From the NCBI RefSeq assembly GCF_030345095.1, contig NZ_CP128360.1, positions 1,612,001 through 1,676,000 on the forward strand: a DNA stretch of 64,000 nt. Direction: 5' to 3'. This document shows positions 1-64,000 of this stretch, one piece after another. The stretch comes from Solwaraspora sp. WMMA2056. GTDB lineage: Bacteria; Actinomycetota; Actinomycetes; Mycobacteriales; Micromonosporaceae. A model generated the notes under the pieces. The model was not told the DNA's origin, searched no databases, and was given only the letters and a program-made list of their open reading frames with translations. Position numbers and translations under genes: made by a program. Position 1 is the first letter of the stretch; the number at the start of each line of letters is the position of its first letter.

Positions 1-202
1 CCCCAAGGGTGAGTTCCTCACCGGGGAGGCCCTGGCGAAGCTGCCGCAGGGCCGGCAGATCGTGCTGCACTGCAAGTCCGGCGTACGGTCGGCCGAAGCC
101 CTCGCCGCGGTCAAGGCCGCCGGGTTCGCCGACGCCGTCCACCTGCAGGGCGGCGTGGTCTCCTGGGTCAAGCAGATCGACCCGTCGTTGCCCAGCTACT
201 GA
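1..202 (+). CDS. moeZ: Rhodanese-domain C-terminus, probably MoeZ/MoeB-type sulfurtransferase (5' truncated by window)
   Basis: Only the last 66 or so codons are present; the reading frame starts at base 2 and ends with TGA at 200-202. The fragment shows the rhodanese active-site loop CKSGVRSAEA, whose Cys would carry the persulfide, followed by the usual tail motif LQGGVVSWVKQIDPSLPSY. In actinobacteria this ending is typical of MoeZ, in which an adenylyltransferase domain is fused to a rhodanese domain. MoeZ activates and thiolates sulfur-carrier proteins for molybdopterin, cysteine and thiamine-type pathways. The adenylyltransferase half lies outside the window, so a stand-alone rhodanese cannot be excluded. 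Confidence 0.75.
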   Translation, partial: PKGEFLTGEALAKLPQGRQIVLHCKSGVRSAEALAAVKAAGFADAVHLQGGVVSWVKQIDPSLPSY

Positions 203-346
203 CGCCGCTGCCCAGCTACTGACACCGCCAGGCCACTGACCGGACGACGCCCCCGGGGATCTGGTTCATCCAGGTCCCTGGCCGGCTAGTTGACCTTGAC
301 TGACTTACCGAGGCAGGAATCCGGACCCGCCGGTAGCCTGTCGTCC

Positions 347-1129
347 GTGGTCGATATGGATGCCGCCATCGGGTTCGTCGTGGCGCACGGGGACACCGTC
401 GATCGGGCCCGGCTGTCGTGGCTGCGTACCGGTGCCGCCCCGCAGCCGGATGTGCTCACCAGCGCCGAGATCGGGCAGGCCTCAGACGGGGGCTGGCCCG
501 CCTTCTGGGCCGGTGACGTCGCCTCGGTCGACGCCACCTGCTTCCGCCTCGCCGAGCTGGACGACCTCGGCGCGCTGCACCGGCCACCGGCCCGCAAGGC
601 CCTCGACTGGCTGGTCAGCCGGCAACGCGACGACGGCAGCTGGGAAGAGGACGAGTCACTGGCCGCCGAGGCACCCGAATGGGCCCGCCCCGGCGACCCG
701 GAAGCCACCTACTACCTGACCGCCAACGCCGGCTACTGGCTCAGCGTCGCCGACGACCCCGCCTATCGGGACGCCGCGCAGCGCGCCGCCGGCTACCTGG
801 CCGCCCAGATGCGCCCGGACGGCACCTGGCCGTCGTACCTGCTGGCCGGCTGGCTGGCCGCCGCCACCCTCTACCGGCAGACCATGTTCTACGAGTCGGC
901 CCGGATGCAGGTGGTGCTCAACGACCGGCTCGCCACCATGACCCCCGGCGACGTCGCCCAGCTCGCCGCCGCCCTGCGCCGCGCCGGCCTCGCCGACGAC
1001 GACTGGCTGCTGGTCAACGCCCGCCGCCGGCTGGCGGCCACCCAACGCAGCGACGGCGGCTGGGACAGCGACTCCGGCGACGCCTTCGAGGTGCACGCCG
1101 CCCTGGCCGCCATCCGCGCCTGCCGCTGA
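347..1129 (+). CDS. Prenyltransferase/squalene-cyclase-like repeat protein
   Basis: A protein of about 260 residues built from alpha-alpha barrel repeats of the squalene/oxidosqualene cyclase and prenyltransferase-beta type. The visible repeat motifs are SRQRDDGSWEE, AQMRPDGTWPSY and ATQRSDGGWDSDSG, resembling QW motifs. It is much shorter than a full terpene cyclase and I see no DxDD or DDxxD-like catalytic acid motif, so it may be a single-domain relative rather than an active cyclase. The frame is open back to base 290, but a GTG at 347 or the ATG at 356 (reading MDAAIGF) fits the conserved part better. It stands alone between the rhodanese gene and a convergent reductase gene. Substrate unknown. 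Confidence 0.7.
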   Translation: MVDMDAAIGFVVAHGDTVDRARLSWLRTGAAPQPDVLTSAEIGQASDGGWPAFWAGDVASVDATCFRLAELDDLGALHRPPARKALDWLVSRQRDDGSWEEDESLAAEAPEWARPGDPEATYYLTANAGYWLSVADDPAYRDAAQRAAGYLAAQMRPDGTWPSYLLAGWLAAATLYRQTMFYESARMQVVLNDRLATMTPGDVAQLAAALRRAGLADDDWLLVNARRRLAATQRSDGGWDSDSGDAFEVHAALAAIRACR

Positions 1130-1195
1130 GCACCCACCTCTGTGTGAGCCCTGTCACCGTCGCAGGGGTCTTCTTCGGGTACGCACTCAGATCGG

Positions 1196-1777
1196 TCAGC
1201 GGCGCACCCGATAGCGCAGGTGAAGCACCCGGTTGCCCTGAACAACTACGTCTGGGCCTTCCAGCAGGTGCTGCGCGTCGACGGAGCCGAAGTAACGCTT
1301 ACCGGACCCAAGCACCACGGGTGCGACGTCCATGCGTACCTCGTCGACCCAACCTGCGGCGAGCGCCTGGCCGCCGACGTCGCCGGCAGCGAACTCGACA
1401 GTGCGGTCACCCGCAAGCTCCCGCGCCCTGGCTACGGCCGCCTCGATGCCGTCGACAAAATGGAACGGCGCCTGGAGGTCCCAGCCCTCGGGCGCACCAC
1501 GGTGACTCACCACGACCACATGGTCGATCCCACTCGGAGGCGTCCCATCCCAGCCGTCGGTGATGTCGAAGGAGCGACGACCGGCGATGGTCACCCCGAC
1601 CTCGTCCCAGTACGGCCGGACGTAGTCGAACGAAGCCTGCGACACCTTCAGAACGCCACCGTCGTCCAACGGCACGTCACCGCTGACCAGCCACTCGAAG
1701 ATCGGACCGGGATCGTCGTTCTCAGCCGCGATGAAACCATCGACCGAAACCGACGCGTTCATGACCACTTTCCCCAT
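1196..1777 (-). CDS. Dihydrofolate reductase-like / RibD C-terminal domain protein
   Basis: A 193-residue protein of the DHFR/RibD-reductase fold, with the N-terminal strand VVMNASVSVDGFIA, the loop VTIAGRRSFDITDGWDG, the nucleotide-binding segment FAAGDVGGQALAAGWVDE and the C-terminal VVLGSGKRYFG. Members probably reduce a small molecule with NADPH; few substrates are known. The ATG at 1777 is chosen because a clear AGGAGG lies six bases upstream; the open frame continues to 1804 without such a signal. It is transcribed away from the divergently placed upstream sequence and is followed by a convergent gene. The AraC gene at 1841-2680 lies immediately upstream on the same strand, so the two may be co-transcribed. 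Confidence 0.85.
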   Translation of the reverse strand: MGKVVMNASVSVDGFIAAENDDPGPIFEWLVSGDVPLDDGGVLKVSQASFDYVRPYWDEVGVTIAGRRSFDITDGWDGTPPSGIDHVVVVSHRGAPEGWDLQAPFHFVDGIEAAVARARELAGDRTVEFAAGDVGGQALAAGWVDEVRMDVAPVVLGSGKRYFGSVDAQHLLEGPDVVVQGNRVLHLRYRVRR

Positions 1778-1840
1778 GGATTCCTCCTCTGTTCGGAGTC
1801 CCAAGTCTTGCGCGGCGTGACCTGTCGCCCTTGTACGAAA

Positions 1841-2680
1841 TCAATCGGCCGGGAGCGGCCAGCCGGCCAGGACGTGGTCGGGATGATCGCGCAGGAATCG
1901 CCGCCGGACTTCGGCGTACCGGGTCGGCGTGAGCCCGGTGAACTCCCGGAACTCGCGCACGAAGTGGGCCTGGTCGAAGTAGCCCGCGCCAGCGGCAACG
2001 TTTCCCCAGTCGATCGGTGCAGCGACGTCGAGCGCCAGCACGGTGGAGCTGAAGCGGTAGCTGCGAGCCAGCCGTTTTGGCGTGACGCCGACTACGGCCT
2101 TGAACCGCTTCGCCAAGTACGTGCTGCTGGCGCGGGCCGCCACACCGATGTCGCTGATCGGCACTGTCCCGCCGGCCGCCGCGACGGCGCTGCTCATTTG
2201 GCGGACCAGCTCAAGGCCGTCGATCACCCGCAGCCGTCGCACCAGTTCCTCCTCGAGCAACATCAGCATTTCGTGCGGTGCGTCCGCCAAGGTCAGCCGG
2301 TGTCGCAATTCAGCGATGGCGGGCTGGCCCCAGATCTGCCCTACCGTCGCAGGTCGGTCGCACAACTCGGCCGCGGGCACCGGAAGGAACGGTGCCAGGC
2401 CCCACGGCCTGAAGTGGACGCCCACGGACCGGGTCGGGGTTGGGTAGCTGAACTCCCACGCACGCGTGGGCGTGGCGACCGCGCAGCCGTCGGCGTACTC
2501 CACGGCGTCTACGTCGGTGCCGGCGCGGATGAGAAACGGCGCCCCGAGGTTGACGATGAGCAGTGGCGCGGGCGCCGCCGGCAGCATCAACCGGGAGTAC
2601 GGCGGAGCGCCCTCCAGGTAATAGAGGTCGACGATCAGCCCGTCCAACGGCGGACCGGGCACCCTGGCCACATACTCCAC
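1841..2680 (-). CDS. AraC-family transcriptional regulator
   Basis: A 279-residue regulator. Residues 1 to about 150 form a cupin-like sensing domain with the HFRPWGLAPFL segment common in the DUF6597/AraC-type sensors. The C-terminal 100 residues hold the double helix-turn-helix: helix set 1 around ISDIGVAARASSTYLAKRFK and helix set 2 around AAGAGYFDQAHFVREFREF, ending with the family signature GLTPTRYAEVRRRF. The start is a GTG at 2680. Its stop is 63 bases from the reductase gene downstream on the same strand, which is a plausible target. Effector unknown. Confidence 0.9.
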   Translation of the reverse strand: MEYVARVPGPPLDGLIVDLYYLEGAPPYSRLMLPAAPAPLLIVNLGAPFLIRAGTDVDAVEYADGCAVATPTRAWEFSYPTPTRSVGVHFRPWGLAPFLPVPAAELCDRPATVGQIWGQPAIAELRHRLTLADAPHEMLMLLEEELVRRLRVIDGLELVRQMSSAVAAAGGTVPISDIGVAARASSTYLAKRFKAVVGVTPKRLARSYRFSSTVLALDVAAPIDWGNVAAGAGYFDQAHFVREFREFTGLTPTRYAEVRRRFLRDHPDHVLAGWPLPAD

Positions 2681-2726
2681 GCCGACATCATCGCCGACAA
2701 CCCATTCGGCATCACGCGCCGCCGAC

Positions 2727-2756
2727 CCAGCATCGAGCCGGCCAGCATCGAGCCGG
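2727..2756. repeat. Two tandem copies of a 15-base direct repeat
   Basis: The sequence CCAGCATCGAGCCGG occurs twice head to tail, in the gap between the AraC start and the proA end. It could be a minor slippage duplication or an operator-like element; nothing else supports a role. Confidence 0.6.
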
Positions 2757-2821
2757 CGCCGATCCTGACGGGCGCCCCGGCGCAGTCCGGTCCCCGCTAC
2801 ACCCGGGTTGTGAAGGGCCGG

Positions 2822-4066
2822 TTATCCGCGCAGGTGGCCGTCGCCGGTGACGACGTACTTCGTCGAGGTCAGCTCCGGCAGCCCCATCGGGCCACGGGCG
2901 TGCAGCTTCTGCGTCGAGATGCCGATCTCCGCGCCGAAGCCGAACTGCCCGCCGTCGGTGAACCGGGTGGACGCGTTGACCATCACCGCGGCCGCGTCGA
3001 CCCGGGCGACGAACTCCCGGGCCGCGCTGGCCGAGTCTGTGACGATCGCCTCGGTGTGTCCGGTGCCGTACCGCTTGATGTGCGCCACCGCCGCGTCGAG
3101 CGAGTCGACCACGGCGACCGACAGGTCCGCCGACAAGTACTCGGTGGCGAAGTCGTCGTCGGTCGCCGGCACCACGTCGGCCGAGAACGCCACCACCTCC
3201 GGGGTGCCGTGCACCGTCACGTTCGCGTTACGCAGTTCCTTCAGCATTTTCGGCAGGAACGCCGCCGCGACGTCCACATGCACCAGCAGCGACTCGGCCG
3301 TGTTGCAGGTCGACAGCCGCTGCGTCTTCGAGTTCACCGCCACCGCGAGGGCCTTGTCCAGGTCGGCGGCCGCGTCGACGTACACGTGGCAGTTGCCGAC
3401 CCCGGTCTCGATCACCGGCACCGTCGACTCCTCCACGACCGTACGGATCAGATCCGCGCCGCCGCGCGGAATCAGCACGTCGACCAGGCCCCGCGCCCGC
3501 ATCAGCTCCTTCACCGAGTCCCGCGACGACGCGTCGAGCAGCTGCACCGCGTCGGCCGGCAACCCGGCCCCGACCAGCGCGTCCCGCAGCACCTCGACCA
3601 GAATCGCGTTGGAATGCGCCGCCGACGACGAGCCGCGCAGCAGCGCCGCGTTGCCCGACTTCAGGCAGATCCCGGCGGCGTCGACGGTCACGTTCGGCCG
3701 CGCCTCGTAGATGATGCCGACCACCCCGAACGGCACCCGCACCTGCCGCAGCTCCAGCCCGTTCGGCAGCGTGGAGCCGCGGACCACCTCACCGACCGGG
3801 TCGGCCAGCCCGGCCATCTCCCGCAACGCCTGCGCCATGTCGGCGATACGACCCTCGTTCAGGGCCAGTCGGTCCAGGATCGCCGTCGACAGGCCGCCGG
3901 CCCGTCCCGCGTCCAGGTCGGCCGCGTTCGCGGCCACGATCTCAGCGGTACGGGCGACGAGCGCATCGGCCATCGCCAGCAACCCGGCGTCCTTGGTCGC
4001 CCGGGTGGCGGTGACCAGCTCGTCGGCGGCCACCCGCGCCCGGCGGGCCTGCTCGATCACGCTCAT
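2822..4066 (-). CDS. proA: Glutamate-5-semialdehyde dehydrogenase (gamma-glutamyl phosphate reductase)
   Basis: A 414-residue aldehyde-dehydrogenase-superfamily enzyme that reduces gamma-glutamyl phosphate to glutamate-5-semialdehyde with NADPH, the second step of proline synthesis. Recognisable segments are [32 protein letters not shown], and the catalytic cysteine at about residue 254 in [13 protein letters not shown]; the C-terminus has [20 protein letters not shown]. Length matches the family. The ATG at 4066 has GAGGAG eight bases upstream. It lies 26 bases downstream of proB on the same strand, so the two form the usual proB-proA operon and are probably co-expressed. Cytoplasmic. Confidence 0.97.
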
Positions 4067-4092
4067 CGTCGACGTCTCCTCGTTCGGTTGAG

Positions 4093-5202
4093 TTACAGCA
4101 GTACCAGATCGTCGCGGTGCACGACTTCCCGCTCGTACGCCGGGCCGAGAGTGGCGGCCAGCTCACCGGTGGAGCGGCCGAGCAGACCCGGCAACTCCAC
4201 CGCGTCATAGTTGACCAGCCCTCGGGCCACCGGCGCACCGGCGGTGTCGACCAGGTCGACCGGGTCGCCGGCGGTGAACGCCCCGTCGACGGCGGTGATC
4301 CCGGCCGGCAGCAGCGACTTGCGGCGGGCCACGATCGCCTGCACCGCCCCGGCGTCCAGGTGCAGCCGGCCCCGGGGGGCGGTGGCGTGCGCCAGCCAGA
4401 ACAGCCGGGCGGTCGGCCGGTGCGCCACCCGGTGGAAGAAGGTCCCGACGGTGTCGCCGGCCAGCGCCTGGGCGGCCAGCGGGGCGGCGGTGAGAATCAC
4501 CGGGATGCCGAAGCCGGTGGCGATCCGGGCCGCCTCGACCTTGGTGACCATGCCGCCGGTGCCGACTCCGGCGCGCCCGGCCTTGCCGATCGCCACCCCG
4601 GCCAGGTCGGCGGCGTCGCGTACCTCGGTGATCCGTTCACTGGCCGGCTTCGCCGGGTCGCCGGTGTAGAGGGCGTCGACGTCGGAGAGCAGCACCAGCA
4701 GGTCGGCGTGGACCAGAGCGGCGACCAGCGCGGCCAACCGGTCGTTGTCGCCGAAGCGGATCTCGTCGGTGGCGACCGTGTCGTTCTCGTTGACGATCGG
4801 GACCGCCCCGAGGTCCAGTAGTTTGCGCAGCGTGCGGTACGCATTGCGGTAGTGCGCGCGGCGGGTCACGTCGTCGACGGTGAGCAGCACCTGACCGGTG
4901 GTCAGTCCGTGCCGGGCCAGGCTGGCGGCGTACCGGCCGATCAGCAGCCCCTGCCCGACGCTGGCCGCCGCCTGCTGGGTGGCCAGGTCACGCGGGCGTC
5001 GGGTCAGCCCGAGCGGCGCGAGCCCGGCCGCGATCGCCCCGGAGGAGACCAGCACGACTTCCTTCTTCTGGGCAACCAGCGAAGCGAGGACGTCGGCCAG
5101 GGCGTCCACCCGGTCGCCGTCGAGCCCGCCGGTCGCTGTCGTCAGCGACGACGAGCCGATCTTGACGACGACCCGTTTCGCCTCGGTGACTGCTGCACGC
5201 AC
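4093..5202 (-). CDS. proB: Glutamate 5-kinase
   Basis: A 369-residue kinase that phosphorylates glutamate at the gamma carboxyl, the first and usually proline-inhibited step of proline synthesis. It has an N-terminal amino-acid kinase domain with [47 protein letters not shown] and [19 protein letters not shown]. The C-terminal PUA domain, about residues 275-369, includes [20 protein letters not shown]. The frame remains open upstream to 5475, but the family alignment begins at the GTG at 5202, giving a length equal to typical ProB. It heads the proB-proA pair. Confidence 0.96.
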
Positions 5203-5262
5203 CCGCCCATTCTGCGCGCCGCCGTGCGCGGCGTCGGCACGAGATCTCATATCGTGGCGTGC

Positions 5263-5583
5263 GTGACCCCGCAGGAGTACGTCGAGGAAGTGCTCGCCCT
5301 CGTCGAACGCATCCCGCCCGGCCGGGTCATGTCGTACGGCGCGATCGCCGACGCGCTGTCTGAGCTTTCCGGGCGTACGTCCGCCCGGCTGGTCGGCACC
5401 ATCATGGCCCGGCACGGCGGCGGGGTCCCGTGGCACCGGGTGGTGTCGTCGTCCGGCCGGCTGCCGCCCGGTCACGAGGAGCGGGCGCGGGCCCTGCTGC
5501 GCGCCGACGGCTGCCCGTTGCGCGGCGACGGCGTCGACATGAAAGCCGCCGCCTGGTACCCGAGGCTCGACCCTCAGCCGTAG
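5263..5583 (+). CDS. Alkyltransferase-like (ATL) DNA-binding protein, MGMT homologue without the acceptor Cys
   Basis: A protein of about 106 residues matching the DNA-binding domain of O6-methylguanine-DNA methyltransferase, with ERIPPGRVMSYGAIADAL, a recognition helix region RTSARLVGTIMARHGGG, and GVPWHRVVSSSGRLPPG. In true methyltransferases the motif is PCHR; here Trp replaces the alkyl-accepting Cys, as in ATL proteins. ATL proteins flip out O6-alkylguanine and hand the lesion to nucleotide excision repair. The start is either the GTG at 5263 or an in-frame GTG three codons upstream at 5254. Its 3' end overlaps the convergent YbaB-like gene by about ten bases. Confidence 0.88.
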   Translation: MTPQEYVEEVLALVERIPPGRVMSYGAIADALSELSGRTSARLVGTIMARHGGGVPWHRVVSSSGRLPPGHEERARALLRADGCPLRGDGVDMKAAAWYPRLDPQP

Positions 5584-6077
5584 ATCTGGTCCTTCAGGCT
5601 GCGGATCTGCGCGAACTGGTCACGGATCAGCGCGGTGGCGGCTTCCTGCACCCGTACGGTGAACTCGCCCTCCCGGAACCGGCGCAGGCTGCCCGGCGCG
5701 ATGGCCACCGTCCAGCTCCGCATCCCCCGGACCGCGATGTGCACGGAGTTGTCCGCGCACGCGCCCTGCGCGACCAGGTTGTCCCGGGCGGCGGTGAAGT
5801 CGACGTCCTGCTGGCTGACCGGCGGCTCGTCGCGGTCGACCGGCATCTGCAGCGCGTCGCTGACGGCCGCGTGGTACGCCTTCATCCTGGCCGCCCAGAG
5901 CAGCCGGCCGACGGCGGCGAGCTGCTGCTCGACGTACTGCTCGGACAGCCACTGGTAGCGGCCGGCGGCGAAGGCGAGGCGGACGGAATCCCGGCCCCGC
6001 AGCTCACCAGAGATGTCACCCCCCGGTGCAGTCACCCGTACGTGCATCTCGTCCAGTCGCTGCGCCAGCAGTCCCAC
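5574..6077 (-). CDS. YbaB/EbfC-like small protein of a WXG-type cluster
   Basis: A 167-residue protein whose first 100 residues resemble the YbaB/EbfC fold (a short beta segment VRVTAPGGDISGELRG followed by long helices), a family also found next to type VII secretion genes as EspL-like proteins. The C-terminal part, from about residue 110 with VRGMRSWTVAIAPGSLRRF, is not a YbaB feature I recognise. It is the last of three minus-strand genes (7447 to 5574), separated from the WXG-like gene by 33 bases. Start GTG at 6077. The link to secretion is inferred from neighbours only. Confidence 0.55.
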   Translation of the reverse strand: MGLLAQRLDEMHVRVTAPGGDISGELRGRDSVRLAFAAGRYQWLSEQYVEQQLAAVGRLLWAARMKAYHAAVSDALQMPVDRDEPPVSQQDVDFTAARDNLVAQGACADNSVHIAVRGMRSWTVAIAPGSLRRFREGEFTVRVQEAATALIRDQFAQIRSLKDQIYG

Positions 6078-6110
6078 GATCCGCCCTCGGTCTCGTCTTC
6101 TACGTCGTCG

Positions 6111-7064
6111 TTATCTCGAGTAGCCCATGAACAGCGGGCCGGTGACGTCGGCCGCCGTGGCGTCGGCGAGCGCCGGCCGCTTGGCGACGAAGCTGTCCCG
6201 GTCCTGCATGATCTCCTGGTAGCTGTGGTTGAGCGCGTTGGCGATCTTGCGTTCCTGCTCGTCGATGTAGCCGCGCAGCAGCCCGATGGCGTCCCGCATC
6301 GACGCGATGACGGCGATCGCGGTCTCCCCCTGGAAGTTGACCTTGGGCGGGTCGTCCGGCACGCCGGCCGCCGCCACCTGCGAGCCCGCCGCGACGGCGG
6401 TCAAGCTGAGCGAGGCCCCGCCGCTGAACGGGGCGAGCGCCGCCCCGGAGACCGCCGCGACCGAGGAGAGCACGGTGAAGGTCATCACCCAGGAGTTCTT
6501 GCCGCAGTCGTCCATCCGGCCCAACGCGACGAGCGTGTCGTGGGCGATCTTGTCGATGTCGTTTCTCGCCCGTACCCAGATCTCCTGCTCCGCTTCGAGC
6601 GCGGAGCGCAGGATCACCGTCGCGATGAACTGGTTGGCGACGATCGACCGGAACGGCGCGATGAAGTTGCCTCGGAACTCCATCGCCGCCCGACCGGTCC
6701 ACCGCACGATGTGGTTCGTCGCGTCGATCATCTTGTCGAGATCCCTGTTGGCCGAGTAGTGCCGGTCATTGAACGGATCGTCGGACGACCACCCCGACGA
6801 CAGTTCGCCGATTGCAGCATCGAGGGCTTCGAGGCGAGGCGCGAATGCCTGTGGGTCGGGTATCTCGGCGAAGGCGCGGAAGAGATCCGGGATGTCGGCG
6901 AACTGTCCTTCGATGCTCCGCCGGGTCTCCAGCTCGTTGTGCCGGGGTGCCGGCTGCGGCAGCCCGTCCGGGGTTGCGGGGCGCACCCCGTGCTGGGTGA
7001 ACGCCTTCAGCGTCGCCTGCTGCTGGATCTCGTACGCGTGCTGCATGAGCTCGTCGAAACTCAT
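6111..7064 (-). CDS. WXG100-like protein with glycine/alanine-rich hydrophobic segment
   Basis: A 317-residue protein. The middle (about residues 110-185) is a helical pair with the W-x-G signature in VRWTGRAAMEF, as in WXG100/ESAT-6-like proteins. A glycine/alanine-rich hydrophobic stretch (SSVAAVSGAALAPFSGGAS and on, about residues 212-245) follows, then a further helical region to the end. This layout resembles secreted or membrane-active type VII substrates, but no signal peptide or YxxxD/E export tail is clear. The ATG at 7064 overlaps the stop of the upstream gene in an ATGA arrangement, so the two are translationally coupled. Confidence 0.55.
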   Translation of the reverse strand: MSFDELMQHAYEIQQQATLKAFTQHGVRPATPDGLPQPAPRHNELETRRSIEGQFADIPDLFRAFAEIPDPQAFAPRLEALDAAIGELSSGWSSDDPFNDRHYSANRDLDKMIDATNHIVRWTGRAAMEFRGNFIAPFRSIVANQFIATVILRSALEAEQEIWVRARNDIDKIAHDTLVALGRMDDCGKNSWVMTFTVLSSVAAVSGAALAPFSGGASLSLTAVAAGSQVAAAGVPDDPPKVNFQGETAIAVIASMRDAIGLLRGYIDEQERKIANALNHSYQEIMQDRDSFVAKRPALADATAADVTGPLFMGYSR

Positions 7065-7447
7065 TCGTCACCGACCTTCGGCTCGCCGTTGACCTGCAAC
7101 AGCCGGGCGAACTCGCTGGCTGCCTCGTAGTCGGTCCGGGCGTACTCGACCGTGGCGAGGCAGAGCGCGTCCGCGGTCATCTCGATGTTGTCGGCGGTGT
7201 CCCGGCAGATCTGGGCAATGGTGTCGCGCAGCAGCAGCCACGGCTCGTAGGCCGGGCCGTACGGGGCACCGGCGAGGTCACCGGTCCGCCGGAACGCCCC
7301 GGGGAGGCCGACGGTCGCGTCGTCGAGGGCATTGGCGGCCCGGGAGTAGGCGTTGGCCACGGTCGGCAGGTTGTCCCGGCCCGCGCACCAGAGGGCGTAG
7401 AGATCCACGCCCAGCTCTTCGCCGTGATGGCCTGCACTGTGCGTCAC
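7061..7447 (-). CDS. Small helical protein, ESX-type secretion-associated (hypothetical)
   Basis: A 128-residue protein predicted to be largely alpha-helical, with GVDLYALWCAGRDNLPTVANAYSRAA near the start and a long helical C-terminus. This resembles small ESX secretion-associated proteins of actinobacteria. The GTG at 7447 is preferred to the frame opening at 7486 because GGAGG precedes it by five bases. It is the first gene of the coupled cluster ending at 5574. No enzymatic motif is seen. Confidence 0.5.
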   Translation of the reverse strand: MTHSAGHHGEELGVDLYALWCAGRDNLPTVANAYSRAANALDDATVGLPGAFRRTGDLAGAPYGPAYEPWLLLRDTIAQICRDTADNIEMTADALCLATVEYARTDYEAASEFARLLQVNGEPKVGDE

Positions 7448-7494
7448 AGGAACCTCCGAGGGGGTCGATCGGGGGTAGTTGACCACCGGTTCGA

Positions 7495-8397
7495 TCAGTT
7501 GAAAGGGACCATCGTCGGCTGGGGCGTGGTCGGCTCCATGCTGAAATCGCAGTACGGATAGGTCGACGTCGCCGACTCGTCGATGCCGTCGGGGATGGTG
7601 CTCATCATGTGCACGCCCTGATCGGTGGTCCCAGCGGCGCAGTAGATCGGGCCCCGGACGGCAGCGATGGCGCCGCCGACGATCTTCCCGGAGCTGTCCC
7701 GGAAGATGCTGCTCACTCCTCGGCTGACCAGACCCTGGCAGTAGGGCGACGTCATCTGCCAGTTGATGCGACCGCTCCAGTTCACGCCCTCCCTGTCCGA
7801 CATCCTGATGCTGTCGTGCTGCGTCTCGATGGCAACGGTCGGCGCGTCGTCGGCCGCTACCCAGGTGGTGGCGTCGAAGTGGGTGGTCACCTGGGTGGCT
7901 TCGGTGACCGTCTTGCCGTCGTCGAGGTAGCTGCCCGTGCCGACGCCGACCTGGGCGCCGGGCAGGATCAGCGGTATCTCCAGCACGAGCGTCTCGCTGG
8001 TGGTGACGGCAGCTCCGCTCTCGTCGGTCACCTCGAACCGGATCAGGGTGCGGTAGGCGGCGTACTCGCTGGTGTTCTCGACCATGACACCGACGCTGGC
8101 GGTGTGAAGCGACCCTGCGCCTGACGGGACGAGCGACACGCCGGACTCGGTGACGCGCAGGCCGCCGCCGTCCGGGGCGGACTCGCCGGAGCCGGCAGTG
8201 CCGGGCAGCGGCTGATTCGGTGCCTCGACGCAGGAGGCGCTCGGGTCAGGTGCCGGCTCGCTTCTGCCGAAGGGTGCGCAGGCGGGCAATGCCCCGGCAG
8301 TCAAGAGGGCGACCAGCGCCACCGGGGTGAGCGCTCGGCGTCGCCCCAACTGTCGCCGGTGCGGTGATCGGCGGTCAGGCTCACTCGGTGTGGTCAA
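7495..8397 (-). CDS. Secreted lipoprotein of unknown function
   Basis: About 300 residues. An arginine-rich n-region is followed by a hydrophobic stretch LTPVALVALLTAGALPAC, whose LPAC end is a lipobox, so the mature protein should be lipid-anchored outside the membrane at that Cys. The mature part contains a beta-sandwich-like region (VGVMVENTSEYAAYRTLIRFEV) reminiscent of FxLYD or DUF4352-type extracellular domains, and paired cysteines. The start codon is uncertain; the open frame begins with TTG at 8397. It lies upstream of the WXG-like cluster on the same strand, so it may belong to it functionally. Confidence 0.7.
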   Translation of the reverse strand: MTTPSEPDRRSPHRRQLGRRRALTPVALVALLTAGALPACAPFGRSEPAPDPSASCVEAPNQPLPGTAGSGESAPDGGGLRVTESGVSLVPSGAGSLHTASVGVMVENTSEYAAYRTLIRFEVTDESGAAVTTSETLVLEIPLILPGAQVGVGTGSYLDDGKTVTEATQVTTHFDATTWVAADDAPTVAIETQHDSIRMSDREGVNWSGRINWQMTSPYCQGLVSRGVSSIFRDSSGKIVGGAIAAVRGPIYCAAGTTDQGVHMMSTIPDGIDESATSTYPYCDFSMEPTTPQPTMVPFN

Positions 8398-8485
8398 GGT
8401 CCGTCATCCCTACCTTGTGAGGTTGGCTTTCGGCGTCACGCCAATGTACTACCTGGACACAATGCGTGAAGGTGTGCCGCCGCGG

Positions 8486-9436
8486 TCAGTCGGCCCGTTC
8501 GGCGATCGCCTGTCGTACGGTGCGGACGAGTTGTTCGCTGCGCCGGAGTACGTCGTCGGCAGTGAAGCGCAGTGCCAGCCAGCCGGCGGCCCGCAGGGCG
8601 TTGAATCGGTGTACGTCGCGCCGGAAAGTGGCCCGTTCCCGGTGGTGGTCACCTTCGTACTCGATGGCAATGCGCCACTGCGGATAGGCAAGGTCGACTC
8701 GGGCGAGGAACTTCCCGCCGCTTGCCGAGCCGACTGAGCCGGTTGAGCCCGGCGCTGGTGTGCGTACTTCGTACTGCGGGGTGGGCTTCGGCAGGCCGGC
8801 GTCGTGCGGTAGCAGACGGAGTCGGCTCTCCATCGGTGACTCGCTCAACGGCTCGGCGAGCATCAGCAACTCCCGCAGCTGCTTGATTTTCCTCCGCCCC
8901 GGGTGGGCGTCGACGTACGCGGTGAGCTTCTCCCGGGTGGTGGCCCGGTGTCGGAGGAGCGCGTCGAGGGCGCCGAGTGCTTCGGCGCGAGGCAGCGATC
9001 GGCCGAGGTCGAAGGCGGTCCGGACCTCGGTGGTCAATGGCACACCGGTGAACGTCGTGATGTCCTGCCTTTCGAGCGCCCGGTAGACGTAGCTGACCCT
9101 TTCGTGCGGTTCAGGACGGGCTGTCTTCGGTAGCGCCACGTGCACTGGCGTCGGCCTGCTGCCGGCCCGCCGGGGGAGAAGATCGACTCCCCACAGGTAC
9201 GCGGCGCTGAGGCCGTAGACGGCCGCACCTCGGGGCAGGCGGAGAGTGGCGGCGATGCACCACATGCGATGGTCGTCGGGATCGTACGAGTCGGCGTGGA
9301 CGTAGACGTCGCGGAACAGTCGGCGCCAGGCGGGTCCGTCGAGCATCCGCCAGGTGAGCAGGCCGGCGGCGACAGCGCGGCTGCCGGAGAACGGCTCGAA
9401 GCTCAACTCGCGGGGGACCTTGGCGGGGCGGGACAT
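8486..9436 (-). CDS. DUF559-type nuclease-fold protein with AbiEi-like N-terminus
   Basis: A 316-residue protein. The C-terminal 110 residues carry a Vsr/PD-(D/E)xK-like pattern: ARVDLAYPQWRIAIEYEGDHH, followed by FRRDVHRFNALRAAGWLALRFTADDV. This is the DUF559 signature, a fold related to very-short-patch endonucleases. The N-terminal 200 residues (GLLTWRMLDGPAWRRLFRDVYVHA, LTTEVRTAFDLGRSLPRAEALGALDALL) match the type IV toxin-antitoxin AbiEi-like winged helix region often fused to DUF559 in actinobacteria. The ATG at 9436 (MSRPAK) is chosen over the longer frame to 9553, which would run into a palindrome. Activity unproven. Confidence 0.75.
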   Translation of the reverse strand: MSRPAKVPRELSFEPFSGSRAVAAGLLTWRMLDGPAWRRLFRDVYVHADSYDPDDHRMWCIAATLRLPRGAAVYGLSAAYLWGVDLLPRRAGSRPTPVHVALPKTARPEPHERVSYVYRALERQDITTFTGVPLTTEVRTAFDLGRSLPRAEALGALDALLRHRATTREKLTAYVDAHPGRRKIKQLRELLMLAEPLSESPMESRLRLLPHDAGLPKPTPQYEVRTPAPGSTGSVGSASGGKFLARVDLAYPQWRIAIEYEGDHHRERATFRRDVHRFNALRAAGWLALRFTADDVLRRSEQLVRTVRQAIAERAD

Positions 9437-9530
9437 TTGGCAGAGCTTGCCGGTCGGGTGGCGTCGTTTCTGCCCGGAACGCCGGTCGAGTCGCCGATCC
9501 GACTGACTGACCCACCCGGCAATCCGCACC

Positions 9531-9585
9531 GAGGTGAGGCTGGTCCACGTCAAGTCGCAAGGATGACGTGGACCAGCCTCACCTC
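9531..9585. terminator. Perfect 22-base inverted repeat with 11-base loop
   Basis: Arms at 9531-9552 and 9564-9585 are exactly complementary and enclose an 11-base loop. The right arm overlaps the stop codon (9579-9581) of the minus-strand gene at 9579-11486, so the hairpin sits where a terminator for that operon would be, though without a U-tract. It could equally be a mobile palindrome; similar long hairpins occur at 49719 and 59442. Confidence 0.75.
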
Positions 9586-11486
9586 GACAACGTTCGAGCG
9601 ACTGCTTCGGCGAGGGTGGCGGCGGAGACGACGACCTGCCGATCAGGGGGCGTCGCTGTCTTCGGGAGGTGGACGGTGCAGCGGTCCGGGGTCAGGACCA
9701 CGGCCACCGTGACCCCGGGATGCCTGCTCGCGAGCATGCTGAGCAGGGCTTCCGGAGACTCCGGGCCGGCGAGGACGGTGGAGGGGCGGGAGCCGTCGCC
9801 GGCCGGGGCGAGGATCGGGGTGGCGGGTTCGGCGGGTACGGCCTGGTCGCTGGCGTTGCGCAGGTAGCGCAGCGCCTGGTCGACGGCCTGGGCGACCGTA
9901 CGGTGGTGTGCGCCCGGCGTCCAACAGGGCACGTCGATGCTTGCATGTGGCGGGGCAACTTTGGCACCCCAGCGCAGGCCCTGGACGAGGTACGGCGTAC
10001 CGGTGTTGCCGCGGTGGTCGGCGACGCAGAGCACGACGTGCAGGCCCAGGGTGTGCACGATTGTGACCATGGTGGACAGTGGTGGGGCGTACGGTGGCGC
10101 GGCCTGGACGAAGACCCGGCCGGCGGGCTGCCCGTGGGCGACCTGCCGCAGGTAGACCTGCAACGGGTCGGCGTCGGGGTGGGGCAGGGTGACGTAGCCG
10201 TCGAGCAGCGCCGACTCCGGCAGGTAGTGGGCGTCGATGAGCGGCGCGCAGTCGTCCGGGTCGAGGCTGAGCGCGGTGAGCTGGGGCCGGAGCCGGTACT
10301 CCGGCGGCAGCTGGCGGACCAACGAGCTGACGGCCGGCGCGGGCGAGGCCGGATCAGCAGCTCGGTCGGCGGGCGGGCCGGCATCGGCGGGCGGGGCAGG
10401 ACCGGCGGCCGGGGTCGGCCAGTTGAGGTGCCGGGCGCGGTGTGCGCCGTCCACGATGGTGACGCTGGCGGCGTGGAAGATGCGGTGGGTGCCATGGCAG
10501 GTGCGGCAGCCGCCGAGCCGGGGGCACCGGCAGCGGGCCAGGTCCGGCACGGGCGGGCAGGTCGGGCAGGCGGCGTACGGGATCGGTGGGCCCTGCCACG
10601 ACGGCGGCGGCGGCTGCCAGGCGCGGACGGTGACCTCCCCGGCGGTACGCAGTGTGGTGTGCCACCAGCGGTTGTCGCGCCAGATGGCGTGCCCGCCGGC
10701 GGTGGGTTCGCCGGTGAGCAGGGCGGTGCAGTCGGCGAGGATGCGGCGTTCGAGCTGGTCGACGTCGACGCGGGGCAGGCCGGCGCGGCCGGCGTCGCGT
10801 GCCGGGGCGATGTGGTGGGCGGGGGCGTGCCGGCCGTGTTCGGCGAGGCCGGCGGCGGCCCGGCCGACGGTGGTCATGACGGCGGCTTCGGCCAGGTCGG
10901 ACCAGGGGGCGAGGCGGTCGCCGACCGGGCCGTCGGGGAGTTCGAAGCGGATGTCCCAGCCGAGGGTGCCGTCGCCGGGGGTGAGCCGGCGGGCTTCGAT
11001 GACCAGGTCGAGGCAGAGCTGTTCGGCGACGTGGCAGAGGTGGGCGAGCCGGCGGGACGGGTCGGTGGTCGGTGGTGGGCTGCTGCGGCCGAGCCAGATG
11101 TGCCACGGGTCGCGGGCTTCGTCGGCGATCACCTGGGCTTCGTAGGCGAGGCGTTGCGCGGCGGGCAGGTCGGGTTGCCACCCTTTCGGCAGGTCGGTCC
11201 AGGGGGCGATGACCGGGTCGTCGGGCAGGTCGGGTTCGTAGAGGTGGGTGGCGCCGACCTGTGCGGCGAGGCGGGCGACGACCGGGGCGAGGTCGAGGCA
11301 CCAGAACAGGTCGTCGGCGTCGCGGGTCGGCGTGACGGTGCCGGGGGTGATGCTGGCGGAGGCGACGGCGGCGGTGTCGATGTTCGCGACGGTGAGGACG
11401 AGCTGGGCGCGTCGCCCGCTGCCGTCGGATGGAGCCGGCCAGGTCGGCGGCGTCGGCGGCGGGGTCGGCGGGGTCGGTTCAGACAT
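9579..11486 (-). CDS. Unknown protein with cysteine cluster, paralogue A of tandem pair
   Basis: A 635-residue protein I do not recognise as a named family. It has a proline-rich N-terminus, then RRAQLVLTVANIDTAAVASAS, and a central cysteine cluster (CPTC, CRCPRLGGCRTCHGTHRIFH) that looks like a zinc ribbon. The C-terminal half has a Rossmann-like LHVVLCVADHRGNTGTPYL. It is clearly paralogous along its length with the protein encoded immediately upstream (11479-13446), but lacks that protein's N-terminal DnaJ-like zinc finger. The ATG at 11486 overlaps the upstream stop by eight bases, so the genes are coupled. Confidence 0.75.
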   Translation of the reverse strand: MSEPTPPTPPPTPPTWPAPSDGSGRRAQLVLTVANIDTAAVASASITPGTVTPTRDADDLFWCLDLAPVVARLAAQVGATHLYEPDLPDDPVIAPWTDLPKGWQPDLPAAQRLAYEAQVIADEARDPWHIWLGRSSPPPTTDPSRRLAHLCHVAEQLCLDLVIEARRLTPGDGTLGWDIRFELPDGPVGDRLAPWSDLAEAAVMTTVGRAAAGLAEHGRHAPAHHIAPARDAGRAGLPRVDVDQLERRILADCTALLTGEPTAGGHAIWRDNRWWHTTLRTAGEVTVRAWQPPPPSWQGPPIPYAACPTCPPVPDLARCRCPRLGGCRTCHGTHRIFHAASVTIVDGAHRARHLNWPTPAAGPAPPADAGPPADRAADPASPAPAVSSLVRQLPPEYRLRPQLTALSLDPDDCAPLIDAHYLPESALLDGYVTLPHPDADPLQVYLRQVAHGQPAGRVFVQAAPPYAPPLSTMVTIVHTLGLHVVLCVADHRGNTGTPYLVQGLRWGAKVAPPHASIDVPCWTPGAHHRTVAQAVDQALRYLRNASDQAVPAEPATPILAPAGDGSRPSTVLAGPESPEALLSMLASRHPGVTVAVVLTPDRCTVHLPKTATPPDRQVVVSAATLAEAVARTLSR

Positions 11487-13446
11487 CCGCCATCACCTCG
11501 GCGGCTGCTTCGGTGAGGGTGGCGGCGGTGGCGACCACCGTGGTGTGGTGCGGGCCGTCGGGCAGGTGTACGTCGTACCGCTGCGGGCTGAGCACGATGG
11601 TGACGACGGTGCCGGGGTGGTGGGTGGCGATTGCGGTGAGCGTCGGCACCGGGTCAACTGGGTCGCCGCCGGTGTCACCCGTACCGTCGTCGACGTTGGT
11701 GGGGGCGGGGATCGGGGTGGTGGGGTCGGTCGGCACGATCGTGTTGCTGGCGTTGCGGACGTACTCCAGGGCCTGGGCGATTGCTTTCGGCAGGCTGGGC
11801 TCGTACGCGCCGGGGTACCAGCGGCCGAGTGGGCTGGTGGTGTCGGGTGGGGCGAAGCGGACTCCCCAGCGCAGGCCCTGGATCTGGTACGGGATGCCGT
11901 CGTTGCGGCGGTGGTCGGCGACGCTGACGACCAGGGCCAGGCCGAGGGCGTACGCCATCTTGACCACTGTGGCCAGTGGTGGCACTTTCGGTGGGGTGGC
12001 GTGCAGCAGGATCCGCCCGCCGGGGTGCCCGTTGGTGACATTTTCGAGGTACGCGGTGACCGGGTCGCTGCCGGTGCGGGGCACGGTGGCGTAGCCGTGC
12101 AGCAGTTCGTGGTCGCGCAGGTGCATGGTGAGCCCGTCGAGGGTGGTCAGCTCGGTGGGGTCGAGGCCGAGTGCGGTCAGCTGGTGGGTGAGCTGGTATT
12201 CCGGCGGGAGTTGGTGGATCGGTTTGCCGCCCGGGTGGTAGCCGATGCGGGGCGGTGGGGTTGGCGGCGTACCGCTGTGGGGTGGCCAGTTGAGGTGGCG
12301 GACCTGGCGGCGACCGACGGCGATGGTGACGGTCGCACCGTGGTAGATGCGGTGGGTGCCGCCGCAGGTGGCGCAGCCGTTGATCCGGGCGCAGTCGCAG
12401 TGTTCCCAGCTTGGCCAGTGGGCGCAGTCGGGGCAGGGCCGGTACGGGATGGGCGGGCCCTGCCAGGTCGGCGGGGGCGGCTGCCAGGTGCGGACCAGCC
12501 GCCCGCCGGGGCCAGCGCCAGCGCCGGAGTCGGAGTCGGCGCGCAGGGTGGTGTGCCACCAGCGGCCGTTGCGCCAGATGGCCTGCGCGCCGGGGGCCGG
12601 CACGTCGGTGAGAAGTGCGGCGAGGCAGTCGGCGACGATGCGGCGTTCGAGCTGGTCGGGGTCGACGGGTGGCGGGCGGTGGGTGATGCGGCTGGCGGGG
12701 CGTGGGGTGACGTAGTGGGCGGGGGCGTGTCGGCTGCGGTCGACCAGCGCGTAGCTGGCGCGGGCGACGTCGATCCAGGTGGCGGCGTCGGTGAAGCTGT
12801 CGTAGCGGCCGACGCTGGCGGTGGTGGGGCTGCCGGGCAGTTCGAAGCGGATGTCCCAGTGGAAGAGGCCGCTGTCGGGGGCGAGTGAGCTGCGGAGGGC
12901 TTCGACGACCAGGTCGAGGCAGAGCAGTTCGGCGAGTTCGCAGAGGGTGGCGAGCCGGTGGGCGGGGTCGGTGGGCAGTTCAGGGGTGCTGCGGCCGAGC
13001 CAGATCCGCCACGGGTCGTACGCTTCGGCGGCGATCGCTTCGGATTCGAGGGCGTGCCGCTGGTCGGCGGGCAGGTCGGGCTGCCACCGTCGGGCGAGCT
13101 GCACCCAGGGGGCGAGGACCGGCTGGCCGGGGATTTCCGGGTCGTAGAGGTCGACGGCGGCGACCTGGCGGGCCAGGCCGACGAGGACCGGCGCCAGGTC
13201 GAGGCACCAGAACGGGCCAGCGTCGGTGGGGGTGGCGGTGGTGCCGCCGGGCAGTACGTTGGCGGAGGCGATCGCCCCGGTGTCGATGTTGACGACGGTG
13301 AGGACGAGCTGGGCGCGGCGTTTGCCGACCCCGCCGCAGCTGTCACATTCCCGGTCGGGGCTGTCGTAGTAGTTGGTGTCCTGCCCGCTGCCGTGGCACC
13401 AGGGGCAGGCGACGACGGTGACGCCGGTCGGGGGCTGGTCGGTCAC
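11479..13446 (-). CDS. Unknown protein with DnaJ-like zinc finger, paralogue B of tandem pair
   Basis: A 655-residue protein starting at a GTG at 13446 that overlaps the stop of the DivIVA-like gene as GTGA. Residues 13-33 or so carry two CxxCxGxG-type motifs (CPWCHGSG and CDSCGGVGKR), as in the zinc-binding region of DnaJ. RRAQLVLTVVNIDTGAIASAN follows, then a second cysteine cluster (CPDC, CDCARINGCATCGGTHRIYH), then a C-terminal domain shared with paralogue A. The frame is open further upstream to 13716, but that extension is arginine/proline-rich shadow sequence. The zinc fingers suggest binding of protein or nucleic acid; the true role is unknown. Confidence 0.75.
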   Translation of the reverse strand: MTDQPPTGVTVVACPWCHGSGQDTNYYDSPDRECDSCGGVGKRRAQLVLTVVNIDTGAIASANVLPGGTTATPTDAGPFWCLDLAPVLVGLARQVAAVDLYDPEIPGQPVLAPWVQLARRWQPDLPADQRHALESEAIAAEAYDPWRIWLGRSTPELPTDPAHRLATLCELAELLCLDLVVEALRSSLAPDSGLFHWDIRFELPGSPTTASVGRYDSFTDAATWIDVARASYALVDRSRHAPAHYVTPRPASRITHRPPPVDPDQLERRIVADCLAALLTDVPAPGAQAIWRNGRWWHTTLRADSDSGAGAGPGGRLVRTWQPPPPTWQGPPIPYRPCPDCAHWPSWEHCDCARINGCATCGGTHRIYHGATVTIAVGRRQVRHLNWPPHSGTPPTPPPRIGYHPGGKPIHQLPPEYQLTHQLTALGLDPTELTTLDGLTMHLRDHELLHGYATVPRTGSDPVTAYLENVTNGHPGGRILLHATPPKVPPLATVVKMAYALGLALVVSVADHRRNDGIPYQIQGLRWGVRFAPPDTTSPLGRWYPGAYEPSLPKAIAQALEYVRNASNTIVPTDPTTPIPAPTNVDDGTGDTGGDPVDPVPTLTAIATHHPGTVVTIVLSPQRYDVHLPDGPHHTTVVATAATLTEAAAEVMADV

Positions 13447-13871
13447 GACTGCCCCGCGTACCGGGTGGTGGCGCTGGTGCCGGTCCAGGCGGGCAGGTGC
13501 ATGGTGGTCTGCGCGGCGAGGGCCTGGCTGGTCTGCCAGCGACGGAGCGCGTCCTTGATGCGGTCGTTCTGTTCGTAGGTGCGGTCGAGTTCGGCGTAGA
13601 CGATGCCGAGGTCGTGGGCGATCCGTTCGAGGAAGGCGGCGACTTCGCCGGGGTCGAGGCCCCGGCCGCCGCCGCGCCGGGGGGCCGTCGGGAAGCGGTG
13701 GCTGCGGATCTGCCAAGGGCGGATCGGCCGGTACGCGGTGGGTCGCTGGTTGCGGCTGCGACCAGCGGGTACGCGGTAGACGCCGCTGCCCTCCGGCCAG
13801 TCACGTGGCGGGGTGGTGGCCATCTTGCGGCGTTGCCAGCGCAGTCGCCAGCGTCGCCAGAGCTCTCGCAT
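13443..13871 (-). CDS. DivIVA-domain-like small protein
   Basis: A 142-residue protein. The N-terminus is very basic (MRELWRRWRLRWQRRK). Residues 75-120 contain RGLDPGEVAAFLERIAHDL and IVYAELDRTYEQNDRIKDALRRWQ, the pattern of the DivIVA/Wag31 N-terminal membrane-binding domain followed by coiled coil. Start ATG at 13871 with GGGAGG eight bases upstream (a GTG just before it is an alternative). It is the first gene of the operon with the two zinc-finger paralogues, suggesting that these act at the membrane or cell pole. The role is inferred only. Confidence 0.65.
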   Translation of the reverse strand: MRELWRRWRLRWQRRKMATTPPRDWPEGSGVYRVPAGRSRNQRPTAYRPIRPWQIRSHRFPTAPRRGGGRGLDPGEVAAFLERIAHDLGIVYAELDRTYEQNDRIKDALRRWQTSQALAAQTTMHLPAWTGTSATTRYAGQS

Positions 13872-14121
13872 CACGTGTTCCTCCCCATTTTTCGCTGCTG
13901 GTGCCGATCGGGCGGTGTCGTGGGTGTGTCTGGACGGGGGTGGCCCTGCCGCTTGCCGATCCCGGCGGGGCCACCCCACCCCAATCGCCGCAGCCCTCCT
14001 TGGCAGTACGGCGACCAGGGCAAACCTTCGGGGCCGGGACGCCCAACGGCATGACTCGCTACACGCCCCGACCGGGTGGATCCACTCAGTTGCCGACCGA
14101 GTAGTTCCGCCTAGAACCTAC

Positions 14122-14154
14122 GTTACTGGGTACCCTGGCGCTACCCCGTAACGC
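14122..14154. promoter_or_regulatory. Operator-like inverted boxes, distal pair
   Basis: CGTTACTGGGTA and, in the opposite sense, TACCCCGTAACG lie at 14122-14133 and 14143-14154. They are near-inverted copies and share the core GTAAC with the proximal pair at 14245-14277. The position upstream of a GntR gene suggests autoregulatory binding sites. Confidence 0.6.
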
Positions 14155-14244
14155 TGGTTTCTTGGCCATCGTCACCGAACCTCATCGACCAGGCGGTAAG
14201 TGGAGGCGTCTGACGCAGGCTGCGGACGAGTGCTGAGCAGCCTG

Positions 14245-14277
14245 CGTTACCCAGTAACGATTCAGTACCCCGTAACG
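14245..14277. promoter_or_regulatory. Operator-like boxes, proximal pair
   Basis: CGTTACCCAGTAACG at 14245-14259 is a perfect palindrome with six-base arms and a three-base centre. TACCCCGTAACG at 14266-14277 repeats the second distal box exactly. The sites end about 50 bases upstream of the GntR start codon, a good position for repression of that promoter. Confidence 0.65.
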
Positions 14278-14329
14278 CATGTTCTCCCCGGCGTGTGGTT
14301 TCTTGGACTTGCCGACCGAGGGAGTGCCG

Positions 14330-14614
14330 ATGGCCACGCCGCTCTACCAGCAGATCGCCGACGACATTGCGGAGCAGATCCGCGCCGGGGTACTCAAGCC
14401 GGGTGACCGCCTGCCGTCGACCCGGCAGCTGATGGCGAACTACGACGTGAGCGAGACCGTCATCCGCTTCGTGATGATCCAGCTCAAGGCGCAGAGTCTC
14501 GTCTACGGACAGCCCGGACGTGGCGTCTACGTTCGTGACCCAGCCGATGGCGACGAAAGCCCGCGCAAGCACGTGTCGCTACGGCCCGTCGAGGACCCCG
14601 AATCGGAGCAGTGA
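14330..14614 (+). CDS. Small GntR-family transcriptional regulator (YtrA-like)
   Basis: A 94-residue protein consisting almost only of the winged helix-turn-helix of the GntR family: PLYQQIADDIAEQIRAGVLK, PGDRLPSTRQLMANYDVSET and YGQPGRGVYVRDP. No effector domain follows, as in short YtrA-type members. The ATG at 14330 follows GAGGGAG with five bases of spacing; the frame extends upstream to 14279 without support. The four GTAAC boxes upstream are its likely operators. It may control the small-protein block that follows on the same strand, after a 163-base gap. Confidence 0.9.
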   Translation: MATPLYQQIADDIAEQIRAGVLKPGDRLPSTRQLMANYDVSETVIRFVMIQLKAQSLVYGQPGRGVYVRDPADGDESPRKHVSLRPVEDPESEQ

Positions 14615-14777
14615 GGTTGTCGCGATGCTGGCCTGGCCATCCCAGTGGTAGATCCTTCCGGGTTGTCGGACCGCTCGTAGCGGGGACGGCACCGGGAAGC
14701 AAGCTCCGATACTGTGGACCAACGGCCAGGGAGCCGTGACGAGTCCCCCGCCGTGTCTCTGTCGACAGGAGGAACGG

Positions 14778-15041
14778 ATGGCCAGCATCCACGAGGTGCA
14801 GGCCGGCCTCGCCCAGGCCGCCGCACACGGCGGTGCAACGATCCGGGAGATCCGGGCCGCGCGGGAGATACTCGAAGGGGTCGCGGGTGACGTCCGAGTG
14901 CTGGGGGCTGGCACAGGGCATCCTCACATCGACGCGGCACTCAACGCCTGTAAGCGGGGTATGGAGCAGCTACATGAAGCGACCAACCTGATCTACGGAG
15001 CGACTGAGGCAACCCGCAACTACGGGAATCGGCTCGGCTGA
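14778..15041 (+). CDS. Small helical protein, paralogue of the protein at 16411
   Basis: An 87-residue, probably all-helical protein, preceded by a strong AGGAGGA. It shares a pattern with the 87-residue protein at 16411-16674: an N-terminal (A)xIxEVxxGL, a central GHP followed by a hydrophobic A-rich helix with Cys and Gly, and a C-terminal short tyrosine motif before Leu-Gly. No signal peptide or WxG motif is seen, yet size and helicity are those of WXG100-like or chaperone-like proteins. It opens a run of closely spaced plus-strand genes. Function unknown. Confidence 0.7.
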   Translation: MASIHEVQAGLAQAAAHGGATIREIRAAREILEGVAGDVRVLGAGTGHPHIDAALNACKRGMEQLHEATNLIYGATEATRNYGNRLG

Positions 15042-15051
15042 GGCGCAGGCG

Positions 15052-15309
15052 ATGAGTGTCGACGACATCAAAGCATCGCTTGTTGAGGCGAACAGCCTGA
15101 TGGCCGGAGCCCGCGGGATATTTCTGGGTGCAACCGAGGTTGCTGAGGAAGGCAGAAGCTTAGCTGATAGTGCCTGTCACGACAGTGGTAAAGGTGAAGT
15201 TGTCGCGGCGGTAAGAGCATTCAACTCGGCAGTGCAGGAGATCGAGCGGGCTGTCCGCAGATTTGATAGCGCCATCGAGTTGGCCGACGAATATCGAGGT
15301 CAACTCTAG
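15052..15309 (+). CDS. Small helical hypothetical protein
   Basis: An 85-residue protein (MSVDDIKASLVEANSLMAG at the start), predicted helical, ten bases after the preceding gene. Its general layout (IKASLxEAN then a long helix and a final DEYRGQL) is weakly like its 87-residue neighbours, so it may be a distant member of the same group. Its TAG stop overlaps the GTG start of the next gene. The sequence from here to about 16.4 kb is visibly poorer in G+C than the flanking genes. Confidence 0.6.
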   Translation: MSVDDIKASLVEANSLMAGARGIFLGATEVAEEGRSLADSACHDSGKGEVVAAVRAFNSAVQEIERAVRRFDSAIELADEYRGQL

Positions 15310-15965
15310 TGGCCGCAAGCATGGAACCTGTGCTTGCCCAGATTCAGGCGGCATTCGATAAGCTTGCCGAAGCGTCGGTGCGTGCAAGACGTGCGGCGTC
15401 TGACGCAAAGCAAGCCCGAGATATTTATCGTCAGGTTGCGCAAGGTGCTGAGGACCCAAAAGTTCGTCGGGCTTTGGCTGAAGCGCAAGTTGCATTTGAT
15501 AAGTGTGGGCGATACGCGAACCTTCTGGATGCTGTCCGGGGTCGGTACGAAGCCTACTTTCAGATTGTCGCACCTGGCTGGCGGTTTAGTGGCGCTGACG
15601 GCATGCCGAGCGGTGAACGACTGAGCGAGGAAGCGTTGGCTCAGGAATCCTACATCGAGCAGATGCATCGCAAGTTTACCAACCTGGTTGCTGAGAACGA
15701 GGGGGAGATCAGGCAAGTCGAGCAGGTCACCCGGGAGTCGATCGGTGTCATCAAGGACCTGGTGCGACCTGGGGGCACCCAAGCTGGAACCGTTGCGCCG
15801 AGCGGGAACCCGACGGCCCAGCCGAGGATGCAAGATTCTCAACATCCACTTGCGGACGCGACTATCGCATTGGTTGGTATCGCAATGGTTGGTCGTGTGT
15901 GGGTTAAGAACATTAGAAGTTCGAGGTCAAGGGGAAAGAATGAAAATCAAGCCGGAGATAGTTGA
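15309..15965 (+). CDS. Helical hypothetical protein with C-terminal hydrophobic segment
   Basis: A 218-residue protein, GTG start at 15309 overlapping the upstream stop. Residues 1-165 are rich in charged helices that could form coiled coils. A short linker with PSGNPTAQ follows, then a hydrophobic stretch ATIALVGIAMVGRVWV and a basic tail (RSSRSRGKN). This could be a C-terminal membrane anchor or a short buried helix. Its end overlaps the next gene by 26 bases. No family recognised. Confidence 0.6.
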   Translation: MAASMEPVLAQIQAAFDKLAEASVRARRAASDAKQARDIYRQVAQGAEDPKVRRALAEAQVAFDKCGRYANLLDAVRGRYEAYFQIVAPGWRFSGADGMPSGERLSEEALAQESYIEQMHRKFTNLVAENEGEIRQVEQVTRESIGVIKDLVRPGGTQAGTVAPSGNPTAQPRMQDSQHPLADATIALVGIAMVGRVWVKNIRSSRSRGKNENQAGDS

Positions 15966-16365
15966 TTACATCCGTACCTTTGTTCGCGACGAGTATGACG
16001 AGAACGATCGAATCGAACGCATTCTTGATGAACAGGGATGGGGTGATGGCTTTGCGTCATACCTGGCAGCAGTCTTCTACTTCGTTATCGATCGCAGATT
16101 TGGAGGCATCTGGGATCAAGGTTCGGTAATCCAGTTCGTTGCGGACATGCGAGCCGCTAACTCTGCTGCGGCCGGAGTGGATCCGAGTGTCGCCGAGGCG
16201 GGTATTCGTGCTGCACTCGATCCAGCGGCTGGCCTGGATGTTCCCTTGGAGGAACTCACCAAGATGCAGACGTTTGCCATTCATCGGGCCGTTGCCGAAC
16301 TAGATATGACCGACAGCGATCTCGACGATCTACTGGGCAAGGCCGAGCGCCTGGCGTCCCGATAA
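15940..16365 (+). CDS. Hypothetical protein of the small-protein block
   Basis: A 141-residue acidic protein starting at an ATG with AGGGGA upstream and overlapping the previous gene by 26 bases, so expression is coupled. The N-terminus (KPEIVDYIRTFVRDEYDENDRIERIL) and the alternation of helices give no recognised family. Base composition is lower in G+C than the core genes in the window, in line with acquired DNA. Confidence 0.6.
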   Translation: MKIKPEIVDYIRTFVRDEYDENDRIERILDEQGWGDGFASYLAAVFYFVIDRRFGGIWDQGSVIQFVADMRAANSAAAGVDPSVAEAGIRAALDPAAGLDVPLEELTKMQTFAIHRAVAELDMTDSDLDDLLGKAERLASR

Positions 16366-16410
16366 GTAGTCGCTCACGGCGGTGCAATCACATCTATCGG
16401 AGGTTGACGG

Positions 16411-16674
16411 TTGGCCAACATTCAGGAAGTCAAAACTGGGCTTTCCGTGTCTGTCGAAAAGGCTGACAAGGTCATGTCCCGTATCAAGAACGCAATTGAA
16501 GAGATCGACAAAATGCTTGCGGTATTGCGATACGTCTCCTCCAGTGCCGGTCATCCCTTGGTCCAAGCAGCGATCACCCGCTGCGAGCAGGGCAAACAGC
16601 GTCTCGTGGAAGCTGCAACCCTGGTGCGGGAAACTCGCTCGGCTGCATCTGAGTACCGAGGGCTCCTCGGCTGA
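16411..16674 (+). CDS. Small helical protein, paralogue of the protein at 14778 (TTG start)
   Basis: An 87-residue protein whose first codon is TTG at 16411, supported by CGGAGG seven bases upstream. It matches the protein at 14778-15041 in length and pattern: (V)ANIQEVKTGL, SSAGHPLVQAAITRCEQGKQ and the terminal SEYRGLLG. The two copies bracket the small-protein block, as expected from duplication of a partner gene. It lies 30 bases ahead of the HNH nuclease gene. Function unknown. Confidence 0.7.
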   Translation: MANIQEVKTGLSVSVEKADKVMSRIKNAIEEIDKMLAVLRYVSSSAGHPLVQAAITRCEQGKQRLVEAATLVRETRSAASEYRGLLG

Positions 16675-16704
16675 TTCCCAGGTTGAAGAGAAATAGAGGG
16701 CCAG

Positions 16705-17700
16705 ATGCCTGACCTGCGAGATTACGTCGATATCCAGCTCGGCTCGGCGCGCGAGCAGTGGAGATCGATCGCCTCTCGCGTTCCGGTTCCCGGCAAGCGG
16801 CAAGTCGACTTCCTGCCGGTCGAGACTCTCATCTGCCTTGCCGTGGGCCTAGTTGTCGATCGTCGTCGGTATGGCGGCGGCACGGCAGACAACGCCGCCG
16901 AGCCCATACCGACGATCGCGCGGCTGTTCTGCCGGCCGAACGGAAGCATTCTGGCTAAGATGGCCAACCTCGATGGCAGTTTGCGTAACGGCGCCAAGCA
17001 CGAGGTCCAGGTCGCTGCCCAGCTGCTCGCCGAGCCCGGACAGCTCGGCGCCGTCTATCGGCTCCTGCTCGCCGCCGCTCGCAGCGTCGGCATTGGGCCG
17101 GAGGCTTTGCCTGACTTTCTCGGCCTGGCCGACGACGACGGCGATCTGCTCCTGATCGGCCAGCGTGAGTTGGACGAGTCGGACGTCGCCGCCGCTGTTC
17201 GCCCGGCCGTGGATGTGTGGCGCGCTTCCCGGGCCGACCTGGACGAGCGGACCACGGAGCGTCTCCTGATGGCGGCCGTTCGCGTCGGCCAGCACCGGTT
17301 CGCCAGCGAAGTGCTGCGCAACCACGGGCATCAGTGCGTCTTCTGTGGCCTCTCGGTCTCGCTGCCGGAGAAGCGAGCGGCGCGGATGCTCGTCGCCAGT
17401 CACATCAAGCCGTGGCGGGCGTGCAGTAACGCCGAGCGGCTCGACGCGCGCAACGGGCTGACGGCCTGTCCGACGCACGATGTCGCGTTCGACACCGGGC
17501 TGTTGACCGTCAACGGTGGTTTGCGCATCCATGTCAAGCCCGCGCTCGTCGCAGCGGTCGAGACGGATCCGGCGACGCGAGCGGCCTTCGGGCGGCCACC
17601 GCTGGCCGAGCGGCTGCTGCTACCGGATGGCGCCCAGCCTCCGCACACCAAGTATCTGGCGTGGCATCGCCAGCACATCTTCGAGGAAGCGACGCACTGA
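16705..17700 (+). CDS. HNH endonuclease, probable restriction enzyme or toxin
   Basis: A 331-residue protein. The C-terminal third holds an HNH nuclease domain: zinc-binding CVFCGLS, the catalytic stretch LVASHIKPWRACSNAERLD, then ARNGLTACPTHDVAFDTGLL. The N-terminal 200 residues are helical and unrecognised and may bind DNA. Its stop is two bases from the convergent stop of the m5C methyltransferase, which favours a restriction-modification pair. Being at the end of the small-protein block, a nuclease effector role for those genes is the alternative. ATG at 16705 with GAGGG upstream. Confidence 0.85.
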   Translation: MPDLRDYVDIQLGSAREQWRSIASRVPVPGKRQVDFLPVETLICLAVGLVVDRRRYGGGTADNAAEPIPTIARLFCRPNGSILAKMANLDGSLRNGAKHEVQVAAQLLAEPGQLGAVYRLLLAAARSVGIGPEALPDFLGLADDDGDLLLIGQRELDESDVAAAVRPAVDVWRASRADLDERTTERLLMAAVRVGQHRFASEVLRNHGHQCVFCGLSVSLPEKRAARMLVASHIKPWRACSNAERLDARNGLTACPTHDVAFDTGLLTVNGGLRIHVKPALVAAVETDPATRAAFGRPPLAERLLLPDGAQPPHTKYLAWHRQHIFEEATH

Positions 17701-17702
17701 CC

Positions 17703-18812
17703 TCAGACGGCCGGCAACGGCAGTTGCTGAACGATCGCTCGGGGGCGTGACCGCTTCTGCTTCGTGTGATCCGCGACGTGGTCGACGATGGCCGTCCCGA
17801 CGGCCTCCGCCAGCCGAGGCGGGACGGCGTTGCCGATCAGACGGCCGAGCGGCGCGAACTGGACGGGCTGATCGGGGGCCACGAACTCGTACTCCTCCGG
17901 GAAGCTCTGCAAGATCGCGGCCTCCCGCAGCGTGAGGGCCCGGTCCTGCTCCGGGTGCCCGAATCGGCCGGCGCCGTAGTTGTACGCGAGCGTCGTGATC
18001 GTCGGCGCGGGCTCGTCCCATGCCATCCGGGCGTACACGTTGCGGAAGGTCGACCCGGACGCCTTGCGATGGCAGGGCGCACGCAGCTCTTCGTCCCACT
18101 GCTCCCACGTACCGCCCGGCTTGGACTGCCTGATCCGCTTGAGGTTCGTGTCGCTCAGACTGCGGCACTTGTGCAGCGGGTCGTCGGCCGCGGCCTGCCC
18201 GTGCTCGACCGGAGTGAGGCCCTCGATCCGTTGGCGGACAGTGACGTACTCCGAGCTAGGGACCGTGCCCTTCGGAACCGCGATCGGGCCGAGCAACGAG
18301 GCGACCAGGACCATGCGCCGCCGGCGCTGCGGCACCCCGTACGCGGGGCAGAAGCACGACGAGTGATCGACCGAGTAGCCGAGCTCACGCAGCCCGACTA
18401 CGAACTTGCGGAAGATCGCGGTGCTGACGATCCGTGGCACGTTCTCCATCGTGACGATCTCGGGCAGGGTGCCCGCGATTAGGCGGAGCATCTCGTCAAC
18501 GAGGGGCCACTGGGCCTCCTGCGAGGTGTCGACGCCACGACGGTACGAGGAGAAAGGCTGGCATGGCGCGCACCCGGCGAGGACCCGGACGGACTTACCG
18601 GGCCACATCGCGGCCAGCTCGTCGGCGGTGATCTCACGGACGTCGCGGCGGTGGAACGGCGCATCGATGTTCGCGCGGAACGGGTAGTCGCAGCTGTCGT
18701 CGACGTCCACCCCGGCGGCGACGTGGATGCCGGCCTTCAAGAGACCGTACGAAAGCCCGCCGACTCCGCAGAACAGGTCGACAGCGGAGATCTTGATAGG
18801 TCGGGCGGCCAT
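17703..18812 (-). CDS. DNA (cytosine-5-)-methyltransferase
   Basis: A 369-residue m5C methyltransferase. Motif I is AVDLFCGVGGLSYGL, motif IV holds the catalytic Cys at about residue 84 in AGCAPCQPFSSY, motif VI is TMENVP, motif VIII QRRRRMVLVAS, and motifs IX/X are LTLREAAILQSFP and LIGNAVPPRLAEAV. It transfers a methyl group from S-adenosylmethionine to cytosine C5 at a target site that cannot be read from sequence. It faces the HNH nuclease tail to tail with a two-base gap. A Vsr nickase gene lies about 7 kb away in the same island and would repair deaminated m5C. Confidence 0.95.
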   Translation of the reverse strand: MAARPIKISAVDLFCGVGGLSYGLLKAGIHVAAGVDVDDSCDYPFRANIDAPFHRRDVREITADELAAMWPGKSVRVLAGCAPCQPFSSYRRGVDTSQEAQWPLVDEMLRLIAGTLPEIVTMENVPRIVSTAIFRKFVVGLRELGYSVDHSSCFCPAYGVPQRRRRMVLVASLLGPIAVPKGTVPSSEYVTVRQRIEGLTPVEHGQAAADDPLHKCRSLSDTNLKRIRQSKPGGTWEQWDEELRAPCHRKASGSTFRNVYARMAWDEPAPTITTLAYNYGAGRFGHPEQDRALTLREAAILQSFPEEYEFVAPDQPVQFAPLGRLIGNAVPPRLAEAVGTAIVDHVADHTKQKRSRPRAIVQQLPLPAV

Positions 18813-19200
18813 GCTGGGATCCTAGTGGATCAAACCAGGAGAGCGTACGCCCCGGGCCGTCGCCTGTGCGGTGCTGCGTCCGATCCTCGACAGACTCAAG
18901 ATCCGTAGTGGACTGTGTGTCGACCAGGATGTTCGGAACATTCTCGGGGTCGACTTGCCAGCTGGATGACGTACCGTCGTGATTTCGACTGTGAATCTCG
19001 TACGTTCGTCTCGGTCGGCCTCGGCCGACGCGCCGGTCGCGGCGGGTGACACGTGGCCTTACCTGCGTGAAAGGGTCAAACCGGCTGCCATTCGAGTGGG
19101 CAACGACCCTCGTCGACACTCGAACATATGTATGAGAATCGTTTTCTTGTCGGTGTTCGTACCTATCATGGTGCCACTCGTGATCGAGGAGGCAATCGTC
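18813..19200. other. Divergent intergenic region between m5C methyltransferase and sigma factor
   Basis: This 388-base stretch separates divergent starts, so it must hold promoters for both. The reading frame of the sigma factor is open through most of it, but no ribosome-binding site supports an earlier start. An AT-richer patch lies around 19121-19160. I cannot name a specific promoter with confidence, and I see no RNA gene. Confidence 0.5.
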
Positions 19201-20772
19201 ATGGTGATGGCGCGGTCGGCAGCACGACGGACGAAGCATCGATCGACCAGCGTAAACAAGGCGCACGTTGAAGAGCTGCGTGCGATCCTCGACCAGCACG
19301 AAGCTGAACAAGCCCGCAATCTAGTGGGCAACTTCTTGAATCGCTACCAGATCAGCCACCACGACGTGGATGCACTTTTGAACGGGCTGGCCGGCAGCCC
19401 GGAGGAGCAGGCGGCCGGTGGAGAGCCGGACGGACCTGTTGCCGGCGTCGACCTTGATCTCGATGATGGCCCGGCAGTGACGGTCGACGTCGCCGAGATG
19501 TCGACCGACGACGACGCCTTGGATTGGATGTTCGCGGACGAGCCACCCCTGCCAGCTCCGCGATCAGCCAGCGACGTCGTCGGGCGCGCGCTCGACGATC
19601 TCCTGGGAGACTGGGAGAGGAAGGGCGGGCAGCTGACGCGCGAAGAAGTGTCGCTCGTCGCCACGCACCGGAAGCTGACTCCGGAGCAGCGCGCCGACCT
19701 GCTGGACCAGCTCGTCGAGGCAGGCGTCCAATTGCCAGCCGTCGCAGCCGCCCGGCCGAGCCGAGTCCTACCGGAGGGCTACGAGTTCAACGGCGATGGC
19801 ATCCGGCAGTACCTGCGTCAGGTCGCCCGCTACCCGCTCATCGGCGCAGCCCGGGAAGTGGAACTCTGGGCGTCGATCCAGCAGGGTTTGGCCGCCGAGG
19901 AGCGACTGAAGTCGGCAGACTCGGCCGAGGCGGCGCCCGAGCTGATGCGGAGCTTGCAGGAGCAGATCGCTGAAGGTAAGCGCGCGCACAGCGAGCTTGT
20001 CTGCGCCAACCTGCGCCTGGTCGTCTCCATCGCCAAGACGAGACAGGACGAAGTCTGCGGAGTCGAGTTCCTGGACCGGATACAGGATGGAAACCTCGGC
20101 CTCATGCACGCCGCGAACAAGTTCGACGGTTCGAAGGGATTCAAGTTCTCCACCTATGCGACGTGGTGGATCCGGCAGGCGATCGAGCGAGGCATCGCCG
20201 ACCGAGGCAGGGCAATCAGAATTCCAGTGCATGTCCACGAGAAGATGGCAAGGGTTCGGAGGGAGAGGTTGAGGTTGGCTGCCTTGCTGGGCCGAGAGCC
20301 GGCGCTGTCGGAGATCTGCGAGCGCACCTGTTACGAGCCGGGCTTGGTGCAGGCGGCGCTTGACCTCATGCGGCCCCTGCGTAGTCTCGACGAGATGCTC
20401 GGCGAGGAAGGTGATCTGCGACTTTCTGACCTGCTCGCGCATGGAGGGGAGCGTGACTGCCTAGCCGATCCGGCCGATATAGTTTTGCATGATATTTTCC
20501 GCCGGGACGTGACCTATACTTTGCCGTCGGCGCTCCCTGATCGCGACCTGGAGGTCATCAAGCGGAGGTTTGGTTTTGATGACGGCGACGAGGAGACGCT
20601 AGAGCAAATCGGTGTCAGGCTCGGGCTATCTCGTGAACGTATTCGCCAGATCGAGAAGAAGTCAATGTCCAAGCTTCGCGCGAGCGGCGGAATCCGGGAC
20701 CTCCGTTCCTATCTGATAGATGATTCCCGAGCGGTTGCGGCTACCCCTGCTGTGGGAAGGTGGGCTTCGTGA
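19201..20772 (+). CDS. RpoD-like sigma-70 factor at the head of the defence island
   Basis: A 523-residue sigma factor. ATG at 19201 follows GAGGAGG with eight bases of spacing. The N-terminal 200 residues are variable and acidic. Region 1.2 is at DGIRQYLRQVARYPL; regions 2.1-2.4 start at about residue 262 with ELVCANLRLVVSIAK and continue through FLDRIQDGNLGLMHAANKFD and FKFSTYATWWIRQAIERGI. Region 3 follows, and region 4 is LPDRDLEVIKRRFGF with the HTH LEQIGVRLGLSRERIRQIEK. It directs RNA polymerase to promoters, presumably of this island. Its TGA overlaps the GTG of the helicase gene, so production is coupled to a DrmA-like protein, an unusual partner for a sigma factor. Confidence 0.9.
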   Translation: MVMARSAARRTKHRSTSVNKAHVEELRAILDQHEAEQARNLVGNFLNRYQISHHDVDALLNGLAGSPEEQAAGGEPDGPVAGVDLDLDDGPAVTVDVAEMSTDDDALDWMFADEPPLPAPRSASDVVGRALDDLLGDWERKGGQLTREEVSLVATHRKLTPEQRADLLDQLVEAGVQLPAVAAARPSRVLPEGYEFNGDGIRQYLRQVARYPLIGAAREVELWASIQQGLAAEERLKSADSAEAAPELMRSLQEQIAEGKRAHSELVCANLRLVVSIAKTRQDEVCGVEFLDRIQDGNLGLMHAANKFDGSKGFKFSTYATWWIRQAIERGIADRGRAIRIPVHVHEKMARVRRERLRLAALLGREPALSEICERTCYEPGLVQAALDLMRPLRSLDEMLGEEGDLRLSDLLAHGGERDCLADPADIVLHDIFRRDVTYTLPSALPDRDLEVIKRRFGFDDGDEETLEQIGVRLGLSRERIRQIEKKSMSKLRASGGIRDLRSYLIDDSRAVAATPAVGRWAS

Positions 20773-23700
20773 CCAGCTCAGGAGTTCAGAGCTTGGAGCA
20801 GGCGTGCGAGGCGTTCGTTGCCTGGCTCGACCGCCGGGTGATCGCGGCAGGCCGTGGGGACGGCCTGGACCGCTTGGAGGTCGCTCCGTCGGGCACCTTC
20901 TGGCTGGGGCGGCTGTCCTGCGAGGACGAGGTCAAGGACGGACTCAACGACGACCGTTCGGAGCGGCTGGATCCGTGTGCGATCGGGATCAGACTGCGTC
21001 CGGCAGGCGGGCCGCCATGGTCGATGTCCGTCACGGTGCGGGCACGCGCCTGGGGCAAGGACGAGCCGAAGGACCCGGATCCGAGGGGCCGCTGGTGGCG
21101 CAGCGACCTGGTCGAAGAAGTCGTCTCGGTGTTGGTCGACGGCGCCGGTACAGAGGCCGGATCGAAACAGCTCGAGGATGCCTTCGCCGCCGTCGGCGTG
21201 CCCGGTCTGTCGGCGAAGGTCAAGGTCGACGTCGAGGACTGGCACAAGCAGACCGAGTTGGTCGTGCAGCTGGTCAACACCAGCCCGATCAAGGCGCCCG
21301 GCTTGGCCGACTCTCATCTGTTCGAGACACAGATCGAAGTGCGCGGCTTGTCGACCGTGCCGTTTCAGTTGGAGGCGCTGCCCGACAGCTTCCGCTACGA
21401 CCGCCAGGTGCCTGCCTACGGCGTGAACGTCGGCGTCGAGGTGTTGGCGCCCGACGTCTTCCGTACGACCGACACGGTCACGGTGCAGACGTTTCGGCCG
21501 ACGTACTGGAACGGCGCCGACGCGCCGCCGGACCTGTCGTTCGCGACGCTGGCGGCCGATCCGATCCCGCAGCTGACCGCGCTCGTGGAGGCGCTGGCGG
21601 CTTACGACGAGGCGCACTGGTCGCCGTCGGTGCTCGACGCCCGGCAGGCGGCCGAAGGCTGGACCCCGGCGATGCGGGCGGAGGCGAATCGCTCGGCCGG
21701 GGAGGTCTTCGGTGAGCTGGATCGTCTCCGCACCGGGCTCGAGCTGCTGCGCGCCCGACCGGAGCTGTGCCGTGCCTTCCAACTGATGAACAAGGCGATC
21801 GCCCGCAGCGCTCGTGGATACGACACGTGGCGGCCATTCCAGATCGGCTTCCTGCTGGCTACGGTTCGGTTCCTGGTCGAGCGGGACGAGGAAGCCGAGT
21901 ACGTCGACACCGTCTGGTTCGCCACGGGTGGCGGCAAGACCGAGACGTACCTCGGTCTGCTGCTCACGGCGGCCTTCTTCGACCGGCTGACGGGCAAGAC
22001 GATGGGTGTGACAGCCTGGTCGCGGTTCCCGCTGCGGTTGCTCAGCCTGCAGCAGACCCAGCGGTTCGCTGACGCGCTCGCCGGCGCCGAAATGGTCCGC
22101 CAGGAAGAGAACGTGGGAGGTACGCCGTTCAGCCTGGGCTTCCTCGTCGGTCAAGCGGGCACACCGAACAAGGTGGTCCCGAAGGCGGAGAAGGACGAGA
22201 TCACTCCGGACAGCCCTGGTATGCCGGACAAGTACCAGGTCTTGCTGCACTGCCCGTTCTGTCGGGCGGAGAAGCTGACGATGCGGTTCGACCGCAAACG
22301 GTGGATGCTAGAACACCGCTGCACCAACCCCGACTGCACCAATGGCAGTCGTCCGCTTCCGATGTACGTGGTCGACCAAGAGGTGTTCCGCTTCCTGCCA
22401 ACGGTTGTCGTGGGGACCTTGGACAAGGCTGCGTCCATCGGCATGCAGCAGGCGATGCGCGGGTTGGTGGGTCCGCCGCAGAAGGTGTGCTCGGTGCCCT
22501 GGCACGGGTTCACCTACGCCCAGCGATCCTCCTCGCCCAACGGGTGCCTGGTGCCGGACTGCCAAGGCGGGCCGGCTCTCAGGGACCTGCCGATGGACGG
22601 CGAGCGGTTCGGGCCGTCGCTGCGGCTGCAGGACGAGCTGCACCTGCTGCGTGACAGCCTTGGGGCGGTCGACTCCCATTACGAGAGCCTGCTGGATCAT
22701 CTGCAGCAGAGGTTGTGCGGCTCTCGGGCGAAGATCGTCGCCAGTAGCGCGACGTTGACCGGCTACGAGCATCAGGTCGACGTGCTCTATCGCCGGCGCG
22801 GCCGCGTGTTTCCGCAGCCCGGTCCGCGTGCTGGCGAATCGTTCTGGACGATGCCGACCGACGAGCCGCTGCGGCGTTTCGTGGCGGTCGCGCCGCGCGG
22901 CGTCACGCTGGAGCACGTCAGCGACCGGACCTTGGACACACTGCAGCGCTGCATTCGCGAACTCAAGGACGAACCGGCAAGGGTTTGCGCGGACGCCGGG
23001 ATCGACCTACAGCACGTCGAAAAGCTCGTGAGCCTGTACGGCACGGATGTCGTGTACGGCACCACTCTCTACGACGTGGAGGCCGCCGGGCGGAGCCTGG
23101 GCAGCAACAACACCGTGTCGGGCATCAACGTCGAGCAGCTCACCGGTCAGACCGACTTCGACGAGGTGCGAGCGATCCTCGATCGGCTGGATCACCCGGA
23201 GCCGAACTTCGACGACCGCATTCACGTGATCGCCGCCAGCTCGATGCTGTCGCACGGCGTCGACGTCGACCGGCTCAACACGATGGTGATGCTGGGGCTG
23301 CCGCTGACCACAGCCGAGTTCATCCAGACGACGGCCCGAGTCGGCCGCCGGCACCCCGGTTTGGTCTACGTGCTGCACAAGATCGGCCGGGAACGGGATG
23401 CCCAGACCTTCCGGCACTTCGGCCCCTACGTCCGACAGGGCGACCGTTTCGTCGACGCGATTCCGATCACGCGACGCAGCCGGCGAGTGCTGGATCTGAC
23501 GATTCCGGGTGTCGTCGGTGCGCGAACGTTGATGATCCGCGAGCCGGCGAGCAAGCAGAGGCTCAGCACACCGGCGAACCTGCGCGGTTATGCCCGTGAC
23601 TCCGGTATGTCACCCGCTGGCGAGGCCGCCGAGATCGCGGCGCTGCTCGGGTTCGACGACGTAACGGATCCGCTGCATTGTGAGCAGATCGCGCAGTGGA

Positions 23701-23837
23701 TGAGAGAGTGGTTCGCAGACCTCGACGACCCGAGCACTCGGGCAAGGTTCACCAGTGAACTAGGTCCCCGGCAACCGATGAGGAGCCTCCGCGACGTCGA
23801 GGCCAGCGCACCGATCCACGAAGACAGGCGGTCGTGA
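20769..23837 (+). CDS. drmA: DrmA-like SF2 helicase (DISARM-type)
   Basis: A 1022-residue helicase-related protein. Walker A is FATGGGKTETYLGL near residue 385; the Walker B equivalent is LQDELHLLRDSLG near 622; SASSATL-like motif III is IVASSATLTGYE. Motifs V/VI are SSMLSHGVDVDRLNTMVMLG and QTTARVGRRHPGL. Between them are zinc-type cysteines (CPFC, HRCTNPDC). The variant Walker A, the DELH box and the adjacent DUF1998 gene are what I expect of DISARM DrmA, which with DrmB binds and translocates on DNA to block phage entry. The GTG at 20769 overlaps the sigma-factor stop; an earlier GTG at 20760 is less likely. Confidence 0.78.
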   Translation: MTSSGVQSLEQACEAFVAWLDRRVIAAGRGDGLDRLEVAPSGTFWLGRLSCEDEVKDGLNDDRSERLDPCAIGIRLRPAGGPPWSMSVTVRARAWGKDEPKDPDPRGRWWRSDLVEEVVSVLVDGAGTEAGSKQLEDAFAAVGVPGLSAKVKVDVEDWHKQTELVVQLVNTSPIKAPGLADSHLFETQIEVRGLSTVPFQLEALPDSFRYDRQVPAYGVNVGVEVLAPDVFRTTDTVTVQTFRPTYWNGADAPPDLSFATLAADPIPQLTALVEALAAYDEAHWSPSVLDARQAAEGWTPAMRAEANRSAGEVFGELDRLRTGLELLRARPELCRAFQLMNKAIARSARGYDTWRPFQIGFLLATVRFLVERDEEAEYVDTVWFATGGGKTETYLGLLLTAAFFDRLTGKTMGVTAWSRFPLRLLSLQQTQRFADALAGAEMVRQEENVGGTPFSLGFLVGQAGTPNKVVPKAEKDEITPDSPGMPDKYQVLLHCPFCRAEKLTMRFDRKRWMLEHRCTNPDCTNGSRPLPMYVVDQEVFRFLPTVVVGTLDKAASIGMQQAMRGLVGPPQKVCSVPWHGFTYAQRSSSPNGCLVPDCQGGPALRDLPMDGERFGPSLRLQDELHLLRDSLGAVDSHYESLLDHLQQRLCGSRAKIVASSATLTGYEHQVDVLYRRRGRVFPQPGPRAGESFWTMPTDEPLRRFVAVAPRGVTLEHVSDRTLDTLQRCIRELKDEPARVCADAGIDLQHVEKLVSLYGTDVVYGTTLYDVEAAGRSLGSNNTVSGINVEQLTGQTDFDEVRAILDRLDHPEPNFDDRIHVIAASSMLSHGVDVDRLNTMVMLGLPLTTAEFIQTTARVGRRHPGLVYVLHKIGRERDAQTFRHFGPYVRQGDRFVDAIPITRRSRRVLDLTIPGVVGARTLMIREPASKQRLSTPANLRGYARDSGMSPAGEAAEIAALLGFDDVTDPLHCEQIAQWMREWFADLDDPSTRARFTSELGPRQPMRSLRDVEASAPIHEDRRS

Positions 23838-25585
23838 TGAAGCCTCTCGCATCTCGCAGTGGCAGCCAGATCCTGCGGACTTTCCTGCCGGAGCAGACGG
23901 TGGACTTACGTGGCGACATCTACCAGGTCACTGAATGGTCGGCGCCCGTCCCGATCGAGGTCGATACCGATCTGGTGCGCCGGCATCTGCTCGGGGAGAT
24001 CGCCGCGTGGGCGGTCAAGGACAACGACAGCGGGATGAGCGGCGAACTGCTTCGCCGGGCGCCCGTCGAAGTCGTGGAGCTGGACGACCGACGCGGCGTT
24101 ACAGTCGAACGTTATCCCAAGGTCTGGCTGTGCCGGGTCTGCAAGCGAATTGGTAAATCGCCGGACCGGCCCTGCAAGTGTCGGAAGGGCGGAAAGTGGG
24201 GTCAGCTGCACTTCGTGGGCATCCACGACTGCGGAAGGATCTACGAGCCGTGGATTCGACGCTGCAAGGAGCACGACGACGTCAAGGTCGTCATCCCGAA
24301 GAGCGCCAAAGCGGCCGACATCAGATTTATCTGCCCCACATGCGAAACCAAGACAATGCCAGGCCTTGGTTTCAACCGGACCTGCGACTGCGGTGAAGGC
24401 AACATTCGGTGGAACGTCCACAAGGCGCGCACCGTCTACACCCCGCGCGGCATGGTCCTCATCAATCCTCCAAGGCCGGAGCATCGGGAGGGCCTGAAGC
24501 TTGCCGGTGGCGCCCGCAAGGCGCTCGTCTGGGTCGTCGAAGGGCTGACCGCCGACCGCCCTGCCGACGTGTCGTCGAAGCAGACCCGGGAAGAGTTCCT
24601 GGCGAAGCTCGTAGCCGACGGTATGGATCCATCGTTTGCCGAGCAGATGACGGCGATGGCGGAGCAGGGTGGCCAGCTTGCCAAGCCGGGCGCGCATCCG
24701 ATCGACCGGCTGTCGGGGCATCGGCGTGAAACGGCCGAACGCGAAGCCGCCGACATCGCGATGGCGCTGGCCGAGAGCCGGTTGCCGACGACCAAGCTGG
24801 GCGGATCGGGGGCCGGTGGTGCCCTCGCCGCTCGCTACCGCGACAGCTACCCGGCGGCGCTGGCCCGCGCCGGCGTGGCCGGGCTGGACCTGGTCGACAA
24901 GTTCCCAGTGCTCAGTGCCATGTACGGCTACACCCGTGGCGACGACGACCCGGCGAAGTGCCGGTTGATGCCGTTCCGCCGCAGACGAGGTGGCTACCGG
25001 CTGTACGGCAATCTTGCCGAGACGGAGGCGTTCCTGATCCGGCTGGATCCGCTGCGGGTGGCGACCTGGCTCTCCGGGCGCGGCCACCGGCTTTCCGGTT
25101 GGAAAGTCGGAGACCAGGACGAGGTTGCGGCGCGGGTCGCGATCCTGGAGTCGGCGGTGGTGCCGTCGAAGCGCGACGATCCGTCCGACGGCTCGCCCGG
25201 CACCGACCTTCTCAAGCTGGTGCACACCTACGCTCACCGGTTCATTCGCCAGACAGCGGTCTTCTCCGGCATCGAACGCGATGCGCTCAGCGAGTACCTG
25301 TTGCCTGGACATCTGGCGTTCTTCGTCTACGCCGGCGCCAAGGGCGACTTCGTGCTCGGCGGCATGCAGGCGGTGTTCGAGTCCAACCTCGACGACCTGA
25401 TGCACACCTTCGTCGACGCGGAGCACCGGTGCCCGCTGGATCCGGGCTGCAGTCGAGGCAGCGGGGCGTGCAGTGCCTGCGTACATCTGGGTGAGCCGTC
25501 GTGCCGGTTCTTCAACCGGTTCCTCGATCGGGGGGTGTTGTTCGGACAGGGCGGCTACCTGCGGATCCGGCGGCCCGAGGAGTGA
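23834..25585 (+). CDS. drmB: DrmB-like DUF1998 protein (DISARM-type)
   Basis: A 583-residue protein with N-terminal zinc-type clusters (CRVCKRIG, CKCRKGG, FICPTCETK, CDCGEG). The C-terminal DUF1998 region contains HRFIRQTAVFSGIERDALSEY, GDFVLGGMQAVFE and a final four-cysteine group (CPLDPGC, GACSACVHLGEPSC) followed by NRFLDRGVLFG. DUF1998 next to a DrmA-type helicase is the hallmark of DISARM, where DrmB forms a complex with DrmA. GTG at 23834 overlaps the helicase stop as GTGA, so the genes are coupled. Its 3' end is overlapped on the opposite strand by vsr. Confidence 0.82.
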   Translation: MMKPLASRSGSQILRTFLPEQTVDLRGDIYQVTEWSAPVPIEVDTDLVRRHLLGEIAAWAVKDNDSGMSGELLRRAPVEVVELDDRRGVTVERYPKVWLCRVCKRIGKSPDRPCKCRKGGKWGQLHFVGIHDCGRIYEPWIRRCKEHDDVKVVIPKSAKAADIRFICPTCETKTMPGLGFNRTCDCGEGNIRWNVHKARTVYTPRGMVLINPPRPEHREGLKLAGGARKALVWVVEGLTADRPADVSSKQTREEFLAKLVADGMDPSFAEQMTAMAEQGGQLAKPGAHPIDRLSGHRRETAEREAADIAMALAESRLPTTKLGGSGAGGALAARYRDSYPAALARAGVAGLDLVDKFPVLSAMYGYTRGDDDPAKCRLMPFRRRRGGYRLYGNLAETEAFLIRLDPLRVATWLSGRGHRLSGWKVGDQDEVAARVAILESAVVPSKRDDPSDGSPGTDLLKLVHTYAHRFIRQTAVFSGIERDALSEYLLPGHLAFFVYAGAKGDFVLGGMQAVFESNLDDLMHTFVDAEHRCPLDPGCSRGSGACSACVHLGEPSCRFFNRFLDRGVLFGQGGYLRIRRPEE

Positions 25586-26006
25586 CGGCCAGCAGTCGCC
25601 GCCACTGCGCTTCGACCCGGTCGGCGGCGGCTGCGGTGGCCTCGTGTTCCCACACGTGCAGCACGGTCCAGCTCAGGTCGGCCAGTGCCGCGTCCTTCGC
25701 ACGGTCGCGGGCGACGTTGCGGTCCAGCTTCGCCTGCCACCAGTCCCGGTTGTTGCGCGGCAGGGTGCCGTGTTCGGGGCAGCGGTGCCAGAAGCAGCCG
25801 TCGACGAAGACCGCCAGCCGCGCTCGGGTGAAGACCACGTCGGGCCGGCCCGGCAGCCGCGCGTCGTGGATGCGGAAGCGCAGCCCCCGGCGGTGCAGTT
25901 CGCGGCGCAACAACAGCTCGGGCTTGGTGGAGGTGCGGGGTTGACGGCGGAGTCGGGCCGACGTGGCGGCATCGAGCGGTACGGGCAAGGGGGACTTTCG
26001 GCCCAT
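25512..26006 (-). CDS. vsr: Very short patch repair (Vsr) endonuclease
   Basis: A 164-residue Vsr homologue: TSARLRRQPRTSTKPELLLRR, the catalytic Asp region RLPGRPDVVFTRARLAVFVDG and the zinc-type CFWHRCPEHGTLPRNN, then WQAKLDRNVARDR. Vsr nicks at T:G mismatches made when 5-methylcytosine deaminates, so it normally accompanies an m5C methylase such as the one at 17703-18812. Here it lies alone on the minus strand between the two plus-strand defence operons. Its last 74 bases overlap the end of the DUF1998 gene in antisense; that part of the protein (after VTPRAAG) is a non-conserved tail. Confidence 0.92.
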   Translation of the reverse strand: MGRKSPLPVPLDAATSARLRRQPRTSTKPELLLRRELHRRGLRFRIHDARLPGRPDVVFTRARLAVFVDGCFWHRCPEHGTLPRNNRDWWQAKLDRNVARDRAKDAALADLSWTVLHVWEHEATAAAADRVEAQWRRLLAVTPRAAGSAGSRPVRTTPPDRGTG

Positions 26007-26127
26007 CTCTCCAACCTATCTGGGGACGTTCCGTTAGATCACAGGCAGTTAGGCTTGTGAACTGGCGACAACGCGACTTGTCGGCGAACGTCTCATTTGT
26101 AACGATTCGAAAACGGAGAAAACACCT

Positions 26128-29007
26128 GTGACGGGATCGAAGCAAGACGTCCGCAGGTCGATCGCGCCGGGGTCGGTCGTCGTGATCCGCGACGAAGAGT
26201 GGCTCGTCGTCGCGACCGAGGAAACCGCCGACCGCACCTTGGTGCACGTCCAGGGCCTCGGCGATCTGGTCCGCGACACCACCGCCTCGTTCTATGACTC
26301 CCTCGACACGATCATGCCGCTGGAGCCGGCGGAGGCCACGGTCGTGGCCGACGACAGCCCGCGCTACCGCACCGCGCGGCTGTGGCTGGAATCGACGATC
26401 CGCAAGACGGCCGTACCGCTCGGCACCCGGGCGTTGTCGGTTGCCACCCGTGGCCTGGCCGACGCGCTCAGCTACCAGCAGTCGGCGGTGCGCAAGGCGC
26501 TGGCTCCGGAGAACCTGAGACCCAGGATCCTGCTCGCCGACGCGGTCGGCCTCGGCAAGACCCTCGAAATCGGCATGATCTTGTCGGAGTTGGTCCGCCG
26601 GGGGCGCGGTGACCGGATCCTGGTGGTGACGCCCCGGCACGTCCTGGAGCAGATGCAGCACGAGCTGTGGACCCGTTTCGCGTTGCCGTTCGTCCGGCTG
26701 GACTCCGCCGGCATCCAGCGGGTGCGGCAGAAGCTGCCAGCGACCCGCAACCCGTTCACCTACTACAAGCGGGCGATCATCTCGATCGACACGCTCAAGT
26801 CCGATCGGTACGTCGCCAGCCTGCGCAAGCAGCGGTGGGACGCGGTGGTCATCGACGAGTCGCACAACCTGTCGAACACCGCGACGCTGAACAACCGGCT
26901 GGCGCGGCTGCTCGCCCGCAACGCGGAGGCCCTGATCCTCGCGTCGGCGACGCCGCACAACGGCCGGGCGGATTCCTTCGCCGAGCTGCTGCGGCTGCTG
27001 GACCCGTCGGCGGTGCCACCCGACGGCACCCTCGACCGCGAGGAAGTGCGGCGGCTGGTGGTGCGCAGACACCGGCACAGCCCGGAGGTCGCGCAGGTCG
27101 TCGGCGCGGACTGGGCGAAACGGCAGGAACCCAACAACGTGCTCGTGCCGGCCACGCCCGCCGAGGACGCCGTCGCCCGCGAGCTGGAGGAAGTCTGGCT
27201 GTGGCCAGGCAAGGGCGGCAGCCCGTACTCGGGGCAGAACGCGTCGCTGTTTCCGTGGACGCTGGCCAAAGCGTTCCTGTCGTCCCCGGCCGCGCTGCGG
27301 GAAACCATCGAGGGCCGGCTGGGCCGGCTCGGGCACGACGACCGGGCCGACGTCGAGCGTCAGGCGCTGCGGCGGCTCGCCGCGCTCAACGAGCAGACCC
27401 TGCGCCAACCGTCGGCGAAGTACACGCGCCTGGTCGCCCACCTGAAGGAGATCGGCGTCGGCCGGGGATCGCCGGCCCGCGCGGTGGTCTTCGCCGAACG
27501 GCTGGAGACGCTGCGCTGGCTGCATCGCAGCCTGCCGAAGGACCTCGGTCTGCCCGCCGACGCCGTCGAGATCATGCACGGCGGCCTCGCCGACGACGAG
27601 CAGCAGCGCATCGTCGAGGCATTCAAGCAAGAGAAGACGGCGGTACGGGTGCTCGTCACCGGCGACGTCGCCTCCGAAGGTGTCAACCTGCACGCGCAGT
27701 GCCACGAGCTGGTCCACTACGACATCCCGTGGAGCCTGATCCGCATCGAGCAGCGCAACGGCCGGATCGACCGGTACGGGCAGAAGCACCCACCCCGGGT
27801 CACCGCGCTGCTGCTGGACCCGTCGAGCGAACGCTTCGCCGGCGACGTACGGATCCTCGCGAAGCTGGTGGAGAAGGAAGACCAGGCGCACACCGCGCTC
27901 GGTGACGCCGCCTCGCTGATGGGCTGCTACGACGTCAAGGGGGAGGAGGACGAGATCCGGGCGGTGCTCGCCGGGAAGAAGACCCTCGACGACGTCGTAC
28001 GCCCGGTCGAGAAGGTCGCCACCGGCAACGACCTGGCCGCGATGTTCAGCCAGCTCTTCGACGCCCCCGCCGCCCCGGGCCCGCAGTCGACGGGCCCTGT
28101 GGCCGACGTCGCCGATCTCGACTCCGGCCTCTACCCCGACGACGTGTCCTACCTGGAGGACGCGCTGCAGGAGGCGTTCATCGAGCCGGCGGCCCCGCCG
28201 AAGAACGGGGGCGTCGGCTGGCGCCGCGACGCCGCGTTCGGCACCGTCGAGCTGACCCCACCACCGGACCTCGCGCAGCGCCTCGACGTGCTGCCACAGT
28301 CGTACCTCGCCGACCGGAAGGTCACCGAACGACTCGTGTTGGCCACCACCACGGCCCGAGGAAAGGACCGGCTCGCGGCGGCGTTGCGCGACGACAGCGA
28401 CTCGACCTGGCCGGACGCGCACTTCCTCAGCCCACTGCATCCGGTGCTGGACTGGGCGTCGGACCGGGCGTTGGCGGCGCTCGGCCGCAACGAGGTCTTC
28501 GCCGTCCGAGGCGCCGTCGACGCGCCCACGGTGCTGCTGCTCGGCACGCTCACCAACCGGCGTGGGCAGATCGTCTCGGCGGCCTGGCTGACCGCCGAGT
28601 TCCCGTCGCCGGACGAGCCGTCGTTCTCGCTGGTCTCCCCGCACGAGTCCGCCCGCGACGCGCTGCACGCCCTCGGCTGGGGCACGGCCCGCAACAACCC
28701 CGGTCCGGTCGCCGACGTCGAAACTCTGCAGCGACTCGTCGCCCCGGCGGTGCACGAAGCCGAACGGCACCTGCGCACCGTGTTCGAGGCGTCGAAGAAG
28801 GACGTCGCCCAACGGGTCGAACAGTGGTCTCAGCGGCTGGACCGCTGGGACGTGGAAGCAGACGCACTCATCCAACGCAGCGACATCAAGCAGCGCCGGG
28901 CCAGCGTCGAACAGGAACGCGACATGGTGCAGGCGATGGCGCCCGATCGACAGCTCGTACGACCGCTGCTGATGGTCGTCCCCGACATGGAAGGTGGCAA
29001 GCGGTGA
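26128..29007 (+). CDS. drmD: DrmD-like SNF2/RapA-type helicase
   Basis: A 959-residue SNF2-family ATPase. Motif I is ADAVGLGKTLEIGMILSEL near residue 145; motif II is VIDESHNLSN; motif III is LILASATPHNG. The C-terminal helicase lobe has VVFAERLETLRWLHRSL, VTGDVASEGVNLHAQCHELVHYD (split across the motif) and RIEQRNGRIDRYGQ. It is the first gene of a four-gene coupled operon and precedes an adenine-methylase-like gene, the order drmD-drmMI of class 1 DISARM. GTG start at 26128 with GGAG about ten bases upstream. Its stop overlaps the next start as GTGA. Confidence 0.8.
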   Translation: MTGSKQDVRRSIAPGSVVVIRDEEWLVVATEETADRTLVHVQGLGDLVRDTTASFYDSLDTIMPLEPAEATVVADDSPRYRTARLWLESTIRKTAVPLGTRALSVATRGLADALSYQQSAVRKALAPENLRPRILLADAVGLGKTLEIGMILSELVRRGRGDRILVVTPRHVLEQMQHELWTRFALPFVRLDSAGIQRVRQKLPATRNPFTYYKRAIISIDTLKSDRYVASLRKQRWDAVVIDESHNLSNTATLNNRLARLLARNAEALILASATPHNGRADSFAELLRLLDPSAVPPDGTLDREEVRRLVVRRHRHSPEVAQVVGADWAKRQEPNNVLVPATPAEDAVARELEEVWLWPGKGGSPYSGQNASLFPWTLAKAFLSSPAALRETIEGRLGRLGHDDRADVERQALRRLAALNEQTLRQPSAKYTRLVAHLKEIGVGRGSPARAVVFAERLETLRWLHRSLPKDLGLPADAVEIMHGGLADDEQQRIVEAFKQEKTAVRVLVTGDVASEGVNLHAQCHELVHYDIPWSLIRIEQRNGRIDRYGQKHPPRVTALLLDPSSERFAGDVRILAKLVEKEDQAHTALGDAASLMGCYDVKGEEDEIRAVLAGKKTLDDVVRPVEKVATGNDLAAMFSQLFDAPAAPGPQSTGPVADVADLDSGLYPDDVSYLEDALQEAFIEPAAPPKNGGVGWRRDAAFGTVELTPPPDLAQRLDVLPQSYLADRKVTERLVLATTTARGKDRLAAALRDDSDSTWPDAHFLSPLHPVLDWASDRALAALGRNEVFAVRGAVDAPTVLLLGTLTNRRGQIVSAAWLTAEFPSPDEPSFSLVSPHESARDALHALGWGTARNNPGPVADVETLQRLVAPAVHEAERHLRTVFEASKKDVAQRVEQWSQRLDRWDVEADALIQRSDIKQRRASVEQERDMVQAMAPDRQLVRPLLMVVPDMEGGKR

Positions 29008-32000
29008 GCGGCTCGGACGCGATCCTCGTCGGCGAAGGATGGATCTCGGAGCACTACTTCACCACCGAGGCCAAGGGCGAATCGTTCCGCGCCGAGGTCA
29101 AGAAGCGCCGCGACGCCTGGGACGCTGAAGCCAAGGAAGGCCGACCGACCCCGAGGTCTCGCTTCACCGAGGCCCGGCAGACCCTGGAAACCGAGCTGGC
29201 GACCCTGGCCGAGCTGCTCGACCCGGCCGCCAGCGCCGACCTGCGAGACGGCCGTACGGCTGACGACGTCGCTATCACCGTCCGCGAGCGACTGATCGAC
29301 GTGTTGGAGCTGACCGGCCACGGCCTGGTCCTGCACCGCGACGGGCCGCTGCTGCGGGTCTCCTCACCCGGCATCACCGACCGGGCGCCGCTGGTCGTCG
29401 TCTCGGCCCGCCCGGTGGCCGCCGTCGAGGAGCTGCTGGCCCGTGACGCGGCCACGCTGCCCGAACCGGTGAGCCTCACCGAGGACACCGAGGAGCTGAA
29501 GTCCGCCGCCCGGTTGGTGTCCGCGTTGTTCGTCGCCGACGACGCCCCCGACCTGGTCCTGGTGCTCGCCGGCCGATGGGCGCTGCTCGCCGAGCGGGAA
29601 CGCTGGGCCGAAGGCCGCTACCTCGCCGTCGACGTGCAGCTGGTCTGCGAACGCAACGACACGAAGAAGGGCGGGGAGATCGACCGGGCGTTGACCTGCC
29701 TCTCCGCACAGTCGATCGCCCCGGACGCCGACGGCAAGCTGTGGTGGCACGACATCCTCGCCGCCTCGGTCAAGCACACCGTCGGCGTCTCCAAGGACCT
29801 GCGCGACGGTGTCCGGCTCTCGATCGAGATCATCGCCAACGAGGTCGTCGACCGTCGCCGCGCCAAGGGGCTCCCACCGCTGCCGGCCAGCGAAGCCCAG
29901 CCGCTGGCCAAGCAGTCGCTGCGGTTCCTCTACCGCATCCTGTTCCTGCTGTACGCCGAGGCGTCCCCCGAGTTGGGCGTGCTGCCGGTCGGTGCCGGCG
30001 AATACGACCAGGGCTACAGCCTGGACCGACTGCGGGACCTGGTCCAGGTGGAGTTGGCCACCCCACGCGCCCGCAGCGGCACCCACCTCTACGAATCGCT
30101 CGGTGTGCTGTTCCGCCTGGTCGACAAGGGGCACCAGCCGGACGCAGTCGCTGCCCTGGAGGCCGACGCCGCCGATGACGACGCTCCGTTGGCCGCCGAA
30201 GGACTGACCTTCAACGCGCTGCGCGCCGATCTGTTCCGCCCAGAGGCCACCGTCCACATCGACGCCGTCGGCCTGGGCAACGTCGCCCTGCAGCAGGTCC
30301 TCACCCACCTGCTGCTCAGCAAGGAGTCACGCGGCAAGGACCGAGGTTTCATCTCGTACGCCGAACTGGGCATCAACCAGCTCGGCGCGGTCTACGAGGG
30401 GCTGATGTCATACACCGGCTTCTTCGCCGAAACCGACCTGTACGAGGTCGCCAAGAACGGCGACTCGTCCAAGGGCTCCTGGGTGGTGCCCACCGACCGG
30501 GTGGACGGCATCTCCGCCGCCGACTTCGTCAAGGCAACCGACCCGCAGACCGGCGAGCGGAAGCCGGTGCTGCACCCGGAAGGCTCGTTCGTCTTCCGGC
30601 TCGCCGGCCGTGAACGCCAGCAATCCGCGTCGTACTACACCCCCGAGGTGCTGACCCGCTTCACCGTCGGCCAGGCCCTGGAGGAGCTGCTCGACCAGGA
30701 CGGCCGCACCACCAAGGCCGCCGAAATCCTGGAGATGACCGTCTGCGAGCCGGCGCTCGGCTCCGGTGCGTTCGCCATCGAAGCCGTCCGGCAGCTCGCC
30801 GACCAGTACCTCAAGCGTCGCCAAGCCGAGCTGGGCATCCGGATCGACCCCGACGAGTACCCGCGTCGGTTGCAGGAAGTCAAGGCGTACCTGGCGCTGC
30901 ACAACGTCTACGGCGTAGACCTCAACGCCACCGCCGTCGAGCTGGCCGAGATCTCGCTCTGGCTGGACACCATGGTCGAAGGCCTGGCCGCACCGTGGTT
31001 CGGCCTGCACCTGCGACGTGGCAATTCCCTCGTCGGCGCCCGCCGGGCCGTGTACCGGCGCAACCAGGTCAGTGACAAGTCGTGGCTCGGCGCGGTGCCG
31101 ACCGACGTGCCACTGACCTCCCTGGTCGAAGACATGGACGCCGGACGTGTTGCCAGCGGCGGCATCCACCACTTCCTGCTGCCAGCTGACGGCTGGGGAG
31201 CCGCTGCCGACGCCAAGGAAGCCGCTGCACTCGCCCCCGTGGCCGCGAAGCGGCTGAAGTCGTGGCGCAGCAGCGTCAAGTCGAAGCCCAGCCAGCAGCA
31301 GGTCAACACGCTGGTCGAGCTGGCGCACCGGGTCGAGGTGCTCTGGCAGATCGCCTACCGTCGGCTGAGCATCGCCGAACGGGAGATTCGGCGGGCGATC
31401 CCGGTCTGGGAAGCGGGCGACCTGCCGGCGGGTGGCGGCGTGCAGCGGGAGCAGATCGAGGCCGCACTCGCCGACCCCGACGGCGCCTACCAGCGGTTGC
31501 GTCGGGTGATGGACGCCTGGACCGCGCTGTGGTTCTGGCCGCTGACCGACGAGATCACCACGGTTGACGGGGCACGGGTCGCGCCACCCACCATGACGGA
31601 ATGGATTGCCGGGTTGCGTGATTTGCTCGGGCGCAGCCCTGAGCTGCGCAAGACTTCCATGCCACGCGAGACGCTCGCCGCCAGCGCAAGCTGGGACGAG
31701 CTGAACGAGGGCGAGAAGATCGACCTCGGCTTCGCGAACGCCCTTCCCATGGTCGACGTGCTGCGGAAGCACCCGTGGCTGGTGGTGTGCGAGCGGGTCG
31801 CCGACCAGCAAGGCTTCTTCCACTGGAACCTCGACTTCGCCACCGTCTTCGCGCGCGGCGGCTTCGACCTTCAAGTCGGTAACCCACCCTGGGTCCGACC
31901 TATTGTCGACATTCCTGCCCTACTGGCCGAGGGCGATCCGTGGTGGCAACTTGCCGTCAAGCCGAAGCAAGCTCAATTAGTGGCCCGACGAGAAACCACC

Positions 32001-33734
32001 CTCAGCTTGCCGGGAATCCAGAACTTGGTGGTTGACGGGGTATCGGATATTTCCTGTATCGCCGAGTTTGTTGGATCTCTCGAGCAATATCCTCAACTGC
32101 GAGGACTTCAGCCGGATCTCTATCGTTGTTTCATTGAGCAAATGTGGCGGAATTCATCTTCCCATGGTGCCGTGGGTCTGATTCACTATGAGAGTCATTT
32201 CACTGACGAAAGGGCTGGCGCCTTCCGATCTGAGGTGTACTTGCGACTTAGGCGTCATTGGCATTTTGTGAACGAGTTGCAGCTCTTTGAAATTCTGCAT
32301 AATAACCATTATGGGCTGTCGGTTTTTGGGTCGCGTCGAGATGAAGTCGGTTTCTATCAGGCTGCATGGCTTTACCATCCGGATACTGTTCTGCGCTCAT
32401 TTGACCATGATGGATCGGGTCCGGAGCCTGGGCTTAAAGACCTTGGAGGTAAATGGGATCTGCGTCCGCAGCGCGACCGGATTACCTACGTCACAGATGA
32501 AACGCTGGCAACCTGGCATGCGATCCTTGAGCTGCCGGAGGTGCCGATTCGACAAACTCGAATGGTGTATGTGGTCAATCGTTCGACTGCGTCGGCTCTA
32601 GACAAGCTGTCCCGAGCGAGGAGAATTGGTAGTCTTGGTCCGGCATATTCTGCGGGGTGGCATGAGAAGAATGGGAGAAGCGGGGGGTTTTTCGAATCGG
32701 AGTGGGGTGAGCCAAAGAAATGGGATGATGTTATCCTGCAAGGGCCACATATTTTTGTCTCCACTCCGTTCTACAAGGTGCCGAACCGTACGATGCTTCA
32801 TCACCAGGACTGGTCTGCCGTGGACTTCGAGGGGCTCCATTCTTCGGCGGTTCCTGTCACATCCTATAAGCCGAGAGGTGACCTGCTCCGGTACGACCAA
32901 AACTACACGCGTTGGGGCGAGGCTACCTCGCGTTCTGCGCGTGAGTTCTACCGTGTCGCATGGCGAAAGATGGCGTCGAATACAGGTGAGCGGACACTGA
33001 TTCCCGCAATCATCCCACCTGGTGCGGCTCATGTCGATAGCGTTCTGTCATTCGCATTTCTCGACGACGGATTTCGGTCGCTAGTGTCGGTTGCTGGGTT
33101 TGCTTCTTCGTTGGTCTCGGATGTGATTGTTCGAGCGGCACCTAAGGCTAATATCCGTTTTTCTACGGTCGCTCGATTGCCAATGTTTGCAGATCATCTT
33201 TTGTACGATGAGCTTGCCTTGCGCGTGCTTAGGCTTAATTGTTTAACGGACGCCTACGCTGAACTATGGATTAATTGCTACGTTGATGGATTTCGTGAAG
33301 CGAGATGGGCCGGTGGCTTCGTGCGCAACCGGCATGAACCTCTCGGTGACGTCAATGCTGATTGGAGTCCTGGGGTCCCGCTGCGTGTCGCTACTGATCG
33401 GAGACAGGCGCTCATTGAGATCGATGCCTTAGCTGCGTTCATGCTTGGGCTGACCGCCGACGAGCTGTGCACGATCTACCGGACACAGTTTTCCGTCCTC
33501 TATGGTCACGATCGCAACGTCTACTACTACGACGCCAACGGGCGACTCGTTCCGAACTCGGTGTTGAGCGTGTGGCGGAAGAAGGGTGACCGGATCACCG
33601 AGGAGGAGCGGACCGCGATCAACCAGGCGGGCAACACGTACACGTACGAGCTGCCGTTCGTGACCCTGGACCGGGAGGCGGACATGCGGCAGGCGTACGC
33701 CCACTTCGAGCAGCTGATGCGGGAGCGCACGTGA
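29004..33734 (+). CDS. drmMI: Large N6-adenine DNA methyltransferase-like protein (DrmMI-like)
   Basis: A 1576-residue protein of the Eco57I/PglX-like class. The N-terminal 550 residues include DIQ-like DVQLVCERND and a helical region. Motif I is CEPALGSGAFAIEAV near residue 580, YGVDLNATAVELAEISLWLD follows, and catalytic motif IV is QVGNPPWVRP near 958. The region from about residue 960 to 1480 should be the target-recognition part; it is far less G+C-rich than the rest of the gene. It would methylate adenine in a specific site to mark host DNA. GTG at 29004 overlaps the SNF2 stop; its own stop overlaps the next start. Confidence 0.82.
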   Translation: MSGSDAILVGEGWISEHYFTTEAKGESFRAEVKKRRDAWDAEAKEGRPTPRSRFTEARQTLETELATLAELLDPAASADLRDGRTADDVAITVRERLIDVLELTGHGLVLHRDGPLLRVSSPGITDRAPLVVVSARPVAAVEELLARDAATLPEPVSLTEDTEELKSAARLVSALFVADDAPDLVLVLAGRWALLAERERWAEGRYLAVDVQLVCERNDTKKGGEIDRALTCLSAQSIAPDADGKLWWHDILAASVKHTVGVSKDLRDGVRLSIEIIANEVVDRRRAKGLPPLPASEAQPLAKQSLRFLYRILFLLYAEASPELGVLPVGAGEYDQGYSLDRLRDLVQVELATPRARSGTHLYESLGVLFRLVDKGHQPDAVAALEADAADDDAPLAAEGLTFNALRADLFRPEATVHIDAVGLGNVALQQVLTHLLLSKESRGKDRGFISYAELGINQLGAVYEGLMSYTGFFAETDLYEVAKNGDSSKGSWVVPTDRVDGISAADFVKATDPQTGERKPVLHPEGSFVFRLAGRERQQSASYYTPEVLTRFTVGQALEELLDQDGRTTKAAEILEMTVCEPALGSGAFAIEAVRQLADQYLKRRQAELGIRIDPDEYPRRLQEVKAYLALHNVYGVDLNATAVELAEISLWLDTMVEGLAAPWFGLHLRRGNSLVGARRAVYRRNQVSDKSWLGAVPTDVPLTSLVEDMDAGRVASGGIHHFLLPADGWGAAADAKEAAALAPVAAKRLKSWRSSVKSKPSQQQVNTLVELAHRVEVLWQIAYRRLSIAEREIRRAIPVWEAGDLPAGGGVQREQIEAALADPDGAYQRLRRVMDAWTALWFWPLTDEITTVDGARVAPPTMTEWIAGLRDLLGRSPELRKTSMPRETLAASASWDELNEGEKIDLGFANALPMVDVLRKHPWLVVCERVADQQGFFHWNLDFATVFARGGFDLQVGNPPWVRPIVDIPALLAEGDPWWQLAVKPKQAQLVARRETTLSLPGIQNLVVDGVSDISCIAEFVGSLEQYPQLRGLQPDLYRCFIEQMWRNSSSHGAVGLIHYESHFTDERAGAFRSEVYLRLRRHWHFVNELQLFEILHNNHYGLSVFGSRRDEVGFYQAAWLYHPDTVLRSFDHDGSGPEPGLKDLGGKWDLRPQRDRITYVTDETLATWHAILELPEVPIRQTRMVYVVNRSTASALDKLSRARRIGSLGPAYSAGWHEKNGRSGGFFESEWGEPKKWDDVILQGPHIFVSTPFYKVPNRTMLHHQDWSAVDFEGLHSSAVPVTSYKPRGDLLRYDQNYTRWGEATSRSAREFYRVAWRKMASNTGERTLIPAIIPPGAAHVDSVLSFAFLDDGFRSLVSVAGFASSLVSDVIVRAAPKANIRFSTVARLPMFADHLLYDELALRVLRLNCLTDAYAELWINCYVDGFREARWAGGFVRNRHEPLGDVNADWSPGVPLRVATDRRQALIEIDALAAFMLGLTADELCTIYRTQFSVLYGHDRNVYYYDANGRLVPNSVLSVWRKKGDRITEEERTAINQAGNTYTYELPFVTLDREADMRQAYAHFEQLMRERT

Positions 33735-36700
33735 GCGAGCTGCTCCCCACCCACCAGGCGGACCGGATCCGGCACAGCCTCGTCGACTACCTGACGACGA
33801 CGTTCGGACTCACCGACGGCGACGCCCGCGACGGCCTGGACCGCTTTTTGTCCGACCCGGACACCGGCATGTTCAAAGGCCCCTACGTGCGGCTGCGACT
33901 GCCGTACCGGCCCGCCGACGCCGGCTGGCGGGACACCCTGGAGTGGTACGAAGGCTTCCCACCGCCGTACGGCCATCAGGCCGCCGCGTTCGCCCGGCTC
34001 GCCTCGGCTGCCGGCGGGCAGCCGCGCCGGCCGCTGCCGACCCTGGTCACCACCGGCACCGGCTCCGGCAAGACCGAGGCGTTCCTGGCGCCGATCCTGG
34101 ACCACGTGCTGCGGGCTCGCCGCGACGGGGTCACCGGAATCAAGGCGTTGATCCTCTACCCGATGAACGCGCTCGCCAACGACCAAGCGGCCCGGTTGAC
34201 GAAGCTGCTGGTCGAGCAGCCCGACCTGGCCGAGGTGACCGCCGCGCTCTACACCGGGCAGGCCGGGGAGACCCGGCCGGCGGTGAGCGCCGACGGGCTG
34301 ATCACCGACCGGGGGATCATCCGGGACACCGCGCCGGACATCCTGCTGACCAACTACAAGATGCTCGACCAGCTGCTGCTGCGAGTCGAGGACCAGGAGC
34401 TGTGGCGGCAGTCGGCGACCAGCCTGCGGTACCTCGTACTCGACGAATTTCACACCTACGACGGCGCGCAAGGCACCGACGTGGCGATGCTGCTGCGCCG
34501 GCTCGGCCTGGCCCTCAAGAGCCACTGGCGCGACGACGACCCGGCCATCGACGACGCCGCGCGCAGCCGGCCGCTGGGGTTGGCGACCCCGGTGGCGACC
34601 TCGGCGACCCTCGGCGACAAGGGCGACCCGCTGGTGATGCTCGACTTCGCCCACACCGTGTTCGGGGAGCGCTTCGGCGCCGACTCGATCGTCACCGAGA
34701 CCCGGCTCGACCTCGACGAGTGGTCCGACGGCGCGGCCGAGCAGATCGCCGCCGCCGACCTTCACCCGGTCGAGGTCGGCACGCTGGACGTGGCGGCCGC
34801 GCTCGACGCCGTCGCCGATCTCGGCCACGACCCGACCGGGGAACAGCTCGCCCGCCTCGTCCTCAGCCAGCTCTACGGCGTCGAACCGGAGCGGTTCGTC
34901 GGCGCTGACCCGCAACTGCTGCTCGCGCTCTGCCAGGCGCATCCGCTGGTGCACACTCTGGCCCGCGAGGCTGCACACGCCGTCGCCCTGGACGACCTCG
35001 CCGAACGGGTCTTCGGCGTCGGCCACCCGGCCCGCGCCCAGGCGCTGCTGACGCACGTGATCGCCATGCTCGGGCACGTCCGCGCGGTCGCCGGACGCGA
35101 CGCGCTCGCCGTCGACGTGCATCTGTGGATCCGGGAGCTGACCCGCATCGACCGGGCCGCCGCGACCGCCGCCCGGTTCCGGTGGAGCGACGACGGCCCG
35201 CCGATCCCCGGCGGCGACGCCGAAGACACCAGGCCGTCCTTCCCGGCCATCTTCTGCCGGCACTGCGGCAGATCCGGCTGGGGGATCGGCCTCGCCCCGG
35301 TCGGCAACAGCCTGACCCCTGACGACGACCACATCCGTCGCGACCACGCCGTCAAGGAGGGCCGGTTCCGGCCACTGCTGTACGCGCCAGCCGAAGCCGC
35401 CGCCAGCATCGACAGCGGCGAGCAGATCGACGGACTGGTGTGGTTTTCGATCCGCAGCCGGGAACTGCTCACCAGCGTCGCCGACGACGACCGGGAGCTG
35501 CGCGACGGCTGGATCCTGCCGGTGCTGACCAACCTCGGCACCGACGCCGACCAGCAGAGCCGCAAGGACACCTGCCCGTCGTGCGGGCAGGAAGACGGCA
35601 TCCGGTTCCTCGGCAGCGCGGTCGCCACGCTGCTGTCGGTGTCGCTGTCGACGCTGTTCGGCTCGCCGACCCTCGACGCTCGAGAGAAGAAGGCGCTGGT
35701 CTTCACCGACTCGGTGCAGGACGCCGCGCACCGGGCCGGGTTCGTCCAGGCCCGGTCGCACACGTTGACGCTGCGGTCCGTGTTGCGGCACGCCGTCGCC
35801 GACGGGGAGCTGACCCTCGACGCACTCGTCGAGGAAGTGATCCGGCAGGCCGGCGACGACCCGTTCGCGCGCTACCGGGTCCTCGCCCCGGACTGCGCCG
35901 ACCGGGAGTCCTTCGTGGAGTTCTGGAAGGCCGGGAAGCTGCGTGCGGTGCCCGCGAAGGTGCAGGCGCGGGTGCGCAAACGGCTCGCGCTCGACGCCGC
36001 GTTGGAGTTCGGGCTGAACTCCCGCACCGGCCGGACCCTGGAGCTCACCGGCACGGTCGCCGTCGGAGTCAACGCCGGTGAACCGGCCCGGATGGCCGGG
36101 ACGGCCCGTGCCGTGCTCGACGGCACGTCCTGGCAGGCCGCGCTCGGCTCGACCGGGCCCGACGACGCGACCCTGGTGCGGTGGGTCCGTGGCCTGCTGG
36201 ACCGGATGCGCGCGCAAGGCGCCATCGACCACCCGTGGTTCGACCGCTACCGGGCCGAAGACGGCCGCGACTGGTCGATCTGGGGTGGGCGGCCGCGCAG
36301 CGACGGCATGCCGGCGTTCCCCCGGGACCGGCCCCGGCCCGCGTACCCGAAGGTCGGCGGCGGCGCCGGACCGGCCAACAGCGGACTGGACCCGGTGACC
36401 ACGCCACAATCCTGGTACGCCCGGTGGACGTCCCGCGTGCTCGACGTCTCCCCGCTCGACGGCGGCCGGCTCGCCCGGCAGCTGCTCGACCGGCTCGCCC
36501 GCGACGGGATCCTCAGCACGACGACCAGCGAATCCGGTGCCACCGTCTTCGCGATCCCCCCGTCTGCGGTCGTCGTCGCGCCCGTCGACGAAGCCGACCT
36601 GGCCGCCGGCCGGCACCTGCTGGTCTGCGACACCTGCCGGGCCATCACCCCGGGCACCGTCGACGTCGTCACCCAGCTCACCGGCGCACCCTGCCTGCAC

Positions 36701-39700
36701 GTGCGCTGCCGTGGGCACCTGCAGCCCGACCGGCTGAAAGACAACTTCTACCGACGGCTGTACGGATCCCCGGACATGCGCCGCGTCGTCTCCCGGGAAC
36801 ACACCAGTCTCCTCGACGACGAGACCCGCCTGGCGTACGAAGACGGATTCCGCGACGCCGCGACCAGTCCGCAGGCCCCGAACGTCCTCGTCGCCACCCC
36901 CACCCTGGAGATGGGTATCGACATCGGCGACCTGTCGGCGGTGCTCCTCGCGTCGCTGCCCCGGACCGTCGCCTCCTACCTGCAGCGGGTCGGCCGCGCC
37001 GGCCGGCTCACCGGCAACGCGCTCAACCTGGCCTTCGTCACCGGGCGCGGCGAGCACCTGCCGAAACTCGGCGACCCGCTGTCGGTCATCGACGGAGAGG
37101 TGCGGCCGCCGGCGACCTACCTGGCGGCGGAGGAGATCCTGCGCCGGCAGTACACGGCGTACCTGGCCGACGGCTTCGCCCGCGACGTCGGCCGCCGCCA
37201 CCCGAGGTCCGCCGTCGGGGCGATCGCCTCGACCAATCCGGGCACCTTCCTCGGCGACCTGGTGTCGCACGCCGAGACCAGCGCCGCCGAGCAGTTGCCC
37301 CGATTCGTCGCCACCTTCGACCTGCCCGAAGACGTCGTCGAGCGGCTGCGTGACTGGCTGCGGCCGGTCAGCGGGCCACGGACCAGCGGCTTCGCCGCGC
37401 ACGTGCAGGACGCCAGCCGCCGCTGGCGGGACAACGTCGAGACGCTGGAACGACGGCGGACGAAGATCGCCGAACTGCTGCCCGAGCTCGAAGCGAAGAC
37501 CGCGTCGCCGGCCGCCACCGACGACGACAAGCAGGCGCTGCGGTCGGCGCGATCCGCTCTCAGACTGACCGGCGGTCAGCTGGCCGACCTGCGCGGCGGC
37601 TACTGGATCAGCGTCCTCGAAGAATACGGACTGCTGCCCAACTACACGCTGCTCGACGACACCGTCACCCTCGACGTCGGGCTGTCCTGGATGGATCCCG
37701 ACACCCTCACGTACACCTACGGCCGGGCGCACTTCGCGCGCGGCTCCGCGCAAGCGCTGCGCGAGTTCGCCCCCGGCGCCACCTTCTACGCCCGCGGCTG
37801 GGAAATCGACATCGACGCCGTCGACCTCGGCATGGACGGCTCGGCGATCCGCAGATGGGCGTTCTGCCCCGCCTGCGGATACGCCGTCGACGTCGCGCTG
37901 ACCGGTCGCGAAGTGCCGGTCCCGGCCTGCCCGCGCTGCGGCAGCACCGGCATCGGCGACACCGGGCAACGTCTCGACGTGGTCGAGCTGACCCGGGTCT
38001 CCGCCGAAGTACGCCGCGACGAAGCCGCGATCTCCGACCGCAAGGACGACCGAACCCGTACCGGATTTCTGATCGTCGCCGCCGCCGACGTCGACCCCGC
38101 CAACGTCGCCCGCCGCTGGTTCGTCGAAGGCACCGGACTCGGCTGCACCTACCTGCGTGTCGTCGACCTACGCTGGATCAACCTGGGGCTACGCGGACAC
38201 GGCACGACCCGGACCATCGCCGGCGAAGACCGGCAGGGCAACCTGTTTCGCGTCTGCTCCGGCTGCGGCAAGAAAGACACCGAAACCGGCCGCAACCGGC
38301 CGCACGAGCACCGGCCGTGGTGCCCGCATCGGATGTCACCCACCGAGAAGGCCAGCACCATCGCGCTGTCCCGGACCCTGCGTACCCAAGGGTTGCTGCT
38401 CCGGCTGCCGCACGCGGTCAGCATCGGCGACGACTTCGCCGTGCCCAGCCTCTCCGCCGCGCTCCTGCTCGGGCTCCGGGAACAGATGGGCGGCCACCCC
38501 GACCACATCCGGGTCGAACACGTCGTCGACCCCACCCTGTCCGACGGCACCGACAACCACGACGCCATCCTGCTGCACGACGCGGTGCCCGCCGGCACCG
38601 GCTACCTCGCCGAGACCGCCACCCCCGAGCGGCTACGCGAACTGCTCGTCCTCGCCTGGGAACGGGTCCGTGACTGCGAATGCCGCCACGAGGACCGACT
38701 CGCCTGCCACCGGTGCCTCCTGCCGTTCATCGACCCCAACATCGTGCGGCGAGTGTCCCGGGCATCGGCCGAGCGGCACCTGCGTGCCCTGCTCGGGCTC
38801 ACACCTGACGCCGACACCGCAGAAGGGACGACCTGGACCGTGACCGAGGTGGCACCGCACGAGGAGCCCGAGTCGCATCTGGAACGCGCCTTCCACCGGG
38901 TCTTCGTCGGCCGACTGCGGCGAGCCGGCGCCGCCGTCTCCGAAGCGCCCGGGCCGACCGGCAACGTCGTACGGTTCACCCTGCCCGGCATGCACCGGCA
39001 GTGGACCCTCACCCCGCAGGCCAACGTTCTCGATTCCCGGCCCGACTTCCTGCTGGAAACCAACGACATGAACGTGCCCGCGGTCGCGATCTTCACCGAC
39101 GGGCGGGCGTACCACGCCACCGCTGCCGCGAACCGGCTCGCCGACGACGCCGCGAAACGGGCCAACCTACGCGACGCCGGATTCGTGGTGCTCGCAGTCA
39201 CCGTCGCCGACGTCGAACCCGGCGACCAGGGCCCCGCCCCGCCCTGGTGGTACAACGCCGCGATGGCCGGCAGCCTGATGACCATCCCGCAGCTGCAGGC
39301 GCCACCCGAGGTGTACCGCAGCCTCGGCCGAGGACCCGTCGACTGGCTCGTCGACTGGGTGTCGAACCCCCAACCGGCTGCGGTACGGGCCGTTGCCCGT
39401 GCCGTACCGATGTTCCTGTCGGCCGGGGCGCACACGATGTCCGTCGCCGACCCGTTCACCCCAGCAGAGCTGGCCCGCGCAGCCCTGCTCGACGAGCACC
39501 TGCCGACCGGCGAGCGAAAGCTCTACCTGAACCGTCGAGGAGCCCTCGCGGTCGTCGTCGAGATCCTCGCCGAAACGGTCGTCGAAGTCGCCGTGGTCCT
39601 CGACGACCGCGACGAAGCACTCGACGACGCCCACGCCGAAGCGTGGCGAGCATGGCTGCGGCTGTCCAACGCGCTGGCGCTGCGGGACTGGCCGACCGTC

Positions 39701-40072
39701 GTGACCACCACGAGCCTCGTCCACACCGCTGCCGGCGACCCCGCCGACGAGCAGACCGGATCCGGTCTCGGCCGCCCCGTCGGCGCCTGGGCCGACGTCT
39801 ACGACGCCGCCGCACCCGGCGAGGAACGGCGACTCGTCGCCGCGCTCGCCGCACACGACGGAATCGCCCCGCCGGTGGTCGGTGCGGAAGGCCCCGACGG
39901 CATTCCGCTCGACCTTTCCTGGCCCACTCTGCGAGTGGCCGTCGCCTTCGCCCACATGTCGGCACAGGATCGCGCCGACCTCGCCGAAGCAGGCTGGCGA
40001 CTCGTCGAGCCCACTCCCGAACTCGTCGCCGAAACCGTCACCCACGTCCTCGACCCCGCCGGAGAACGCTGA
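33731..40072 (+). CDS. Giant DEAD/DEAH helicase with zinc (MZB/DUF1998-like) and nuclease-like C-terminal region
   Basis: A 2113-residue protein. Helicase lobe 1: motif I TTGTGSGKTEAFLAP near residue 108, LILYPMNALANDQA, motif II DEFHTYDGAQGTD. Lobe 2: ATPTLEMGIDIGDLSAVLL near 1056, and QRVGRAGRLTGNALNLA. Several zinc-type groups follow (CRHCGRSG, CPSCGQED, FCPACGY, CPRCGS, CSGCGKK, and CECRHEDRLACHRCLLPF near 1650, an MZB/DUF1998-like end). Residues 1765-1840 then show RPDFLLE and VAIFTDGRAYH, a PD-(D/E)xK-like pattern. Size and helicase-plus-DUF1998 layout recall DruE of Druantia. Starts with GTG inside the methylase stop. Confidence 0.75.
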   Translation: MSELLPTHQADRIRHSLVDYLTTTFGLTDGDARDGLDRFLSDPDTGMFKGPYVRLRLPYRPADAGWRDTLEWYEGFPPPYGHQAAAFARLASAAGGQPRRPLPTLVTTGTGSGKTEAFLAPILDHVLRARRDGVTGIKALILYPMNALANDQAARLTKLLVEQPDLAEVTAALYTGQAGETRPAVSADGLITDRGIIRDTAPDILLTNYKMLDQLLLRVEDQELWRQSATSLRYLVLDEFHTYDGAQGTDVAMLLRRLGLALKSHWRDDDPAIDDAARSRPLGLATPVATSATLGDKGDPLVMLDFAHTVFGERFGADSIVTETRLDLDEWSDGAAEQIAAADLHPVEVGTLDVAAALDAVADLGHDPTGEQLARLVLSQLYGVEPERFVGADPQLLLALCQAHPLVHTLAREAAHAVALDDLAERVFGVGHPARAQALLTHVIAMLGHVRAVAGRDALAVDVHLWIRELTRIDRAAATAARFRWSDDGPPIPGGDAEDTRPSFPAIFCRHCGRSGWGIGLAPVGNSLTPDDDHIRRDHAVKEGRFRPLLYAPAEAAASIDSGEQIDGLVWFSIRSRELLTSVADDDRELRDGWILPVLTNLGTDADQQSRKDTCPSCGQEDGIRFLGSAVATLLSVSLSTLFGSPTLDAREKKALVFTDSVQDAAHRAGFVQARSHTLTLRSVLRHAVADGELTLDALVEEVIRQAGDDPFARYRVLAPDCADRESFVEFWKAGKLRAVPAKVQARVRKRLALDAALEFGLNSRTGRTLELTGTVAVGVNAGEPARMAGTARAVLDGTSWQAALGSTGPDDATLVRWVRGLLDRMRAQGAIDHPWFDRYRAEDGRDWSIWGGRPRSDGMPAFPRDRPRPAYPKVGGGAGPANSGLDPVTTPQSWYARWTSRVLDVSPLDGGRLARQLLDRLARDGILSTTTSESGATVFAIPPSAVVVAPVDEADLAAGRHLLVCDTCRAITPGTVDVVTQLTGAPCLHVRCRGHLQPDRLKDNFYRRLYGSPDMRRVVSREHTSLLDDETRLAYEDGFRDAATSPQAPNVLVATPTLEMGIDIGDLSAVLLASLPRTVASYLQRVGRAGRLTGNALNLAFVTGRGEHLPKLGDPLSVIDGEVRPPATYLAAEEILRRQYTAYLADGFARDVGRRHPRSAVGAIASTNPGTFLGDLVSHAETSAAEQLPRFVATFDLPEDVVERLRDWLRPVSGPRTSGFAAHVQDASRRWRDNVETLERRRTKIAELLPELEAKTASPAATDDDKQALRSARSALRLTGGQLADLRGGYWISVLEEYGLLPNYTLLDDTVTLDVGLSWMDPDTLTYTYGRAHFARGSAQALREFAPGATFYARGWEIDIDAVDLGMDGSAIRRWAFCPACGYAVDVALTGREVPVPACPRCGSTGIGDTGQRLDVVELTRVSAEVRRDEAAISDRKDDRTRTGFLIVAAADVDPANVARRWFVEGTGLGCTYLRVVDLRWINLGLRGHGTTRTIAGEDRQGNLFRVCSGCGKKDTETGRNRPHEHRPWCPHRMSPTEKASTIALSRTLRTQGLLLRLPHAVSIGDDFAVPSLSAALLLGLREQMGGHPDHIRVEHVVDPTLSDGTDNHDAILLHDAVPAGTGYLAETATPERLRELLVLAWERVRDCECRHEDRLACHRCLLPFIDPNIVRRVSRASAERHLRALLGLTPDADTAEGTTWTVTEVAPHEEPESHLERAFHRVFVGRLRRAGAAVSEAPGPTGNVVRFTLPGMHRQWTLTPQANVLDSRPDFLLETNDMNVPAVAIFTDGRAYHATAAANRLADDAAKRANLRDAGFVVLAVTVADVEPGDQGPAPPWWYNAAMAGSLMTIPQLQAPPEVYRSLGRGPVDWLVDWVSNPQPAAVRAVARAVPMFLSAGAHTMSVADPFTPAELARAALLDEHLPTGERKLYLNRRGALAVVVEILAETVVEVAVVLDDRDEALDDAHAEAWRAWLRLSNALALRDWPTVVTTTSLVHTAAGDPADEQTGSGLGRPVGAWADVYDAAAPGEERRLVAALAAHDGIAPPVVGAEGPDGIPLDLSWPTLRVAVAFAHMSAQDRADLAEAGWRLVEPTPELVAETVTHVLDPAGER

Positions 40073-42213
40073 TGCCGACGATCATCATGGGCAAGCCCGC
40101 CAACAAAATCGACGGCTCCGTGCGCGGCAAGGCCATGGCCTTCCTGCAGAAGCTGTGCACCGACGACGCCACGCCTGGCCTGCACGTGGAACCGATCCAG
40201 AAGTCCGCCGACCCGCGAGTACGCACCGGCCGGGTCGACGAATTCTGGCGGGCCGTCATGTTCCGCCTCGACGGAGACGGCGAAACGCACTACGTCATCC
40301 ACGGGATCTGGCCGCACGACGACGCGATCGCCGTGGCCCAGCGCGTACGACTCAAGGTCAACCCGATCAACGGCCTGCCGCAGATCGAGGAGATCGACCC
40401 GACGCCGCCCCCGCCCCCACCGCCGCCGGTGCGGCCCGTCGCCGAACCACTGCTGCTGCGGCTCGGTCACCATCAGGCGGACCTGATCGACGTTCTCGGT
40501 CTGCCCGCCGACGTCGTCGCCGACGCGATGGCCGTCTCCGACGAGGACGCCATGCTCGAACTGGCGCAACGGCACGACGGCTGGGTCGGCACCATCCTCG
40601 TCGACCTCGCCGCCGGCGACACCGTCGATGCAATCGTCGCCCGGATGCAACTGGAGAAGACCGACCCTGCCGCCGACGCCGACGCCGACGTGCTGCAGTC
40701 GCTCAAGCGCCCGGCAGCCGCCCTCCAGTACGCCTTCATCGGCGACCAGGAAGAGCTGCGCCGCGTCATCGAAGACGGCGACTTCGGCGCCTGGCGGATC
40801 TTCCTGCACCCTGAGCAGCGCCGGTACGTCGAACGCCGCTACAACGGCCCGTACCGGGTCTCCGGTGGCGCCGGCACCGGCAAGACCGTCGTCCTGGTCC
40901 ACCGCGCCCGCGCGCTGGCCCGCCGTGATCCGCAGGCGCGGATCGTGCTGACCACCTTCACCACCAACCTGGCCGAAGCCCTCGGCGACAACCTCACCCG
41001 ACTCGACCCCCAGGTGCCGCAGACGAAGGCGCTCGGCCAGCCCGGCGTGTACGTGGCCGGAGTGGACGCGTTGGCCGCCGCCGTGCTGCGCGGTCCCGGC
41101 GGCGGGCTCGCCGCCGCCATGCGTGACGTGCTCGGCGAAGAACGGGCCACCCCGGTCGCCAGGACCGCAGGCACGCGTTGGCGGGAAACCATCGAATCGA
41201 CCGGGACGACGCTGCCACCCGAGCTGGCCAACGAGACCTTCCTCGCCACCGAGTACGCCCACGTCGTACTGCCAAACAAGATCCACGACGAGGCCGGCTA
41301 CCTGCGGGTCCGCCGCCCCGGCCGAGGCGTGGCACTCGACCGCGCCAAGCGCGCGGCGGTGTGGGAGTTGATCGCTGCCTACCGCGCGCAGAGCCGGATC
41401 GACGGCAGCCTCGACTTCGCTGAAGCCGCAGCGGTCGCCGCCGCGCACCTGACCAGCCAGCCCGACCGACCCGCCGACCACGTGCTGGTCGACGAGGGCC
41501 AGGACCTGTCGCCGACCCATTGGCAGCTGCTGCGTGCCCTCGTCGTCGCCGGACCCGACGACATGTTCATCGCCGAAGACTCCCACCAGCGCATCTACGG
41601 CGCCCGCACCGTCCTGTCCCGGTACGGCGTCGCCGTTGTCGGCCGATCCCACCGGCTGACCCTCAACTACCGCACCACCGCACAGAATCTGAAGTACGCG
41701 TTGGCGATCCTCGACGGCGCCGAGTTCGTCGACCTCGACGGCGACCGTGAAGCCACCGGCTACCGCTCCGCCCGAACCGGACCGACGCCGGTGGTGGAAT
41801 CGGTCGACTCCATCACCGACGAACTGGCCGCGATCGTCGGCACCGTGCGCCGCTGGCTCGACGAGGGTGCCGCCCCCGACACGATCGCAGTCCTCGTCCA
41901 GGACCGATTCCACCGGGACCGCGTCGTGACCGCCCTCACCGATGAGGGCATCGACGCCCGCGCCGTCGACCGTGACCGGCCGCCGGCAGGCCGAGTGCCG
42001 GTGCTGACCATGCACCGAGCCAAGGGCACCGAATTCTCCAAGGTCGTACTCGCGCTCGGCAAACCGTCGCCGGCCGAACTCGCCAGGATGGAATCGCTGG
42101 ACCCCGCAGACCGGGCCGACGCGGAACTGCGAGCCCGATCGCTGCGCTATGTCGCGGCGACCCGGGCACGTGACGAGCTGATGGTGGTCCGACGACCGGG
42201 GTCAGGTCAGTAG
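40072..42213 (+). CDS. UvrD-like SF1 helicase with RelE-like N-terminal domain
   Basis: A 713-residue protein. Residues 1-110 (VRTGRVDEFWRAVMFRL, HYVIHGIWPHDDAIAVAQ) resemble the small ParE/RelE fold. A proline run (about eight Pro) links it to a helical region, and then a UvrD/Rep-type SF1 helicase begins. The helicase motifs are motif I VSGGAGTGKTVVLVHRA near residue 265, TTFTTNLAEAL, motif II LVDEGQDLSPTHWQLL, RLTLNYRTT, LTMHRAKGTEF and RYVAATRARDEL. It is the last gene of the coupled operon (TGATG overlap with the giant helicase). It may displace or unwind DNA for the system; whether the N-terminal domain is a toxin-like RNase or a scaffold is unknown. Confidence 0.8.
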   Translation: MPTIIMGKPANKIDGSVRGKAMAFLQKLCTDDATPGLHVEPIQKSADPRVRTGRVDEFWRAVMFRLDGDGETHYVIHGIWPHDDAIAVAQRVRLKVNPINGLPQIEEIDPTPPPPPPPPVRPVAEPLLLRLGHHQADLIDVLGLPADVVADAMAVSDEDAMLELAQRHDGWVGTILVDLAAGDTVDAIVARMQLEKTDPAADADADVLQSLKRPAAALQYAFIGDQEELRRVIEDGDFGAWRIFLHPEQRRYVERRYNGPYRVSGGAGTGKTVVLVHRARALARRDPQARIVLTTFTTNLAEALGDNLTRLDPQVPQTKALGQPGVYVAGVDALAAAVLRGPGGGLAAAMRDVLGEERATPVARTAGTRWRETIESTGTTLPPELANETFLATEYAHVVLPNKIHDEAGYLRVRRPGRGVALDRAKRAAVWELIAAYRAQSRIDGSLDFAEAAAVAAAHLTSQPDRPADHVLVDEGQDLSPTHWQLLRALVVAGPDDMFIAEDSHQRIYGARTVLSRYGVAVVGRSHRLTLNYRTTAQNLKYALAILDGAEFVDLDGDREATGYRSARTGPTPVVESVDSITDELAAIVGTVRRWLDEGAAPDTIAVLVQDRFHRDRVVTALTDEGIDARAVDRDRPPAGRVPVLTMHRAKGTEFSKVVLALGKPSPAELARMESLDPADRADAELRARSLRYVAATRARDELMVVRRPGSGQ

Positions 42214-42392
42214 CGGTGCGTGTGGGGGCGGCACGATGGCGTCGATGCGCTGCTCCAGCTTGTGGGGGGTGGCGAAGAACTCCACGTCGCTCACCGACTC
42301 CAACTCGCGGACGATTGCCGGTGACCAGTCGTCCTGTGTCCCGTCAAGAGCTGCGATGCGCTGCTGCTTCGGCACCTCGGACAGGCTTGAGG
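42202..42392 (-). pseudogene. C-terminal fragment of a DUF1828-type gene cut by IS3-family insertion
   Basis: The minus-strand frame ending at 42202 encodes about 62 residues including LSEVPKQQRIAALDG, PAIVRELESVSDVEFF and HKLEQRIDAIVPPP. It has no start of its own and abuts the left end of the IS element at 42393. The N-terminal part lies beyond the element at 43649-44268. It overlaps the 3' end of the UvrD-like gene by 12 bases. Confidence 0.8.
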
Positions 42393-42423
42393 TGTACCAA
42401 GGATCTTGGACATGTCCTCCGAG
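42393..42423 (+). repeat. Left terminal inverted repeat of IS3-family element
   Basis: 31 bases starting TGTACCAAGGATCTTGGACA; matches the right end with six mismatches. Confidence 0.85.
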
Positions 42424-42439
42424 TTGAGAGGATGGATCC

Positions 42440-42733
42440 ATGTCCGAGCAACGTCGTCGATACAGTCCGCAGTTCAAGGCCGAGGCTGTGCAGATGGTCG
42501 TCGAGACCGGTAGACCGATCGCCGCGGTGGCCCGTGATCTGGAGGTCCACGAAGCCACCCTGGGCAACTGGGTCAACACCTGGCGCCGTGAACACGCCAC
42601 GCCCGTACCGCCGCACACCGACCGGACCGAGGACACCCGTGTGAAGGAGATGGAAGACGAGATCCGCCGCCTGCGGATGGAGAACGAGTTCCTGAAAAAA
42701 GCCGCGGCCTTCTTCGCCCGGACGCACCCGTAG
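42440..42733 (+). CDS. IS3-family transposase OrfA
   Basis: A 97-residue OrfA with an N-terminal helix-turn-helix (RRRYSPQFKAEAVQMVVETG, AAVARDLEVHEATLGNWV) that binds the terminal repeats, and a C-terminal leucine-zipper-like helix (MEDEIRRLRMENEFLKKAA). Near the end, codons ctg-aaa-aaa-gcc contain the run AAAAAAG at 42695-42701, a typical -1 programmed frameshift site that would produce the OrfAB transposase. A single ATG at 42440 lies within the left part of the element. Confidence 0.95.
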   Translation: MSEQRRRYSPQFKAEAVQMVVETGRPIAAVARDLEVHEATLGNWVNTWRREHATPVPPHTDRTEDTRVKEMEDEIRRLRMENEFLKKAAAFFARTHP

Positions 42734-42747
42734 CCCTGCGGTGCGCG

Positions 42748-43608
42748 GTGATCGACGCGGAGAAGGCCACCTACCCGATCGCCTGGATGTGCCGCCTGCT
42801 GGGCGTGCCCCGCTCCACCTACTACGCCTGGCGGGAACGCGCCGAGACGGTCACCGCCGCCCGACGTCGGACCCTCGCCGACCACGTGCGGCGGGTCTTC
42901 GACGCCTCCCGGGGCACCTACGGCTGCCGGCGGGTGACCGCCGCGCTCAACCGCAAGGGTGTCGCGTGCAGCGTCGGGCTCGTCGCCGACCTGATGCGCG
43001 AGCTCGGCCTGCGGGCCTGTCAACCCAGGGCGTACAAGCGGACCACGGTGCCCGGCCGGGACCCGGTCACCGCGAAGGATCTGATCGACAGGGACTTCAC
43101 CGCCGACACCCCGGGCACCCGCCTGGTCGGCGACATCACCTACCTGAGGACGGGTGAGGGCTGGCTGTACCTGGCCACCGTCATCGACCTGGCCACCCGG
43201 ATGGTCGTGGGCTGGCAGACCGCCGAGCACATGCGCACGAGCCTGGTGGTCGACGCCCTGGCCATGGCCATCCGACACGGCCACGTCCGCCCGGATGCGG
43301 TGTTCCATTCCGACCGGGGCGCGCAGTACACCTCGGCCAGGTTCGCCCGCCACTGCGCCGACAACCAGGTGCGGGTGAGCGTGGGACGTACCGGTGTCTG
43401 CTGGGACAACGCCGCCGCCGAATCGTTCTTCGCCACCATGAAGAACGAGATGTACCACCGGGAACGCTTCGACACCCGTGCCCGCGCCCGGTTCGCCGTC
43501 GCCGAGTACATCGAGGTGTTCTACAACAGACAACGGCTGCACTCCAGCCTTGACTACCGCACCCCGGCCGAAGCCCTCACCGGCTACCAGGCCCTGATAG
43601 CCGCCTGA
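42748..43608 (+). CDS. IS3-family transposase OrfB (DDE integrase domain)
   Basis: 286 residues from the GTG at 42748. The HTH_21-like N-terminus (SRGTYGCRRVTAALNRKGV) precedes an rve integrase core with the DDE triad in VGDITYLRTGEGWLYLATVI, VFHSDRGAQYTSARF and CWDNAAAESFFATMKNE. The frame is open upstream to the A6G site in orfA, so translation probably reaches it by -1 frameshifting, giving an OrfAB fusion of about 380 residues. All catalytic residues are present, so the element may still be active. Confidence 0.95.
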   Translation: MIDAEKATYPIAWMCRLLGVPRSTYYAWRERAETVTAARRRTLADHVRRVFDASRGTYGCRRVTAALNRKGVACSVGLVADLMRELGLRACQPRAYKRTTVPGRDPVTAKDLIDRDFTADTPGTRLVGDITYLRTGEGWLYLATVIDLATRMVVGWQTAEHMRTSLVVDALAMAIRHGHVRPDAVFHSDRGAQYTSARFARHCADNQVRVSVGRTGVCWDNAAAESFFATMKNEMYHRERFDTRARARFAVAEYIEVFYNRQRLHSSLDYRTPAEALTGYQALIAA

Positions 43609-43617
43609 CCAGCAAAC

Positions 43618-43648
43618 CTACGAAGACCTGTCCAAGATCCTTGACACA
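43618..43648 (-). repeat. Right terminal inverted repeat of IS3-family element
   Basis: On the minus strand it begins TGTGTCAAGGATCTTGGACA and pairs with the left end at 42393-42423. Confidence 0.85.
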
Positions 43649-44268
43649 GCCCAGCTGAAGATGTGGTAGCAGTGCTCGGCGGCCTGCTCCTGGTCGCGTC
43701 CGCTGACCGCCTGCACGTACGCGGCCTTGTTAGCGGACGACACCTGCAGGGTGACCTGTCGCTCGCGACCCGAGCTCAGTCGCATCGGCGCCTCGCGCCG
43801 TACCCGTCGACCATCCTTGGTTGCCCACTCCTTGACCCGGTCGACGACTTGATCGGGGAACCGAACCAATGGTTGCTTCACCGCCAGCCACCGCAACTGG
43901 TCGACCCGCATCGACGCCTGGGCTACGGCCAGCACCAGCTCGCCCAGCGACTCCTTGGAGCCGTAGGTGGCCAACTCGCCGGGCACGGCGTTGAAGCCGT
44001 TCAGACCGGACAGGCGCGCGGCCTCGGCGATCGCTTCCGCCGGACGCCCATGATCGAAGTTGACGCCGGACATCGACAGCAAGGTCGTCGCGGTGGCGCG
44101 GTCGGAAACGCGGTAGCCCTCGCCGATCGGCTCGACGAGCAGGCGTACCGCGTCGCCGTCGCCGTAGGTGAGGGGCAGGTCGAGGAGCAGGCTGTCGCCG
44201 TACGGCTGGGTGACGCTGTGGTCGTTGACCGCGCGCAAGATCGCGCCTACGACGGTTTCGCTGTTCAT
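43649..44268 (-). pseudogene. N-terminal part of DUF1828-type gene, interrupted by IS3-family element
   Basis: About 206 codons from the ATG at 44268 (AGGGG five bases upstream). The first 100 residues match DUF1828: NSETVVGAILRAVNDH, then RLLVEPIGEGYRVSDRATAT. The following region (DUF1829-like in intact proteins) is cut at HCYHIFSWA by the IS. The frame runs a few codons into the element and stops. The missing end is at 42202-42392. Intact DUF1828/1829 proteins are found in phage and accessory DNA, fitting its position at the island edge. Confidence 0.85.
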
Positions 44269-44401
44269 CGCCACCCCTATCACGGCTCCAACTCAACCAT
44301 CCAGTTCAACGAGGCACCTAACGCTTTGTCCTAATGCTGACGTTGCCCGATGTGGCTGCGGCTATGGACAATGATGTCGATTCGAGTCAGGGAGGCCATG
44401 G

Positions 44402-45079
44402 ATGGCAGTCGACGGAGCGCCTACGGATGAGCCCGCCCCCCGTCCGCTTGCTGACGCTCTCGCTGCACCTCTGCTGAGCGCCTACCGTGCCGGCGGGTTT
44501 GGGTTGGCGTTTCTGCTGCTAGGCGCGTTGATCCTGACTGGTGCCGGAATTGCTGGTCGCGGGCTGGTCACCTACGTGCTGCTCAGCGTGGGCATCGTGC
44601 TTGTTCTCGTCCCCTGCTATTTCTTCTACGTCAAGGAGATCCGGCCCATCGATCGAGCCCGCCGGGCGGTGGTCAGCAACGAGGAGTTGATCAATGAGCT
44701 GCAGGAGGCGGCAGTCTCAGCCGCGCAGCTGGGATTGATGTTGCAGTCCGTGGTGTACAAGCACTCTCACGACGTCAACGTGGTGCTCAAGACGACCCGG
44801 TCGCAGCTGCGGCGTATTCCATTTGGCCTGGCCAAGCAGATTGCCGACCAGCCCGCCTTGATCAACGCCGACGCGCTGGCCACAAGCGTGGTGACGTTCT
44901 CGGAGCGGGCCGAGGAGGTGCTCCGTGAACTCAACGCAGCGATCGTTGAGTCCGACGCAGCCCGGCTGCGCAAGTACATCGACGAGGCAGACAAGCTCAA
45001 GGCGTCGATCCGTGGGCTCCTAGCCGCGCGCGATGAGCTGGCCGTCGAGGCCGGTACGGCCACTCCGCCGTCAGCCTGA
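44402..45079 (+). CDS. Membrane protein with two transmembrane helices and coiled-coil tail
   Basis: A 225-residue protein with a good ribosome site (GGAGG six bases before the ATG). Residues 30-50 (GGFGLAFLLLGALILTGAGIAG) and 54-77 are hydrophobic and form a hairpin of two transmembrane helices. The rest is a long charged helical region ending in EADKLKASIRGLLAARDE. No family recognised. It stands between the DUF1828 remnant and nuoB, with its own short upstream region. Confidence 0.65.
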   Translation: MAVDGAPTDEPAPRPLADALAAPLLSAYRAGGFGLAFLLLGALILTGAGIAGRGLVTYVLLSVGIVLVLVPCYFFYVKEIRPIDRARRAVVSNEELINELQEAAVSAAQLGLMLQSVVYKHSHDVNVVLKTTRSQLRRIPFGLAKQIADQPALINADALATSVVTFSERAEEVLRELNAAIVESDAARLRKYIDEADKLKASIRGLLAARDELAVEAGTATPPSA

Positions 45080-45269
45080 CGGAACGTCGTACGTCACTGG
45101 CGTGCGAGCATCAAACGGACTCCCAGTGGCCGAGGCAGCAGGCGGGTTGTCTTCTGCCGATCGAGCGATCTACCTGCCCCGCTAAAAGTTTGCTGGTCAA
45201 CCACCACCAGCGCGGAGGCTCCATGGGACCGGTCCGTACCGCTGTTGTGGTTGACTGGGTGGTACGTAC

Positions 45270-45920
45270 GTGTGGGGGAGCGGGGCCGGAGGAGGTGGCG
45301 GCGCGGTGGTGCAGTTGCCGGCGGTGCTCGGTGAGCCGATCCGGTTCGTGCTGAACTGGGGTCGCCGCTACTCGCTCTGGGTGTTCAACTTCGGCCTGGC
45401 CTGCTGCGCGATCGAGTTCATCGCCACCAGCATGGGCCGGCACGACTTCATCCGCCTCGGCGTCATCCCGTTCGCCCACGGGCCGCGCCAGGCCGACCTG
45501 ATGGTCGTCTCCGGCACCGTCACCGACAAGATGGCGCCGGCGATCAAGCGGCTCTACGACCAGATGCCCGAACCCAAGTACGTCATCTCGTTCGGTGCCT
45601 GCTCCAACTGCGGCGGCCCCTACTGGGACTCGTACTCGGTGACCAAGGGCGTCGACCAGCTGATCCCCGTCGACGTGTACGTGCCCGGCTGCCCGCCCCG
45701 GCCCGAAGCGCTGCTCCACGGCATCCTGCGGCTGCAGGAGAAGATCGCCGCCGAGCGCTCCGGCATCGGCGGCGTGCACCGGCCCGACCCGCTCGCCTCC
45801 CCGGTCGACCTGGCCGCCGACCCGGCCACCGGCCCAGACAACCCTGGACCCGGCACGCAGCCTGCCCGGCCCCGCAGCGTCGACGCCCTCGGTGCGCCGA
45901 TGGTCCGGCGGCCGAGCTGA
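45270..45920 (+). CDS. nuoB: NADH-quinone oxidoreductase subunit B (second locus)
   Basis: A NuoB homologue of about 216 residues. All four cysteines for cluster N2 are present: the CC pair at 45-46 in [10 protein letters not shown], Cys 111 in [10 protein letters not shown] and Cys 141 in [14 protein letters not shown]2 passes electrons to quinone at the junction of the peripheral and membrane arms. The C-terminal 50 residues are a low-complexity Pro/Asp-rich tail not typical of the family. The start is GTG at 45270, or the in-frame GTG at 45306 that would remove a glycine-rich leader. NuoA is absent upstream, and the next nuo gene is 6.8 kb away. Confidence 0.92.
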
Positions 45921-45938
45921 GCCGCCCCGCCCAGCGTC

Positions 45939-46334
45939 TCAATCACCTGCCGGGGAGTAGGTCCTGCCGGCTCCAATCGTAATATTGGCCCCGCCCTCGC
46001 CTGGCAGCACCAACGGCGACTCTTTGCGCCCGCCTTCAATTAGTGGCGAGACCGCGATGATGCGCACCTCGCCGGTCGCATCGTTTCTCGGCAGCAGAGT
46101 CTTTCCGGCGGCGTCCGACCTTCCCGTCGCCAGGACCTGACCACCTGGGTCCACCATCGACACTTCCGCGTCCGGCACCCCGAGCGCGAAGCAGCCACCG
46201 TCGCCGTCAGCGCAGACGCTGACCCGCAGCTGCACCTCGACGCTGGCGGCCTCGTCGACCCCGCAGCCGACTGTGCCCGCAACAACGAGCATGACCCCGA
46301 CGAGGGCACTGAGCCTTGCCCACGATCCTGCCAC
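45939..46334 (-). CDS. Small lipoprotein with carboxypeptidase-regulatory-like/Ig-like fold
   Basis: About 131 residues from a GTG at 46334 (GGAGG five bases before it; another GTG is one codon upstream). The signal sequence is ARLSALVGVMLVVAGTVGC, with the lipobox ending in Cys. The mature part, with FALGVPDAEVSMVDPGGQVLATGRSDAAG (split around DPGGQ), resembles an extracellular Ig-like or carboxypeptidase-regulatory-like domain that decorates cell-surface proteins. Function unknown. It lies convergent to nuoB, with an 18-base gap. Confidence 0.65.
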   Translation of the reverse strand: MAGSWARLSALVGVMLVVAGTVGCGVDEAASVEVQLRVSVCADGDGGCFALGVPDAEVSMVDPGGQVLATGRSDAAGKTLLPRNDATGEVRIIAVSPLIEGGRKESPLVLPGEGGANITIGAGRTYSPAGD

Positions 46335-46669
46335 CACAGCCTCCGTTGTAGACGATGACCGAGCTCGCCGGCATCCTACCGGCAGAACCATCCTTCCGAG
46401 TTCTTCCAGATCTGACAGATATCAATCAACCGTCTCGGCAACGAATGGCTTCTTGAATGGCGCGACATGCCCCGCGCCGGATTCGATGGAGACATGGAAA
46501 CCTGGATCGGATCGCCACCGACGTCGGTGCGTCGTCGTCACGCACCGTCCCGCTGGGCTGACCCGGCCGAGAGTCGACCCCGCTGAACGGCCGAGCTGTC
46601 TCGGCGTACAGCTGATTCTGACCCGGCGCTCAGCGGAGCTGTTGCCCACGCGCGGTAGCGTGCCCGGAC
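46335..46669. other. Divergent intergenic region between lipoprotein and DUF2252 gene
   Basis: A 335-base stretch between divergent starts. Codon use and frame choice give no convincing gene, and I see no RNA or clear operator. It presumably holds both promoters. Confidence 0.4.
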
Positions 46670-47989
46670 GTGAGTGAGACGCAGCGCGCGACGCAGATCG
46701 TCGACATCCTGACCGCCGAGTTCGGTGAACTGATGGCCATCGACCCGGCCGCCTTCCAGCGCAAGTTCCGCAAGATGGCCGCCAGCCCGTTCGCGTTCTA
46801 CCGGGGCACCGCCTGCCTGTTCTACGCCGACCAGACCGACCCCGGCGGGCCGTTCAACGACGACAGCTTCTGCGACAAGCGGACCAGCCGCGTCTGGATC
46901 CATGGTGACCTGCACGCCGAGAACTTCGGCACCTACATGAACGGCTCCGGCGAGCTGGTCTTCAACGTCAACGACTTCGACGAGGCGTATGTCGGGCCGT
47001 TCATCTGGGACCTGCGGCGCTTCGCCGCCAGCGTCGCCCTCATCGGCTACGCCAAGGCGCTCTCCGACGACGTCATCAGCACCCTCGTACGCACGTTCGC
47101 CACCGCCTACCTGGCGGAACTGCGCGCCATCGTCGCCGGCGGCGAGGAAGCGATCGGCTCGATCACCCTCGCCAACGCCACCGGCGTGCTGCGCCACGTG
47201 CTGCAGGAAGCCCGGCTCAACACCCGTGTCGGTCTGCTCGAGAACCTCACCACCATCAACGACTACGAGCGGCGGTTCATCCACCGCGACGGCGTGTACG
47301 CCATCGACGACGACACCCGGGCCGCGGTCACCGCCGCGTTCGCCGACTACCTGACCACGCTGCCGCAGCGGGCCGACGGCAGCCGCACCGACCCCGCCCA
47401 CATCAAGGACATCGTGCTGCGCAAGGGCGTCGGCATCGGCTCCGCCGGGCTGCCGTCGTACAGCATCCTGCTCGAAGGCCACACCCAGGCGTTGGAGAAC
47501 GACGTCATCGTCTACCTGAAGCAGGCCCAGGTGCCGGCCGTCGCCCGGCACATCGACGACGACGGCGTCCGCTCCTACTTTCGCCACCAGGGCCACCGGA
47601 CCGCCGAATCGCAGCGGGCGTTGCAGGCCCACGCCGACCCGTGGCTCGGCTACACCGAACTCGGCGGCGTCGGGCAGCTGGTCGCCGAGGTGTCGCCGTA
47701 CGCCGCCGACCTGGACTGGGCCGACGTCAACGAACTGGCCGACCTGACCGGCGTCGTCGCCGACCTGGCCCACTCGGTCGCGAGGATGCACTCGGTCGCC
47801 GACGACGAGTCCAGCCACGACCTGGTCGACTTCTCCACCGAGGAGGCGATCGTCGCGGCGGTCGACGCCGACGAGGCCGGCTTCGTCGAGGGCCTGGTCG
47901 ACTTCGCCCACCGGTACGGTGCCCGCGCCCGCACCGACCACCGGATCTTCGTCGACCTGTTCCGCAACGGCCAGCTGCCCTGGGTCTGA
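46670..47989 (+). CDS. DUF2252 protein (kinase-like fold)
   Basis: A 439-residue DUF2252 protein. FAFYRGTACLFYAD is the usual start of the domain; WIHGDLHAENFGTY and FNVNDFDEAYVGPFIWDLRR match the catalytic-loop and metal-binding segments of aminoglycoside-phosphotransferase-like kinases (HGDxxxxN and D-F-D); HSVARMHS is near the end. The substrate is unknown; kinase activity is inferred from fold resemblance only. GTG start at 46670. It stops just before a convergent TetR gene. Confidence 0.88.
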   Translation: MSETQRATQIVDILTAEFGELMAIDPAAFQRKFRKMAASPFAFYRGTACLFYADQTDPGGPFNDDSFCDKRTSRVWIHGDLHAENFGTYMNGSGELVFNVNDFDEAYVGPFIWDLRRFAASVALIGYAKALSDDVISTLVRTFATAYLAELRAIVAGGEEAIGSITLANATGVLRHVLQEARLNTRVGLLENLTTINDYERRFIHRDGVYAIDDDTRAAVTAAFADYLTTLPQRADGSRTDPAHIKDIVLRKGVGIGSAGLPSYSILLEGHTQALENDVIVYLKQAQVPAVARHIDDDGVRSYFRHQGHRTAESQRALQAHADPWLGYTELGGVGQLVAEVSPYAADLDWADVNELADLTGVVADLAHSVARMHSVADDESSHDLVDFSTEEAIVAAVDADEAGFVEGLVDFAHRYGARARTDHRIFVDLFRNGQLPWV

Positions 47990-47992
47990 CCG

Positions 47993-48559
47993 TTAGCCGA
48001 GGACGGAGCGGATCAGGGCGACGACGCCGGCCCTGATCCGCTCCGGCGGCTCGTCGCGCAGTTGGTGCAGCAGGTCGCTGCGGACGGCGGCGAGCAGGGC
48101 GTGCGCCAGGAAGTCGGCGTGTTCCGAGCCGCGCACGCCAGTGATGATGGCGGCCAGGTGGCGGTGCAGTTCGTCGTACGCCGGGTTGAGGTACGGGCTG
48201 CCCCGGCCGGCGCTTTCCAGCGCGAGCGCCAGTGCCCGGTTGGTGTGTTTGTAGTCGAGGATCGCGTCGAAGATCGCGATGACCTGGGCCGTCGGGTCCC
48301 GGTCTGCTCCCTGTCCAGGATCGTGCAGGGTGGCCTGCAGGGCGGTGCCGCGCTGGGCGGCGAGGGCCTGCAGCAGGCCGGTGCGGTCGCCGAAGCCACG
48401 GAACAGGGTGCCCTTGCCGACGCCGGCCGCCTGGGCGATGGCGTCCATGGTGACCTCGTCCGGGTCGTCGGCGGCGTCGAGCAGCCGGCCGGCTGCGGCC
48501 AGCACGGTTTCCCGGTTGCGGGCGGCGTCGGCCCGTTCCTTGCGTGCTGCCGCCGGCAC
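47993..48559 (-). CDS. TetR-family transcriptional regulator
   Basis: A 188-residue regulator. The N-terminal helix-turn-helix is RETVLAAAGRLLDA, MDAIAQAAGVGKGTLFRGFG and DRTGLLQALAAQRG; the remainder is the all-helical ligand domain. GTG start at 48559. It is divergent from a SnoaL-remnant/NAD(P)-binding gene pair, and two palindromes (48593 and 48619) in the 92-base gap are probable operators, so it likely represses that pair and itself until a ligand binds. Confidence 0.93.
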   Translation of the reverse strand: MPAAARKERADAARNRETVLAAAGRLLDAADDPDEVTMDAIAQAAGVGKGTLFRGFGDRTGLLQALAAQRGTALQATLHDPGQGADRDPTAQVIAIFDAILDYKHTNRALALALESAGRGSPYLNPAYDELHRHLAAIITGVRGSEHADFLAHALLAAVRSDLLHQLRDEPPERIRAGVVALIRSVLG

Positions 48560-48592
48560 GGTTGACCGTCCTCTCGCCCCGCCTCGCTTATC

Positions 48593-48607
48593 CGGACCGA
48601 CGGTCCG
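48593..48607. promoter_or_regulatory. TetR operator-like palindrome 1
   Basis: CGGACCGACGGTCCG, a palindrome with seven-base arms around a central A. It is nearly identical to the box at 48619-48633; their centres are 26 bases apart, and a TATAGTT-like -10 element lies between them at about 48609. Confidence 0.75.
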
Positions 48608-48618
48608 TATAGTTGATC

Positions 48619-48633
48619 CGGACCGCTGGTCCG
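48619..48633. promoter_or_regulatory. TetR operator-like palindrome 2
   Basis: CGGACCGCTGGTCCG, six-base perfect arms (CGGACC/GGTCCG). It lies 18 bases upstream of the start codon at 48652, just before GAGGAGG, where a bound repressor would block transcription. Confidence 0.75.
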
Positions 48634-48651
48634 AATCCTAGAGGAGGCACC

Positions 48652-48834
48652 ATGACCGAAGCACCCATCCCCATCGGCAGCCCCGCCGTCCAACTGCTGC
48701 ACCGCTGCCTCGACCACCTGCTCGCCAAGGACATGCCCGGCTTCCTCGCACACTGGCACGACGATGCGGTCGCCGAGTTCCCGTTCCCTCCACCCGGCCC
48801 CGCCGCCGTGATCCCGGCGGGCACCGATGTCTGA
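48652..48834 (+). pseudogene. Truncated SnoaL/NTF2-like protein
   Basis: A 60-codon frame from the ATG at 48652 (GAGGAGG ahead of it). It encodes the first helices of a SnoaL-type domain (AVQLLHRCLDHLLAKDMPGF, HWHDDAVAEFPFPPPG), then ends quickly with AAVIPAGTDV. Full-length relatives are about 130 residues, so roughly half appears to have been lost. The stop overlaps the ATG of the next gene, so it may still act as a coupled leader. It could be expressed as a short peptide. Confidence 0.6.
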
Positions 48835-49696
48835 CGCTGATCAGCGGACCGTCCTGGTCACCGGGGCGACCGGCAACATCGGCCGGCACATCGTCGCCAC
48901 CCTCGCCGCAGCCGGCCACCCGGTGCGGGCCGCCAGCCGGCACCGCCCCACCGACCCGGCCGCCGCCACCAGCCACGTCCCCTTCGACTGGCACGACCCG
49001 GCCACCCACCAGCCTGCCGTCGACGGCGTCCACGCCGTCTACCTGATGCCGCCGCCGGCCAGCGCCGACCCAGTCGGCCAGGTCGGCGCGTTCCTCGACC
49101 TGGCCCAGGACGCCGGCGTACGCCGGATCGTGCTGCTCAGCTCATCGGCGGTCCGCACCGGCGACCCCGGCCCCGGCCAACTGCACGCCACCATCGCCGA
49201 CCGGCTCCCGCAGTGGACGGTGCTGCGCCCGTCCTGGTTCATGCATAACTTCGTCGGCGCGCACCCGCACGCGCACAGCATCCTGCGCGACGGCGAGATC
49301 GTCACCGCCACCGGCGACGGCCGGGTCGGCTTCATCGACGCCGCCGACATCGCCGCCGTCGCCGTACGGGCCCTGACCGACCCGACCCCGCACAACGCCG
49401 AGCACCTGCTCACCGGCCCGCAGACGCACAGCTACGCCGACGTCGCCGCGATGATCAGCGAGGTCAGCGGCCGGCCGGTCCGCCACCGTACGGTCGACGC
49501 CGACACGATGCGCCACCGGCTCGCCGACCTCGGCATCCCGCACGGCTTCGCCGCCCTGCTGGCCGGTATGGACGCTGCCATCGCCGCCGGCTCCGAGGAC
49601 CGGACCACCAGTACGGTCGCCGACGTCACCGGCCGGGCACCGACCAGCCTGCGCGACTTCTGCACCGCCCACGCCGCCCACTGGCGGCCGATCTGA
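48827..49696 (+). CDS. NmrA-like NAD(P)H-binding oxidoreductase/sensor
   Basis: A 289-residue atypical short-chain dehydrogenase of the NmrA/QOR2 type: the Rossmann motif TVLVTGATGNIGRHIVATLA, AVYLMPPPA, RIVLLSSSAVR, LRPSWFMHNFVG and ADIAAVAVRAL. There is no YxxxK pair, as in NmrA-type proteins, which may act as quinone reductases or redox sensors. It is coupled to the SnoaL remnant and faces the TetR regulator, which probably controls it. Confidence 0.88.
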   Translation: MSDADQRTVLVTGATGNIGRHIVATLAAAGHPVRAASRHRPTDPAAATSHVPFDWHDPATHQPAVDGVHAVYLMPPPASADPVGQVGAFLDLAQDAGVRRIVLLSSSAVRTGDPGPGQLHATIADRLPQWTVLRPSWFMHNFVGAHPHAHSILRDGEIVTATGDGRVGFIDAADIAAVAVRALTDPTPHNAEHLLTGPQTHSYADVAAMISEVSGRPVRHRTVDADTMRHRLADLGIPHGFAALLAGMDAAIAAGSEDRTTSTVADVTGRAPTSLRDFCTAHAAHWRPI

Positions 49697-49718
49697 GCTG
49701 TCGGCCCGCGGTGCGGAT

Positions 49719-49781
49719 CGCCGTTTTCTACACCACATACCTTATGGTCGACGCTTAACGTGTGTGGTGTAGGAAACGGCG
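49719..49781. terminator. Long inverted repeat between convergent genes
   Basis: Arms at 49719-49737 and 49763-49781 pair over 19 bases with one G:T-type mismatch and enclose a 25-base loop. The position between two convergent stops suits a bidirectional terminator. The loop size and stem resemble the element at 59442-59505, so it may be a dispersed palindrome. Confidence 0.7.
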
Positions 49782-49829
49782 AGAGTGGATCACCCCAGCA
49801 AGACCAGCCCGGCGCTGCGGGCGCTGCTG

Positions 49830-50867
49830 TCAGAACTCGATGACGGTCTTGATGCCGCCCTGCTCGGCGTACGCCTGGGCGTAGTCGTCCAGGCCGTACC
49901 GGTGGGTGATCATGCCCATCAGCCAGTCGTGGTCGGCGCGGGCCAGCGCATCCGCCGCCTGCCGCCAGTGCCGCCGGTTGGCGTTGACCGTGCCGAAAAT
50001 GACGTTGTTCTTCAACACCAGGCAGCGGTTCAGCTCGTTGAGATCCAACTCGACGTGGTGGGCACTCGCGTTGATCCCGGTCAGGCAGCCGACGCCGTTC
50101 GGGGCCAGCTTGCCGAATACGTCGTGCACCACCGGCGGCGCACCCGTGCACTCGATGATCACGTCCGGGTCGAAGTCCAGCTCCGCCACCGGCACCGTGT
50201 GGTACGTCGCACCCAGCCGCCGGGCCAGCTCCGGCTTCGGCCCGGACGTGCCGCGCGCCAACACGTGCGTCTCCAGGCCACGTTGCACACTCAGCAGCGC
50301 CGCCAGCAGGCCGATCGGGCCGGCCCCGGTGACCAGCACCCGCTGCGGCGCCCAGAACCCCCGCGCACCGATCCGGTCGACGTGGTCCCACGCCTTCGCC
50401 ACCACACTCGTCGGCTCCAGCAGCACCCCCGCCAGCCCCAGCTCCGGGCGCAACGCCACCACGTACTCGGCGGGAGCCCGCCAGCGTTGCCGGCCGAACC
50501 CGTCGACGCCCTTGATCCCACACTCGGTGTACCGGCCGTTGCTGCACAGATCCCACTCGCCGGCCGCGCAGTACGGGCACGGCACCGGATCGCGGTGCCG
50601 GACGATCCCGGCGACCAGGTCACCCGGCTGCATCGTGCCGGTCGGGTCCTCGATCACCCGCCCCAGCGACTCGTGGCCGATCACCAGATCGTCCCGCCCG
50701 TCCGGCGGCTCGCCGTAGTCACCGGCAAGGATTTCCGAATCCGTACCGCAGATGCCGACCGCGACCGCCTCGACCAGCACCTCGCCCTCGTCGCGCGACG
50801 GCTCCGGCGCGTCGTCGACGAGCCGCAGCGAATCGGCCTTGCCCGGGGTGACAGTCAATGCGCGCAT
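49830..50867 (-). CDS. Zinc-dependent glucose 1-dehydrogenase-like alcohol dehydrogenase
   Basis: A 345-residue medium-chain dehydrogenase. Catalytic zinc residues appear in VGICGTDSEIL and VIGHESLGRV; CPYCAAGEWDLC gives part of the second cysteine set; the nucleotide motif is VLVTGAGPIGLLAALL. FGRQRWRAPAEYVV and the C-terminal FGTVNANRRHW match glucose dehydrogenases, which oxidise an aldose to the lactone with NAD(P). Substrate not certain. It is divergent from the YCII/sigma pair. Confidence 0.88.
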   Translation of the reverse strand: MRALTVTPGKADSLRLVDDAPEPSRDEGEVLVEAVAVGICGTDSEILAGDYGEPPDGRDDLVIGHESLGRVIEDPTGTMQPGDLVAGIVRHRDPVPCPYCAAGEWDLCSNGRYTECGIKGVDGFGRQRWRAPAEYVVALRPELGLAGVLLEPTSVVAKAWDHVDRIGARGFWAPQRVLVTGAGPIGLLAALLSVQRGLETHVLARGTSGPKPELARRLGATYHTVPVAELDFDPDVIIECTGAPPVVHDVFGKLAPNGVGCLTGINASAHHVELDLNELNRCLVLKNNVIFGTVNANRRHWRQAADALARADHDWLMGMITHRYGLDDYAQAYAEQGGIKTVIEF

Positions 50868-51016
50868 ACGCGGAGAGTTCCCCGCCCGGCGGAAGCTACA
50901 CCGCGAAAGACGAGCCCGAAATCTCGGTGGAGCGTGTCGGATCGAGACGGCAGCGTTCGTAGTAGGGGTGAGCGCCGGCCCGAGGGGCGGCCACCCGACG
51001 ACAGGAGACGATCCCG

Positions 51017-51367
51017 ATGGTGCAGTACCTGATGTCCGTTCTGACTGATTCGACCGACCTCGCCACCGAGCCGGAGATGGCCGCGATCGGTGCCTTCAAC
51101 GAGCAGCTCAAGACCGACGGCCACTGGGTCTTCGCCGGCGGCCTCGCCGCACCTGACACGGCAACGGTCGTCGACGGCCGGGCCGGGTCGGCGGGGCCGG
51201 ACACCGAGCCGGTGTTCAGCGACGGGCCCTACCTGGAGTCGAAGGAGTGGATCGCCGGCTTCTGGATCATCGAAGCCCCGCACCTGGACGTGGCGTTGCG
51301 GCTCGCCGCCCTGGGCTCGAAGCACTGCAACCGCCGGGTCGAGCTCCGGCCGTTGCTGGGCGGATGA
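51017..51367 (+). CDS. YCII-related (DGPF-domain) protein
   Basis: A 116-residue YCII-family protein: VQYLMSVLTD at the N-terminus, GHWVFAGGLAAPDTATVV, and the family signature FSDGPYLESKEWIAGFWII. Such proteins occur beside ECF sigma factors in actinobacteria and may act with them. GGAGA lies upstream of the ATG. It is 34 bases from the sigma gene and probably co-transcribed. Confidence 0.9.
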   Translation: MVQYLMSVLTDSTDLATEPEMAAIGAFNEQLKTDGHWVFAGGLAAPDTATVVDGRAGSAGPDTEPVFSDGPYLESKEWIAGFWIIEAPHLDVALRLAALGSKHCNRRVELRPLLGG

Positions 51368-51377
51368 GCGGGCGGGT

Positions 51378-51411
51378 CAGCCGGATGAGTGACGCAGCCG
51401 GATGAGTGACG
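51378..51411 (+). repeat. Tandem 17-base duplication over the sigma-factor start
   Basis: CAGCCGGATGAGTGACG occurs twice head to tail. The first copy creates a six-codon frame (51385-51405, MSDAAG then stop) whose TGA overlaps the ATG of the sigma gene in an ATGA arrangement, so the duplication may place a tiny coupled leader ahead of the gene. Confidence 0.7.
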
Positions 51412-52670
51412 TCGACGAGGTGATCACCCGGGTCCATCGTGCACAGTGGGCCCGGGTCGTCGCCACCCTGGTCGCGCGCTTCGGTGACCTCGACATCGCC
51501 GAAGAGATGGCCGCCGAGGCGTTCGCGACCGCCGTCGAGCGCTGGCCGGTCGACGGCGTCCCGCCGAACCTGGGCGGGTGGCTCACCACCACCGCCCACC
51601 GCAAGGCCATCGACCGGTTACGGCGCGAGGCCCGGCGCGCGGCGAAACACCGGGAGGCGCTGATGCTGTCCGATCCCACTGACCTGTTCGGCACCGCTGC
51701 CCCGCCCGGCGGTGCCATCGACGACGACCGGCTCCGCCTCGTTTTCACCTGCTGCCATCCGGCTCTCGCCATGCCGGCCCGGGTCGCGTTGACGCTGCGG
51801 ATGGTCGGCGGGCTCACCGTGCCCGAGATCGCCCGCGCCTTCCTGGTCGGCGAGGCCGCGATGGGCCGGCGGATCACCCGGGCGAAAGAGAAAATCAAAG
51901 CCGCGAAGATTCCGTACGGCGTGCCGTCGCCGGCGGACGTGCCGGCCCGGGTCACCGGCGTGCTCGCCGTCCTCTACCTGATCTTCAACGAGGGCTACCT
52001 GAGCTCCAACCCGGAGCAGGACGCGATCCGCGGCGACCTGACCGCCGAGGCGATCCGGCTGACCCGGCTGGTCCATGCCCTGCTGCCAGCCGACGGGCCG
52101 ACCGACCGTGCGGCCGACGGCGAGGCTGCTGGTGAGGCCGCCGGACTGCTGGCGTTGATGCTGCTCACCGAGGCCCGCCGGGCCGCCAGGGTGTCGGCCA
52201 ACGGTGCGCTCGTCCCCCTCGACCAGCAGGACCGTCGCGCCTGGGGCCGCGAGCTGATCGCCGAAGGTCACGCCCTGGTCCGCGCCCGCCTCGCCAGCGG
52301 CCAGCCACCGGGGCGCTACCAGATTCTCGCCGCGATCAACGCCGTCCACACCGACGCCCGCGATGCCCGGGACACCGACTGGTCGCAGATCGTCGCCCTC
52401 TACGACCAGTTGACCCGCCTCGACCCGTCGCCGATCGTACGGCTCAACCGGGCGATCGCCGTCGCCGAACTCGACGGCCCACAGGTCGCCCTGGCCCAGG
52501 TGGACACTCTGCCGCTGCAGGGCTACCACGCCTTCCACGCCACCCGCGCCGAGCTGCTGCGCCGGCTGGGCCGGGGCGAAGCGGCGCGGGCCGCGTACGA
52601 CCAGGCCATCGCGCTGGCCGGCAACACCGCCGAGACGGCGTACCTCACCCGGCGCCGCGACCAGCCTTAG
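51402..52670 (+). CDS. ECF-type RNA polymerase sigma factor (SigJ-like, with C-terminal extension)
   Basis: A 422-residue sigma factor. Region 2 is at ARVVATLVARFGDLDIAEEM and LGGWLTTTAHRKAIDRLRRE; region 4 at ALTLRMVGGLTVPEIARAFL and AMGRRITRAKEKI. A long C-terminal domain of about 230 residues (LYLIFNEGYLSS, RYQILAAINAVHTDA, RLNRAIAVAELDGPQ) is typical of the YCII-associated ECF group, with tetratricopeptide-like helices. It directs polymerase to a small regulon and is probably controlled through that C-terminal domain rather than an anti-sigma factor. A six-codon leader precedes it. Confidence 0.93.
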   Translation: MSDVDEVITRVHRAQWARVVATLVARFGDLDIAEEMAAEAFATAVERWPVDGVPPNLGGWLTTTAHRKAIDRLRREARRAAKHREALMLSDPTDLFGTAAPPGGAIDDDRLRLVFTCCHPALAMPARVALTLRMVGGLTVPEIARAFLVGEAAMGRRITRAKEKIKAAKIPYGVPSPADVPARVTGVLAVLYLIFNEGYLSSNPEQDAIRGDLTAEAIRLTRLVHALLPADGPTDRAADGEAAGEAAGLLALMLLTEARRAARVSANGALVPLDQQDRRAWGRELIAEGHALVRARLASGQPPGRYQILAAINAVHTDARDARDTDWSQIVALYDQLTRLDPSPIVRLNRAIAVAELDGPQVALAQVDTLPLQGYHAFHATRAELLRRLGRGEAARAAYDQAIALAGNTAETAYLTRRRDQP

Positions 52671-52680
52671 GATCAGTGGC

Positions 52681-53307
52681 ATGACCCCGGAGGAGATCGG
52701 CGCACATCTGGTCACCCTGCTGGAACAGTCGGGCCTGACCCACGGTGTCACCGCAACGGTCTCCGCAGGCGGGGGCGCCTACGCGCGGGCCACCATCGAC
52801 GTACCGGTCGACAGGTGGCCGGCCGCGCTGCGCACCGCCCGCGACGACACCGACCTGAGCTGCGACTTCTTCGACTGGCTGTCCGCCGTCGACGAACTCG
52901 ACGCCGGGTTCGCCATCGTCGCCCACCTGTGGTCGGTCCGGCACCGGCACGGCGTACTGCTGCGCACCCGCGTCCCCCGCGACAACCCGCAGCTGCCCAG
53001 CGTCGTTGACGTCTTCCCCGGCGCCGACTGGCACGAGCGGGAAACCCACGAAATGTTCGGCATCGACTTCACCGGCCACCCCAACCTGACCCCGCTGCTG
53101 CTGCCACCACAGTTCGAAGGCCACCCGCTGCGCAAGGAGTTCGTCCTCGCCTCCCGGGTCGCCAAGCCGTGGCCGGGCGCGAAAGAACCCGGCGAGCCCG
53201 GCGGCGGCGGGGCCAAACGTGCCCCGATGCGGCCACCGGGCGTACCGCTGCCGACCGAATGGGGTCCGCAGGCCGCCAAAGCCAACCCCGACGGAGGTAC
53301 GGCCTGA
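52681..53307 (+). CDS. nuoC: NADH-quinone oxidoreductase subunit C (second locus)
   Basis: A 208-residue NuoC homologue. The core is DFFDWLSAVDELDAGFAIV and the signature PGADWHERETHEMFGIDFTG followed by HPLRKEFVLA, which in intact complexes packs against NuoD. The C-terminal 45 residues are a Gly/Pro-rich extension. NuoD, the usual neighbour and partner, is missing: the next gene is nuoH, starting inside the nuoC stop (TGATG). It is 6.8 kb from nuoB. Confidence 0.92.
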   Translation: MTPEEIGAHLVTLLEQSGLTHGVTATVSAGGGAYARATIDVPVDRWPAALRTARDDTDLSCDFFDWLSAVDELDAGFAIVAHLWSVRHRHGVLLRTRVPRDNPQLPSVVDVFPGADWHERETHEMFGIDFTGHPNLTPLLLPPQFEGHPLRKEFVLASRVAKPWPGAKEPGEPGGGGAKRAPMRPPGVPLPTEWGPQAAKANPDGGTA

Positions 53308-54272
53308 TGCCGCTCTGGCTGGAGTTGACGATCCGGGTCGGTGCCGTCGTCGTCGCGTTCCTCACCCTGCCGCTGCTCGTCGGACAGATGGAACACAAGG
53401 CGATGGCCCACATGCAGGGCCGGCTCGGCCCGATGTACGCCGGTGGGTTCCACGGCTGGGCGCAACTCGTCGCCGACGGCGTCAAGTTCGTGCAGAAAGA
53501 GGACATCACCCCACGCGCCGCTGACCGGCCGGTGTTCCGGCTCGCCCCGGCGATCGCCCTCGTGCCGTACCTGCTGGTCCTGCTCGTCATCCCACTCGGG
53601 CCGAACGACCTCGTCGGCCAGCCGCTCGACGTCGGCCTGTTCTTCGTCCTGGCCGTGATGGGCGTCGGCGTCGTCGCCGTGCTGATGGCCGCCTGGGCGT
53701 CGGCCAACAAGTACAGCCTGCTCGGCGGGCTACGCGGCGCCGCCCAACTGCTCGCCTACGAACTGCCGCTGGTGCTCGCCGCCGCCAGCGTCGCCATGGC
53801 CGCCGGCACCCTGTCCCTGTCCGGCATCGTCGAGGCGTGGCAGCCGTGGTGGCTGATCTGGCAGGCCCCCGCCCTGGTCGTGTTCTTCCTCGCCGGGATG
53901 GCCGAGATCCGCCGCCCCCCGTTCGACATGCCGATCGCCGACAGCGAACTCGTCTTCGGCTACCTCACCGAGTACACCGGGCTGCGGTTCGCGTTCTTCC
54001 TGCTCGCCGAGTACGCCGGCATCGTCGTCATCGCCGCGCTGACCACCGTGCTGTTCCTCGGCGGCTGGCACGGGCCGTTCGGCGTCGACCAGCTCGGCTG
54101 GCTGTGGACGCTGCTGAAGGTCTTCGCCGTCGCGTTCGTCATCATCTGGATCCGGGTGTCGTTTCCTCGACTACGGGAAGACCAGTTACAACGGTTGTGC
54201 TGGCTCGGACTGGTTCCGCTCGCCCTGGCCCAACTGGTGCTGACCGCCGGGGTCAAGGTCGCCATCGGATGA
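53307..54272 (+). CDS. nuoH: NADH-quinone oxidoreductase subunit H (second locus)
   Basis: A 321-residue multi-spanning membrane protein of the NuoH family, which forms the base of the quinone channel. Family motifs are QGRLGPMYAGGFHGWAQLVA, SLLGGLRGAAQLLAYELPL and AEIRRPPFDMPIADSELVFG (then TEYTGLRFA), and near the end IWIRVSFPRLREDQL. ATG at 53307 overlaps the nuoC stop, with GGAGG upstream; its own stop overlaps the next ATG. About eight transmembrane helices, as in the family. Confidence 0.95.
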   Translation: MPLWLELTIRVGAVVVAFLTLPLLVGQMEHKAMAHMQGRLGPMYAGGFHGWAQLVADGVKFVQKEDITPRAADRPVFRLAPAIALVPYLLVLLVIPLGPNDLVGQPLDVGLFFVLAVMGVGVVAVLMAAWASANKYSLLGGLRGAAQLLAYELPLVLAAASVAMAAGTLSLSGIVEAWQPWWLIWQAPALVVFFLAGMAEIRRPPFDMPIADSELVFGYLTEYTGLRFAFFLLAEYAGIVVIAALTTVLFLGGWHGPFGVDQLGWLWTLLKVFAVAFVIIWIRVSFPRLREDQLQRLCWLGLVPLALAQLVLTAGVKVAIG

Positions 54273-55930
54273 CCCGGCAGACGTCCGGGTTCACCCTCCC
54301 GCGCGTCGCCCCCGGGCTCGTCCCCAACGCCCTGCTCGCCGTGGCGCTCGCCGTCGGCGCGGCCGGCCAGGTCCGCGTCTGGGCCGCCGGCACCTGGCTG
54401 TGGAACGACGAGACCGCCATCGCCATCAACCTGCGGCGCGGCTTCCTCGCCCTCACCCGGGGCCTGGAGTTCCAGCAGGTCGCCCCGGTCGGCTGGCTCT
54501 GGCTGGAAAAATCCCTGCTGTACGCCTTCGGCGCCGACGAACGCGTCCTGCGGCTGCCGTCCCTGCTCGGCATGCTCACCGTCCTGGCGTTGACGGCGGT
54601 CATCACCCACCGGGCGGTCGGCCGGTGGGCGGCCCTCGCCGCGACCGCGTCGATCGCCGTCGCGCCGATGATCCTGACCTACGTCGGCGAACTCAAGCAG
54701 TACGCCGTCGAAGCCGCCGTCGCCCTGGCGGTGCTCCTGGCCACCGACGCGGCGGCCCGCACCCGCCGGGTGCGTACCGTGCTGCCGCTGGTCGGCTGGG
54801 TGGCGGCCACCCTCGTCGCGGTCTTCGTCAGCCTGACCGCCGTACTCGCCCTGGCCGGTGCCGTCGCCGGAGCCACCCTGGTGACAGCGGTACGCCGCCG
54901 CTGGCGCGACACGCTGCTGCTCGCCGTCGGCGCGCTGCCGGCCGCCGCGTTCGCCGCCTGGCTGATCCACCGCCGCCGCCAGTACCCGTTCATGCCCGGC
55001 CAGGCCGACTACTTCGTCGGCGGCACCCCGCAGGCCGGGTCCGGACCGGCCGAGATCCTCACCTGGCTGCCGCAGATGTGGACCGGATTCGTCACCGTCA
55101 CCCTGCAGTGGCGGTACCCGCTGCTGATCCTGGCGCTCACCCTGGCCGGGGTCGCGGCACTGGTGCGGCGGGGCCGGCCACAGTGGGCCGCCATGCTCGG
55201 CGGCGTACTGCTGATGGCGGTGCTGGCGGCGGCGGTCCGCGGCCTGCCGTTGGCCGACCGGGTCGCCACCTGGCTGATCGCCCCCACGGTGATCCTGGTC
55301 GTCGCCGGCGCGGACGGCTGCGTACGGGCGCTCCGGGAGGCGCTCCGGCGGGCCGGCCGCCGGCTCGTCCTGGCCCCGGCCGTCGGGGCAGCGCTGCTGG
55401 TCGTCGCGGTGCTGGTGCCGGTCGCGGTGCTGCCGGTGGTCGCCGCACCGGCGGCCCAGGCCGCGTACCGGCAGGTGCGCGAACCCCGGGTCAAGGACGC
55501 CGGGCCGGGCGCGCTCGTCGACGTCGCCCGGCAGGTCCGACCCGGCGACGTGGTGCTGGTCTACTGGTTCAGCTACCGGATGGTCCAGTGGTACGGGCCG
55601 CAGTACGGGATCGCGCCGCGCACCGTCCGGCTCTACCCGCCCGGCCACGACAGCTGCGACCCGCAGCGGCTCGCCGAATGGCTCGGCGACGCCCGCCGCG
55701 TCTGGTACGTGCACGGGCGCAACCTCAGCGGCGAGCCCCGCGACTACCCGGACCGCGTCGCCGCCGCGCTCGCCGCGCAGGGCACCGTCGCGGCGGTACG
55801 CCGATTCCCCGCCGACCGCAACTCCGGCTCCACGGCGGCGTGGGTGCTGGTCGACCTGACAGCCGGACCCGACCCGCACCCGCCGGCCGTCGAACCCAGC
55901 GCCGACTTCCACTGCCTCGGCCGCTGGTGA
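54269..55930 (+). CDS. GT-C (GT39/ArnT-like) glycosyltransferase-type membrane protein
   Basis: A 553-residue polytopic protein with about 10-11 hydrophobic helices. Near the N-terminus after the first helix is TWLWNDETAIAINLRRG, an acidic loop motif like those of dolichyl/polyprenyl-phosphate-sugar-dependent GT-C enzymes. The C-terminal 130 residues are a soluble domain outside the membrane (VYWFSYRMVQWYGPQYGI). It probably transfers a sugar to lipid or cell-surface glycan. Its ATG overlaps the nuoH stop (ATGA), so it is coupled into the nuo cluster, which is unusual. Confidence 0.7.
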   Translation: MTRQTSGFTLPRVAPGLVPNALLAVALAVGAAGQVRVWAAGTWLWNDETAIAINLRRGFLALTRGLEFQQVAPVGWLWLEKSLLYAFGADERVLRLPSLLGMLTVLALTAVITHRAVGRWAALAATASIAVAPMILTYVGELKQYAVEAAVALAVLLATDAAARTRRVRTVLPLVGWVAATLVAVFVSLTAVLALAGAVAGATLVTAVRRRWRDTLLLAVGALPAAAFAAWLIHRRRQYPFMPGQADYFVGGTPQAGSGPAEILTWLPQMWTGFVTVTLQWRYPLLILALTLAGVAALVRRGRPQWAAMLGGVLLMAVLAAAVRGLPLADRVATWLIAPTVILVVAGADGCVRALREALRRAGRRLVLAPAVGAALLVVAVLVPVAVLPVVAAPAAQAAYRQVREPRVKDAGPGALVDVARQVRPGDVVLVYWFSYRMVQWYGPQYGIAPRTVRLYPPGHDSCDPQRLAEWLGDARRVWYVHGRNLSGEPRDYPDRVAAALAAQGTVAAVRRFPADRNSGSTAAWVLVDLTAGPDPHPPAVEPSADFHCLGRW

Positions 55931-56014
55931 CGCGCCCACCCGCGCGGCACCTCGAGTGGCTCCACGTAGCGCGGCGCGGTGCGGTGCGGCGGACAGGTAT
56001 TGCGCATCGCGAGT

Positions 56015-56048
56015 ATTCCTCAGAGGAATAATTATTCCTCTGAGGAAT
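56015..56048. promoter_or_regulatory. Double palindrome upstream of nuoI
   Basis: ATTCCTCAGAGGAAT and ATTCCTCTGAGGAAT are each perfect 15-base palindromes (odd centre), separated by AATT, and the whole 34-base block is itself a perfect palindrome. It lies 126 bases before the nuoI start in a 243-base gap and could be a pair of operators for the nuoI-N genes, or a terminator for the upstream gene. Confidence 0.7.
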
Positions 56049-56173
56049 GCCGCTCAGAAACGTGCCTGCCTCCGGTGCCGTGCCGTGCCGTGCGGGGCGG
56101 GGCGCCGGTCCCCATCGTCGATCGGTGAGATCAGGTGCTCGCGTGGGCGGGCCGGATTCGGCAGGATGAGCAC

Positions 56174-56740
56174 ATGGACGGACACGGCGAGGGACTGCTG
56201 AAAGGTCTGGCGACCACGTTCAAGACGATGGTCAGCCCGACGCACACCCAGCAGTACCCGGACGTCGCGCCGGAGTTGCCGCCGCGCACCCGTGGCGTGA
56301 TCGCGCTGCTCGCCGAGAACTGCACCGTCTGCATGCTCTGCGCCCGGGAATGCCCCGACTGGTGCATCTACATCGACTCGCACAAGGAGGAGGTGTCGGT
56401 GCCGGGCGCGGCCCGGGCCCGGCAGCGCAACGTCCTGGACCGGTTCGACATCGACTTCTCGCTCTGCATGTACTGCGGCATCTGCATCGAAGTGTGCCCG
56501 TTCGACGCGCTCTACTGGTCACCGGAGTTCGAGTACGCCGAGTACGACATCCGTGACCTGCTGCACGACAAGGAGCACCTCGGCGAGTGGCTGGCCAGCG
56601 TACCGCCGCCACCGGCGCACGACCCGAACGGCGAACCGGCCAAGGAGGAGACGGCCGCCGCCCGCAAGACCGCCGGCCCCGGCGCTGGCGCTGGCCCCGG
56701 CCGCGCCGCCGGCCCCGGACCTGGCAGGGCCCGCGCGTGA
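56174..56740 (+). CDS. nuoI: NADH-quinone oxidoreductase subunit I (second locus)
   Basis: A 188-residue ferredoxin-like subunit with two 4Fe-4S motifs: [12 protein letters not shown] and [12 protein letters not shown], which carry electrons towards N2 in NuoB. The C-terminus is a Gly/Ala/Pro-rich tail. ATG at 56174 (MDGHGEGLL), weak GGATGAG upstream. The gene opens the second coupled block, nuoI to nuoN, after the 243-base gap. Its TGA overlaps the nuoJ GTG. Confidence 0.95.
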
Positions 56741-57258
56741 CCGGTACGGACGTCCTGCTGCTCGCCCTCGGCGCGGTCGCCGTCGGCGCCGGTGCCCTGG
56801 TGGTGAGCACCCGGCACATCGTCCGCGCCGGGCTGTACCTGGTCGCCTGCCTCGGCGCGGTCGCCGGTCTCTACCTGGTGCTCGCCGCCGAACTCGTCGC
56901 CTGGGTGCAGGTGCTGATCTACGTCGGCGCGGTCGTCGTACTGCTGCTGTTCGCGGTGATGCTGACCCGGGCACCGATCGGGGCCGCCACCGACCTGGAC
57001 CGGCCCGGCTGGCCGGCCGCGCTGATCGGCGGCGGTGCCGGGCTGGGCCTGGCCGCGTTGTTCGTCGACGCGTACCGCTGGTCCAGCGTGGAACTGCCGG
57101 CCGCCGGCACCGCCGACCGCCTCGGTACGGTGATCTTCGGCAGCTGGGTGCTGCCGTTCGAGGTGCTGTCGGTGCTGCTGCTGTCCGCGCTGATCGGCGC
57201 GATCGTGCTGTCGCGCCCCGACGTCGGCGCGGCACCCCGATCAGGTGGCGGCAGCTGA
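56737..57258 (+). CDS. nuoJ: NADH-quinone oxidoreductase subunit J (second locus)
   Basis: A 173-residue membrane subunit with five hydrophobic helices; [20 protein letters not shown] is the conserved helix with the pi-bulge region seen in NuoJ/ND6. GTG at 56737 overlaps the nuoI stop (GTGA). Part of the membrane arm near the quinone site. Confidence 0.93.
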
Positions 57259-57632
57259 TGCGCCCGGTCATCCCGTACGTCGTCGCCGCCGCGCTGTTCG
57301 GCCTCGGCGTGTACGGCGTGCTGCGCCGCCGCAACGCCGTCCTGCTGCTGATGTCGGTCGAGTTGATGCTCAACGCCGTCAACCTGGTGCTGGTCACCGC
57401 CGACAGCACGGTCCGCGCCGCGTTGCCACACACCGGGCAGACGTTCGCCCTGTTCATCATCGTGATCGCCGCCGCCGAGATCGGCGTCGGGCTGGCCATC
57501 GTGCTGCACCTGTACCGGCTACGGGCCAGCGTCGTCGTCGACGACGTCCCACTCGGCGACGACACCGACGACCGTAGCGCTGCCGACGACGGTAGCGCTG
57601 CCGACGACGCCGTGCGGGAGGTGCGACGGTGA
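57258..57632 (+). CDS. nuoK: NADH-quinone oxidoreductase subunit K (second locus)
   Basis: A 124-residue subunit with three helices and the conserved glutamates in LLLMSVELMLNAVNLVLV and VIAAAEIGVGLAIVL, used in proton translocation. An Asp-rich tail of about 30 residues, with a repeated SAADDGSAADD, extends beyond the family length of about 100. It starts inside the nuoJ stop. Confidence 0.95.
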   Translation: MRPVIPYVVAAALFGLGVYGVLRRRNAVLLLMSVELMLNAVNLVLVTADSTVRAALPHTGQTFALFIIVIAAAEIGVGLAIVLHLYRLRASVVVDDVPLGDDTDDRSAADDGSAADDAVREVRR

Positions 57633-59491
57633 CCACCACCCGCCACCGGGTCGCTGCCGTCCTCGGCGTCGGCGGGGCAGCACTGGCCCTGGCCGCCGCC
57701 GTCACCCTGCTGGCCGCCGGCGCGCCGACCGTGGACGTGTCCCGGTCGTGGATCGACTTCGGCGGGCTCGCCGTCACGCTCGGCGTACGGCTCGACGGCC
57801 CCGCCGCCCTGCTCGCCGTCGCGGTCGCCGCGGTCGCGTTGGCCGTCCAGCTGTACTCCGTCGCCTACCTGGCCGACGACGAGCGCTACCCGACGTACGT
57901 CGCCCAGGTCAGCCTCTTCACCGCCGCGATGCTGCTGGTCGTCGTCGCCGGTGACCTGATCATGCTGCTGATCGGCTGGGAGGTGATGGGCGCCTGCTCG
58001 TACCTGCTGATCGCCCACGACCGACGGCTGCCCGAGGCCCCGGCGGCGGCCATGAAGGCGTTCCTGGTCACCCGCGTCGGCGACGTCGGATTCCTGCTCG
58101 GCGTCGCGGTGCTCGGCGTCGGTGCCGGCAGCTTCCGGATCGCCGACGTGCTCGCCCACGACTACCCGCCGGCGACGGTCACCACGGCGGCGCTGCTGCT
58201 GCTCGCCGGGGTGGCCGGCAAGAGCGCCCAGTTCCCGCTGCACACCTGGCTGCCGGACGCGATGGCCGGCCCGACGCCGATCTCCGCGCTGATCCACGCC
58301 GCGACGATGGTCGCCGCCGGGGTGTACGTGACCGTCCGGCTCTACCCGATCTTCGTCGCCGCCCCGGCCGCGTTGGTGGTGCTCGGCGTACTCGGCGTCG
58401 TCACCCTGCTGCTCGGCGCGTTCGCGGCGACCGCCGCCGACGACATCAAACGGGTCCTGGCCTGGTCGACGGTCTCCCAGCTGGGCTACATGACCGGCGC
58501 GTTGGCCGTCGGCTCCCCGCCGGCCGCCCTGTTCCACCTGCTCACCCACGCCGCGTTCAAGGCGCTGCTGTTCCTCGCCGCCGGCTGCGTCATCCACGCC
58601 GTCGGCAGCAACCTGATGTCGGCGATGGGCGGGCTGCGTCGGCCGATGCCGGTCACCTTCGCCGCCACGGCGGTCGGGCTGGGGGCACTTGCCGGGCTGC
58701 CGCCGCTGGCCGGCTTCTGGAGCAAGGAGAGCGTTCTGTACGCGGCCTCCCATGCGGCCAGGCATCCCGGTGACGGGCCGGCTCCAGCGTGGCTGGGCTG
58801 GCTGGTCTGGACCGCCGGGCTGGTCGGGGTGGCGGTCACCGCCTGGTACGCCACCCGGCTGCTGCTGCGTACCTTCTTCGGGCCGTCTCGGCTGCCCGCC
58901 GGCGCCCACCCGCACGACCCGCCGGCGTTGATGCGTTGGCCGGTGCTGGCGTTGACGGTGCCGGCGGCGCTGCTCGGCCTGGCCGCGTTCAGCCCTACCG
59001 TCGCCGGCTGGCTTAGGGCCACCACCCCGGGTTACCTGGTCCATGGCGGCGTCGACCTGGTGCTGCCGCTGCTGCTGCTGGCAGTGGGTGTCGGCGCGGC
59101 GGTGTGGCTGCACCGGCGCGATCCCGCCGCCGATCCGGCCACGGTGGCGCTGGGGCCGCTGCGGCCGGCGTTTGTGGCGGCGTTCTGGCTGGACGCGGTG
59201 CAGCGGGCTTTGGTGGTCCGCCCCGTCGTGGCGTTGGCGGGGATGGCCAGGGTCGGCGACGAAAGGGGCGTGGGCGGGGCGGTGAACGGCGTAGGTAAGG
59301 GTGTACTGGGGCTGGGGGGGATCCTGGGCCGCCGGTTCGCCGGCCCGCTGCCGTTGGCGGTGACCCTGGTGTTGGCTGGTGTCCTGCTGCTCGCCCTCGT
59401 CACCGCCGCCCTCACCCTGCTCACCTCCCCGCCCACCTCCTCGACGATCTTGCAGTTATCGAGAGGATTTGTCTACTTTGTCCAACGATAA
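57629..59491 (+). CDS. nuoL: NADH-quinone oxidoreductase subunit L (second locus)
   Basis: A 620-residue antiporter-like subunit with about 15 helices. Motifs: LLIGWEVMGACSYLLIAHD (catalytic Glu), AGKSAQFPLHTWLPDAMAGP, SALIHAATMVAAGVYV and GLPPLAGFWSKE. The last 16 residues (STILQLSRGFVYFVQR) are encoded by the left arm and loop of a perfect inverted repeat at 59442-59505, so this tail is probably not ancestral. GTG at 57629 overlaps the nuoK stop. Confidence 0.95.
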   Translation: MTTTRHRVAAVLGVGGAALALAAAVTLLAAGAPTVDVSRSWIDFGGLAVTLGVRLDGPAALLAVAVAAVALAVQLYSVAYLADDERYPTYVAQVSLFTAAMLLVVVAGDLIMLLIGWEVMGACSYLLIAHDRRLPEAPAAAMKAFLVTRVGDVGFLLGVAVLGVGAGSFRIADVLAHDYPPATVTTAALLLLAGVAGKSAQFPLHTWLPDAMAGPTPISALIHAATMVAAGVYVTVRLYPIFVAAPAALVVLGVLGVVTLLLGAFAATAADDIKRVLAWSTVSQLGYMTGALAVGSPPAALFHLLTHAAFKALLFLAAGCVIHAVGSNLMSAMGGLRRPMPVTFAATAVGLGALAGLPPLAGFWSKESVLYAASHAARHPGDGPAPAWLGWLVWTAGLVGVAVTAWYATRLLLRTFFGPSRLPAGAHPHDPPALMRWPVLALTVPAALLGLAAFSPTVAGWLRATTPGYLVHGGVDLVLPLLLLAVGVGAAVWLHRRDPAADPATVALGPLRPAFVAAFWLDAVQRALVVRPVVALAGMARVGDERGVGGAVNGVGKGVLGLGGILGRRFAGPLPLAVTLVLAGVLLLALVTAALTLLTSPPTSSTILQLSRGFVYFVQR

Positions 59492-59505
59492 CTGCAAGAT
59501 CGTCG
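59442..59505. repeat. Perfect 20-base inverted repeat at the nuoL-nuoM junction
   Basis: Arms at 59442-59461 and 59486-59505 match exactly and enclose a 24-base loop. The stop codon of nuoL lies in the right arm. The form is like the elements at 9531-9585 and 49719-49781 and suggests a dispersed palindromic element or an intraoperonic processing hairpin. Confidence 0.8.
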
Positions 59506-59532
59506 GGATCTTGAGGGGAGGCGGGCGCTGCC

Positions 59533-61104
59533 GTGTACGCCGATGACGCGATGACGGCGGGGCAGCTCGCCCTGCTGGCCGTACTGATCCTGCCGGCGCT
59601 GGGGGCGCTGCTGGTGGTGGCCCTGCCGCTATGGGGCGACAGAGCAGCGAGGCTGCTGGGCACCGGCGTCGCGGCGGTGACAGTGCTGGCCAGCCTGCCG
59701 CTACTGGGAGATCCGGCCGGGGCGGGCTGGTTCGCGTACGGGTCACCGCTGGACGGCCCACCCGGGGTGCTGCCCTGGCACCAGCTGGACCTGCCCTGGG
59801 TGCCGGCCCTGGACCTACGGTTCCACATTGGTGTCGACGGCATCTCGTACCCGCTGGTGCTGCTCACCACCGTGCTGACGCTGCTCTGCTGCGCGTACAC
59901 CGTCTGGCGGGTGCCGCACTCCCGCAACGGGCGGACGTTGGTCGCGTTGCTGCTGGTCGTCGAGGTCGGCATCATCGGCACCTTCCTCGCCCTCGACCTG
60001 GTGCTGTTCTTCGTCTTCTTCGAGGTCGTGCTGCTGCCGATGTACGCGATCATCGCCGGCTGGGGCGGCACAAAGGACCAGGCCGACGGGGGCGCGCACC
60101 GGCGGGCGGCGACGAAGTTCGCCGTCTACACCCTGGCCGGGTCGGTGCTGCTGCTCGTCGGCGTGGTGACCGTGGTGACCGCCGCCGGCACCGCCGACCT
60201 GACTGTGCTCACCGGCGGCGCCGACCTCACCAGGCGCACCCAGTTGGCGGCGTTCACGCTGCTGGCGCTGGCCTTCGCGGTCAAGGCCCCGCTCTGGCCG
60301 CTGCACAGCTGGCTGCCCGACGCGCACAGCCAGGCACCCACCGTCGGCAGCGTGATCCTCGCCGGGGTACTGCTCAAAATGGGCACGTACGGGCTGATTC
60401 GGGTCGCCGTCGGCGTCGCCCCGGAAGGTGCCAGGTGGGCCGCCCCGGTGCTCGGGACCCTCGCCGTCGCCGCGATCATCGTCGGATCCCTGGTGTGCCT
60501 GGCGCAGACCGAACTGAAACGGCTGATCGCCTACTCCAGCGTCGGTCACATGGGGTTCGTGCTGCTCGGCGTCGCCACGCTCAGCGCCACCGGCATCCAG
60601 GCCGCCCTGATCGGCAACATCGCCCACGGCGTCATCACCGGGCTGCTGTTCTTCCTCGCCGGGGCGGTCAAGGACCGCTACCACACCGGTGAACTGGCCG
60701 ACCTCGGCGGACTGCGGGAACAGGCACCGGCACTGTCCGGGCTGCTCGGCTACGCCGCGCTCGCCTCGCTCGGCCTGCCCGGCCTGGCCGGCTTCTGGGG
60801 TGAGGCGTTCGCCGTCGTCGCCGCCTGGCAGCGCGGCGGACCACTGTGGATCACCCTGGCGGTGGTGGCGGCGATCGGGGCGGCGCTGACCGCCGCGTAC
60901 CTGCTGCGGATGCTGCGCCGGGTCACCCACGGCCCGGCCGGCCCGGCGCTGCGGGCCGCCGGCCCGGCGGCGGCGATCAGCCGCGCCGAGGCGCTGGTCT
61001 GGGCGCCGCTGGTGGTGGCGGCACTGGCCATCGGACTGGTGCCGACGCTGGTGCTCGGCGTCGCCGAGGTGCCGGTGGACGTGCTGCTGGAGGTGATCCG
61101 GTGA
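59533..61104 (+). CDS. nuoM: NADH-quinone oxidoreductase subunit M (second locus)
   Basis: A 523-residue antiporter-like subunit, about 14 helices. Motifs: HIGVDGISYPLVLLTTVLT, FVFFEVVLLPMYAIIAGWGG (catalytic Glu), VKAPLWPLHSWLPDAHSQAP and LIAYSSVGHMGFVLLG. GTG at 59533 after a 41-base gap that includes the right arm of the palindrome; GGGGAGG lies upstream. Confidence 0.95.
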   Translation: MYADDAMTAGQLALLAVLILPALGALLVVALPLWGDRAARLLGTGVAAVTVLASLPLLGDPAGAGWFAYGSPLDGPPGVLPWHQLDLPWVPALDLRFHIGVDGISYPLVLLTTVLTLLCCAYTVWRVPHSRNGRTLVALLLVVEVGIIGTFLALDLVLFFVFFEVVLLPMYAIIAGWGGTKDQADGGAHRRAATKFAVYTLAGSVLLLVGVVTVVTAAGTADLTVLTGGADLTRRTQLAAFTLLALAFAVKAPLWPLHSWLPDAHSQAPTVGSVILAGVLLKMGTYGLIRVAVGVAPEGARWAAPVLGTLAVAAIIVGSLVCLAQTELKRLIAYSSVGHMGFVLLGVATLSATGIQAALIGNIAHGVITGLLFFLAGAVKDRYHTGELADLGGLREQAPALSGLLGYAALASLGLPGLAGFWGEAFAVVAAWQRGGPLWITLAVVAAIGAALTAAYLLRMLRRVTHGPAGPALRAAGPAAAISRAEALVWAPLVVAALAIGLVPTLVLGVAEVPVDVLLEVIR

Positions 61105-62651
61105 TCGGCGAACCCGCAGCACAGTCGGTCGACCATGTGGCGCTGCTGCCGGCGTACGTGGCGGCGCTGACCGCCGTCGCCGTCCTGCTGGTCGACCTGT
61201 TCGCCGCCCGCCGGGCGGCCACCGTGGCGACGGCGACGGCGGGGGCCGTCGCGGTCGGCGTCGCCGCGTCGGTGGCGCTGGGCCGACCGACCCGGGCCAC
61301 CTTCTGCGGTACGCCGTCCGGGGTGCCCGGCGAGGACGGCTTCGCCTGCTCGTACGTAGCCGACCACCGGGCCGCCCTGGTCGCGCTGCTGTTCGCCGCG
61401 CTGACCGTCGGGGTGCTGGCCCTGTCGGCGCCGACGCTGCGGGCCCGCGCGGTGCCGGTCGGGGAGTACTGCTTCCTGCTGGCCTGTTCGATGACCGGCG
61501 GTGTGGTGCTCGGCGCCGCCGGCGACCTGATCACCCTGATCGTGGCGGTGGAGACGCTGACCCTGCCGCTGTACGTCCTGGTCGGGCTGCACCGGCAGCG
61601 GGTCGCCTCGGCCGAGTCGGCGGTGAGTTTCTTCGTCGTCAGTGTGGTCGCCACGGCGGTGGCGCTGCTCGGCGCGGCACTGCTGTACGCCGCGTACGGC
61701 GCGGTGCACCTGGACCTGCTCGCCGGCGCCAGCGGCCTGGCCGAGCCGGCGGGTCCGGCCGGTACGGTCGTCGGCGGCTCGGCCGACGGGCAGGCCCGGC
61801 TGGCCCGGGTCGGCCTGGTGCTGCTGCTGACCGGGCTGGCGTTCAAGGTGGCGGCGGTGCCGCTGCACGCCTGGGCGCCGAAGACCTACGACGGTGCGCC
61901 CTTGCCGGTCGCCGCGTACCTGTCGACCGCGTCGAAGCTCGGCGGTGTCGTGGCGATCGTCGCCGTCGTCGCCGAGGGGCTCACCCCGCAGCTGGCCACC
62001 TCCGGGCCGGTGCTGGCGGTGCTGGCGGTGGCGACGATGACGGTCGGCAACCTGGTGGCGCTGCGGCAGCGGCGGATGGTGCGGCTGCTGGCCTGGTCGT
62101 CGATCGCGCAGGCCGGCTACATCCTGGTGCCGCTGGCGGCGGCCGCCGGGCTGGCCGGGCGGGGCGTCGAGGAGCGGGCGGTGGCGGTCGCGGCGGTCTT
62201 CGCGTACACCGTTTTCTTCGTGGTGTTGGAGCTGGCGGCGTTCGCGGCGGTGGTGGCGTTGCGGCCGGCGGCCGGCGACGGCGGCACGATCGCCGAGTAC
62301 GCGGGCGCTGCCCGGCGGCGGCCGTGGGTCGGTGCGGCGCTGGTGTTCGCGCTGATCGGGCTGGCGGGTCTGCCGCCCGGCCTGGCCGGCCTGTTCGCGA
62401 AGGTGGCGGTGGTCCGGTCGCTGCTGGTCGGCGGGGCCGGAGTGTTGGCGTTGGTGGTGGCGGCGAACGCGGTGCTCGGCCTGGTCTACTACCTGCGGGT
62501 CAGTGCCACGCTGTACGCCCGACCGGCAGTGATGCCGAGCGACGACGGCGCGCCGGCGTGGCCGGTCGCGGTGGCCCTGGCGGTGGCGACGATTGTGGCG
62601 GTAGTGATCGGTTTCGCCCCGCAAGTGGTGTTTGACGTCGTCGCAGGCTGA
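61101..62651 (+). CDS. nuoN: NADH-quinone oxidoreductase subunit N (second locus)
   Basis: A 516-residue antiporter-like subunit. Motifs: TLIVAVETLTLPLYVLVGL, FKVAAVPLHAWAPKTYDGAP, LLAWSSIAQAGYILVPLA and GLPPGLAGLFAKV. GTG at 61101 overlaps the nuoM stop (GTGA). Last gene of the nuoI-N block. With L and M it would form three pumping modules. Confidence 0.95.
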   Translation: MIGEPAAQSVDHVALLPAYVAALTAVAVLLVDLFAARRAATVATATAGAVAVGVAASVALGRPTRATFCGTPSGVPGEDGFACSYVADHRAALVALLFAALTVGVLALSAPTLRARAVPVGEYCFLLACSMTGGVVLGAAGDLITLIVAVETLTLPLYVLVGLHRQRVASAESAVSFFVVSVVATAVALLGAALLYAAYGAVHLDLLAGASGLAEPAGPAGTVVGGSADGQARLARVGLVLLLTGLAFKVAAVPLHAWAPKTYDGAPLPVAAYLSTASKLGGVVAIVAVVAEGLTPQLATSGPVLAVLAVATMTVGNLVALRQRRMVRLLAWSSIAQAGYILVPLAAAAGLAGRGVEERAVAVAAVFAYTVFFVVLELAAFAAVVALRPAAGDGGTIAEYAGAARRRPWVGAALVFALIGLAGLPPGLAGLFAKVAVVRSLLVGGAGVLALVVAANAVLGLVYYLRVSATLYARPAVMPSDDGAPAWPVAVALAVATIVAVVIGFAPQVVFDVVAG

Positions 62652-62777
62652 CCGAAAACTTTGCCGCCGACTCTTGATTCCCAGTCAACTCTCAGCTATT
62701 GGCGGATGGATCGCGGGTATCTGGACGTTGCACCTGCCGTGGGGTCTTACCGACGACCCGGTGGAGAAGGAGTCAAC

Positions 62778-63653
62778 GTGCACAGCCACCACAACGGTCT
62801 CAAGACGGCAGCCCTGCTCGGCCTGCTCACCGCCATGATCCTCGGCGTGGGCTACTGGTTCGGCGGCAGCGGCGGCCTGATCATCGCCGTCGGCGTCTCG
62901 CTGGCGATGAACGCCGGCACCTACTTCTGGTCCGACAAGATCGCGCTGCGGTCGATGCGGGCCCGGCCCGTCAGCGAAGCGGAGTTCCCGGCGCTCTACC
63001 AGATGGTCCGCGAGCTGGCGGTCGAGGCCGGCCAGCCGATGCCCCGGCTGTACGTCAGCCCGACCATGCAGCCGAACGCCTTCGCGACCGGCCGCAACCC
63101 GGCCAACGCCGCGGTCTGCGTCACCCAGGGGATCGTGCAGATCCTCGACTACCGCGAACTGCGCGGCGTCATCGGTCACGAACTGTCCCACGTCTACAAC
63201 CGCGACATTCTGATCTCCAGCGTCGCGGCGTCGCTCGCCGGCATCGTCACCATGCTGGCGCACCTGGCGTGGTTCCTGCCGTTCGGTGGCGGGGACGACG
63301 AGGAGGGCGCCAACCCGTTGGCGCTGCTCGGCATGCTGATCCTCGGCCCCCTGGCCGCGTCGATCATCCAGCTGGCGATCAGCCGCAACCGCGAGTACCA
63401 GGCGGACGCGTCCGGCGCCGCCCTGACCCGCGACCCGCTCGCGCTGGCCAGCGCCCTGCGCAAGATTCACATGGGTACGCAACGGATGCCGTTGCCGGCC
63501 GAGGGCCAGCTCGCCAGCTCGGCCCACCTGATGATCGACAACCCGCTGCGCAAGGGCGGGTTCGCCGCGCTGTTCTCCACCCACCCGCCGATGGAGCAGC
63601 GGGTTGCCCGGCTGGAGCAGCTGGCGTACGCCGGTCCGGTGTCGCGCCGCTGA
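62778..63653 (+). CDS. htpX: HtpX-family membrane zinc metalloprotease
   Basis: A 291-residue M48 peptidase. Two N-terminal helices (TAALLGLLTAMILGVGYWFG and the next) are followed by the zinc motif GVIGHELSHVYNRD at about residues 130-143 and the third ligand in ISRNREYQADASGA near 206. Two further hydrophobic segments lie between them. HtpX degrades damaged membrane proteins. GTG at 62778, with GGAG nine bases upstream; the longer frame to 62661 has no support. It follows nuoN by 126 bases with its own probable promoter. Confidence 0.95.
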   Translation: MHSHHNGLKTAALLGLLTAMILGVGYWFGGSGGLIIAVGVSLAMNAGTYFWSDKIALRSMRARPVSEAEFPALYQMVRELAVEAGQPMPRLYVSPTMQPNAFATGRNPANAAVCVTQGIVQILDYRELRGVIGHELSHVYNRDILISSVAASLAGIVTMLAHLAWFLPFGGGDDEEGANPLALLGMLILGPLAASIIQLAISRNREYQADASGAALTRDPLALASALRKIHMGTQRMPLPAEGQLASSAHLMIDNPLRKGGFAALFSTHPPMEQRVARLEQLAYAGPVSRR

Positions 63654-63711
63654 CACCGCCCCACGCGCCGGCCTGGTCGAGCCGGTCGCTGACCGCTCTC
63701 TGTGATCGGAT

Positions 63712-63748
63712 TCGCACCCCTGGCCGAGGAAATCGGCTGGGGGTGCGA
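63712..63748. terminator. Hairpin downstream of htpX
   Basis: Arms at 63712-63727 and 63733-63748 pair over 16 positions with two mismatches and a five-base loop. It lies 58 bases after the htpX stop. Confidence 0.6.
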
Positions 63749-63787
63749 CCGGTTCGGCGTTAGGGTCGGCAGGTCGACCACCCGTTA

Positions 63788-63813
63788 CCTGTGGTCGGCC
63801 CGCCGACCACAGG
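63788..63813. promoter_or_regulatory. Perfect 12-base inverted repeat upstream of the transporter gene
   Basis: CCTGTGGTCGGC and its complement flank two bases, followed by TTT. It ends 42 bases before the next GTG, so it may be a second terminator hairpin or an operator for the transporter. Confidence 0.55.
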
Positions 63814-63855
63814 TTTCACCGCCGTCGGTGCCACCCGCAACACTGAGGAGGCCCG

Positions 63856-64000
63856 GTGGGCGGGCTACGTAAATACGCCGAAGTCTGGCGGATCCCCGGC
63901 GGCCCCACCCTGCTGCTGGCCGGCGTCATCGGCCGACTCAGCATCGGCATGACCCCGCTCGCCCTGCTCCTGGCGATCAGCGACGTCACCGGAAAATACT
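63856..64000 (+). CDS. N-terminus of a probable MFS transporter (cut by window end)
   Basis: 48 codons from the GTG at 63856, with GAGGAG five bases upstream. The start [20 protein letters not shown], followed by a helix [20 protein letters not shown], matches the first transmembrane helix of major facilitator transporters of the type annotated as MFS in actinobacteria. The substrate cannot be judged. Confidence 0.65.

Follow-up and report, generated by a model that had tools for sequence, protein, structure and literature searches.

A cluster of genes in a 64,000-nucleotide stretch of the Solwaraspora sp. WMMA2056 genome (hereafter the window) reads, from its sequence, as a composite, SOS-responsive, restriction-type cassette with a putative antiphage role, in which a DISARM-like module (sigma factor, DrmA, DrmB, a DrmMII-type methylase and Vsr) with its own sigma factor is combined with ARMADA Type II. 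We put the probability of this reading at about 0.58. It is built on gene content and order, the overlap of the sigma and drmA genes, the co-inheritance of DrmA and ArmA, the catalytic residues of ArmA-D and a palindrome upstream of sigma; the identity of both modules is its firmest part, each assignment being highly probable.

An ORF check of the window confirmed the seven genes that the initial annotation had placed in two operons; all are open and lie on the plus strand, within 19201-42213. Sigma-drmA-drmB is followed after 542 bases by armA-armB-armC-armD, and genes overlap at every intra-operon junction, by GTGA or TGATG. The stretch between the operons proved to be no plain gap, since vsr sits there on the minus strand, between drmB and armA; the other additional minus-strand gene encodes a C5-cytosine methylase and is divergent from sigma (Table 1). 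The seven-gene order was identical in four other genomes (G095, G164, G330 and G323), in which 14 of the 20 junctions overlap: sigma-drmA and armC-armD in 4/4, armA-armB and armB-armC in 3/4, and drmA-drmB in 0/4, with gaps of ∼12 bases instead. In keeping with the absence of drmC noted initially, no match to this PLD nuclease was found among the window proteins scanned (a few small edge ORFs lay outside the scan), and DrmE was absent from the PADLOC matches listed for the same proteins.

Table 1. Features of the cassette and its borders, in window coordinates
Feature	Position	Strand	Evidence
HNH_2 endonuclease-like protein, possible accessory gene at cassette edge	16705..17700	+	PF13391 1.9e-09; PADLOC HNH 2e-26
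C5-cytosine DNA methyltransferase, DrmMII-like, divergent from sigma	17703..18812	-	PF00145 9.7e-48; PADLOC DrmMII 1.7e-97
LexA/SOS-box-like palindrome TCGAACATATGTATGA	19120..19135	.	9/10 informative positions of Streptomyces venezuelae consensus; footprint in relatives
Promoter-proximal element TTGTCG-N11-TATCAT	19147..19169	+	alignment of 17 upstream regions
RpoD-like sigma-70 factor, 523 aa	19201..20772	+	Pfam r1.2/r2/r3/r4; PDB; Foldseek
DrmA-like SF2 helicase, 1022 aa	20769..23837	+	PADLOC DrmA 2.7e-102; PDB 7s9v 3.7e-60
DrmB-like protein, C-terminal DUF1998-type Cys cluster, 583 aa	23834..25585	+	PADLOC DrmB 3.5e-32
Vsr-family mismatch/nicking endonuclease, 164 aa	25512..26006	-	PF03852 2.5e-21; PADLOC Vsr 1.1e-19
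ArmA, BrxHII/RapA/DrmD-type SNF2 helicase	26128..29007	+	E. coli ATCC 8739 ArmA 9.6e-140
ArmB, PglX-like adenine methyltransferase, NPPW motif	29004..33734	+	E. coli ArmB E=0
ArmC, YprA/DruE-type giant helicase, 2113 aa, MZB/DUF1998	33731..40072	+	E. coli ArmC E=0; MZB 1.6e-10
ArmD, GajB-like UvrD helicase, N-terminal RelE-like segment, 713 aa	40072..42213	+	E. coli ArmD 6.7e-87
IS3-type transposase, two ORFs, bordering cassette	42440..43608	+	PF01527, PF00665

The second operon (26128-42213) is, on comparison of its sequences, ARMADA Type II, ArmA-D, a system described by Bell et al. in a preprint of September 2025 (PMC12458937), and not a set of extra DISARM parts. Profile searches matched genes 4-7 to a DrmD/RapA-type helicase (1e-89), a PglX/type IIG-like methylase, a DruE-like helicase with MZB/DUF1998 and a UvrD helicase, and the strict order of BrxHII-like helicase, PglX-like methylase, YprA helicase and GajB-like UvrD helicase is that of E. 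coli ATCC 8739. The eight residues tested by mutation in E. coli were all conserved in the sequence comparison: K and D of ArmA, G and N of ArmB, K and D of ArmC, and K and D of ArmD. Residue numbers were taken from strain NCTC 12900 (PMC12458937) and compared on ATCC 8739, in which the same numbers denote the same residues; in that preprint, mutating these catalytic residues abolished or reduced defence by E. coli ARMADA. The RelE-like N terminus of ArmD aligns with E. coli ArmD, a matter of homology only, with no Pfam RelE match even at E 5. As for the Vsr-type nuclease that ARMADA Type II has at the C terminus of ArmC, the window stretch VAIFTDGRAYH resembles, by eye, the E. coli VAIFLDGFAFH, with no Pfam Vsr match. 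Direct comparison with E. coli ARMADA II rules out a class 1 DISARM identity for this operon, and the initial proposal of class 1 DISARM plus added genes gives way: genes 4-7 are ArmA-D, the supposed DrmD-like protein and its methylase being ArmA and ArmB. The C5 methylase, of DrmMII type, speaks for class 2 rather than class 1.

The DISARM label did hold for genes 2 and 3, which were recovered by profile searches and, for DrmA, by a match to the solved DrmA (Table 1). The window DrmA scores 352 bits with the NCBIfam model, under the curated cut-off of 950, and the DrmB and DrmD-like scores also fall under theirs; the Cys cluster of DrmB is visible by eye in the alignment. For the C5 methylase the best PADLOC model was DrmMII, with DruM (2.2e-67) and the general type II models weaker. 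Its relatives in other cassettes, 70-76% identical, are likewise divergent from sigma, and a -10-like box stands a few bases before its ATG. In the logic of dcm-vsr pairs, Vsr repairs T:G mismatches that arise from deaminated 5-methylcytosine. The neighbours of the 51% DrmA relative in G113 are DrmC and a fused C5 methylase-Vsr protein, for which DruM is the best model. At the cassette edge, a 59% relative of the window HNH protein lies directly after armD in G330; the Roseomonas HNH protein is not clearly akin to the window one (E 0.008). No DrmA relative was found in phages at 1e-20 with the Roseomonas protein as query.

Window-type DrmA was found at 19 loci in a scan with two peptide patterns, which is not a census (its loci L061 and L062 correspond to the G330 and G164 contigs). 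At 13 of the 19, armA lies directly downstream, which argues that DrmAB and ARMADA are coupled in this clade. Searches with ArmA gave matches in 42 genomes; 20 of these loci were retrieved in addition to the window, G095 and G164. Thirteen of these 20 show armA-armB-armC in order, ArmD lying beyond the fetched stretch in all 13; L116, L123 and L124, where the contig ends early, and L109, L113, L125 and L126, where the order did not show, were not counted as ARMADA. Among 16 armA-armB-armC loci, sigma-DrmA-DrmB lies upstream in 3 and DrmAB alone, with no sigma, in 2; the other 11 have neither within ∼9 kb. Conversely, no ARMADA stands beside sigma-DrmAB in four Salinispora loci, Kineococcus and Roseomonas. 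The single system proposed in the initial annotation, to be given up if the two operons mostly occurred independently, is therefore upheld in part: all seven genes keep their order in four genomes and the modules are coupled in this DrmA clade, yet both also occur alone.

ArmA of 10 cassettes formed one clade (100/100) and the DrmA tree has matching sub-groups, the window DrmA being sister to that of Haloactinopolyspora, which belongs to another order. The DrmA tree covered 11 of the 19 scan loci, with two duplicate rows left out; from the ArmA tree L043 and L124 were omitted, as were L045 and L059 for short frames, and the other scan cassettes were not included. A second, distant DrmA clade is also paired with ARMADA, directly upstream of armA in G104 and G290 and on the same contig, within ∼13-17 kb, in G118 and G281. 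The alternative that survives best, which we nonetheless consider unlikely, is that two independent defence systems, DISARM-like and ARMADA II, merely co-travel in a defence hotspot. The loci in which either module stands without the other speak for it, as do the separate upstream region of armA and the variability of the site among congeners. However, order and orientation are fixed across families, the DrmA and ArmA trees agree, the pairing recurs in the distant DrmA clade, and ArmA and ArmB are themselves homologues of DISARM DrmD and DrmMI.

The inclusion of the sigma factor in the locus was borne out, because sigma lies upstream of drmA in 18 of the 19 loci, including four Salinispora loci without armA in the 8 kb downstream. 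The window protein has regions 1.2, 2, 3 and 4 (Pfam) and, by eye, a region-1.1-like segment; it matches sigma factors of the PDB, HrdB included (2.4e-110; Foldseek 1.2e-18), and its AlphaFold model (mean pLDDT 70.7, pTM 0.35) agrees with a sigma fold, the N-terminal extension not being firm. In actinobacteria sigma overlaps the DISARM helicase gene, and on proteobacterial plasmids it is beside or near DrmAB; a Roseomonas (Pseudomonadota) plasmid carries vsr, sigma, drmA, drmB and a C5 methylase without ARMADA. The plasmid cases were found through DrmA searches, not sigma, and the window sigma had no plasmid match at 1e-50. Since sigma accompanies DrmA-DrmB even where ARMADA is missing, as in the four Salinispora loci and on the Roseomonas plasmid, the sigma factor is, judged by its neighbours, a real partner of DrmAB. 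No sigma match was found in the fetched stretch for the next DrmA relatives of the phylum sample (G557, G795 and G627) or for G240; G555 is uninformative because its contig ends ∼0.9 kb upstream of drmA. Salinispora oceanensis (L075) keeps the methylase, drmA, drmB, armA, armB and the start of armC, with the box upstream of armA intact; neither sigma nor vsr was detected there, so that sigma is not strictly needed at that locus.

Upstream of sigma, GAAC-N4-GTTC was present in 10 of 17 loci vs 0.034 expected, and it was found in 0/16 upstream regions of armA and 0/12 of the methylase. The count covers 17 loci that are related and thus not independent; G323, L073, L076 and L077 were set aside for an uncertain or fused sigma start and L075 for having no sigma. 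The exact box is missing in 7 of the 17, among them the window, whose palindrome is imperfect (Table 1). The recA and lexA genes of the genome carry related boxes. On the other side, CGAACN4GTNYGA occurs 41 times in the genome vs 8 for the reversed pattern, and no SOS gene was recognised near five perfect CGAACN4GTTCG sites inspected. We regard SOS control of sigma-drmA-drmB as probable on this footprint, and the sigma factor is probably switched on by DNA damage. A TTGTCR-N11-TAcgmT element precedes sigma in the upstream alignments, and the spacing of its window version is unlike that of the usual -35/-10 pair. When the regions upstream of sigma, armA and the methylase were aligned, no motif common to cassette promoters emerged beyond ordinary TAnnnT boxes, and a sigma-specific promoter motif is not claimed.

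Mean identity among 15 sigmas was 78% in region 2 and 44-61% in the other domains. Sigma is the fastest-diverging cassette protein (45-54% vs 70-84% for the others in four genomes), and the end branches of eight cassette sigmas measure 0.22-0.68 vs 0.02-0.09 for three host HrdB proteins, the latter from one family only. One Thr position in the -10-reading helix of sigma factors has a functional role; it is E/D in 17 of 18 aligned cassette sigmas and T/S in 7/7 host sigmas. This acidic residue was dropped as a hallmark, because Thr occupies the position in the Roseomonas sigma and Arg in the Burkholderia one, which makes it clade-limited. We tentatively read the protein, at slightly less than even odds, as a transcription factor serving the cassette: an RpoD-like sigma that keeps region 2, for binding core RNA polymerase and the -10 element, and diverges fast elsewhere would most likely keep the cassette transcribed when a phage disturbs the main sigma factor.

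A distinctly less probable role, instead of or besides transcription, is that of a targeting subunit that would recruit helicase-nucleases to invading DNA, at its promoters, at open complexes or at RNA polymerase bound to it. In Micromonospora lupini a single open frame (2180 codons) holds an AAA_11/12 helicase with an MTES_1575 nuclease and then sigma, the sigma frame of Kineococcus and that of a related helicase-nuclease overlap, and on a Burkholderia plasmid sigma adjoins a NERD-domain helicase. The M. lupini frame hints at a sigma-nuclease fusion; its linker, however, has a weaker coding signal and GGGGGA precedes an in-frame ATG, so that two separate genes may share the frame. Moreover, a helicase-nuclease of this type was present in only 2 of the 57 sequences searched, and the well-conserved region 2 also argues against targeting. 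More improbable still is a decoy or guard that would sense phage anti-sigma or RNA-polymerase takeover proteins and trigger the system. Region 1.1 is a region through which some phage inhibitors act, and the cassette sigma keeps a segment resembling it; its fast divergence and long end branches also fit a guard, but the divergence may be no more than adaptation to different hosts, and most loci have no attached sensor or effector domain. As for a class 1 DISARM variant with lost drmC, homologues of DrmA, DrmB, DrmD and DrmMI are all present, but the match of ArmA-D to ARMADA II in order and tested residues, the lack of any DrmC found and the DrmMII-type methylase make it highly improbable.

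In the composite cassette that we prefer, the methylases would mark host DNA, Vsr would repair T:G mismatches left by deaminated 5-methylcytosine, DrmAB would load on unmethylated DNA with single-stranded 5′ ends, and ARMADA would block phage replication without the cell being killed. Infection would generate single-stranded DNA, active RecA would lead to LexA cleavage, and sigma-drmA-drmB would be induced. Going further, and with somewhat less than an even chance of being right, the locus may represent a third, sigma-bearing DISARM class ('sigma-DISARM': RpoD-like sigma, DrmA and DrmB with a C5 methylase and Vsr, no DrmC or DrmE) of Actinomycetota and Pseudomonadota, whose integral sigma would belong to a lineage dedicated to defence and perhaps related to MzaA. 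In actinobacteria it would be LexA-controlled, coupling DNA-damage sensing and transcription to restriction, and would there have captured ARMADA II to give one nine-gene system.

To our knowledge, few defence systems include a sigma factor. The place of sigma beside DrmAB suggests that some such systems carry their own transcription machinery, which might sustain expression under phage takeover of RNA polymerase or allow invading DNA to be found via RNA polymerase, and the SOS-box footprint predicts induction by DNA damage. That two distant DrmA clades both have DrmAB paired with ARMADA bears on how DISARM and ARMADA are related, and on whether ArmA/ArmB are common to both.

Compared with known systems, the second operon shares with ARMADA Type II the gene order, the eight tested residues, the RelE-like N terminus of ArmD by alignment and a YprA-type ArmC, its proteins being 30-34% identical to those of E. 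coli; the sigma-DrmA-DrmB genes that precede it, the C5 methylase and Vsr are not mentioned in the portion of PMC12458937 consulted. DISARM type II comprises DrmA, DrmB, DrmC, DrmE and DrmMII in the part of PMC9252829 consulted. The window has DrmA, DrmB and a DrmMII-type methylase, but no DrmC or DrmE was found, a sigma factor stands in front and the scores lie under the NCBIfam cut-offs. With DISARM type I (DrmA, DrmB, DrmC, DrmD and DrmMI) it shares the DrmAB core and, in ArmA and ArmB, homologues of DrmD and DrmMI, whereas no DrmC was found and ARMADA genes take the places of DrmD and DrmMI. Among Druantia models, DruE matches ArmC (1.5e-79) and DruM matches the C5 methylase, but ARMADA and DrmMII explain both better, with no further Druantia gene among the matches listed. 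A known precedent for an RpoD-like sigma in a defence operon is MzaA, the sigma factor of the MZA system (mzaABCDE; PMC9523054); only sigma matches MZA here, with no MzaB-E among the matches listed. With NCBIfam models, the DISARM-linked sigma of Roseomonas matches MzaA best (264 bits, cut-off 800), and for the window sigma MzaA ranks only seventh. No pairing of DISARM with a sigma factor was found in the literature searched, and the association looks new.

We confirmed the seven plus-strand genes of the initial annotation, with starts from 19201 to 40072, and the overlaps that had been claimed for them: every junction within sigma-drmA-drmB, and likewise within armA-B-C-D, is coupled by GTGA or TGATG. 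Two minus-strand genes, encoding a C5-cytosine methylase and a Vsr endonuclease, had been overlooked in that inventory. Overlaps were found at 14 of the 20 corresponding junctions in four other genomes; the sigma-drmA junction overlaps in all four and drmA-drmB in none, these genes being about 12 bases apart. On the minus strand, -10-like boxes lie a few bases before the ATG of the methylase gene (18812) and of vsr (26006), resembling leaderless transcripts. The window occupies 1.612-1.676 Mb of a 7.01 Mb genome assembled as a single contig.

Genes of the cassette and its immediate neighbours, with window positions
Gene	Position	Strand	Remark
HNH_2 protein			ahead of methylase
C5-cytosine methylase	17703-18812	minus	back to back with sigma
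sigma	start 19201	plus	ORF reading
drmA	start 20769	plus	ORF reading
drmB	start 23834	plus	ORF reading
Vsr endonuclease	25512-26006	minus	between drmB and armA
armA	start 26128	plus	ORF reading
armB	start 29004	plus	ORF reading
armC	start 33731	plus	ORF reading
armD	start 40072	plus	ORF reading
IS3-type transposase			after armD

Judged from protein comparisons, the first operon is DISARM-like. DrmA matched both the solved DrmA structure 7s9v (3.7e-60) and the PADLOC DrmA model, and DrmB, which ends in a DUF1998-type Cys cluster, matched PADLOC DrmB, so that the DISARM kinship initially assigned to these genes held. The methylase is closest to DrmMII (1.7e-97), with general and DruM models ranking behind, and window scores fell under the cut-offs of the NCBIfam DrmA, DrmB and DrmD models. 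According to PMC9252829, the PADLOC rules require A, B, C, D and MI for DISARM type I and A, B, C, E and MII for type II. Scanning of the window proteins turned up no DrmC and no DrmE, so the cassette fits neither type; the missing drmC had been correctly noted, and the class 1 framing had to be given up. The same genome carries a second, distant drmA-drmB pair (G000:C1:820185-822017, locus L056); the 20 kb around it gave no match to relatives of sigma, the C5 methylase or DrmC.

The second operon, initially described as DISARM parts, is instead ARMADA Type II on sequence grounds. Its four proteins follow the order of ArmA-D in the reference operon of E. coli ATCC 8739, with 30-34% identity, and all eight mutation-tested ARMADA residues are conserved; these were tested in strain NCTC 12900 (PMC12458937) and compared via ATCC 8739, which has the same residues at the same numbers. 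The RelE-like N-terminus of ArmD aligned between window and E. coli, and Pfam RelE gave no match to this part of the window protein. Profile searches also matched second-operon proteins to DrmD and DruE models because those families are kin.

The expected conservation of the seven-gene neighbourhood in other actinobacteria was found: the order is identical in three genomes of the window's family (G095, G330 and G323) and in one from another order (G164), where six of the proteins are 70-84% identical to those of the window and sigma 45-54%. A pattern-based scan of 84,980 species genomes with a DrmA alignment recovered 19 DrmA loci, in which drmA is adjoined by sigma in 18, by drmB in 19 and, directly downstream, by armA in 13. 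At 10 of these 13 loci vsr separates drmB from armA, and 10 show the divergent methylase, one contig (L060) stopping before that position. G323 lacks vsr, and its armA and armB stand about 690 bases apart. In four Salinispora loci sigma-drmA-drmB is retained, with armA missing from about 8 kb downstream. At a further locus, from Salinispora oceanensis, we found methylase, drmA, drmB, armA, armB and the beginning of armC, and detected neither sigma nor vsr.

ArmA proteins from 10 cassettes formed a single clade (support 100/100) whose sub-groups agree with those of the DrmA tree; once assembled, the parts have therefore been co-inherited. The sister of the window DrmA comes from Haloactinopolyspora, of another order, and a sigma search of six congeners gave best matches only at the level of host sigmas, from which we conclude that the cassette moves as a unit. 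Its site is variable. Two congeners (G298 and G297) lose similarity to the window near 14078 and regain it near 45234-45246, carrying other cargo in the interval; in a third (G301), similarity returns already at 42182 on the right flank. By eye, the site (about 14078-45234) adjoins apparent nuoB/nuoD, and the congener cargo includes an apparent C5 methylase in G297 and, in G301, an apparent Vsr accompanied by a GHKL-type ATPase.

The sigma factor goes with DrmAB. In the annotation of the Roseomonas sp. plasmid pOT10-1 (Alphaproteobacteria), vsr on the reverse strand is followed by sigma-70, drmA (54% identical), drmB and cytosine methylase; ARMADA was not seen in the surrounding 27 kb, and another cytosine methylase, 52% identical to that of the window, lies 5.7 kb upstream of sigma. 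On a Burkholderia plasmid, a stretch of about 11 kb includes a sigma-70 gene together with a drmA relative annotated as two pieces, genes for a DUF1998 protein, a C5 methylase and a NERD-domain helicase, and an interspersed IS3 transposase. C5 methylase and vsr accompany sigma-drmA-drmB in Kineococcus and a Pseudonocardiaceae MAG. No sigma was matched at four more distant DrmA loci, and a fifth ends too early to judge. Nor was one detected in G113 (L046, 9984-19663), which encodes a C5 methylase-Vsr fusion, a 774-aa protein matching nothing in Pfam or PADLOC at 0.001, DrmA (a 51% relative), DrmB and DrmC; this is a class-2-like DISARM, in which the 774-aa protein may be a new component where DrmE would stand.

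The window sigma contains regions 1.2, 2, 3 and 4, matches RpoD/HrdB structures and, by eye against the host HrdB, has a region-1.1-like segment. Mean pairwise identity among 15 aligned sigmas was 78% in region 2, 44-61% in the other domains and 30% in the linker. End branches measured 0.22-0.68 for eight cassette sigmas versus 0.02-0.09 for three host HrdB. A tree of 23 sigmas, several of its branches being long, has one branch (92/87) that parts 12 DISARM-linked from 8 host sigmas; a single origin is therefore possible, if weakly indicated. The sigma of G323 (L051, before 10288, minus strand) is missing the N-terminal extension seen in the other sigmas, its start being uncertain. In Micromonospora lupini (L077, 3462-10004), the position that the C5 methylase occupies in other cassettes is taken by an AAA_11/12 helicase with MTES_1575 nuclease, which shares a single open frame of 2180 codons with the DISARM-linked sigma; this could reflect either a genuine fusion or two separate genes in frame. 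In Kineococcus siccus (L076, 3482-8014), the open sigma frame is overlapped at its start by a related helicase-nuclease.

Upstream of sigma, GAAC-N4-GTTC occurs in 10 of 17 regions, all from mutually related loci, versus 0.034 expected from dinucleotide shuffles. Its distance to the sigma start is about 75 bases at six loci and about 100 at the four from Salinispora; the motif is absent from all 16 regions upstream of armA and all 12 upstream of the methylase. The window box, TCGAACATATGTATGA at 19120-19135, agrees at 9 of 10 positions with the LexA consensus of Streptomyces venezuelae, tCGAAC-N4-GNNCGa in PMC9380542; the genome's own recA and lexA are preceded by CGAACAGGTGTACGA and AGAACATGAGTACGA, respectively. 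Counting against an SOS reading, similar sites elsewhere in the genome gave 41 matches versus 8 for a control pattern. The exact box is missing in 7 of the 17 loci, and no recognised SOS gene lay near five perfect sites inspected. All in all, the box makes SOS control of sigma-drmA-drmB likely. Also ahead of sigma, TTGTCR-N11-TAcgmT (19147-19169) keeps a constant spacing in most loci, one that does not suit an ordinary -35/-10 pair. Four Salinispora loci (L066-L068, L070) have a short leader frame, MTTAIIA or MTTAIIT, behind GGGGAGG, ending in TAAATG across the sigma start; translational coupling of sigma to this peptide is possible.

Taken as a whole, the cassette probably works as follows. 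The methylases would mark self DNA, and Vsr would clear deaminated 5-methylcytosine. DrmAB would be switched on by DNA that is unmethylated and has single-stranded 5' ends, as described for DrmAB in PMC9142583, and the ARMADA part would stop phage without arresting cell growth, as ARMADA does according to PMC12458937. Single-stranded DNA from phage would lead through RecA to LexA cleavage and more sigma and DrmAB, and sigma would maintain cassette transcription while phage disturbs the main sigma factor. Alternatively, sigma may have a targeting role, as hinted at by the open frame that it shares with a helicase-nuclease in Micromonospora lupini and by its neighbours in Kineococcus (a helicase-nuclease) and Burkholderia (a NERD-domain helicase), or it may serve as a decoy.

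The DISARM-like module and ARMADA might also be two unrelated systems side by side. ArmA matched at 1e-100 in 42 of 394 genomes of the class; 20 loci were fetched, 13 with armA-armB-armC in order, and with the window, G095 and G164 these made 16 ARMADA loci. Sigma-DrmAB lies upstream of armA-B-C in three, a distant DrmA-DrmB without sigma directly upstream in two (G104 and G290), and neither within about 9 kb upstream in 11. The initial annotation had asked whether the operons mostly occur independently: these 11 agree with that, and the armA-adjoined majority of the DrmA loci does not. DrmA of G104, G290, G118 and G281 forms one clade far from the window DrmA, and in G118 and G281 it lies on ARMADA's contig, about 13-17 kb from armA. 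The simplest reading is that DrmAB came together with ARMADA on two or more occasions, which is evidence for a functional link, though not proof of one. In G104 and G290 (L108, L112), a UvrD/GajB-like helicase precedes DrmA-DrmB, itself preceded in G104 by a PbeA-like helicase.

The DISARM-sigma pairing appears to be new within the literature searched: no description was found in open-access main texts, and 'sigma' occurs in PMC12458937 twice, each time as a chemical supplier. Compared with DISARM type II, the cassette shares DrmA, DrmB and a DrmMII-like methylase, and DrmC and DrmE were not found among the proteins scanned. The MZA defence system has a sigma factor of its own, MzaA, as stated in PMC9523054; its NCBIfam model ranks seventh for the window sigma and first for the Roseomonas sigma, at 264 bits against a cut-off of 800.
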